A stretch of 33,133 nt of DNA from Flammeovirgaceae bacterium BBD 1991-12 (lineage in GTDB: Bacteria > Bacteroidota > Bacteroidia > Cytophagales > Cyclobacteriaceae): positions 10,632 to 43,764 of the forward strand of contig LYSV01000117.1 of NCBI GenBank assembly GCA_001657315.1, read 5' to 3'. How positions within the stretch are numbered: position 1 is the stretch's first letter; each line of letters starts with the position of its first letter. A program made the translations under genes and the position numbers. The notes beneath the pieces are model-generated. The model was not told where the DNA came from. It did not search any database and was given only the letters and a program-made list of their open reading frames with translations. Positions 1 to 33,133 of this stretch are shown in pieces.

Positions 1-65
1 CCGGAATCCTTGTCAAAAAGAAGTTTAGGGGTTTTTGGTGTAGGTCTCAGTGTATAGTTTCCCAT
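1..65 (-). CDS. SiaC-like regulatory phosphoprotein, N-terminal fragment (cut by window edge)
   Basis: Only the first 21 codons lie in the window; the gene runs off the left edge. An ATG at 65 (reading leftwards) opens MGNYTLRPTPKTPKLLFDKD, which looks like the start of SiaC-family proteins: a short beta strand, then a TPK-P-x-(hydrophobic)-x-D stretch that precedes the phosphorylated serine region. It begins 21 nt after the stop of the siaB-like kinase gene on the same strand, the usual partner order. In the Pseudomonas SiaABCD system, SiaC is phosphorylated by SiaB and dephosphorylated by a PP2C-type phosphatase. The identification rests on 21 residues plus context, so it is a likely rather than certain call. 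Confidence 0.6.
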   Translation of the reverse strand, partial: MGNYTLRPTPKTPKLLFDKDS

Positions 66-86
66 GTATGTTATGAAAATAGTAAA

Positions 87-638
87 TCATTCGCTCACAA
101 CTACTTCAAGAGTAAAAAAAGCTATTTCCTCATCCACCTTATCATAACGGTACATCAAATCCTCCTGTGACCTTTTTGCAAGGTCAATGAATCCCAGGCC
201 CGCCCCGCCGGTCCTGGAAGCGCCGCCATATTCCAATACTCCCCTGTACAACTGCCTCAATTGCTCCTTTGTCAAAGCGTTGATAATCTTAATTCTGGAC
301 TCGACCCCTTTGAAGTCTTCTGCCAGCAAAAAATTTCCGGTGTAGATATGATATAAATGCCCATCCTTGTTAATACAAATGAAAATGTCATTCAATCCCT
401 CCAGGTCACAAACCTCACAAAAATAAGCATGCAGGTTTTGCAGGCCCTCTATTATGACACTAAATATTTTTTTTCTGCTCTTGCGATCGGGTACCTCTGT
501 ATTCAATGTAGATTCAACATTTTCAAGGATTGTATCAAAGTTGATCCCGGACAATTCTCCCAGATACCCGTAAATATGCCGCCCCTTTCTTAAAAGCCGG
601 TTGAACGTATCCTGAATGTCGAACGTATTGGTATCCAT
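87..638 (-). CDS. SiaB-family protein kinase (DUF6272-like)
   Basis: A 183-residue soluble protein of the SiaB family, GHKL-fold kinases that phosphorylate the small partner SiaC in a partner-switching pathway. An N-box-like helix (IIEGLQNLHAY, about residues 62-72) and a glycine-rich ATP-lid region (GGASRTGGAGLGFIDLAKRS, about residues 138-157) are visible, as expected for a GHKL ATPase. The length fits the family. The start ATG at 638 is the only good one and homology begins close to it. The SiaC-like gene follows 21 nt downstream on the same strand, so the two should be cotranscribed. What the pathway controls in this organism cannot be read from the window. Confidence 0.75.
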   Translation of the reverse strand: MDTNTFDIQDTFNRLLRKGRHIYGYLGELSGINFDTILENVESTLNTEVPDRKSRKKIFSVIIEGLQNLHAYFCEVCDLEGLNDIFICINKDGHLYHIYTGNFLLAEDFKGVESRIKIINALTKEQLRQLYRGVLEYGGASRTGGAGLGFIDLAKRSQEDLMYRYDKVDEEIAFFTLEVVVSE

Positions 639-826
639 ATTACATTTTCACAATTAAATATAATGAAAAGGATAGAAATATTTTTCATGTAGACATTGAT
701 TATTAGGTTATTAAGTTATTCTGAGGTCATAATAATCCAATGCAACTCCGCCGGCCCTTTGCACCCTGAAATAATCGCTTTCCTACTTCATGGGATGCGT
801 TTGCCGTGAACACCAAAATGTCTCCA

Positions 827-858
827 TTTGATATATAAAGTGAATAATATTAGGTTTG
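827..858 (+). promoter_or_regulatory. Bacteroidetes-type promoter of the sodium:solute symporter gene
   Basis: TTTG at 827-830 is followed after 20 nt by TAGGTTTG at 851-858, an exact match to the Bacteroidetes -33 (TTTG) and -7 (TAnnTTTG) consensus. Transcription would begin near 865, leaving a leader of about 18 nt before the ATG at 883. Confidence 0.65.
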
Positions 859-882
859 TGAGATTTACCGAACAAAACCACT

Positions 883-2373
883 ATGACCTACCTGATCGTC
901 ACACTTTCATACCTTTTTATTCTTATAGGAATTATCATCTATAAAAGCAGGTCCGTAAAAACGGAAGAGGATTTTGTGGTGGCCGGAAGAGGAGTTCCTG
1001 TCTACCTGCTGGTAGGTACACTGGTGTGCACATGGATCGGTTCAGGAAGTCTGTTCGGCACGGCAGGGCTTACCTTTCGAACCGGGTTTTCCGAACTGTG
1101 GTTTTCAGCAGGTGCCTGGATCGGTATTGTTCTGGTCTATTTCATCGCTGCCAGAGTCAGAAAAATTGCCCGGTATACCCTCACCGACCTACTGGAAACA
1201 AGGTACAACAATGCCGCCCGCCTGCTGGGCACCATTACCATCATTGTGGCCTATCTGGTGATAGCCGGATACCAGTTCAAGGGAGGTGGAAGGTTCATCA
1301 GCATACTTACCGAAGGTGCAATAGACCCGGAAACCGGCATGCTCATTTCCTGCATACTTATCATAACATTTACCGCCATGGCCGGCATGGTCTCGATTGT
1401 TTCCATTGATATCTTCAATGGTGTGATCATGATCATTGCCATGGTGGTCGCGCTGCCATTGGCCATACAATCCCATGGTGGTTGGAATGAGGTAGTTGGC
1501 ACCATCGAGGCCAAAAGCCCAGAATACCTCTCCCTTTTTGAGGGCCACGATACCATATGGATACTTGGGATCATGCTGCCCACCTTTCTGCTGTTAATGA
1601 GTGAAAGCAGTATGTATCAGAAGTTCTCATCCGCCAGGGATGCCACTTCTGCCAGAAAAGCCGTGATCGGAATGCTGATCGGGGTAGTGGTCATTGAGGT
1701 ACTGATGTGCACGCTTGCTGTGGTGGGCTACGCAATTTACGCCGAAGATGCGCGCTTCTTCCTGGCCGACGGGTCCGTGAACCGCGGCATGGCAGAAGAG
1801 ATCATTTTAAGGATAGGCTTCGAACAATTGCCTGCCGTGGCCGGGTCCGTGCTGTTCGCAGCAGGAGTAGCCATTATCCTGTCCACTGGCAATACATTTC
1901 TTATGGTCACCTCTACCAATGTATCCCGTGATCTGATATCCAAATACATTTACAAAAATGAAAATGGAAGTAATGTGAGAATACAACGTATAAGTGTGAT
2001 CGTGCTCGGCCTGATCGCCTATGTACTGGTCAGTCAGTTTGAGACCATACTGGAAATGGCCTTTATATCCTACACCATGATAGGGGCCTCGCTGGCGCCG
2101 GTACTGCTGGCCTCCTTCTTTTGGAAAAGGGTCACTGCACAGGGAGGTGTAGCTTCCATTATTTGTGGCATGTCAGTACCGGTCATTAATAAAGTACTGG
2201 AGAGTACAGATTCCTCTTTTAGCATATTCGGGATTGGCTTCCCTGTGGATACTGACTATATAGCTATACCTTCACTGGCATTATCCCTTACCGCCCTGAT
2301 CGTAGTGAGCCTGCTCACCCCACCGTCGCCGGACAGCAAGTGGAAACCCTTCTTTCAGGAAGAGGGGAATTAG
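883..2373 (+). CDS. Sodium:solute symporter (SSS family)
   Basis: A 496-residue integral inner-membrane protein with about 13 hydrophobic segments, the architecture of the SSS (solute:sodium symporter, LeuT-fold) family. The N-terminal pattern is typical: a first helix, then EDFVVAGRGVPVYLLVGTLV, in which the 'F-x-AGR' turn and following helix are family hallmarks, then a WIGSGSLFGTAG segment around residues 51-62 near the expected substrate and sodium sites. The ATG at 883 is supported by a strong promoter ending at 858. It is a single gene, convergent with the OPT transporter downstream. The substrate (sugar, amino acid, sialic acid, proline or other) cannot be assigned from sequence alone. 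Confidence 0.85.
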   Translation: MTYLIVTLSYLFILIGIIIYKSRSVKTEEDFVVAGRGVPVYLLVGTLVCTWIGSGSLFGTAGLTFRTGFSELWFSAGAWIGIVLVYFIAARVRKIARYTLTDLLETRYNNAARLLGTITIIVAYLVIAGYQFKGGGRFISILTEGAIDPETGMLISCILIITFTAMAGMVSIVSIDIFNGVIMIIAMVVALPLAIQSHGGWNEVVGTIEAKSPEYLSLFEGHDTIWILGIMLPTFLLLMSESSMYQKFSSARDATSARKAVIGMLIGVVVIEVLMCTLAVVGYAIYAEDARFFLADGSVNRGMAEEIILRIGFEQLPAVAGSVLFAAGVAIILSTGNTFLMVTSTNVSRDLISKYIYKNENGSNVRIQRISVIVLGLIAYVLVSQFETILEMAFISYTMIGASLAPVLLASFFWKRVTAQGGVASIICGMSVPVINKVLESTDSSFSIFGIGFPVDTDYIAIPSLALSLTALIVVSLLTPPSPDSKWKPFFQEEGN

Positions 2374-2380
2374 TTATGGG

Positions 2381-2496
2381 GTTATTGGTTATTGGGTTAT
2401 TAAGTGATGATTTTATTGGAAGCTGGAAGTTAGAAGTTGGAAACCTGTTATTGGTCACTGGTATTGGTAATACTCAATAACTCAGTAACCAATAAC
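2381..2496. repeat. Intergenic inverted repeat of GTTATTGGTTA type, possible bidirectional terminator
   Basis: Two 24-nt arms (2381-2404 and 2473-2496) are inverted copies matching at 21 of 24 positions. They are made of the AT-rich unit GGTTATTAAGTTATTGG and variants. The repeat fills the gap between the convergent symporter and OPT genes, where a two-way terminator would be useful. A partial copy of the same unit (GGTTATTAAGTTATT) lies at 706-720. Between the arms is a short degenerate repeat (GGAAGCTGGAAGTTAGAAG, about 2419-2437). Confidence 0.6.
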
Positions 2497-2509
2497 TTAA
2501 TAACCAACA

Positions 2510-4462
2510 TTATTCCTTAGCATAGGCTTTTGTAGCTACACGGTACAGGAATATACAAATGGCCAGAATAACGATGAGTCCCGGTTCACTGCCCAGTGTT
2601 TTATCCATAATAGCCATGAAATCATCTCTCTCGAAATAAATAATAGGCAACGCCAGAGCGATACCAATCAAGGCCTCACCGGTTATCAAACCAGAGGCAA
2701 ACAACAACCCGGTACGCTCGCTGTTCTGTTTAGCGACCTGGGCATGCGCAGGGTCTGGCAGTTGTTTCCTGCGCTGGTACCGCTCCACCAGAAAGGCAAT
2801 CACCCCGCCGAGCATGATGGCGCTATCCAATTGAAAAGGCAGGTAAAGCCCAACAGCGACCGCCAGCACCGGAAACCTCCATGCTGACTTCCTTGCCGCC
2901 TGGATCTGATCCAGAATAATGATAAAAACACCCAGTCCCATACCGATAAACACCATGGTCCATGGCAATCCTCCACCGAAAACACCAACGGCAACACTCT
3001 GCATAAGGGTGGCCTGGGGTGCTGCGAGGGAATTTGGTTTCTCAGGTGTGGCCGGGCCAAAACCGTAGGCCTGGTACAGGAGGTCGAGGATCAGGGGCAT
3101 GGCAAATGCAGCGGCTATCACTCCTACCATTTGCATGATCTGCTGCTTTTGGGGCGTTGCGCCCAGTACATGTCCGGCCTTCAGGTCCTGCATGTTATCA
3201 CCGGCTATGGCGGCAGCACAGGCAACCACAGAGCCAATCAATATTGCTGCTGCCGGACCTTTTTCAGATCCGGTCCCCAGTAGTGCCAGCAGGATCAGGG
3301 AGGAGGAAAGAATGGTGGCAATAGTGACGCCTGAAATGGGATTGTTGGAGCTACCCACCAGACCAGCCATGTAGCCTGCCACGGAAGCAAACAGAAACCC
3401 TGCAATGACCATAATGATCGCCATCAGGCCGGAAATCGGGATCTGTTCTATTTCCCTCAGGTAAATTATGAATATAGGGACTACCATAATGCCTATCCCC
3501 ATGATCACCCACTGCATGGGTGTGTCCATTTCTGTTCTTAAAGGCTTTACTACATTACCCTTATTCTTCAGGGCAGCAAGGCCAGCGTTAAGTGCTGATC
3601 CGATCGCTCCGCGAAGGCTGAGCAATGCCCACAACCCTCCTACCACCATGGCACCTACACCTAAAAACCGGATCTGCGAACTCCAGATGTTCCCTCCCAG
3701 TGTAACAGCATCTATTCCTTCCGGATTTCCATTGATTGCAAGGTAGATCGGAATGGCGATCCACCAGCTGATCACACCGCCGGCAAATACCAGCATAGAG
3801 ATCTTTAGTCCAACAATATAACCCACGGATATCAACGCCGGGCTCAGGTTCATGCCAAAATACATGTAGGCTTTTTCTCCGGCAAAAGATGCTTTTTGAA
3901 AAACAGCATCCCATATTTTTAGTCCTGACTCCGAAAGCTTGACAAATGCCCCGGCAAGGCCTCCTATCATTAGGAATTTGATCGCCTTACCACCTTCTGA
4001 GCCACTTTTCAACACCTCTGACGTGGCTACACCTTCAGGAAAGGTTAGTTTTTGCTCTACTATAAGCGCCTTGCGCAATGGGATAGTGAATAAAACCCCC
4101 AGGACACCACCCGCCAGAGCGATCAGCGCCGTTTCCAGGTAGCTGAACCCCGACCAGTAGCCCATGAGCACCAAAGCAGGAAAGGTAAAAATAACCCCTG
4201 CCGCCAGTGATTCACCAGCCGAAGCAGCAGTTTGTACAATGTTGTTTTCGAGTATATTGCTTTTCCTGAATAATTTCAGAACAGCCATGGAGATCACGGC
4301 TGCCGGAATGGAAGCCGATACTGTCAACCCTGCAAAAAGTCCGAGATAGGAATTGGCTGCGGCAAGTCCCGCAGATAAGATCGCCCCAAGAACAAAGGCT
4401 TTGATGGTGGTTTCCGGAAAGGTCTGTTCCGGCTTAATGTAGGGTTTATCTTCTTTATCCAT
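2510..4462 (-). CDS. OPT-family oligopeptide transporter
   Basis: A 650-residue polytopic inner-membrane protein of the OPT family, which takes up small peptides or metal-peptide complexes with protons. After a short soluble N-terminus, the first helices carry the family pattern: TTIKAFVLGAILSAGLAAAN (about residues 19-38), SYLGLFAGLTVSASIPAAVI, then a further loop with NNIVQTAASAGESLAAG (about residues 73-89). A typical second conserved block follows with EGVATSEVLKSG (about residues 143-154). About 14-16 hydrophobic segments are spread over the full length, as expected for bacterial members. The gene is single, divergent from pckA and convergent with the symporter gene. The true substrate cannot be told from sequence. 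Confidence 0.88.
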   Translation of the reverse strand: MDKEDKPYIKPEQTFPETTIKAFVLGAILSAGLAAANSYLGLFAGLTVSASIPAAVISMAVLKLFRKSNILENNIVQTAASAGESLAAGVIFTFPALVLMGYWSGFSYLETALIALAGGVLGVLFTIPLRKALIVEQKLTFPEGVATSEVLKSGSEGGKAIKFLMIGGLAGAFVKLSESGLKIWDAVFQKASFAGEKAYMYFGMNLSPALISVGYIVGLKISMLVFAGGVISWWIAIPIYLAINGNPEGIDAVTLGGNIWSSQIRFLGVGAMVVGGLWALLSLRGAIGSALNAGLAALKNKGNVVKPLRTEMDTPMQWVIMGIGIMVVPIFIIYLREIEQIPISGLMAIIMVIAGFLFASVAGYMAGLVGSSNNPISGVTIATILSSSLILLALLGTGSEKGPAAAILIGSVVACAAAIAGDNMQDLKAGHVLGATPQKQQIMQMVGVIAAAFAMPLILDLLYQAYGFGPATPEKPNSLAAPQATLMQSVAVGVFGGGLPWTMVFIGMGLGVFIIILDQIQAARKSAWRFPVLAVAVGLYLPFQLDSAIMLGGVIAFLVERYQRRKQLPDPAHAQVAKQNSERTGLLFASGLITGEALIGIALALPIIYFERDDFMAIMDKTLGSEPGLIVILAICIFLYRVATKAYAKE

Positions 4463-4625
4463 AAGTTTCTGGTTACAATAAAATTTGAAAATAGAGGTTC
4501 ATTCGCATGGAACAAAATATTTGCCAATATACAAGAAAAAAATCATCGCGAACGAAGGTATCCGCTACCCCCACTGCAAACGATTGAAATACAAAGTTTT
4601 ACTATCATTGAACTTTTTTATTTAT

Positions 4626-4633
4626 TAGCTTTG
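4626..4633 (+). promoter_or_regulatory. -7 box of the pckA promoter
   Basis: TAGCTTTG at 4626-4633 matches the Bacteroidetes -7 consensus TAnnTTTG exactly; no convincing -33 box is seen. Transcription should start near 4640. This rules out the upstream in-frame TTG at 4631 as a start codon and supports the ATG at 4679. Confidence 0.55.
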
Positions 4634-4678
4634 TGTCTTGTCTGTAAAAAAATCGATAGAAAATATAAACAGGAAATA

Positions 4679-6295
4679 ATGCAAGAAACAGGAATGAAGT
4701 CTGAGGTAAAGGGGCTTGACAGTTTTGGGATCACCAATTTTAAGACAGCATACTGGAATCAAAGCCCGGCGCAGTTGGTAGAATTGGCTCTTGCCAATGG
4801 GGAAGGATACCTGGCAGACAACGGAGCTTTGTGTTGTGACACCGGAAAATTCACCGGTCGTTCACCCAAAGACAGGTTTATTGTAGAGGATAAAAATACC
4901 AAAGACAGTATCTGGTGGGGAGACATCAACATTCCCATATCCGAAGATAAATTTGATCAGATCCTGAAAAAAATGATCAAAAACCTGGAAGGAAGGGACC
5001 TGTATGTACGTGACGCCTACGCAGGCGCAGACAAAACGTACCGTCTGAACCTGAGAGTGATCAATACCCGGGCATGGCAAAACCTGTTTTGCTACAATAT
5101 GTTCCTGAGGCCCAGGGCCTACAAACTTGAAAAGTTTGTCCCCAATTTCACCATTCTCTGCAACCCTGACTTTAAGGCTGATCCCGCTGAAGATGGCACA
5201 CGCCAGGACAACTTCGCCATTATCAACTTCACCAAACGTATGATCCTGATAGGCGGCACGGCCTATGCGGGTGAAATGAAAAAAGGCATATTCTCAGTAC
5301 TGAATTACCTTTTACCGACGGAAAACAATGTGCTTTCCATGCATTGCTCCGCCAATACCGGCCACAAAAAACATGAGACCGCTATATTCTTCGGGTTGTC
5401 CGGCACCGGAAAAACCACTCTTTCCGCTGACCCCAACCGCGGGCTGATCGGCGATGACGAACACGGCTGGACAGACAAGAACGTATTTAACTTCGAAGGT
5501 GGCTGCTACGCTAAGGTGATCGATCTTACACGTGAAAAGGAGCCTGAAATTTATGACGCTATCCGGTTTGGGGCCATTGTAGAAAACACACGGTTCCATG
5601 AAGGTACGAGGAACATAGACTATGAAAACACTACCATAACGGAAAACACACGAACGGCCTATCCGCTTTATCACATCAATAATTCCGTGGAGCCGTCTGT
5701 AGGGGGAATGCCTAAAAACATTTTCTTCCTTACCTGCGATGCTTACGGTGTGCTCCCTCCTATCTCCCGGCTCAGCAAGAGCCTGGCCATGTATCATTTT
5801 ATTTCAGGGTATACGGCAAAGGTAGCCGGCACGGAAGCCGGGGTTACCGAACCACAGACCGTGTTCAGTGCCTGCTTTGGAGCACCTTTCCTGCCCCTCC
5901 ATCCTACCCGGTATGCCGAAATGCTGGGAGAAAAGATGGAAAAGTACAAGACCAGCGTATGGCTCATCAACACAGGCTGGACAGGCGGTCCCTATGGCAA
6001 GGGATCAAGAATGAAGCTGCCATACACCAGGGCCATGATCACCGCCGCGCTTGAAGGCACTTTGGAGAATGTAGGCTACCGAAAGCACTCAATTTTCCAT
6101 GTGGAGATCCCTGCGACATGTCCTGGAGTGCCTTCCGAGGTACTGAGCCCCCGTGAAACCTGGAAGGATGATGACGGATACTATAAAAAGGCCAATCAGC
6201 TGGCGGAGGCCTTTAACAAGAACTTTGTCAAATTTGCTGACTACGCCAATGACGAAATACTGGCTGCTTCTCCCCGCGCCAACGTCAACGCGTAG
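4679..6295 (+). CDS. pckA: Phosphoenolpyruvate carboxykinase (ATP)
   Basis: Converts oxaloacetate and ATP to phosphoenolpyruvate, CO2 and ADP, the committing step of gluconeogenesis, in the cytoplasm. The 538-residue product has the usual length. Visible motifs include FTGRSPKDRFIV (substrate region, near residue 58), the P-loop GLSGTGKTTLSADP (near residues 239-252), the metal-binding GDDEHGW just after it, FEGGCYAK, and the adenine-side INTGWTGGPYG segment. I start it at the ATG at 4679, because the longer frame from the TTG at 4631 would begin inside the predicted -7 box; a further ATG six codons in (MKSEVKG) is also possible. It stands alone and is closed by a strong terminator. Confidence 0.95.
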   Translation: MQETGMKSEVKGLDSFGITNFKTAYWNQSPAQLVELALANGEGYLADNGALCCDTGKFTGRSPKDRFIVEDKNTKDSIWWGDINIPISEDKFDQILKKMIKNLEGRDLYVRDAYAGADKTYRLNLRVINTRAWQNLFCYNMFLRPRAYKLEKFVPNFTILCNPDFKADPAEDGTRQDNFAIINFTKRMILIGGTAYAGEMKKGIFSVLNYLLPTENNVLSMHCSANTGHKKHETAIFFGLSGTGKTTLSADPNRGLIGDDEHGWTDKNVFNFEGGCYAKVIDLTREKEPEIYDAIRFGAIVENTRFHEGTRNIDYENTTITENTRTAYPLYHINNSVEPSVGGMPKNIFFLTCDAYGVLPPISRLSKSLAMYHFISGYTAKVAGTEAGVTEPQTVFSACFGAPFLPLHPTRYAEMLGEKMEKYKTSVWLINTGWTGGPYGKGSRMKLPYTRAMITAALEGTLENVGYRKHSIFHVEIPATCPGVPSEVLSPRETWKDDDGYYKKANQLAEAFNKNFVKFADYANDEILAASPRANVNA

Positions 6296-6322
6296 TGCTA
6301 ATAGTTGGACTTTAGGACAGGA

Positions 6323-6351
6323 GGCCACACATCCCGGTGTGGCCTTTTTTT
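6323..6351 (+). terminator. Rho-independent terminator of pckA
   Basis: Perfect 8-bp stem GGCCACAC / GTGTGGCC around a 6-nt loop, followed directly by seven T residues. It begins 27 nt after the pckA stop codon. Confidence 0.9.
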
Positions 6352-6397
6352 GTTTTCCTTTCAGCCATACCGGAAGGCTGAACGGGAACCTGCCGAT

Positions 6398-6883
6398 TCA
6401 GCTATACGGGCTGTTCATCCCCGAAGCCAGCCTCCATTTCATCAAAGCATCGCAGTGCATGGCCAGATGCGTGGTAAGTATATGGAGAAAGTAGTCCAGC
6501 TCCGTTTTTAATATTCCCTTTAACTCTTCATCCGTGATCGCCGTCAGGTATAAGCTGGAAAGTTTTGTTGTCACCTCTTCGTCCAGCCGGTCATACACCT
6601 GGTTGAAGACAGGAAGCATTTCACTCAGGGTATGATCCGAAGTGGCATTCCCATCGGAACCGGTGAGAAAGTCCCGGGCATTTTCAATGTGATATTTATA
6701 ACCTGCATCAAGTTTGGCAAGTGCAAACTCACCTTCAGTGATCAGATGCATGATGGTCCACCCCGGTGAGTTGATAAAGGTATGCCGCTGCCATATCATG
6801 TCCGGGTTGATATCCGTTACCAGGTCGGCAATATATTCACGCATCCATACGCTCAGGTGGGAATGATATTCGTGTGGTTTCAT
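6398..6883 (-). CDS. DinB-family protein (putative metal-dependent hydrolase fold)
   Basis: A 161-residue protein with the four-helix DinB/YfiT fold. Three histidines sit where the family binds a divalent metal: His46 in WTIMHLI and the pair His139/His143 in LTTHLAMHC. Members often act as bacillithiol or glutathione-like thiol transferases or have no known role; the exact reaction cannot be assigned. The length is typical and the ATG at 6883 fits the family start. Immediately upstream (6900-7008) lies a decayed copy of the aminotransferase promoter and first codons, which suggests that this gene was once the divergent neighbour of the gene now at 26832. Confidence 0.75.
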   Translation of the reverse strand: MKPHEYHSHLSVWMREYIADLVTDINPDMIWQRHTFINSPGWTIMHLITEGEFALAKLDAGYKYHIENARDFLTGSDGNATSDHTLSEMLPVFNQVYDRLDEEVTTKLSSLYLTAITDEELKGILKTELDYFLHILTTHLAMHCDALMKWRLASGMNSPYS

Positions 6884-6899
6884 AGGATAAAAACAAACT

Positions 6900-7008
6900 G
6901 ATTTTCTGAAAGTTGGTCACTATCCGATTTTTCGATAGCCTCAGGTCCAAACTATTTTCCACCTGAAAAACACGGTTATGCTGCGATGTACACTTCTCAG
7001 AAATACAT
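6900..7008 (+). repeat. Direct repeat copy A: remnant of aminotransferase promoter and first codons
   Basis: This stretch aligns with 26752-26862. It includes a 26-nt identical block (6908-6933 with 26760-26785) and a second well-kept block around ACCTGAAAAA and CACGGTTATGCT. Up to 6985 I count 11 mismatches and one 2-nt gap over about 86 positions. The ATG at 6978 begins codons for MLRCTLLRN, matching MLRRTLLKK of the intact gene, and similarity then fades. The tiny frame ends at 7067. The -7-like TAGCTTGA of the intact copy is degraded here to TAGCCTCA. It is best read as a dead 5' remnant of the aminotransferase locus. Confidence 0.75.
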
Positions 7009-7017
7009 GCAACTCTA

Positions 7018-7047
7018 TTGCATTTATCAAATGTACATTTATATTTG
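7018..7047 (+). promoter_or_regulatory. Bacteroidetes-type promoter of the TonB receptor gene
   Basis: TTG at 7018-7020, a 19-nt spacer, then TATATTTG at 7040-7047, an exact TAnnTTTG match. The predicted start near 7054 gives a leader of about 118 nt before the ATG at 7172. The promoter begins only about 10 nt beyond the recognisable end of direct repeat copy A. Confidence 0.55.
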
Positions 7048-7171
7048 TATGGATAAAAGTAGTATAAGCAGTTGGCTACTGGTATAACCCGGTTACTTTC
7101 TTCCATAGTCCCCTGAATGCCCTTTGCGCGACCGATTACAATGCCTGCCAGGGTTTAGTATTTACCCAGAA

Positions 7172-9553
7172 ATGAGCGTTTCAAAAACCTTTTATTTCAT
7201 TTTGGCACTGTCATGTATTGGAATCCGTACATTAGCCCAACATGATCAGCATGCAATAAGTGGAATCATCAAAGGGGTTACCGGGGAAGCCTTACCCGGG
7301 GCTATTATACGGGTACAGGCACTTCAGAAAGGTGATGCAGCTGATCAGAAGGGCGCATACAATATTGACGGCTTAAGCAGTGGGACTTATCAATTGCAGG
7401 TAACCCATATCGGCTATGAGACGAATGTCAGAACCATCATCATATCCGGAAGCAGCCTTACTGAAAATTTTGTACTTATCCCCTCATTATTTCAGTTGAA
7501 TGAAGTAGAGGTATCGGTCGATTTGTACCGATCCGGCCCAAAGGAACAGTCTATGACCATTCAGACAGTAGACCGTTCCTTCCTGGAAAAGAGCAATAGC
7601 AATACTCTTGTGAATGCTCTGCAAAAAATACCCGGTATCAATGCCATCAATACCGGTGTAGGTATTGCCAAACCGGTGATCCGGGGAATGAGTTTTAACA
7701 GGGTCATCGTTACCAACCACAGTGTAAAGCAGGAAGGCCAGCAATGGGGGGCAGACCATGGATTGGAAATTGACCAGTATTCCCCTGAAAGGGTGGAAAT
7801 CATCAAGGGCCCTTCTTCCCTGCTTTATGGCTCGGATGGTCTGGGAGGTGTAATCAACATATTACCTGCACCACTACCGCTGTCCAATACTTTGAGCGGC
7901 AGCTTTCTCGGTGCTTACAAAAGCAATAACAACCTATACGGCACATCTACCATGCTTCAGGGCAATAAAGATGGAAAGCTGTTCCGGCTCCGGTTTTCCA
8001 CCCAGGATTTCGGTGACTACCAGGTGCCTGCCGATAGCTTTACCTACAACCGCTTTGTTTTGCCTATTTATGACCGCGCTTTGAAAAACACTGCTGGCAA
8101 AGAAAGAAATGTAACCGCTATGGCAGGCATTGCCAAAGAATGGGGGCACATCACCATTACGGTCAGCAACTTTCATCAAAAGGCAGGTTTCTTCTCGGGT
8201 GCATTAGGGATTCCCAGGGAATATCAACTAACCAGTGACGGAAATTCCCGAAACATAGACCTACCCCGACAGGTAACCAACCATTTTAAAATAGTTGCCA
8301 ATACCAATATCAATTTCAACGAGGGTTGGCTGGAGCTTGACGTGGGCTATCAGAATAATTACCGCAGAGAAGAGTCCAGCCCTCATGCCCACGGAAAAGG
8401 ACCAAGACCGGAAGGAACACTGGCTTTAGGGCTCACCTTACAGACATTTTCAGTCAATGCAAAATATCATCATCAGATGAATGAAAGGCTCAAAAGCATC
8501 TACGGTTTTCAGGCTCAATACCAGAAAAACGAAAGGAGTGGGTTTGAATTCCTATTATCGGACTTTACTTCAGGAACTGCGGGAGCTTTCCTATATCAAG
8601 AGTACACACTCAATAAAAACACCACCATCAATGGTGGGATACGGTTTGACCATGGCTTTCGGAACATAGAAAGATTTGTGGAACCGGTTTACACGGATAC
8701 TACAACCATTAGCGGGTATAACGAAAGGACCGGGCAGGTAGCAAGACAATTTTCCAATTTGTCGGGGGCAACGGGTATTTCCTTTTATCCCGGCAGTAAT
8801 TTTAATGCGAAACTTAACCTTGGAACCAGTTTCCGTATGCCCACAGCTCCTGAACTTTCTTCCAATGGTATTCATCACGGCACTTTCAGGCACGAATTCG
8901 GAGATAGTACCCTAACTACAGAAAGAGGTTGGCAAGTGGATTTAAACCTAACCTATCATACAAAGGACTTTCATGCCAGCGTGACACCGTTCTACAATTA
9001 CTTCACCCAATTCATATATCTGGGTCCAACTTCTCAATTCTCCACCTTGCCGGAAGGCGGGCAAATTTATCGCTATACGCAGGATGATGCAATTTTTGCA
9101 GGGGGTGAGGCATCGGTGGAATACCATGTGGTAGAAGAACTTCAGCTTAAAACTGCCATGGAATATGTATGGAACTACAACCTAAATAGTGGCTTAGCAC
9201 TTCCTTTTACACCCCCCCTCTCTGTATTAGGGGAAGTGGAATATAGCCTGCCTCTTGGCAAAAGTTCTTTTTCTGATGTTTTCTTTGGGATCTTTGTTCA
9301 ACATTTTGCTGCCCAGAATCGGGTGGACCGGAACGAGCAGACCACTCCAGGCTATACGCTTATCAATTTTTCATCAGGCTTTGATCTAAAAATAAAGAAT
9401 CTGCCATTAGAGCTTATGTTCTCTATTCAGAATATCGCCAACAATAAATACCTGAACCACATGAGCCGATACCGGCTCCTGAACCTGCCGGAACAGGGCA
9501 GAAATTTTAATGTTACCATGAGATTGCCTTTCACATGGACAGATGTAAACTGA
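7172..9553 (+). CDS. TonB-dependent outer-membrane receptor, ZnuD-like
   Basis: A 793-residue outer-membrane importer. Order: signal peptide (about residues 1-23, ending TLAQ), a carboxypeptidase-regulatory-like beta-sandwich domain (about 29-110, with GEALPGAIIRVQ and HIGYET), a plug domain (about 120-240) and a 22-strand-type barrel ending in Met-Arg-Leu-Pro-Phe-Thr-Trp. The plug block KPVIRGMSFNRVIVTNHSVK followed by EGQQWGADHGLEID closely resembles ZnuD zinc receptors, and the first external region holds the His-rich SSPHAHGKGP; zinc or another metal is therefore the best guess for the cargo. I start at the ATG at 7172 because it opens the signal peptide; an upstream in-frame start at 7124 would spoil it. 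It converges with a DUF4625-type lipoprotein, a frequent neighbour. Confidence 0.82.
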   Translation: MSVSKTFYFILALSCIGIRTLAQHDQHAISGIIKGVTGEALPGAIIRVQALQKGDAADQKGAYNIDGLSSGTYQLQVTHIGYETNVRTIIISGSSLTENFVLIPSLFQLNEVEVSVDLYRSGPKEQSMTIQTVDRSFLEKSNSNTLVNALQKIPGINAINTGVGIAKPVIRGMSFNRVIVTNHSVKQEGQQWGADHGLEIDQYSPERVEIIKGPSSLLYGSDGLGGVINILPAPLPLSNTLSGSFLGAYKSNNNLYGTSTMLQGNKDGKLFRLRFSTQDFGDYQVPADSFTYNRFVLPIYDRALKNTAGKERNVTAMAGIAKEWGHITITVSNFHQKAGFFSGALGIPREYQLTSDGNSRNIDLPRQVTNHFKIVANTNINFNEGWLELDVGYQNNYRREESSPHAHGKGPRPEGTLALGLTLQTFSVNAKYHHQMNERLKSIYGFQAQYQKNERSGFEFLLSDFTSGTAGAFLYQEYTLNKNTTINGGIRFDHGFRNIERFVEPVYTDTTTISGYNERTGQVARQFSNLSGATGISFYPGSNFNAKLNLGTSFRMPTAPELSSNGIHHGTFRHEFGDSTLTTERGWQVDLNLTYHTKDFHASVTPFYNYFTQFIYLGPTSQFSTLPEGGQIYRYTQDDAIFAGGEASVEYHVVEELQLKTAMEYVWNYNLNSGLALPFTPPLSVLGEVEYSLPLGKSSFSDVFFGIFVQHFAAQNRVDRNEQTTPGYTLINFSSGFDLKIKNLPLELMFSIQNIANNKYLNHMSRYRLLNLPEQGRNFNVTMRLPFTWTDVN

Positions 9554-9598
9554 TTTAGAAGTAATTTATTCGAAGTATCACCCCAGAGCCTGAACGAA

Positions 9599-10414
9599 CT
9601 AGTTGAAATCTACCTCTATCACTTTCTCTGACGAATTATTATAAGTATCGTAAGTTTTAACCCTGAACGTATGCTTACCACTGACAGCAGAAGATGGTAC
9701 GGTAAACTTCAGATCAAAATCAGCTTCTTTTCCTGATGCTTCCGAAAAAAACTCCTGAAGGGGGAAAAACTCCGTGCCTTCAGGGTCAGTGTAAGTAATT
9801 TCTATTTTGCCATTAGCTATTGAGTAATTGTCAGACACCGTACCTCTGAAGGTTAAATCGTTACCTTTAGCAACGGATACTGACGCTGAAGATGGTTCAG
9901 TGAGTGATAATACCGGGGGCACATTATCTATGGAATTTTCAACCTTTATGCTATAAATCAGAGGAGTAGCTTCGTTTCCTAGTGCATCCAGGCATAAGAT
10001 CTGCAGGTGATAATCCCCGGCCAAAGCATCCTCGGGAACAGGCAGGACCTCTTCCACGGCAACCGTTTGGCCAGTGATATTTTCTATTTTCAGCAACTGC
10101 CAGGCAGATGCCGCTATCCTTCCGTGGGAATGGCAATCAAAGTTGTTATGGATATCCACCTTGTATTGAGACAAATTGCGGTTGTCGGAAAATTGCAGGT
10201 TTAAGACGATCTCGCTGCCCGTCTGAACATTGATGACATTGGTTTCCTTTACCTTACAAATTATTCCTTCCGTAGCAACCGGGCTTGATGCCAACATATT
10301 AATCTGGGGCTTTAGTACATCCGGGCCGTCATCCGTTGCGCTGTCTTCGGTACAGGCAAACCCTGTAAAGGCAAAGGTTATTGATATATAAAACGCCTTT
10401 CTACAGTTTTTCAT
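9599..10414 (-). CDS. DUF4625-type lipoprotein
   Basis: A 271-residue secreted protein with a lipobox: the hydrophobic N-terminus ends in TGFAC, so Cys would be lipidated and the protein membrane-anchored. Two Ig-like halves follow. The first holds the DUF4625 signature NLSQYKVDIHNNFDCHSHG with its His-rich tip, then DYHLQILCLDALGNEA; the second repeats the pattern with DNYSIANGKIEI and GKHTFRVKTYDTYNNSSE. The start at 10414 (MKNCRKAF) places the signal peptide correctly; the frame is open further to 10465. DUF4625 proteins often sit beside TonB receptors in Bacteroidota, and the His cluster suits a metal-capture helper for the ZnuD-like receptor, but that role is inference. Confidence 0.75.
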   Translation of the reverse strand: MKNCRKAFYISITFAFTGFACTEDSATDDGPDVLKPQINMLASSPVATEGIICKVKETNVINVQTGSEIVLNLQFSDNRNLSQYKVDIHNNFDCHSHGRIAASAWQLLKIENITGQTVAVEEVLPVPEDALAGDYHLQILCLDALGNEATPLIYSIKVENSIDNVPPVLSLTEPSSASVSVAKGNDLTFRGTVSDNYSIANGKIEITYTDPEGTEFFPLQEFFSEASGKEADFDLKFTVPSSAVSGKHTFRVKTYDTYNNSSEKVIEVDFN

Positions 10415-10566
10415 AGTATTTTGGTTTTGTCTTTTAAATCTATTCTTTAGCATTTCGCCGGACAAGGACTAACGCTAAAACTTACATTCCTCTTCGTTAA
10501 TGCTTCTATTCTGGAGTAATACCACCGTATGCAGTATTTCCATCGTACCGGATTGCTACTGATGGG

Positions 10567-12249
10567 TCAAAAAAGATTATTGAAATCTACCTTTGATTGC
10601 TTCTCGTACAGAATATTGTTGCACCAAACAAAATTGACCCTACCCCACCGGGTAGCACTATAGACATCGGGGAAAAATCCGCTACCTTTTAGGTTAGCAC
10701 TAGTGTTGCACAGCAGCGGTATCCCGGAAATTGATTCGTAGGCTTTAAGCAATGAATAAATTACGCGGTTTTGTGCTGAAGTTACGGTTTGCAGACGTGC
10801 TGAACCATCAACATGACATATAGCAGGCACCCTATCCTGCCACTCTTTTCGTACACTATGGCTAAAGAGCATAAAGGGATCGTGCCCCCCCGGCTGGAAA
10901 ACCTCACCGGACTTTTCCTCCAGACAAATAGGAGCGATCGGCCGGTACGGTTCCCGGTACTTGATAGTGTTGAGTATATGCCTGGCCCAGCTACTTGTAG
11001 CGGCCATCAGGATACTTCTGTTTCCCAATGCCCGGGGGCCTAGTTCTGCCCTACCATTAAGAAGAATAACAGGCTCATTACTGTCATGCACAATCTTAGC
11101 CAGATCGGAAATTGTACATTGTTTTTTCTTCCAACCAGCGTAAGGTTCATTGATGATAACCTCACTTCCACCGTAGACACTCCAGGTAGTATGAGGTAAT
11201 GTTTCTTTACTTCGGGTAGCTATCCCACAGATAGCTGCACCTACAGCGCTGCCAGAATCGTTTGGGAATGGAGGTATCCATATTTCCTTAAATAATCCGA
11301 TGCCTCGTAACACGCTGTTCCACTTGATATTCAATGCGGCACCCCCTGAATAGCATAGGTTGAAGCATTTGTTGGAATGCTTGCTAATCTTATCGATTAA
11401 AGACGAAACAAGTAAGTCCCCGAGATAGTGATGGAAGGAAGTAATGATATCCTCATCACTAAAATCTTTCTCTTTTGTCAACTGCTTGAATTCGCGGGTG
11501 AACCTGTAGGGAAATACCGGAATGCATTCAATACTCATTGCCTGAGATAGTAGCGAATTGTACACTGTCTGTAGGTCATCTCGTATTGCTGGCACATTGT
11601 TACCGTATGCTGTATAAGCCATCACTTTACCCGCTACCGACAGTTCATCCTTGATGACGTTTTCGTTTATTTTAAAGGGCCCAAAGTGCTGAGCAAATAC
11701 GGAATAGGCGTTGACTCCCAGGAAAAAGACAGGGCCTAGATTCACCAGCTCAGCACTCGATGCATCGAGGAAGTATAACCGGGGAAACATACCACCATCC
11801 CACACGAGTATATACGAATTCTCCCCCCGCTGCGCAAAAGGGCTGGTACTGTAAGCCCCTGCAATATGCCCGGCTACGTGCTGGTAACTTTCGTAGTGAA
11901 TCAGGCTCTGGTTAAACAGAGCTGATTGGAACGGGTATCGTCGTAACACAGGCTCTAATAAGCACGCTTCATGATACGGAGCTACCGAAAGAGTAACATC
12001 TTGTTTACCAATGAATGTATTGACCTGCGAAGGTACCAATCCCTTCCAACCATCGATGCAAAACAAATCTATATCCTGGTAATCATAACCTTCCTCCGCC
12101 AGTATGCCTGGTATCATTTGCAGATCATCCAGTATCTTGTAGCGATTGTTGTTACCGATCTTCTCAAGCTCAATATTGGCAATAAGCCTGGTATCCTCGA
12201 AGATAGCGACGGCACTGTCGTGCGTCAATTTAAGACCGCAGGTTACCAT
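10567..12249 (-). CDS. Carbamoyltransferase of the NodU/CmcH/TobZ family
   Basis: A 560-residue cytoplasmic enzyme of the family that transfers a carbamoyl group from carbamoyl phosphate, through an adenylate, to a hydroxyl of a sugar, antibiotic or other small molecule. The N-terminal half has the Kae1-like fold: CGLKLTHDSAVAIFED with His10, the metal-binding pair His124/His128 in YQHVAGHIAGAYSTSPF, and Asp151 in LVWDGG. The glycine-rich LCYSGGAALNIKWN and PNDSGSAVGAA follow. The C-terminal YrdC-like part has GRAELGPRALGNRSIL (about residues 399-414) and KYREPYRPIAP, both hallmarks. The gene stands alone between DUF4625 and a DinB-like gene, with no sugar or polyketide genes beside it. The acceptor is unknown; a link to the lanthipeptide cluster 4.7 kb away is only a possibility. 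Confidence 0.85.
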   Translation of the reverse strand: MVTCGLKLTHDSAVAIFEDTRLIANIELEKIGNNNRYKILDDLQMIPGILAEEGYDYQDIDLFCIDGWKGLVPSQVNTFIGKQDVTLSVAPYHEACLLEPVLRRYPFQSALFNQSLIHYESYQHVAGHIAGAYSTSPFAQRGENSYILVWDGGMFPRLYFLDASSAELVNLGPVFFLGVNAYSVFAQHFGPFKINENVIKDELSVAGKVMAYTAYGNNVPAIRDDLQTVYNSLLSQAMSIECIPVFPYRFTREFKQLTKEKDFSDEDIITSFHHYLGDLLVSSLIDKISKHSNKCFNLCYSGGAALNIKWNSVLRGIGLFKEIWIPPFPNDSGSAVGAAICGIATRSKETLPHTTWSVYGGSEVIINEPYAGWKKKQCTISDLAKIVHDSNEPVILLNGRAELGPRALGNRSILMAATSSWARHILNTIKYREPYRPIAPICLEEKSGEVFQPGGHDPFMLFSHSVRKEWQDRVPAICHVDGSARLQTVTSAQNRVIYSLLKAYESISGIPLLCNTSANLKGSGFFPDVYSATRWGRVNFVWCNNILYEKQSKVDFNNLF

Positions 12250-12317
12250 AATACATATAGGTTAAGGGTAATTCAATAGAGGTTCGCCCGCTTCATTTTT
12301 AGGGTTCCTGAACACCA

Positions 12318-12325
12318 CAAAGGTA
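12318..12325 (-). promoter_or_regulatory. Possible -7 box of the carbamoyltransferase promoter
   Basis: Read leftwards, TACCTTTG matches TAnnTTTG exactly and lies about 70 nt before the start codon at 12249. No clear -33 box is seen at the usual distance. Confidence 0.4.
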
Positions 12326-12385
12326 AAGCTTTCCCCTGCAACGAGATGGTCTTTCCCCAAAACTTCACCTACTTTTTATTTAATT

Positions 12386-12823
12386 TTAACTCGTAAATCT
12401 TCTTTTTATCCATTTAATCTGTCCCTTATGGCTTATTTCATCTTCCATCACATGAAACCACTTAAAGTAATTATTTGAGCCTGAGCTTGATTTGAGATAT
12501 AACCAATCGTCATCCCTTTTTTTTAACTCCCGGATAGTTCTCAACCTGGTGTTTTCAAGCAATTCCAAATAATAGTGTAGTTCATTTCCCTTTACCAGCT
12601 TCAGGTACAATTCTCCGGTCAGTGCCCCTTTCCATACTTCCCGCTCTTCCTCATTTAAGTCCCTGTTTTCAAAAGTAATGGCCTGGTACCAGGTTTCCAG
12701 TGCAGCCATGTGTTTCAATAAAGTTCCTATAGAGTTACTTTTATCATCCACGTTAAAATCAAGCTGAGCAACACCAAGACCCTGTACTTCTTGTATGGTA
12801 AGAGAGCGTGTAATGCTCATCAT
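12386..12823 (-). CDS. DinB/DUF664-like protein, probably with an eroded start
   Basis: A 145-residue frame with the DinB fold: NSIGTLLKHMAALETWYQAI (first metal-site helix, His38) and WFHVMEDEISHKGQIKWIKR (paired His near the C-terminus). The family's first helix seems to begin before this start: the frame stays open for 18 further codons up to a TAG at 12878-12880 and reads YLITEVNGFTPQIGHLVA, which is DinB-like, but none of those codons is ATG, GTG or TTG. Either translation begins at one of the two Met codons at 12823 and 12820, giving a shortened protein, or a rare start such as ATC/ATA is used, or the gene is decaying. It differs clearly from the DinB protein at 6398. Confidence 0.6.
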   Translation of the reverse strand: MMSITRSLTIQEVQGLGVAQLDFNVDDKSNSIGTLLKHMAALETWYQAITFENRDLNEEEREVWKGALTGELYLKLVKGNELHYYLELLENTRLRTIRELKKRDDDWLYLKSSSGSNNYFKWFHVMEDEISHKGQIKWIKRRFTS

Positions 12824-12932
12824 TGCTACAAGATGACCTATTTGAGGGGTGAAGCCATTTACTTCAGTGATAAGATACTAACTACTCACATTATGTAAAC
12901 TTTCTTCCTACATTTCTCCTATAACAAAAATC

Positions 12933-13883
12933 TTAATTCACTACTAACCTACTCGCCAGTTTAACCGCACCTGACTGTACCGTACAGACGTATGTTCCAT
13001 TAGCTAAACTGCCAGTATTAATTTTTTCCGTGTGCTCTCCAACAGGTTGTAATCCCAAATCTTTACTAAACATGACCCTTCCCTGCATATCGTTAATCTG
13101 GACAAAAACATGAGAAGTCTTATCCAGGGAATATCTTAAATTGAACCTGTCTACAGCAGGGTTGGGGTAAGGTGGATATAGTTTCAACTGTTTTTTTGCT
13201 ATAAACTGATCCTCAATGCCAGTGATAGGGTTGTCATCAAATTCTACGATGGGGTATACAGCAAAATGAGTAGCAATGGGTGTACCATTCTGATAATAGA
13301 AATCCCGAAAATCGGGTGTACTATGGTTATGAAAGCGGGTTACGTTTCTTCCCCATACGGAAAGATCTTCTTCATTCCGGGATCCCTCCGGCCCGGTCAT
13401 TAAAGCTAATGTATCTCCCTCGAACCCTCCATGAGAATAATCAGTAAGGTTAAATGAAACAAAGAAAGAATCGACCACTACCACCGCCTTGTTCAAGGGA
13501 GTAAAATGAGCCTTTCCACTCAGATCAAGATCTTCAAAATACCATTGTGTTGAATTCAAGGTATTTCCGGGCAATCCTTTTTCATTCACTGAGTAAAGAA
13601 CAAATTCACCTACATTTTTTTTATTGGTTACGACCCCCTGGTGATGGCTGATGACCCCAGTGACTTTAGCGGTCCCTTCCAGAATATATTTTTCTGCATA
13701 TTCCTGCCTTCCCAAATGATTATGACCCGTTAGATAGCCCCATTGATTGGGGCCATCATATTTGTAGGTGATTAAAGGGATTTCAGGAGACAGGTGTCTC
13801 AAGGTATCCTCATCCTGTGAGAAGCATACGGATAAATTAATTATCACTAATCCTAAAAATAGTAAGAGTCTCATGCTGAGCAT
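12933..13883 (-). CDS. T9SS type A sorting-domain protein, unknown function
   Basis: A 316-residue secreted protein. It has a signal peptide (about residues 4-23, ending CFSQ), a central region of about 200 residues that I do not recognise (rich in His, Gly and aromatic residues, e.g. YLTGHNHLGRQEYAEKY), and a C-terminal T9SS type A domain (about residues 232-316) with the usual KLYPPYPNPAVDRFNLRY opening and a final beta strand LASRLVVN. It should be exported by Sec, moved across the outer membrane by T9SS, and attached to the surface or released. It starts 16 nt after the YCF48-like gene on the same strand, so they form one operon. The ATG at 13874 (MRLLLFLG) is an equally good start. Confidence 0.75.
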   Translation of the reverse strand: MLSMRLLLFLGLVIINLSVCFSQDEDTLRHLSPEIPLITYKYDGPNQWGYLTGHNHLGRQEYAEKYILEGTAKVTGVISHHQGVVTNKKNVGEFVLYSVNEKGLPGNTLNSTQWYFEDLDLSGKAHFTPLNKAVVVVDSFFVSFNLTDYSHGGFEGDTLALMTGPEGSRNEEDLSVWGRNVTRFHNHSTPDFRDFYYQNGTPIATHFAVYPIVEFDDNPITGIEDQFIAKKQLKLYPPYPNPAVDRFNLRYSLDKTSHVFVQINDMQGRVMFSKDLGLQPVGEHTEKINTGSLANGTYVCTVQSGAVKLASRLVVN

Positions 13884-13899
13884 TTTATCAGAAAATAAC

Positions 13900-16374
13900 T
13901 TATTCCACCAAAATTTTCCTCTTCACTATTTTTTTCCCAGTGCTTATATTAAGGATATACATACCTGGGGGTAAGGCAGATGAAGTATAATCCATATACA
14001 GTTTCCCATTTTCAATCGTGCTTGTACTTTCAGATATTTTCCTTCCTAAAGCATTGTGTAAAGTGATCTCTGCCTTTACTTCCTGGCTTCTTAACCCGGA
14101 AAGTTGTATTGAAAAACTACCATTGTTCGGGTTTGGATATATTTTGATCAGGTCTTCCATACCATCCTCAATTCCAGTGGCAATTTCTATAGTAAAGAGT
14201 TCCTCGCTAACGCCTGCCCCCAGGGATGTAACAACAGTAATAGCACCATCCGTTGTTTCCGGAACGATTGCTGAAATTGTATTATCGTCTAAAACCGTAA
14301 ATTCAGCCTCTACATCATTAAACTTAACAGTAGTGGCATCAGTAAAATATTCCCCATTTATAGTTACCTCTATTCCCCTGTAGCCACTTTTAGGAGAAAA
14401 ATCGGCAACAACAGGCACCGGATTAAAATATTTCAAAATGCTTCCACCACCTCCGGTAACCCAGCCATTTCCTTCACCTACAAAATCCAGTGAATAAATG
14501 GTCCCCGTAGTTCTCAAGTTAGTATCAGTGTTCCAGGTTTCCCCGCCATCATTAGTAACAAGCAGGTTATTTCCGCTAAAACCAAATCCCGCAATCCACC
14601 CCTTGGTGGGACTTACAAAATGTACTGCATAAAAGGCATACGGAAAATTGGTTGCTACCTGTTCCCAGGTAGTTCCTCCATCCTGCGTCCTGATTATTCG
14701 GCCAAAGACATTAGAGGTTCCACCACTACAGACAGCCCATCCATTATTTTCATCCAGGAAAAAGAAATCATTAATATCGAAGCCCAATAGATCAGTTTCC
14801 TGACTATTCCAGGTCTCCCCACCATCTGCGGTATGCAGGATTGTTCCTTCCTCACCACCTAACCAGCCTTTACTATCATCAATAAAGACTATGCTGTTTA
14901 GTTGTAAAGTATCATCGGGAAATAGACTTTCCGACTCCCAGGAATCTCCTCCGTCACTGGTTTTCAGTACCAGGCTGCTATCTCCCACAATCCAACCATT
15001 AGTAGGATTGAGCATTTTAATACTCCGTAAATTATCATCAACACCGGTCTCTAATATGGTCCAGTTTTCTCCCCCATTGGTCGTGGTTATTACCGTACCA
15101 CTATCCCCTACGGCCCAGCCGTTTTGAGTATCTAAAAACTGGATATCACGTAACGTCTTTAAAGCATCACTGTTCTGCACATTCCAGTTCTCCCCACCGT
15201 TTGAGGTGGCCAGTATTGCCCCATCAGCCCCTACCGCCCAGGCATTTTGATCATCCGTCGCATCGATACCAAACAATGCACTTCTAATGCTTTCACCAAA
15301 CAAAGCTTCCCAGGAAGAACCCCCGTCTGTAGTTCGGTATACACCACCGTTAGTCCTCCCTATAGCGTACCCCAGATTCTCATCATAAAAAGTTATTTGG
15401 TCTAAAAATCTTTCCTCATCCACCCAATCTACTTCTGTCCAGGTCTCCCCCCCATCATTGGTATAAAATAATGGTGCCGGAGTATAACTAGAGAAATCAT
15501 TATCAAATCCTGCTACCCAGCCTTTCTGTTCATTCAGAAAGAAAATATTGTTAAGATAGTATTCTTCGCCTTCGGTCTGGCTATTTACTCGCTTCCAGCT
15601 CTCACCGCCATTTACAGTTTTAAATATTCCGCCACCCGGACCCGCTACAAAACCTACAGCATCATTGACGAACTGTAGAGCCTCCATGTAGGAAGAAACC
15701 AAAGTATCGCCCTCTACAGAAACTTCAGAGACATCCCAGTTATCCCCGCCATCAAATGTCCGGTAAAATGCCTCGTATTCACCTTCACCGCCTCCTCTGG
15801 CATAGATCGTATCCGGACTGACGATATCGACGTCCCATATTCCACCGCTATAAAAAATACTATCAGCATTTTCTGAAACTCCTGAATCAAAAACTTTCCA
15901 GGTTTCACCTCCATCAGAAGTTATTAATACTTTACTATCGGTAAAGCTCTTTTGTGCCGCTATAACAACATTATTTTCATCGTAAACGTCAATCCCCTGA
16001 TACTGAAATTCGTCAGGATCTTCGTAGATCATCTGCCATGTATCACCAGCATCAGTAGTCTTAAATATTTTACCATTGTTGGTAGAGACAAATCCAACCT
16101 GAGCGTTTGCGAAATGTGGTGAAGAAATGGAAGATAGCGTATTAAGGTAAGAAATATCCCATGATTGGCCTGCATCCGTTGTTTTGTAAAAAGCACCTGA
16201 ACCGCCTGTAAAATAAATGGTGTTCTCATCAATGATTTGCACACGCCTGGGAGCCGATCCCAACGGTTCAGGATGCTGCCATTCCCAACTTTCCTGGGCA
16301 AAACCGGGCAGGGTAAAAATCATTAAAAATGCGGCCTGAGCCAGAAATTTCAGGGTAGGTATATTTATTTTCAT
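13900..16374 (-). CDS. YCF48-like beta-propeller repeat protein with IPT/TIG and T9SS sorting domains
   Basis: An 824-residue secreted protein. Signal peptide about residues 1-26 (ending GFAQ). Residues about 30-650 hold more than ten repeats of roughly 45-50 residues with the pattern 'T-x-DGG-x-(S/T)W' plus 'NGW-V/A-G', typical of YCF48/BNR-type propellers. An IPT/TIG domain follows (about 655-735, with FSPKSGYRGIEVTINGEYF), then a T9SS type A sorting domain (about 745-824, from IKIYPNPNNGSFSIQLSG to a final KRKILVE). In plants and cyanobacteria YCF48 aids photosystem assembly, but in Bacteroidota such repeats are generic surface modules and the ligand is unknown. It begins 9 nt after the upstream lipoprotein gene, within the same operon. 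Confidence 0.82.
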   Translation of the reverse strand: MKINIPTLKFLAQAAFLMIFTLPGFAQESWEWQHPEPLGSAPRRVQIIDENTIYFTGGSGAFYKTTDAGQSWDISYLNTLSSISSPHFANAQVGFVSTNNGKIFKTTDAGDTWQMIYEDPDEFQYQGIDVYDENNVVIAAQKSFTDSKVLITSDGGETWKVFDSGVSENADSIFYSGGIWDVDIVSPDTIYARGGGEGEYEAFYRTFDGGDNWDVSEVSVEGDTLVSSYMEALQFVNDAVGFVAGPGGGIFKTVNGGESWKRVNSQTEGEEYYLNNIFFLNEQKGWVAGFDNDFSSYTPAPLFYTNDGGETWTEVDWVDEERFLDQITFYDENLGYAIGRTNGGVYRTTDGGSSWEALFGESIRSALFGIDATDDQNAWAVGADGAILATSNGGENWNVQNSDALKTLRDIQFLDTQNGWAVGDSGTVITTTNGGENWTILETGVDDNLRSIKMLNPTNGWIVGDSSLVLKTSDGGDSWESESLFPDDTLQLNSIVFIDDSKGWLGGEEGTILHTADGGETWNSQETDLLGFDINDFFFLDENNGWAVCSGGTSNVFGRIIRTQDGGTTWEQVATNFPYAFYAVHFVSPTKGWIAGFGFSGNNLLVTNDGGETWNTDTNLRTTGTIYSLDFVGEGNGWVTGGGGSILKYFNPVPVVADFSPKSGYRGIEVTINGEYFTDATTVKFNDVEAEFTVLDDNTISAIVPETTDGAITVVTSLGAGVSEELFTIEIATGIEDGMEDLIKIYPNPNNGSFSIQLSGLRSQEVKAEITLHNALGRKISESTSTIENGKLYMDYTSSALPPGMYILNISTGKKIVKRKILVE

Positions 16375-16383
16375 CGCTATAGT

Positions 16384-16821
16384 TTATTGTTTTATTAATA
16401 TAAAAGTGTACTCTCCTGCAACCCCGGCTATTTTCCCGTTGCTATTTTTATCAGGCTGAGTAAAACGTAAAGTGAGCGTTTCTTCATCCTCATCTATATC
16501 CACATTTATGATCAATCCATCAGCCCTTTCAATCTGATCTAGATTATCCTCTACAAAAGACCAGGTGCCCTGGGCTGGCCATACATCAGGATAGGTATTG
16601 GTGGTTGTGTAGGAAAATTCATTCAAGGTTAACGTGAAATCCTCCCACTCATCGGAAGAGATGTCATCGCGGGTAACTGATCCTTCTTCTCTTATGATCC
16701 AGGTGGCTGTTAGTTTGTCAATTTGAAGTTCTTCCGCAGTGGGTGATGCCTCATCATCTCCACAAGCAGTCAGAATCTGACCAGCCAATAAAAGGATGGT
16801 AAGGTAAGAGAGTCTTTTCAT
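16384..16821 (-). CDS. Small lipoprotein with a lipocalin-like fold
   Basis: A 145-residue protein with a signal peptide and a lipobox (GQILTAC, Cys near residue 20), then an Asp/Glu-rich beta-strand region: KLTATWIIREEGSVTRDD, FTLTLNEFSYTTTN, GTWSFVED, TLTLRFTQ and a final AGEYTFILIK. The alternating strands and the 'LTATW' and 'GTWSF' signatures are those of Bacteroidota lipocalin-like lipoproteins (DUF5004-like), whose function is unknown. It is the first gene of a leftward operon with two T9SS cargo genes, and the predicted promoter carries the GCAACAATGTTG palindrome in its -33 region. Confidence 0.65.
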   Translation of the reverse strand: MKRLSYLTILLLAGQILTACGDDEASPTAEELQIDKLTATWIIREEGSVTRDDISSDEWEDFTLTLNEFSYTTTNTYPDVWPAQGTWSFVEDNLDQIERADGLIINVDIDEDEETLTLRFTQPDKNSNGKIAGVAGEYTFILIKQ

Positions 16822-16867
16822 GGGTAGTTAATTTTAGAAGTTTTGTCAGGTTAATTGAAATACGGTT

Positions 16868-16898
16868 GAAAGTTAAAGCATAATATATTTTATTGCAA
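16868..16898 (-). promoter_or_regulatory. Predicted promoter of the lipoprotein/T9SS operon
   Basis: Read leftwards, TTG (16898-16896) is followed after 20 nt by TAACTTTC (16875-16868), seven of eight matches to TAnnTTTG. The TTG lies inside the GCAACA-A-TGTTGC palindrome. The same layout recurs before the lanthipeptide precursor gene. Confidence 0.4.
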
Positions 16899-16910
16899 CA
16901 ATGTTGCGTT
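16894..16910. promoter_or_regulatory. Palindromic element, copy 1 (GCAACA-A-TGTTGC)
   Basis: A perfect 6-bp inverted repeat with a one-base centre (16895-16907) within TGCAACAATGTTGCGTT. The 17-nt element recurs at 19239-19255 with a single mismatch, and both copies are preceded, 11 nt upstream of the palindrome's first base, by TATATTT. It lies between the divergent lipoprotein operon and the LanC-like gene, so a bound regulator could act on either. The protein that binds it is unknown. Confidence 0.55.
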
Positions 16911-16935
16911 TATCTCATTCAAAATTGGTATTGGC

Positions 16936-18921
16936 TTGAAAAATTCAAAATTAAAGAGAGCAATCATAGAGGAAGTAAATTCATATGCACAATACCTTAT
17001 AGAAAATGCCATACCAGATCAAGAGGGGATATTCTGGGAAATTATGGACCATTCGAAAGGTGTCTTGAGAAATACTTCAAATGAAACAATCTACGAAGGA
17101 AGCACAGGAATTATTCTTTTTTTCATCAGCTTATACAACTACACAAGAGATCCCAGGTATTTGGATATCGCTTTAAAAGGAAGCAGATGGGTTGAAAATT
17201 ATATCATTAACCATCCCAAAGGATATCCTACTTTTTATACCGCAAGAACGGGAGTCATTTTTATGTTTTGCAAATTGTTCGAGGCCACTAAAGATGATAA
17301 ATACCTGAAAAAAGCAATGTCGACTACTGAAGCACTTGAAAAGGAGCTTTTGAGGAAAGACCTGTTCTATGATTTTTTTACAGGCATGGCAGGGAATATT
17401 TTTGTTGTAGCCTATTTGTATCACCATCTACCAAATCAATATTTGCTTGACCTTCTCATAAAATGCATTAAAAATTTAATTGAAGGTGCCCTGATTTCCA
17501 GGAAAGGGATCAAATGGGGTTACCGACCGAAAAATATTAATAGCCTTTGTGGTATATCACATGGCGCATCAGGCATTGCCCATGTTTTTTTACAAATTGG
17601 AAATTACTTCAACAATAATTCATTTTATTGGCTGGCGCATCAGGCCATTTTGTACGAATCTCAATATTTTGATCCCAATAAAAATAACTGGAAAGACTTA
17701 AGGCTACCTTTAGATGAAGTGAAAGCGGTGAAAGCTTTTACAGAGAATAATATAGAATATTTGACGGAAGGAAACAGACGGGATATAAATTTCTGGACAC
17801 ACGGAGCAGCAGGGATTGGACTGGTAAGGTTGGAAGCATCTCGTATTCTAAATAACAAGGGTTACTGGAAGGAGGCTGAATTAGCAATAAAAAAAACCAT
17901 TGAAACAGATATCAATGGAACAAATGGTGGCGACTATATTATATTACAGGGTAAAGCGGGGAATGCAGAGCTATTTTTAGAAGCTTATAACCATACAAAG
18001 GATCCGGTTTATCTTAGGTATGCTCAAAGTATAGCGGAAGAAATAATTTCCTATAAGAAAAAGCACCATACTTTTCCATCTATCAATAATATGAAAAACG
18101 GGCCCGCCCTCTTCTACGGAGATACAGGAATTGCTTATTTTTTATTGAGATCTTTAAACCCCACCCAGGTAGATTCCATTTTACTCCCCAGGGTCAGGAC
18201 GAATAACAAAAAGGAAAAATTATCTGGCCCGGAACACTTTAAGTGTTTTTCAGCAGGATCAATAAAAAATCAGGTGTTCGGGAAATATTTTGAACGAACT
18301 TTAAAATGTCTCGAAATGGCAGGAGCAGATGTTAATACAAAAGCAGGTGAACATACTTCATATAAAATTGATGATGAGTTAGATACCTGGATTGATGAAA
18401 TAAAAGTTCACATGGAAAATCTGGAAAAGAGCAAAAAAAAAGCTGTTAAAGAGATTTTTGATATGGAGTTCGATATTGTAAACTGCATACGCAAGGATAT
18501 GAGTTTTTTATACCTAAAAGCTGAAGATATCTTCCTCCAAAAAAAATATACCAAACAACTAGCGTTGGATAAAAATGATTTTTATGCCTTGAAGTGTAGA
18601 GTAGTGGAAGGGGTTTGGTTAAAAGAAAATACATGGCATTGGAATGATGAAGCTGATTATGCAAAAAACCTTGAAAGGGCTCCAGGCCGTTATCCTGTAG
18701 TTATAAAACGAACAGCCACTTACGCAAAAGAATATTATCTTAATACGTTAGGATACACACTCTTTAAGCATATAAATCCTGGTATTAGGGTATCTGAATT
18801 GATCAGATCTTCTCAGGGTCATTTAAGAAAACAATATAAAATTGATTCGTTGGATGTTCAGGATAAGCTGCTGGCTCAGCTAAAGGTTTTTCTTAAAGAA
18901 GGCATCGTAACAACCATTTAA
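16936..18921 (+). CDS. LanC-like protein without zinc ligands, with C-terminal extension (lanthipeptide cluster)
   Basis: A 661-residue protein. Residues about 30-405 form a LanC-type alpha/alpha toroid with seven G-x-x-G repeats, e.g. YEGSTGI, TGMAGN, GISHGASGIAHV (His209 matches the active-site His of LanC). The zinc site is gone: WTHGAAGIGLVRL has Thr288 where 'W-C-x-G' has Cys, and ILQGKAGN has Leu337-Gln338 where 'C-H-G' has Cys-His. Class III LanKC cyclases also lack these ligands. After a Lys/Glu-rich middle, the last 60 residues (602-661) read like a PqqD-type winged helix (LNTLGYTLFKHI, GIRVSELIRSS, LKVFLKEGIV). The start is TTG at 16936; the next Met is residue 37, too late for the fold. 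It is visibly AT-rich and is convergent with the precursor gene. Confidence 0.78.
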   Translation: MKNSKLKRAIIEEVNSYAQYLIENAIPDQEGIFWEIMDHSKGVLRNTSNETIYEGSTGIILFFISLYNYTRDPRYLDIALKGSRWVENYIINHPKGYPTFYTARTGVIFMFCKLFEATKDDKYLKKAMSTTEALEKELLRKDLFYDFFTGMAGNIFVVAYLYHHLPNQYLLDLLIKCIKNLIEGALISRKGIKWGYRPKNINSLCGISHGASGIAHVFLQIGNYFNNNSFYWLAHQAILYESQYFDPNKNNWKDLRLPLDEVKAVKAFTENNIEYLTEGNRRDINFWTHGAAGIGLVRLEASRILNNKGYWKEAELAIKKTIETDINGTNGGDYIILQGKAGNAELFLEAYNHTKDPVYLRYAQSIAEEIISYKKKHHTFPSINNMKNGPALFYGDTGIAYFLLRSLNPTQVDSILLPRVRTNNKKEKLSGPEHFKCFSAGSIKNQVFGKYFERTLKCLEMAGADVNTKAGEHTSYKIDDELDTWIDEIKVHMENLEKSKKKAVKEIFDMEFDIVNCIRKDMSFLYLKAEDIFLQKKYTKQLALDKNDFYALKCRVVEGVWLKENTWHWNDEADYAKNLERAPGRYPVVIKRTATYAKEYYLNTLGYTLFKHINPGIRVSELIRSSQGHLRKQYKIDSLDVQDKLLAQLKVFLKEGIVTTI

Positions 18922-18947
18922 TATCAAAAATGGTATTAAATGGTTGT
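18910..18947. terminator. Hairpin between the convergent LanC-like and precursor genes
   Basis: Perfect 14-bp inverted repeat (ACAACCATTTAATA at 18910-18923 with TATTAAATGGTTGT at 18934-18947), extended by three more pairs (one G-T) to an AAAA loop. It contains the stop codon of the LanC-like gene and ends 7 nt before the stop of the precursor gene. No long T-run follows on either side, so it may be a terminator or an mRNA-protecting structure. Confidence 0.6.
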
Positions 18948-18954
18948 AAATAAT

Positions 18955-19149
18955 TTAGAATTCGATTGTTGTTGCGCATCCACACTGTTTAGGGTGCAGC
19001 GGATCACTGGGCTCAGTATGAGTAGGATGTGACGGATCTATGTGCAGTCCGCCCATCACATTTTTTTCCACTTCTGAGTCTAAACTGGTAACGAAGCTTT
19101 GCACTTGCAAATCCTCAAGGTTTAATTTTTCTTTTTTTGAATTTTTCAT
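18955..19149 (-). CDS. Lanthipeptide precursor, pinensin-like, with double-glycine leader
   Basis: A 64-residue precursor peptide. The leader (1-34) begins MKNSKKEKLNLEDLQVQSFV and continues TSLD; the L-x-(V/L)-x-SFVTSL block is the hallmark of Bacteroidota pinensin-type class I lanthipeptide leaders. It ends in VMGG, a double-glycine site for the C39 peptidase encoded next door. The core (35-64) is Pro/His-rich: four upstream dehydratable residues (Ser40, Thr43, Thr45, Ser48), then Cys56-Gly-Cys58, then Thr60-Thr61. Two thioether rings are possible, each from an upstream Ser/Thr to a Cys. I chose the ATG at 19149 because the leader motif begins there; an in-frame ATG at 19194 would add 15 unconserved residues. 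It lies on the strand opposite to the cluster's other genes. Confidence 0.82.
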   Translation of the reverse strand: MKNSKKEKLNLEDLQVQSFVTSLDSEVEKNVMGGLHIDPSHPTHTEPSDPLHPKQCGCATTIEF

Positions 19150-19199
19150 CGCAAAAAAATTATAGATTAAGCTTACTCTCACGGTTTTCAGCATCCCCG

Positions 19200-19211
19200 T
19201 TGTTGCAACAA
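19200..19211. promoter_or_regulatory. Perfect 12-bp palindrome TTGTTGCAACAA (copy 3) at the predicted precursor start site
   Basis: Shares the core TTGCAACAA with copy 1 of the GCAACA element but has its half-sites in the outward arrangement. Relative to the predicted leftward promoter (-7 box at 19213-19220) it covers the expected transcription start, a typical repressor position. Confidence 0.45.
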
Positions 19212-19212
19212 T

Positions 19213-19243
19213 TAAATTTAAAAAAACATATATTTAAATGCAA
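19213..19243 (-). promoter_or_regulatory. Predicted promoter of the lanthipeptide precursor gene
   Basis: Read leftwards: TTG (19243-19241), 20-nt spacer, TAAATTTA (19220-19213), seven of eight matches to TAnnTTTG. Transcription would begin near 19206, leaving a leader of about 57 nt. The -33 TTG lies inside palindrome copy 2, exactly as in the lipoprotein/T9SS operon promoter. Confidence 0.45.
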
Positions 19244-19255
19244 CAATGTTGTGTT
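19239..19255. promoter_or_regulatory. Palindromic element, copy 2 (GCAACA-A-TGTTGT)
   Basis: TGCAACAATGTTGTGTT matches copy 1 (16894-16910) at 16 of 17 positions; the inverted repeat is 5 of 6 here. It sits between the divergent precursor and exporter genes. For the exporter it would lie about 50-60 nt upstream of the predicted start, an activator-like position. Confidence 0.55.
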
Positions 19256-19288
19256 AAAGTACTGTTACTTTACTATTTTGCCATTACT

Positions 19289-19296
19289 TAAATTTG
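19289..19296 (+). promoter_or_regulatory. -7 box of the exporter operon promoter
   Basis: TAAATTTG is an exact TAnnTTTG match, with a predicted start near 19303 and a leader of about 22 nt before the ATG at 19325. The -33 region is weak, consistent with a need for an activator. Confidence 0.5.
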
Positions 19297-19324
19297 GGAA
19301 TCCTTATACAGGGTTTTATCAAGG

Positions 19325-21517
19325 ATGAAAAAGTTTCCCTTCTATAAGCAGCTTGATAGAAAAGACTGTGGCCCCACCTGCCTTCGCATGATAGCCCGGT
19401 ACTATGGGAAAATATATTCTTTGGAACGGCTGAGGGAAAACAGCTATATAAGTCGGGAAGGTGTTTCACTGGCCGGAATTTGTGATGCTGCTGAATCCAT
19501 TGGTTTTAGAACGCTTTCGGCTAAAATCCCCTACGAAAAGCTAAAACAGGAAGTTCCTCTTCCATTTATTGCCCCCTGGCGGGGGCGACATTTTATTGTA
19601 GTGTACAGTTTTAAAAAGGAGTCAGTTTTAGCAGCAGATCCTGCCTATGGCCTGATCAGCTATTCTAAAAAGGAATTTCTGGAAGGTTGGCTTAATTATA
19701 CCAGCAATGGCGAAAACAGGGGCATTGTATTACTTTTAGAACCTACTCCTGATTTTTATAAAGCAGAAGATGATAGTCAGCTCAAAAAGAATAATTTTAA
19801 ATTTTTATTCTCTTACCTGGAGCCTTATAAAAGATACGTAGTTCAACTGGTTTTGGCATTATTGACCGGTAATGTACTCTTGCTGCTGTTCCCCTTTCTT
19901 ACGCAGGCAATTGTAGATGTAGGGATAAGCCAACAGGATATTGGCTTTATAAATTTAATTCTAATAGCCCACATTATGCTGTTTCTTAGCAGAACAGCAA
20001 TAGATTTTATCAGAAGTTGGATATTGCTGCATATAAGCACGCGGGTCAATATTTTTATCATTTCTGATTTCCTGATAAAGTTAATGAAGCTCCCCCTGTC
20101 TTTTTTTGACAGTAAGATGATCGGGGACTTACTGCAACGAATAGGCGATCATCAGCGGATAGAACTGTTCCTTACTTCAACCACCTTAAATATCCTTTTT
20201 TCGTTTTTTAGCCTTATTATTTTCGGTGCTGTCCTGGCTTACTATGATCTCACCATTTTTGGCATATTCTTTTTGGGAAGTCTGTTATATGCTGGTTGGA
20301 TCGTCCTTTTTTTAGAAAAAAGAAAAATCCTGGACTATAAACTTTTTGACCAGACCGCACAAAATCGCAGTCATTTGATTCAACTTATTTCCGGTATACA
20401 AGAGATACGACTTCACAATGCGGAAAGACAGAAACGCTGGGAATGGGAAAGGATTCAGGCAAAACTGTTTAGGGTGAGCATTAAAAATCTATCCCTTAAC
20501 CAATACCAACAAATAGGGTCAGCATTTATAAATGAATTGAAGAATATCTTCATCACCTTTTGGGCTGCAAAATCAGTGATAGACGGAGATATTACCTTAG
20601 GGATGATGTTGGCTGTCCAATACATAATCGGACAACTCAATACGCCCATAAATCAAATGATCGGATTCGTTCATTCTGCGCAAGATGCAAGACTAAGCCT
20701 GGAAAGAATGGGAGAGATCCATAATAAAGAGGATGAAGAAACCCAGGGAGAAAGTAAAGTCTCTATTTTTCCGGAAAACAGATCATTGTCTATAAAAGAC
20801 CTCAGCTTCCAGTATGAGGGGCCTCATTCACCGAAAGTGCTCAGAAATATCAATATGCATATCCCTGAAGGAAAGATCACTGCAATTGTCGGGGCAAGCG
20901 GTAGCGGGAAAACTACTTTAGTCAAATTGTTGCTAAAAATATACAACCCTGATCAGGGTGAAATAAAATTAGGAGATATAAACCTTGCCAATTTCAGTAA
21001 CAAGTTATGGAGAAGTAAATGTGGCTCTGTCTTGCAGGATGGGTATATTTTTTCGGATACCATAGCCAAAAATATTTTGATCAATGGTGAGCAGTTAGAC
21101 CAGGAAAAATTAATTTATTCGGTAAAAGTGGCCAATATACAGGAGTTTATCGAATCCTTGCCGCTTGGCTACAATACGATGATCGGCATGGATGGTCACG
21201 GCTTAAGCCAGGGGCAAAAGCAGCGGATCCTTATTGCCCGGGCGGTATACAAGAATCCGGAATATATCTTTTTCGATGAAGCAACCAATGCTTTGGATGC
21301 CAACAATGAAAAGATAATTATGGAGAACCTGGACAGGTTCTTTCAGGGTAGAACAGTAGTTATCGTCGCCCACAGACTCAGTACAGTAAAAAATGCAGAC
21401 CAGATCATTGTCCTGGACAAAGGGGAGGTCATTGAGGTGGGGACTCATCTTAAGTTAACCCAGGAAAGAGGAGCCTACTTTCATCTTGTCAGGAATCAGT
21501 TAGAATTAGGTAATTAA
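19325..21517 (+). CDS. Peptidase-containing ABC exporter (C39 bacteriocin-type)
   Basis: A 730-residue inner-membrane transporter that removes double-glycine leaders and exports the peptide. Residues 1-130 are a C39 peptidase with the full catalytic set: Gln9, Cys15 (DCGPTCLRM), His89 (GRHFIVVYSF) and Asp105 (AADPAYG). A six-helix ABC membrane domain follows (about 155-440), then the ATPase (about 485-730): Walker A GASGSGKTTL with Lys529, Q-loop VLQDGYIF, signature LSQGQKQR, Walker B YIFFDEATNALD and the switch His in VAHRLSTV. It leads the operon with the HlyD adaptor (12-nt gap) and the split dehydratase. Its obvious substrate is the VMGG-leader precursor encoded divergently next to it. 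Confidence 0.93.
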   Translation: MKKFPFYKQLDRKDCGPTCLRMIARYYGKIYSLERLRENSYISREGVSLAGICDAAESIGFRTLSAKIPYEKLKQEVPLPFIAPWRGRHFIVVYSFKKESVLAADPAYGLISYSKKEFLEGWLNYTSNGENRGIVLLLEPTPDFYKAEDDSQLKKNNFKFLFSYLEPYKRYVVQLVLALLTGNVLLLLFPFLTQAIVDVGISQQDIGFINLILIAHIMLFLSRTAIDFIRSWILLHISTRVNIFIISDFLIKLMKLPLSFFDSKMIGDLLQRIGDHQRIELFLTSTTLNILFSFFSLIIFGAVLAYYDLTIFGIFFLGSLLYAGWIVLFLEKRKILDYKLFDQTAQNRSHLIQLISGIQEIRLHNAERQKRWEWERIQAKLFRVSIKNLSLNQYQQIGSAFINELKNIFITFWAAKSVIDGDITLGMMLAVQYIIGQLNTPINQMIGFVHSAQDARLSLERMGEIHNKEDEETQGESKVSIFPENRSLSIKDLSFQYEGPHSPKVLRNINMHIPEGKITAIVGASGSGKTTLVKLLLKIYNPDQGEIKLGDINLANFSNKLWRSKCGSVLQDGYIFSDTIAKNILINGEQLDQEKLIYSVKVANIQEFIESLPLGYNTMIGMDGHGLSQGQKQRILIARAVYKNPEYIFFDEATNALDANNEKIIMENLDRFFQGRTVVIVAHRLSTVKNADQIIVLDKGEVIEVGTHLKLTQERGAYFHLVRNQLELGN

Positions 21518-21529
21518 AATCACCAAGCT

Positions 21530-22825
21530 ATGCCTCAAAGCAACGATATAGAAATACGTAGTGAAGAAGTACAGGAAATACTTACCCGGATTCCTGGATG
21601 GATCGTCAGATGGGGCATCACTGTGATTTTTATTACAGTAGGACTGCTCCTGCTGGCAAGCTGGTTTATAAAATATCCTGACACCATTTCTGCCAATGTG
21701 GTTTTGACAACCCAAACGCCACCAGTGGAAATGATTGCTCGTTCCAGTGGAAGGTTAAATTTTTTTGTAAAGGATTATGAGGAGGTAAAAGAAGGGGAAT
21801 TTCTTGCGCTGATAGAAAACCCTTCCCATGCTGACGATATTTTCTATCTGATAAGTAAACTGGAAGAGATAAAAAAAACCGAATTCTCTCAAAAAGAAAT
21901 TCTACACCCCGATTCATTTAAGGTAAATCTCGAGCTGGGCCAGTTACAAGACAACTATGTAGAATTTAGAAATGCACTAAGGGATTATGCCCTCTTTCAG
22001 CAACTGAACCTCTACGAAAAACAGATGGAGGCTATCCAGTCAAGAATCAACAGCTACAGGCAACTGAACCTGCAACTGGAAAAACAAAACGCAATAGTCA
22101 CACAGGAACTTGCCTTGTCAAAAAGAAAATACAACATAGATTCCGTGCTTTTCAATCAGAAAGTAATTGCGGATCTTGATTTTGACCAGTCAAAAAATAG
22201 TTATCTGCAAACAAAGCGGGTGTTTGAATCTGCCCGTTCTGATATTATCAACAACCAGATATTAGCATCAGGGCTGAAAGCACAGGTGCTCGAGCTCAGC
22301 ATAGAACAGCAGAAAAAAGAAGACGACCTGAAAAACGCAATAAGAGATGCCTACAAAAGACTGGAGAGCCAACTGTCGGCCTGGGAAGAGCAGTATTTAC
22401 TGGAGGCACCCTTAGATGGGAAAGTTGCCTTTTTAAAGTACTGGAGTGATAATCAGTATGTAAAGGAAGGGGAGGAAGTAATGACTATTATCCCTTATTC
22501 ACAAGATGTATTGGGCCAGGTGCTTATGCCCATCTCCGGCTCGGGAAAAGTAGAAGTAGGGCAACGGGTAAATATCAGGTTTGATAACTATCCTTCCAAT
22601 GAGTACGGCATGGTCATAGGAAAAGTGGAATCTGTAGGGCTCTTACCCCGGGACAATATGTATTCCATACGGATAAGCCTGCCCCAGGGACTAATAACCA
22701 GCTATGGAAAAAAGCTGGAATTCAGGCAGGAAATGCAGGGAAGTGCTGAAATCGTCACCAGGGATATGCGGCTGATAGGAAGGATATTTAACCAATTCAG
22801 GACGTTGATGGACAGGGCAAACTAA
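21530..22825 (+). CDS. HlyD-family membrane-fusion protein of the lanthipeptide exporter
   Basis: A 431-residue periplasmic adaptor anchored by one N-terminal helix (about residues 25-47, WIVRWGITVIFITVGLLLLA). Next come a lipoyl/biotinyl-like half (EMIARSSGRLNFFVKDYEEV then KEGEFLALIENP), a long alpha-helical hairpin of coiled-coil type (about 105-285), the second lipoyl half (EAPLDGKVAFLKYWSDNQYV then KEGEEVMTI) and a beta-barrel domain (VGQRVNIRFDNYPSNEYGMV). In type I-like export it bridges the ABC exporter to an outer-membrane channel; no TolC-like gene is present here, so one encoded elsewhere is presumably used. It starts 12 nt after the exporter gene, in the same operon. Confidence 0.88.
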   Translation: MPQSNDIEIRSEEVQEILTRIPGWIVRWGITVIFITVGLLLLASWFIKYPDTISANVVLTTQTPPVEMIARSSGRLNFFVKDYEEVKEGEFLALIENPSHADDIFYLISKLEEIKKTEFSQKEILHPDSFKVNLELGQLQDNYVEFRNALRDYALFQQLNLYEKQMEAIQSRINSYRQLNLQLEKQNAIVTQELALSKRKYNIDSVLFNQKVIADLDFDQSKNSYLQTKRVFESARSDIINNQILASGLKAQVLELSIEQQKKEDDLKNAIRDAYKRLESQLSAWEEQYLLEAPLDGKVAFLKYWSDNQYVKEGEEVMTIIPYSQDVLGQVLMPISGSGKVEVGQRVNIRFDNYPSNEYGMVIGKVESVGLLPRDNMYSIRISLPQGLITSYGKKLEFRQEMQGSAEIVTRDMRLIGRIFNQFRTLMDRAN

Positions 22826-22877
22826 GAATAGCAGAATAGTATAGATAGAGAATCAACTTTTCAACCTTACGTTACAG

Positions 22878-25733
22878 GTGAACATTTTCCCCCATATTTT
22901 ATGCAGAATAGGCGGTGGCTCTTTCGATGAGTTTTCAGAGGCTATATACTTCCCTGCCTTGCAGGAGATAATCACCAAACAGGTGCACTTACATCATGAA
23001 AAAGAAAGTGTAAAACTGGCATTTAGTGAACGACTCAGAAAATTCATTGAACAGGAACAAAACGCCAAAACACAGAATCTGCTACAAAATTTCCGGAGAG
23101 ATATCTACAATGACAGAAACAGGGGTACAAAAGATAAAACCATACAGGAAATACGGAAAATAATTCCTGCGGAATTATTCAAGGAATTAGACAATTATCT
23201 GTTGATTCTTGATAAGTATAAAAACCTGGTGAATAAAGGCGAAGTGGTTTATGAACAGGAAAGGATAAAAAGCAGAAACAACCTCAAAGTACTGTCGCTA
23301 AAAGACAACTTACAAAAAGGGCTTTTGCTATCAAGCCATGCGCTACTGGATCAAATACCAAAGTATGCAGGTAAGTCAGCGGAAGAATTTACAAAAAAAG
23401 AGATCAAAACCGAACGCAGCCTATTACAATACCTGACAAGGATCTATACCAAAACCTCCCCTTTTAGTAGTTTTACTAATCTTGCCATAGGAAAAACAGC
23501 ATACAAGCCTGATGAAATCGTAAGGATCAACTCGCTAACAGGCAACAAAGAGGCCGTTGACAGCCATGTCCGCCTGAATAATTATTTGTTTAAGTACCTT
23601 AAAATTTTACTCATCCATTACAGGCCTGTTTATCTGGAGCTGTATATAAGGCCCAATCCTACTTTAGAGAATAAGGGAGATTATTTTCACTACCTGACCA
23701 ATAATCATAATCTGGAATCTTTTCAGCAGATCTCGGCAAATCCTGTTTTGTCCTTGTTACTGACCTTGTCAGGAGAACGTAAAGAAGGGAAAAAGTTCAT
23801 ATCGTTGATTGAAGATGCGGCAGGCCATGTGAATGCATCGGAAGACGAAGTGGAAAAATATATTCAACAATTGTTAAAATATGGGTTTCTGGAATATGAT
23901 TTTCAGGTTTCGGGTCTTGATCCCGATTGGGATGTGAAAATGGCGACTATGCTACAGTCAATGGCAAAAAAGAACACACCAATCATAACAGAGCTTATCC
24001 AAACCCTTGTTCATATCAGGGAGTTGATGCGGCAATATCAGGTAGCTACTGTAACCGCTCGTAAGAAGATATTAGCAGAAGCCTATACAAATTTTAGAAG
24101 CGCCTGTTTTAAAATTCATGAAGCTGCGGGTTTACCGCCAGAAGAACGGGTCCTCAACAAAAAAGGCAGTCATTCCAAAAAGGCAAAGGAGGAAACTGAT
24201 GATTCAGCAGAAGTAAAAGAAAAACCAGCTGCATTCACTCATGAGAGCAGGACTGAATTTTTATTCAGGCCAGAGCAAATATTTTATGAAGACACTGTAC
24301 GTGCCATAAATGTCCTACTTGATAAAGACCACCTGCAAACTTTTATGGGCAAATTAAATGACCTGCTACAAGGGTTAAGGCTATTCAAAGGGGGTACAGA
24401 TGAGAAATATAAAATGCAGGATTATTTTGTTGAGAAGTATGGGATCCCCGGAAGTGCCCGTGTGCTTGATTTTTACCAGGACTATTATAAAGATGTAAAA
24501 AAGCCTGAACTTACCCTTCAGGAGGAGCGGAAGAAAATGCCTCAGGCACTAAAAGACAAAGAATTTGCCCTTAATGAAGCTCTTCAACCAAAGGAATTTA
24601 CAAAAGATACTGCCGTTCCTGCCATTGTGAGAAGGCAGCAAAAAGCTAAAGACTGGCACAAGCAGTTTGCAGAAAATTTACCAGTTGATCCTGGGGAGGA
24701 AGTTTTATTGAACCAGGACTTCATAAAGAATAACCACCTTTTCCAGGGCCTGGGATACAACGGTTCAAATTCATTCGGTGCCTTTATCCAATTTTACAAG
24801 GAAAAGGATAAAAAGGGAAACGACATCCTCAAAGGTGTATTGAACACATCATTTCCAGGCTACGGAAAAATGGTGAGCCGCTTCCTGCACATTTTTGATC
24901 AACAACTAAGCGGTGATATACGGAGCTGGAACTTAAAATTATCGGATGGGAAGCTAATGGTGGAAAACTGTGACGCCTCTTACTTCAATGCCAATATACA
25001 CCCCAGCCTAATGCCTTATGAGATCCGCATGCCTGGGGCGAATAATATGCATTCCAGTGAAAAACAACTTCCCGTCAGGGATTTTGAACTATGCCTGGAT
25101 AAAAAGGATCAGGAATTAAAGTTATTTCATAAACCGAGTGGTAAGGAAGGCTACGTCTTTGATCTGGGATTTCAATCGAGCAGCGGGCGTTCCAGGCTAT
25201 TCCAGTTACTGAGTCAGTTTACCAAATCCGAATATTTGCATGTCTATCCCGTAGTGGACGCAGTAAATACTACATCCGGCAAATCTGATAGCAACGAGGA
25301 CAAAAAGGAACAGGTAAGAATTCTCCCCAGGATTGTGTATGAAGATCAGATCATACTGCAAAGAAAAAGCTGGTTGATCCCCAAAACGCTGCTATTAAGC
25401 AGAAAAAACGGTGAAACAGATTCGGGATTTTACTTCCGGATGAATATATGGAGAAAATGCCATGACATTCCGGATGAGGTCTTTGTATTTATCGTTCCGG
25501 CAGCGGAATATTCGGAGGTGAAAGGGAAGCTTCAAAAGCCAGGTAATGACGATTATAAACCACAGTATATTAATTTCAATAATCCTCTACTGGTTAATCT
25601 GTTGGAAAAGTTGATAAATAAAGTGCCTGAAAGCTTAAAGGTCCAGGAAATGCTGCCTGCCCCCCAACAGATGCTGCATATTGAGGGACGTAAGTTTGTA
25701 TCCGAATTTATGGTTCAGTGGTATAATTATTGA
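22878..25733 (+). CDS. Lantibiotic dehydratase, N-terminal (glutamylation) half of a split LanB
   Basis: A 951-residue cytoplasmic enzyme matching the LanB N-terminal domain, which uses Glu-tRNA to glutamylate Ser/Thr of the precursor. Recognisable parts are the opening ILCRIGGGSFDEF (the 'llR-x-P' strand), RSLLQYLTRIYTKTSPFSSF from residue 180, SHVRLNNYLFKYL and the C-terminal-side RIVYEDQIILQRKSW and FVFIVPAA. A charged low-complexity linker (about residues 430-460, KKGSHSKKAKEETDD) is inserted. The elimination domain is absent and is encoded by the next gene, the split known for pinensins. The start is GTG at 22878; homology begins within 10 residues of it. It lies 52 nt after the HlyD gene. 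Confidence 0.85.
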   Translation: MNIFPHILCRIGGGSFDEFSEAIYFPALQEIITKQVHLHHEKESVKLAFSERLRKFIEQEQNAKTQNLLQNFRRDIYNDRNRGTKDKTIQEIRKIIPAELFKELDNYLLILDKYKNLVNKGEVVYEQERIKSRNNLKVLSLKDNLQKGLLLSSHALLDQIPKYAGKSAEEFTKKEIKTERSLLQYLTRIYTKTSPFSSFTNLAIGKTAYKPDEIVRINSLTGNKEAVDSHVRLNNYLFKYLKILLIHYRPVYLELYIRPNPTLENKGDYFHYLTNNHNLESFQQISANPVLSLLLTLSGERKEGKKFISLIEDAAGHVNASEDEVEKYIQQLLKYGFLEYDFQVSGLDPDWDVKMATMLQSMAKKNTPIITELIQTLVHIRELMRQYQVATVTARKKILAEAYTNFRSACFKIHEAAGLPPEERVLNKKGSHSKKAKEETDDSAEVKEKPAAFTHESRTEFLFRPEQIFYEDTVRAINVLLDKDHLQTFMGKLNDLLQGLRLFKGGTDEKYKMQDYFVEKYGIPGSARVLDFYQDYYKDVKKPELTLQEERKKMPQALKDKEFALNEALQPKEFTKDTAVPAIVRRQQKAKDWHKQFAENLPVDPGEEVLLNQDFIKNNHLFQGLGYNGSNSFGAFIQFYKEKDKKGNDILKGVLNTSFPGYGKMVSRFLHIFDQQLSGDIRSWNLKLSDGKLMVENCDASYFNANIHPSLMPYEIRMPGANNMHSSEKQLPVRDFELCLDKKDQELKLFHKPSGKEGYVFDLGFQSSSGRSRLFQLLSQFTKSEYLHVYPVVDAVNTTSGKSDSNEDKKEQVRILPRIVYEDQIILQRKSWLIPKTLLLSRKNGETDSGFYFRMNIWRKCHDIPDEVFVFIVPAAEYSEVKGKLQKPGNDDYKPQYINFNNPLLVNLLEKLINKVPESLKVQEMLPAPQQMLHIEGRKFVSEFMVQWYNY

Positions 25734-26740
25734 TAAGTGATCAGGAGCAAATGAAAGAATGGCTGAGTGTTCATTTATATTATGCAGAACCATGGGAAGG
25801 ATTTTTATCCAATGATATTGCCCCATTTGTAGAAAAAATGGTAGATGATCATCTGGCTGAAGCGTATTTTTTTATTCGCTACTGGCATAAGGGGCCACAC
25901 ATCAGGTTAAGGATAAAAAGCAAAAGCATCAACACTAACAGGTTGCAAAACCTGGTTTCCGCTTATTTCGAGAAGTTCTTTATAGAAAATCCCTCCCACC
26001 CAATCAATAGCCTGGATACTGAAAACCCGGAAAAAGCAGAAGTTGATGCAGCCCGGCTCCCAAACAACAGCTTCCATTTTATACCTTATCATCGCGAAAC
26101 CGAAAGGTATGGAGGAGAAGCCGCCATAGCCATTGCAGAAAGGCAATTTGGAGTTTCTTCCAGAGTAGTCTTGTCTATCATTAAAGAATGCGAAGCATGG
26201 AATTATAATAAAGCATTGGGAAAGGCCATGTATTTACATTTAGCATTTGCTTACGCAACGGACATGAGCTTAGCTGAAGCTGCATTGTTTTTTAACAGGA
26301 TCTTTGAGATCTGGTTGCCGAGAACATCCACATCAGAAGAGGCCTTTTATAAAAATAAAGATGTAGTGCTTAAAGCTTTTCGTGAAAATTACGAGGCACA
26401 GAAAGTATCTATCTTACCTCTTTTTGAGAAGTTATGGCTGGCGATGAAGAATGATTCAGAGTTTGAGCAAAACTGGCTAATGGATTGGATTTCAGATACA
26501 AAACAAATAAGAAAAGACCTCTGCCAAATCCAAAGCGAGAAAAAATTCATTATGCCAAAATGGTTTACGATCGATCATACGTCAGCTGTGGATATTTCCC
26601 ATCAGGAAAGATGGGCTGTATATGGTAGTTACATTCACATGACCAACAACCGCCTTGGAATATTGAACAGAGATGAGGGATACCTGGGGTATGTTATGAT
26701 GCATGGCTTCTCTCATTTAAAGGAGCACTATAGCTTATAG
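25730..26740 (+). CDS. LanB C-terminal (elimination) half, thiopeptide-type bacteriocin biosynthesis domain
   Basis: A 336-residue protein of the SpaB_C / thiopeptide-type family, the lyase half of class I lanthipeptide dehydratases: it removes glutamate from glutamylated Ser/Thr to leave dehydroalanine or dehydrobutyrine. Family landmarks are WLSVHLYYAEPWEGFL at the N-terminus, AYFFIRYWHKGPHIRLRIKS (Arg/His-rich active-site strand, about residues 46-65), YHRETERYGGEAAIAIAERQ (about 122-141, with the conserved R-Y-G-G) and HMTNNRLGI near the end. The start taken is TTG at 25730, whose codon overlaps the preceding TGA and suggests translational coupling; ATG at 25751 (MKEWLSV) is a fair alternative. 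It closes the exporter-dehydratase operon. Confidence 0.85.
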   Translation: MISDQEQMKEWLSVHLYYAEPWEGFLSNDIAPFVEKMVDDHLAEAYFFIRYWHKGPHIRLRIKSKSINTNRLQNLVSAYFEKFFIENPSHPINSLDTENPEKAEVDAARLPNNSFHFIPYHRETERYGGEAAIAIAERQFGVSSRVVLSIIKECEAWNYNKALGKAMYLHLAFAYATDMSLAEAALFFNRIFEIWLPRTSTSEEAFYKNKDVVLKAFRENYEAQKVSILPLFEKLWLAMKNDSEFEQNWLMDWISDTKQIRKDLCQIQSEKKFIMPKWFTIDHTSAVDISHQERWAVYGSYIHMTNNRLGILNRDEGYLGYVMMHGFSHLKEHYSL

Positions 26741-26751
26741 TAATCAAAACA

Positions 26752-26862
26752 GATTTTGCGAAAGTTGGTCACTATCCGATTTTTCAATAGCTTGAGATCA
26801 AAGCTCGTTTCCACCTGAAAAAAACACGGTTATGCTACGTCGTACGCTACTTAAAAAGATCG
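26752..26862 (+). repeat. Direct repeat copy B: intact promoter and first codons of the aminotransferase gene
   Basis: Matches 6900-7008 with a constant offset near 19,852 nt. It includes a TTGG at 26765-26768, a 19-nt spacer and TAGCTTGA (26788-26795), a weak Bacteroidetes-type promoter, and continues into the first ten codons of the aminotransferase gene. Together with copy A it brackets the accessory segment. Confidence 0.75.
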
Positions 26863-28103
26863 GCCTTGGGGTGAGCAGCCTTCCCTTCCTGACAGTGGAA
26901 GCCGGAGCCTCTCCCGTCCTCATGGAATGGAAAGGACGATTTACCTCAGACAAGGAAAAGGATGAAGACTTCTGGAAAGAGTTCAGGGATCAGTTCTATG
27001 AAGTCTCCGGTGATTTCATCAACCTTGAGAATGGCTATTTCGGAGTTCATCCCAAACCCGTTCATCAGGCCTATGTAAAGAACATAGAAAAGGTTAACCG
27101 GTTCTCATCGCAGTATATGCGAACAGACTATTACAAGGACGTTCAAAAAGTCGTTCAGGGGCTGGCTTCCTTTTCCGGCATAAACCCTGAGGAGCTGCTG
27201 ATCACCCGGAATGCCACAGAAGCCCTGAACATACTCATTCAGGGGCTGGACCTGAAAAAAGGTGATGAAGTTATTCTGCACCGGCAGGATTATCACAGTA
27301 TGATAGAAACATTTGAAATGCTGGCCAGGCAAAAGGGCATCCACTTAAGGTATATCCGGATACCATTGATACCCGAAAGTGACGAACAGATCATTTCCCT
27401 ATATAGAGAAGTCTCCACCCCAAAGACCCGCTGCATACTGTTGACACACATGATCCACCTGACCGGGCAGATCATGCCTGTTAAAAAGATAATTGACTCG
27501 TTCAAACCGCAGGGGGTAGATGTGATTGTGGATGCAGCCCACAGCTTCGCCCAGCTGGACTTCAAACTTACAGACCTGGGCGCTGATTTTGTGGGGGTGA
27601 ACCTGCATAAATGGTTCAGTAATCCCTTGGGTGCAGGAATGCTTTATGTGAAAAAAGAAAGGATCAGAGACCTGAAGCCTTTGTTTGGCGATGTTTCAAA
27701 AGATGAAAACAACATCATGAAGCTGGGGCATTTTGGTACATTGGCCACTCCCAATGTCCTCACCATTCCCATCTCTCAGACGTTCAATGAAACCGTTACC
27801 CTCTCACTCAAGGAGAAAAGGTTGCGCTATCTTCAAAACTACTGGACCAGAGAGGCGAGCTCTATTCCCAAAGTGACGGTTACTACACCCACAACTCCTG
27901 AGCGAAGCTGTGCACTCGCCAGCTTCAAAATTGAGGGCATGGAAGCCAAAGAGGTAGTGAAGCAGCTATACGACCGGTTCAGGGTATTTACCGTGATCCG
28001 GCAGCTCGAAGACGAGCAGGTGGTACGTGTTACACCCAATCTTTACAACCATACCGGGGAACTGGAAGTGCTTCTGGAGGGTATTGAAAAGCTGGCAGGA
28101 TAA
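26832..28103 (+). CDS. Aminotransferase class V-fold PLP enzyme with Tat-type signal
   Basis: A 423-residue PLP-dependent enzyme of the NifS/isopenicillin-epimerase-like (CefD) branch. An N-terminal signal of Tat style is seen: MLRRTLLKKIGLGVSSLPFL with a twin Arg at 3-4, suggesting periplasmic export. The PLP fold follows: NATEALNILIQGL (about 126-138), the catalytic Lys260 in VGVNLHKWFSNPLGAGMLYV, preceded by VDAAHSFAQLD with the Asp that contacts the pyridine nitrogen. The reaction (epimerisation, desulfuration or transamination) cannot be assigned. It starts at ATG 26832, within direct repeat copy B; a dead copy of its first codons lies at 6978. The AraC-type regulator gene begins 36 nt downstream. 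Confidence 0.85.
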   Translation: MLRRTLLKKIGLGVSSLPFLTVEAGASPVLMEWKGRFTSDKEKDEDFWKEFRDQFYEVSGDFINLENGYFGVHPKPVHQAYVKNIEKVNRFSSQYMRTDYYKDVQKVVQGLASFSGINPEELLITRNATEALNILIQGLDLKKGDEVILHRQDYHSMIETFEMLARQKGIHLRYIRIPLIPESDEQIISLYREVSTPKTRCILLTHMIHLTGQIMPVKKIIDSFKPQGVDVIVDAAHSFAQLDFKLTDLGADFVGVNLHKWFSNPLGAGMLYVKKERIRDLKPLFGDVSKDENNIMKLGHFGTLATPNVLTIPISQTFNETVTLSLKEKRLRYLQNYWTREASSIPKVTVTTPTTPERSCALASFKIEGMEAKEVVKQLYDRFRVFTVIRQLEDEQVVRVTPNLYNHTGELEVLLEGIEKLAG

Positions 28104-28139
28104 ATCATTATTGATCCCAATGTCTCCAATACCATCTTC

Positions 28140-29309
28140 TTGAGCACCGAGGCACTATATTTCAACCTGCACCCGGTCAACTTTGTGATCATTTCCGGAA
28201 TACTTCAGAACTTCATAGTGGCAGGGATCCTGTTTTTTACAAAAAGTGATCAGCCCTACGCCCGGAAATTGTTGTCCATTGCCATTCTCGTTGTTAATCT
28301 ACACCTCACCTACGTGATGCTGCTGGATCTTAACGTAGATAATCTGTTTCCCTTCACACTCTGGATACCGTATTCGTATCTCACCGCTCTGGGGCCTTTG
28401 ATCTTCTTTTACACAAAGTCACTTACACAAGCCCACTTCAGAATATCTGCAAAGGAATGGATACATTTCATCCCCGTAGCTATTGAGTGGCTATTACAGC
28501 TCGCTCAGATCCTTTACAGCATTTTCAGCGATTCTCTTTACTACAATACTCCCACGGATCTAATCCTCACCACCATCATCTCCCTGTGGGCTACAGGATC
28601 TGTCTTTTATTATTTACGCCGGTCCATTGAAAACATCAGTAATCATGAAAAATGGATACTAAAAAACTTTTCAAACCTGAAGGAAGTAACACTGGCATGG
28701 CTTAGCCGGCTCATTACCTACTACAGACGGCTATGGACACTCTGGATCCCTTTCGCAGCTCTTTTTCTACTGATCTTCAGATTTCAGCATCAATACCTGA
28801 TCCTTGTCATCATTGCCTACTTCTTTCTACTGATCATCACTTACCTCACCTACTGGACGGGAATTCAGGGATTGGTAAGATTAAGTCCGGTTTCTGCAAA
28901 GGAGCCCATACAAAAAGGAAAGAGTAAAAGTTATGGCAATCTACCCAAGGAGGAAATTGAGGTCTACAGCACAAGAATGGAGCGTCTTATGCAAGAGAAA
29001 AAGCTTTTTCTACATGAAAACCTAAGTCTCAGGGAATTTGCTGCCGAGGTAAACGCAGAGCCCAATCTGGTTTCCTATATCCTTAACACTCATATGCAAA
29101 GGAGCTTTTACGAGTTTGTGAATTCCTATCGTATTGAAGAAGCTAAAAGTAAGCTCAGCGATCCGGCTTACGAAAGGTGGACCATTCTGGCCATTGGGCT
29201 TGAATCCGGTTTCAATTCAAAAACCTCCTTTAACAGGGTCTTCAGGGAAATCACCGGGGTAACGCCCAGTGATTTTCAAAAGAAGGCCAAAGAAAACCGG
29301 ACTGAATAG
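28140..29309 (+). CDS. Membrane-anchored AraC-family transcriptional regulator
   Basis: A 389-residue protein with about seven N-terminal transmembrane helices (residues about 15-250) and a C-terminal AraC/HTH_18 domain (about 275-385). The DNA-binding part has two helix-turn-helix units: LSLREFAAEVNAEPNLVSYI with NTHMQRSFYEFVNSYRIEEA, then WTILAIGLESGFNSKTSFNR with FREITGVTPSDFQ, the family signature. Such 7-TM AraC proteins are frequent in Bacteroidota and are thought to sense envelope signals. The start is a TTG at 28140 with no better upstream choice. It follows the aminotransferase gene by 36 nt and may be cotranscribed; its targets are unknown. Confidence 0.85.
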   Translation: MSTEALYFNLHPVNFVIISGILQNFIVAGILFFTKSDQPYARKLLSIAILVVNLHLTYVMLLDLNVDNLFPFTLWIPYSYLTALGPLIFFYTKSLTQAHFRISAKEWIHFIPVAIEWLLQLAQILYSIFSDSLYYNTPTDLILTTIISLWATGSVFYYLRRSIENISNHEKWILKNFSNLKEVTLAWLSRLITYYRRLWTLWIPFAALFLLIFRFQHQYLILVIIAYFFLLIITYLTYWTGIQGLVRLSPVSAKEPIQKGKSKSYGNLPKEEIEVYSTRMERLMQEKKLFLHENLSLREFAAEVNAEPNLVSYILNTHMQRSFYEFVNSYRIEEAKSKLSDPAYERWTILAIGLESGFNSKTSFNRVFREITGVTPSDFQKKAKENRTE

Positions 29310-29318
29310 CCAAAACTG

Positions 29319-29340
29319 GTGCCATTCTTCATAATGGCAC
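29319..29340. terminator. Hairpin after the AraC-family gene
   Basis: Perfect 8-bp stem GTGCCATT / AATGGCAC with a 6-nt loop, 9 nt after the stop codon. No T-run follows, so termination is likely but not certain. Confidence 0.5.
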
Positions 29341-29349
29341 GCTTACCGA

Positions 29350-29372
29350 ACGGCAAGTTCACTATTTGCCGT
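29350..29372. promoter_or_regulatory. Inverted repeat ACGGCAA-N9-TTGCCGT upstream of the metallopeptidase gene
   Basis: Two perfect 7-nt half-sites 9 nt apart (centre to centre 16 nt) in the 98-nt gap between the AraC-type regulator and the metallopeptidase, ending 35 nt before the ATG at 29408. It could be an operator for a dimeric regulator. Confidence 0.4.
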
Positions 29373-29407
29373 CATTTAATACCTATCTGTAAACGAAAAA
29401 CAATTTG

Positions 29408-30526
29408 ATGAATATCTCAAAATCACTCCTTTTATTAAGCGTAGTCTTTTTTACCGGTCTGCAATTTTCCAGGGCACAAAGCACTGACCGCACGAAAGTC
29501 ATCCCTCTTGAGCAGTTTGTGGGCTACTATGACGTAGGTGTAAAACCCAACAGGCCCTTCTTCAAGAGCCGCTGGTACCTCCGCGATGGAAAGCTGTTTA
29601 CTATTTATGATTCGGACCGTGACCGCATCTTTGAACCTTATAAGGGTGGCAGGCTAAAACCTACCATATTTCTCAGCGAAGAAGAGGTAAGTGTCACGGA
29701 TGAGGATTCCACTTACTATCAGGTGCTTAACTTCGAAAATGACCAGCTGAAAAGCTTCCGGATCATCCGCCCACGGAGTGAATGGCCAACGGACCTGTAC
29801 GGTTACAGGAATGAAAAACTGAGCAAACTGGCCATAGATACAGAACATGCACTTGTTTATAACCATAGCACGGAACACTTCCGATTTCATTACAGCGCCA
29901 TTGATACTGCTGTAGTTCCATTATTGGCACAGCTGTTGGAGGAAAGATATACCTCCCTTATTGAAAGCTTTCAAATAAAGGAAATGCCCATTACTACTCT
30001 GCGTATATATCCTGATCAGGACACATACCACAACGCTGTGCTAACCCCCGGAGCACCCGGCTGGCAAATGGGGAGGGCATGGGATCATGATGAAATAAGG
30101 ATGCTTTCCCTTGTAGTGGCACGGAAGATCACTGGGGAAGATATGGACCTGAAGGCATTGGTCGTACATGAATTCGTGCACTGCCTTCATTTGAACCTCA
30201 TCGGTGAAGGCACCCGTGCTCCCGGCTGGCTTTGGGAAGGCGTGGCCATGTATAAGGGATGCTGTGACTGGACAGACGTTAAAAGTCTGGATTACCTGAA
30301 AAAAGGGAAGTTCCCTTCCCTCCGGCAGATCGAAAGAGACCGGTCCTTCCAGATGAAATATGATCTGGGATACTATATCATAGAATTCATTGATCTCGAA
30401 TATAGTTGGGATAAGGTATTACAGCTGATCATCAGCAATGGTGATATCAGGAAAACGCTCAACCTTACGACCAGAGCATTCGAGACCAGGTTTTATGCGT
30501 TCCTGAGCGCGAAGTATCTTAACTAA
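29408..30526 (+). CDS. Secreted HExxH metallopeptidase-like protein (gluzincin)
   Basis: A 372-residue exported protein. Signal peptide about residues 1-23 (MNISKSLLLLSVVFFTGLQF, ending SRAQ). An N-terminal beta-rich part (about 30-135) precedes a zinc-peptidase domain: VVHEFVHCLH with His254, Glu255 and His258, and Glu277 in WLWEGVAMY, giving HExxH-18-E, the zinc set of gluzincins (MA clan, M1/M61-like). A typical downstream Tyr/Asp-rich helix (YDLGYYIIEFIDLEYSW) is present. The start is ATG 29408, since the preceding in-frame TTG would only add one Met. It follows the AraC-type regulator but is separated by a hairpin and an inverted repeat, so it may be its target rather than its operon partner. 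The substrate is unknown. Confidence 0.75.
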   Translation: MNISKSLLLLSVVFFTGLQFSRAQSTDRTKVIPLEQFVGYYDVGVKPNRPFFKSRWYLRDGKLFTIYDSDRDRIFEPYKGGRLKPTIFLSEEEVSVTDEDSTYYQVLNFENDQLKSFRIIRPRSEWPTDLYGYRNEKLSKLAIDTEHALVYNHSTEHFRFHYSAIDTAVVPLLAQLLEERYTSLIESFQIKEMPITTLRIYPDQDTYHNAVLTPGAPGWQMGRAWDHDEIRMLSLVVARKITGEDMDLKALVVHEFVHCLHLNLIGEGTRAPGWLWEGVAMYKGCCDWTDVKSLDYLKKGKFPSLRQIERDRSFQMKYDLGYYIIEFIDLEYSWDKVLQLIISNGDIRKTLNLTTRAFETRFYAFLSAKYLN

Positions 30527-30606
30527 AAGTCTGCCATTTTGCTACATTTACAGATCGTACATCCAATGATCGAATGTCAGATAAAACAGACAGTCGGCAA
30601 GTCATC

Positions 30607-30628
30607 GCTCATTGCCATCGGCATGAGC
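30607..30628. terminator. Hairpin downstream of the metallopeptidase gene
   Basis: GCTCATTGCC / GGCATGAGC forms a 9-bp stem with one bulged T and a 3-nt loop, about 80 nt after the stop codon. There is no T-run, so the role is uncertain. The rest of 30527-30789 holds no convincing gene. Confidence 0.35.
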
Positions 30629-30750
30629 AGGGCAAACTGATCTCCAGCTCTGACCTATACTGCTGCCAATCGAAAAAGTGAATATCTACTACCCTGCTAA
30701 AAATAAATGAATTAACTTCAGCCTCGGTTTTCGAACTATGCTGTGTCCGG

Positions 30751-30769
30751 AGAGGGGAACTGCCCCTCT
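30751..30769 (+). promoter_or_regulatory. Leader hairpin before the NagX-like gene
   Basis: Perfect 7-bp GC-rich stem AGAGGGG / CCCCTCT with a 5-nt loop, ending 20 nt before the ATG at 30790. It is close enough to the start codon to affect ribosome access, but it may be incidental. Confidence 0.35.
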
Positions 30770-30789
30770 TGGTATACGAATAATCAATC

Positions 30790-31983
30790 ATGACCGGATC
30801 AACAAACAACCGACTGATAGCCCTTGACGCTTTACGAGGCTTTACCATTGCCGCTATGGTGATCGTCAACAGCCCCGGCTCATGGGGTCATGTGTACGCT
30901 CCCCTGCTACATGCCGAATGGCACGGGATCACGCTTACTGACCTTGTTTTTCCTTTTTTTCTCTTCATTGTAGGGGTGTCGATCACACTGGCGTATACCA
31001 AACGATTGGAGGCAGGGGCTGAGAAGGGAGAAATGTACAAAAAGATATTGAGCCGGGCGGTTAAGATCATGCTACTGGGCTGGTTTCTGTGGTTGTGGCC
31101 CCGTTTTAATTTCGAGGGTATGCGTTATGCAGGTGTGTTGCCGAGGATCTCACTGGTGTTTCTTGTGTGTGCCGTGCTCTTCCTGAATACCCACTGGAAG
31201 CAGCAGGTCTGGACAGGAGTCATAATTTTGTTGGGCTACTGGGCTTTGATGGCATTGATTCCGGTACCTGTTGATGACGTCATACAAACCGCCCTGGATA
31301 CCGGCAAAGTGAAATACAGTGCCGGTCAGTTAGCCATAGGAGAACTGGTGCAGATCAACAAAGGTGCTATTGCGGCCAACTATGAGCCCGGAGTGAATAT
31401 TACCGCATGGCTGGACCGTTTGATATTGCCCGGCCGTTTCTGGCAATACACCTGGGATCCTGAAGGTCTTATGAGCACCCTCCCGGCGATTGCAACCGGT
31501 ATTATCGGGATGCTGGTAGGCCGTATGATCGTGGTTATTGAAGATCCTTTCAGAAAGATCGTATGGTTGTTTTTTACCGGATTTCTCATGTACCTCACAG
31601 GAGAGGCCTGGGGGTGGTGGATGCCACTGAACAAAAACCTGTGGACCAGCTCCTACACCCTATGGACGGCCGGTATGGCCACTATGGGACTGGCTGCGTG
31701 TATGCTGGTGGTGGATGTGCTCGGGTATACCCGATGGACCAAACTGGGTCGTGTATATGGCGCCAACGCCATCACTTCCTATGTGCTTGCCGGTATGCTT
31801 ATAGAGGTCTTTTACAAGGACATTTTTGGCGGCTATGCACTGAACAAGCTCTGGATGCAGGGGCTTCAGTATGTTGGACTCTCTGCAAAGTTTGCTTCGT
31901 TCACCTATGCTGTGGTCTATATGCTTATTATTTATATTCCGGCCTGGATGATGTACCGCAGGAAGATATTTATTAAGGTGTAA
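30790..31983 (+). CDS. DUF5009/NagX-like membrane acyltransferase (HGSNAT-related)
   Basis: A 397-residue integral membrane protein with about 10-11 helices. The N-terminal block RLIALDALRGFTIAAMVIVN (residues 8-27), then SPGSWGHVYAPLLHAEWHG and TLTDLVFPFFLFIVGVSITL, is the signature of the family related to human heparan-alpha-glucosaminide N-acetyltransferase; the His in 'HAEWHG' region corresponds to the proposed acetyl-carrying His. Bacterial NagX-type members are linked to amino-sugar use and may acetylate glucosamine across the membrane. The length is typical and the ATG at 30790 precedes the motif by a few residues. A gene resembling a glycosidase C-terminus lies 1 kb downstream on the opposite strand, which would suit an amino-sugar role but does not prove one. 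Confidence 0.85.
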   Translation: MTGSTNNRLIALDALRGFTIAAMVIVNSPGSWGHVYAPLLHAEWHGITLTDLVFPFFLFIVGVSITLAYTKRLEAGAEKGEMYKKILSRAVKIMLLGWFLWLWPRFNFEGMRYAGVLPRISLVFLVCAVLFLNTHWKQQVWTGVIILLGYWALMALIPVPVDDVIQTALDTGKVKYSAGQLAIGELVQINKGAIAANYEPGVNITAWLDRLILPGRFWQYTWDPEGLMSTLPAIATGIIGMLVGRMIVVIEDPFRKIVWLFFTGFLMYLTGEAWGWWMPLNKNLWTSSYTLWTAGMATMGLAACMLVVDVLGYTRWTKLGRVYGANAITSYVLAGMLIEVFYKDIFGGYALNKLWMQGLQYVGLSAKFASFTYAVVYMLIIYIPAWMMYRRKIFIKV

Positions 31984-32059
31984 TACGCTCTGTCCATAAA
32001 TAGAATTCAGGCACAAACCGACCACAAAAAGAAAAATGAAGTAAGTTTGTAAAAAGTCC

Positions 32060-32117
32060 GGGATGTCGCGTCCGCCTGCGTTATACTTCGGCAGACAAGG
32101 AGTCCGGCAAGCCGGAC
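32060..32117. repeat. GC-rich palindromic intergenic element (REP-like)
   Basis: In the 202-nt gap between the NagX-like gene and the tRNA, GTCCGGC-AA-GCCGGAC (32102-32117) is a perfect 7-bp stem with a 2-nt loop, preceded by a second imperfect dyad around CCGCCTGC and GCAGAC (about 32072-32095). It stands out as GC-rich against its AT-rich surroundings. Nothing else is seen in 31984-32185. Confidence 0.4.
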
Positions 32118-32185
32118 AAAGCTCGGCTTACAATCATAGGGAAACGAGACATTAAGGATCAAAAAAGCTTAAGTCATAAAAAAAT

Positions 32186-32254
<69 letters not shown>

Positions 32255-32259
<5 letters not shown>

Positions 32260-32307
32260 CTTAACAAGACGACCTGCCTTTTTGGTGGGCCGTCTTGTTA
32301 AGTCGGG
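32255..32307. repeat. 17-bp perfect dyad overlapping the tRNA-Pro 3' end
   Basis: CCCGACTTAACAAGACG (32255-32271) is repeated as a perfect inverted copy at 32291-32307 around a 19-nt loop that itself can partly pair. The left arm includes the last five bases of the tRNA gene. No T-run follows, so it is not a textbook terminator; it could be a processing structure or mark past recombination at the tRNA end. Confidence 0.7.
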
Positions 32308-32433
32308 AGTTCATATACACAGTTCTAACCTTTTATAAGCAGTCTATTCACAGTCAGTAGGTTGCCATATAAAGATCTTCAGCATGAAGTTGCTGCTATT
32401 TGCAGCATCATAAAGCCTGGCAAAAACTATCAT

Positions 32434-32888
32434 TTATAATATAATCATAGCTGGAAAGCCAGGGCTTTGTACGGCATTGGCCAGGTTATTATGACTCATC
32501 CATGCGATGGGAAAATTATTAAATATATGAAGATCTATTGTAGGAGAAAGTCTGTTGTCTACTTCAATATATATCGGATCGAGCCCCTGTTGGTGGATTA
32601 GTATGCCATACCAGGGATCCTTCACCTCATCATAACTGTACGCAATTAAAAATTCAGAAGCATAGTCAATACCATCGCTGCTGAGTACTGTAATTACTTC
32701 ACTTATGTTTTCCCCATCATATGTTATACTTTTTCTTTTTATACCCTCTGGAGTGGCAAATGTTAAGATTCTTCGACTTGTATCAACCGGTCGTCCTCAC
32801 CACTTTTGAATAAGGCTTTCAGGTTTTCACTTTTGGTCTCCTGAAAATATCCGACTGCATTGCTAATATCCGATATCATGAACAACAT
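32434..32888 (-). pseudogene. Unknown gene, apparently frameshifted
   Basis: Two overlapping leftward frames together look like one protein of about 150 residues. The first starts at ATG 32888 (or 32879): MLFMISDISNAVGYFQETKS, through ALFKSGEDDRLIQVEES, and stops at 32763. The second is open from 32796 and reads ILTFATPEGIKRKSITYDGE, DYASEFLIAYSYDEVKDPWY and IDLHIFNNFPIAWMSHNNLA, and stops at 32434; before residue Val at 32625 (a GTG) it has no usual start codon. Both frames have protein-like composition and meet at about 32763-32796, so a single-base shift is the simplest reading. I do not recognise the family. A sequencing error would also explain it. Confidence 0.45.
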
Positions 32889-32960
32889 TAAAAAAAGAAG
32901 ATATTCCGTATTGTTATACGTTGGAAACGAGAGATCTAAATTTTGAGTTTTACTATCAAA

Positions 32961-33133
32961 TCATTCTACGATAATCTCATCCACAAGTATCCAACTACCC
33001 AGCCCGGTACCGTGGTGCCATACGGGCCTGGTTTCCATGCTATCGGCGAGTACTTTCAGGTATTTGATTTTGGTGGGATTGAATTCTGAGTTAAAGTATT
33101 GAATATCATTGATTTTGCAATCTGGACTGAGTG
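32961..33133 (-). CDS. C-terminal end of a secreted glycoside-hydrolase-like protein (cut by window edge)
   Basis: Only the last 56 residues are in the window; the rest lies beyond the right edge. The tail INDIQYFNSEFNPTKIKYLK then METRPVWHHGTGLGSWILVD ending EIIVE follows the pattern 'Y-(I/L)-K-V-x-A-x(n)-P-x-WH-x-G-x-G-x-x-(A/S)W-(L/I)-x-VDEI-(I/V)-V', common at the C-termini of Bacteroidota glycoside hydrolases (for example family 20 beta-N-acetylhexosaminidases) with a galactose-binding-like module. The enzyme class is inferred from this tail only. It ends 72 nt before the start of the frameshifted gene on the same strand. Confidence 0.5.
   Translation of the reverse strand, partial: LSPDCKINDIQYFNSEFNPTKIKYLKVLADSMETRPVWHHGTGLGSWILVDEIIVE

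Follow-up and report, generated by a model that had tools for sequence, protein, structure and literature searches.

Lanthipeptides are mainly treated as antibiotics, and many lanthipeptide clusters of Bacteroidota have no known role. Among the zincophores described so far are staphylopine and other opine types as well as coelibactin, made under zinc control by Zur. EDDS appears as a zincophore in a reference of one genome-mining paper (PMC9248904). As far as the main texts of two such papers go, pinensin-type clusters with a split LanB and GG leaders with C39 proteases are already known (PMC7268733, PMC9248904). We analysed a stretch of 33,133 nucleotides from Flammeovirgaceae bacterium BBD 1991-12 (the window; its genome is labelled G000). 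The locus described here shares with the pinensin-family (class I, split-LanB) lanthipeptides of Bacteroidota the NF038180 leader, a split LanB, a LanC and a GG leader with C39 exporter (as described in PMC7268733). Unlike the described pinensin clusters, however, it is tied, here and in four other genomes, to a module of receptor, DUF4625 and T9SS proteins and to Zur-type boxes; the term 'TonB' is absent from the main texts of both papers. A literature search, with most subscription papers outside its scope, brought up no paper that appeared to describe a zinc-controlled lanthipeptide or to link lanthipeptides with zinc starvation. As with the small-molecule zincophores, a secreted zinc chelator is proposed here; while those are opine, nonribosomal or aminocarboxylate products, the present one would be a ribosomal lanthipeptide. 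The locus is also reminiscent of genomic islands at gene 5' ends, which have variable cargo, direct repeats and a whole target gene on one side, but it differs from these since no integrase was found in the proteins scanned, the repeat copies are only 82% identical and no empty site was found. We suggest, with a probability of roughly 0.58, that the window carries a mobile zinc-starvation cassette, in which a His/Cys-rich lanthipeptide and a receptor would serve zinc capture, set between dinB and an aminotransferase gene. Features are collected in the Table.

Table. Features of the dinB-aminotransferase interval and its borders (window positions).
Feature	Position	Strand	Basis and remarks
DinB_2-like protein (dinB), 161 aa	6398..6883	-	PF12867 23.6 bits, just below cut-off 24.8; homologue only in G012
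R1, dinB-aminotransferase intergenic copy with nine decayed aminotransferase codons	6895..7004	+	repeat search, BLASTN, alignment
Zur-type palindrome, degenerate, 3 mismatches, before receptor gene	7007..7022	+	three bases after R1
ZnuD-like TonB-dependent receptor	7178..9553	+	Pfam; best NCBIfam model ZnuD, 138 bits, cut-off 950; 73% in G013
DUF4625 lipoprotein-like protein with HxNFDCHxH	9599..10465	-	PF15418 117 bits
NodU-type carbamoyltransferase	10567..12249	-	Pfam/NCBIfam; no match in other four cassettes
MST/DinB-like protein, 145 aa	12386..12823	-	Pfam; no match in other four cassettes
T9SS-sorted protein, 316 aa	12933..13883	-	Pfam/NCBIfam; 4/196 family genomes, own included
T9SS-sorted YCF48/BNR-repeat protein, 824 aa	13900..16374	-	Pfam/NCBIfam
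Lipoprotein-like protein, 145 aa	16384..16821	-	homologues in G013, G006, G189; no Pfam match
Zur-type box TTGCAACAATGTTGCG, between divergent lipoprotein/T9SS operon and LanC	16893..16908	+	pattern search
LanC cyclase	16936..18921	+	PF05147
Precursor peptide, 64 aa, pinensin-type GG leader, core LHIDPSHPTHTEPSDPLHPKQCGCATTIEF	18955..19149	-	NCBIfam leader model
Zur-type box ATGCAACAATGTTGTG, 3 mismatches, between divergent precursor and exporter genes	19238..19253	+	pattern search
C39-peptidase ABC exporter	19325..21517	+	Pfam
HlyD-type adaptor	21530..22825	+	Pfam
Split LanB, N-terminal (glutamylation) part	22878..25733	+	PF04738
Split LanB, C-terminal (elimination) part	25730..26740	+	PF14028
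R2, the copy in its functional position, upstream of and reaching into the aminotransferase gene	26747..26858	+	repeat search, BLASTN, alignment
Class-V aminotransferase, 423 aa, right flank	26832..28103	+	Pfam

Judged by their recurrence in other genomes, the lanthipeptide genes, the T9SS operon and the receptor are one unit and not a miscellany, and this unit is apparently zinc-controlled. Its main body, which consists of the receptor, the DUF4625 lipoprotein, two T9SS proteins and the lanthipeptide operon, is also present in G013, G006, G051 and G327, where the receptor, DUF4625, the T9SS proteins of 316 and 824 aa, the C39 exporter, HlyD, both LanB parts and LanC are found together in every case. 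The five carriers (own genome included) represent three families of one order, G051 and G327 being members of other families than the window's, and the unit occupies different loci. The comparison covered loci with LanB homologues, which occur in 13 of 58 genomes including the own one (wide surroundings were read for 12 of these, all but G052), and loci around the 316-aa T9SS protein. The 145-aa lipoprotein has no match in G051 and G327. Gene order and orientation differ between the cassettes: the operon of the window starts with LanC, which comes last in the others, the receptor is opposite to DUF4625 in the window and G013 and in the same direction in G006, G051 and G327, and in G327 the DUF4625-receptor pair lies on the opposite side of the operon, by the precursor. 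The end of the G013 cassette adjoins partial IS1380- and IS982-type transposase genes, both scoring below cut-offs. In the stretches read from G077 and G189 the receptor module and its boxes occur without lanthipeptide genes, thus the module does not need the peptide. Near nine further lanthipeptide clusters (G001, with a cluster contig of only 7.9 kb, G002, G004, G007, G009, G014, G027, G033 and G522) no receptor module was found in the stretches read.

The preliminary description had listed lanthipeptide cluster, carbamoyltransferase, T9SS operon and receptor as cargo, leaving the precursor unnamed. Most of this list has turned out to be the recurring unit, but the carbamoyltransferase was rejected as a part of it, being unmatched in the other cassettes and found elsewhere without genes of the window. 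Its homologues occur in 5 of 58 genomes, own included, and in four stretches around them (two each from G027 and G023; the surroundings of the carriers G009 and G016 were outside the comparison) the only other match to the window was a 22% identical ABC transporter. Both the carbamoyltransferase gene and that of the MST/DinB-like protein appear to have joined the cassette separately. A GC profile from 6.9 to 26.8 kb had been proposed as a check, and only half of the segment deviates: its GC content is 0.410, whereas 149 windows of 2 kb average 0.453 with an sd of 0.033, with low values in the lanthipeptide half (0.39), whereas receptor (0.450) and carbamoyltransferase (0.456) are near average. 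GC content is hence a weak mark of transfer for the segment as a whole. Neither integrase nor transposase was found among the 14 window proteins scanned with Pfam (small open reading frames were outside the scan), in line with the earlier statement.

The precursor is a pinensin-family peptide by its leader, the split LanB and LanC. It consists of the leader MKNSKKEKLNLEDLQVQSFVTSLDSEVEKNVMGG and the core given in the Table, and reaches 46 bits with the NCBIfam model leader_pinensin (NF038180, cut-off 24); the precursors of the four relatives' cassettes match the same leader with 36-48 bits. The motif HPTHTExxD is kept in four of the five cassette cores, the G327 core being different, and HETCTC is common to three of the five. 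His/Cys counts of the cores are 4/2, 6/2, 3/2 and 3/2, with 3/4 in G327, and the precursors of two clusters without the module count 2/6 and 1/7. A profile built from three precursors matched seven of 390 genomes of the order, own and G051 strongly, G327 more weakly and a further four with matches that lie over the leader; G006 and G013 are not among the seven and presumably fall outside this sample.

All five cassettes have the palindrome TTGCAACANTGTTGCA in promoters, whereas the nine lanthipeptide clusters without the receptor module lack it. A fourth site in the window, at 10695, has three mismatches, lies inside a gene and looks like chance. The pattern was derived from the window, therefore only the other genomes provide independent tests. 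Allowing up to two mismatches, we counted 12 sites for the four other cassettes (eight loci comprising 154 kb, overlaps included), and each of these cassettes has at least the site in the exporter promoter; two or more of the cassette-locus sites, among them 7501 and 14047 of L212, cannot be linked to any cassette gene, and in G013 only one site passes this limit, those before precursor and receptor having four and three mismatches. At the same limit there are 7 sites in 98 kb of receptor-only loci, 0 in 162 kb of the nine clusters without module, 0 in 70 kb of four carbamoyltransferase loci, 2 in 208 kb of eleven other loci, 3 in 1.49 Mb of 80 aminotransferase loci (one of them perfect, in a Dyadobacter) and 1, by a ZigA-like gene, in 304 kb of sampled own-genome DNA. 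The whole own genome has 35 strand matches at about 20 places, compared to 1 for the reversed control.

We inspected 15 of these roughly 20 places. Three lie by clearly zinc-linked genes: a C2 box precedes a run of MerC, dCTP deaminase-like, ThrRS, FolE, Fur-family, CysRS and COG0523 genes, a C266 box lies by a ZigA-like GTPase gene (552 bits, cut-off 600) and the C52 box is found before a ZIP transporter gene. ZIP, ZigA-like proteins and the FolE/CysRS/ThrRS/COG0523 gene set are typical of Zur regulons. At C18, three boxes accompany a receptor (43% identical to that of the window) and DUF4625 pair without lanthipeptide genes. Five places are by TonB receptors of no zinc-specific type (three in C203, two in C2; best models haem/lactoferrin with 104 bits and ZnuD with 78 bits), one further C2 box is near a Fur-family gene (84.5 bits), one further C266 box precedes a MacB-type ABC pair, followed after 4 kb by a CobW-family gene, and the C149 box is before an LCIB-type carbonic-anhydrase-like gene; the remaining place is the window itself. 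The palindrome is thus shared with zinc-homeostasis genes of the same genome: three places are by clearly zinc-linked genes and three by a receptor and DUF4625 pair, and several others are by less specific genes. The cassettes of other genomes have similar neighbours. A box of G051 is flanked by a Fur-family gene and the precursor, with ZigA-like (565 bits), second COG0523 GTPase, HisI-like and FolE genes next to them, in G013 a Fur-family gene adjoins the cassette receptor, and in G006 FolE adjoins the cassette precursor. Because the palindrome also stands by the ZIP, ZigA-like and MerC/FolE/COG0523-group genes of the own genome, it is probably the Zur box, and we consider zinc control of the cassette likely.

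The receptor resembles ZnuD in that this is its best NCBIfam model (NF038289, 138.1 bits); unlike ZnuD, it stays far below the cut-off of 950 and is paired with a DUF4625 protein. The haem model reaches 131.5 bits with the window receptor and is the best one for the receptors of G051 and G327. In all seven readable rows of DUF4625 homologues (one of eight was dropped as out of frame) the motif HxNFDCHxH is found. The Fur-family proteins by the G051 and G013 cassettes have the NCBI Zur model as their best, with 45 and 34.5 bits and a cut-off of 167, while for those encoded near boxes in the own genome the best models are PerR (38.7) and Fur (84.5).

Taken together, a working model of the cassette can be formulated. 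With plentiful zinc, Zur, a Fur-family repressor, would repress the unit. When zinc becomes scarce, Zur would leave the palindromes in the cassette promoters, and split LanB and LanC would turn the pinensin-family precursor into a lanthipeptide with a His/Cys core, which the C39 transporter would trim and export. At the same moment the ZnuD-like receptor, the DUF4625 HxNFDCHxH protein and the two T9SS-secreted proteins would be made. Zinc capture is the most probable role of the system: from exporter, core and receptor we infer that zinc may be the ligand of the lanthipeptide outside the cell and that DUF4625 and the receptor may return the zinc; such a Zur-controlled, re-imported lanthipeptide zincophore is a tentative proposal, somewhat short of even odds. 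The main rival, a little less plausible, is a weapon of zinc starvation, where Zur turns on an antimicrobial or antifungal lanthipeptide and receptor and DUF4625 import zinc alone. The leader is that of NCBIfam pinensin, and pinensins are reported as active against filamentous fungi and yeasts (PMC9248904); also, the receptor module stands without lanthipeptide genes in G077 and G189, as does the receptor and DUF4625 pair in the own genome. Against this reading stand the conservation of HPTHTExxD in four cores, although LanC of the cassettes with such cores is only 27-33% identical to that of the window, and the receptor module being beside all five clusters with His-containing precursors and beside none of the nine others read. 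Rather improbable is a different metal regulator acting at the palindrome, with a cassette that serves iron, haem or copper: the similar scores of the receptors for ZnuD and haem models and the failure of own-genome Fur-family proteins to be assigned to Zur would agree with it, but not the own-genome boxes by ZIP, ZigA-like and FolE/CysRS/ThrRS/COG0523-group genes, nor the ZigA-like, FolE and HisI-like genes that adjoin the G051 cassette.

The direct repeat consists of the dinB-aminotransferase intergenic region and nine aminotransferase codons. A repeat of about 105 bp by dinB and at the aminotransferase 5' end, as first described, was confirmed: BLASTN joins R1 and R2 with 82% identity over 111 columns (E 1.9e-25), and the gapped alignment pairs 6882-7004 with 26737-26858. 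The repeat search of the window gave two arms, 6895-6973/26747-26825 at 85%, which agrees with the identity stated before for the promoter part, and 6966-7003/26820-26857 at 82%, with a spacing of 19852-19854. Over 85 columns of the intergenic part there are 72 identities, 11 substitutions and 2 gaps, a 26-bp identical stretch lies inside the diverged arms, and the decayed first codons of R1 (MLRCTLLRN versus MLRRTLLKK) are present in the alignment as reported. Since the own assembly (8,586,047 bases, 8.59 Mb; 282 contigs) has only two significant copies (E 5e-63 and 3.5e-24; the next of 19 matches listed has E 0.98), a dispersed repeat, the early caveat, is ruled out. Among 15 genomes of the genus searched, the repeat was found in the own one only, and there was no BLASTN match upstream of other aminotransferases in the loci compared. 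The dinB start codon and the beginning of R1 are 11 bp apart, and R2 starts 6 bp past the stop of the last lanthipeptide gene, so that the DNA between them is bounded by the outer genes of the cassette. The nine duplicated codons differ by eight substitutions, six of them in third positions (hypergeometric P 0.006, a small sample); consequently R1 probably stems from a relative's copy or from an old second aminotransferase gene, as read from these eight changes. It looks as if the codons of both copies diverged as working genes and R1 was cut short later. A target-site duplication with neutral decay is disfavoured by the same small sample of codon changes, because the third-position bias speaks for divergence of two working genes and would not be expected from pseudogene decay of an identical duplicate.

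Among 58 genomes, the own one counted, dinB was matched in no more than two, G000 and G012 (the latter of the same genus, by inference Fulvivirga), and among 196 family genomes in one, the own, G012 presumably being outside this sample. The aminotransferase has a 67% match in the MAG Fulvivirga sp. PL25a_bin.63. In G012, dinB (5595-6074, minus strand) and the aminotransferase (23385-24656, plus strand) are 17.3 kb apart in the orientation of the window, and none of the window genes was found between them. Ten proteins of this interval are by Pfam of aldehyde dehydrogenase, Usp, phospholipase D, patatin and ABC1-kinase types, among others, without a recombinase among the ten. A bracketing repeat was not found there, the regions upstream of dinB and aminotransferase scoring 38 against a shuffled mean of 51, nor was a repeat pair around the first 15 kb of the interval. 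PEPCK and OPT transporter genes are common to the own genome, G012, G013 and G003, and the gene after PEPCK is dinB in G000 and G012 and another one in G013 and G003. On the right side, the three genes downstream of the window aminotransferase were not found by that of G012, and for the gene at 30790-31983 none of the 14 other Fulvivirga genomes gave a match at E <= 1e-100. Because the G012 pair holds other cargo and the right flank differs, gene comparison supports a variable interval between a linked dinB/aminotransferase pair. In all of 80 aminotransferase loci dinB was absent from view (some ended by contig ends), and a genome in which dinB immediately adjoins the aminotransferase was not found among 58 and 196 genomes and these 80 loci; a simple insertion into an empty site is a candidate history. 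The preliminary description assumed an ancestral dinB/aminotransferase pair split by incoming cargo. Of this, the linkage in the same orientation holds in G012, yet a directly adjacent pair was not found, and the view of the segment as cargo gains from the main unit being at unrelated loci in four genomes; the right flank is variable, too.

The cassette would move between genomic places, and in the own genome, with the added carbamoyltransferase and MST-like gene, it was likely placed between dinB and aminotransferase. The direct repeat would be the scar of this event, left probably by incoming DNA that brought along the dinB-aminotransferase promoter and gene start of a relative. That R1 remained from a second, tandem aminotransferase gene, deleted when the cassette or parts of it arrived, is unlikely: the third-position bias would fit two working genes, but no other aminotransferase piece was matched in positions 1-20000 and 36000-43764 of the contig (C100), where a short remnant could escape, and the sole other match in G000 (E <= 1e-40) is 28% identical and on another contig. 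Still less likely do the repeats represent attL and attR of a site-specific integrative element at the aminotransferase 5' end that lost its integrase. A repeat at each boundary, the identical stretch of 26 bp and the whole target gene at one end are features of such elements; against this stand the lack of an integrase among the 14 window proteins (Pfam), of a repeat pair around the different cargo of G012 (first 15 kb covered) and of further repeat copies in the genus.

A histidine-rich lanthipeptide that seems to be made under zinc starvation, along with an uptake receptor, would have an unusual job for this peptide class. Comparison of loci can reveal an 'accessory segment' as one system. 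The likely zinc-starvation operator and the metal-type receptor give an orphan lanthipeptide class a testable job. If this is true, lanthipeptides would join the known zinc chelators, DUF4625 would gain a function, and genome mining would have reason to search the surroundings of RiPP clusters for metal-uptake genes.

The cassette of G013, one of the four other genomes that carry a related cassette, is adjoined by partial transposase genes of the IS982 and IS1380 types. In another carrier, G006, the N-terminal part of the receptor matches in a different frame from the remainder, hence this copy may be frameshifted. Repeats were seen at two further places: direct ones, 85-92% identical and spaced by about 586 bp, within the unrelated dinB-aminotransferase interval of G012, and, downstream of an SSS-type transporter gene in the window, TTATTGGGTTATT-type units arranged as an imperfect inverted repeat.

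Zur-type boxes, palindromes like those of the cassette promoters and probably Zur operators, lie upstream of an ABC-transporter group in G077, which has the receptor module. They also occur there at a MerC gene; the ORF next to this gene encodes a His-rich lipoprotein-like product, and after it come two ORFs labelled by eye as binding-protein-like. In the window's own genome (G000), three boxes accompany a second receptor (43% to that of the window) and a DUF4625 gene, a locus with no match to the window's lanthipeptide genes. A Zur-type palindrome with two mismatches immediately precedes an LCIB-type carbonic-anhydrase-like gene. Boxes also occur with a run of MerC, dCTP deaminase-like, ThrRS, FolE, Fur-family, CysRS and COG0523 genes, which looks like a zinc-starvation operon of this genome.

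Coordinates of the features described
Feature	Contig	Locus	Position
Transposase genes	G013:C70	L181	1-1531
Receptor copy	G006	L207	335-550 and 1-342
Direct repeats	G012:C224	L041	9202-10028
Inverted repeat	window		2370-2507
ABC-transporter group, MerC	G077:C18	L268	1911-9436
Second receptor	G000:C18	L248	6541-9906
LCIB-type gene	G000:C149	L252	5915-6717
MerC-COG0523 run	G000:C2	L247	4542-12981
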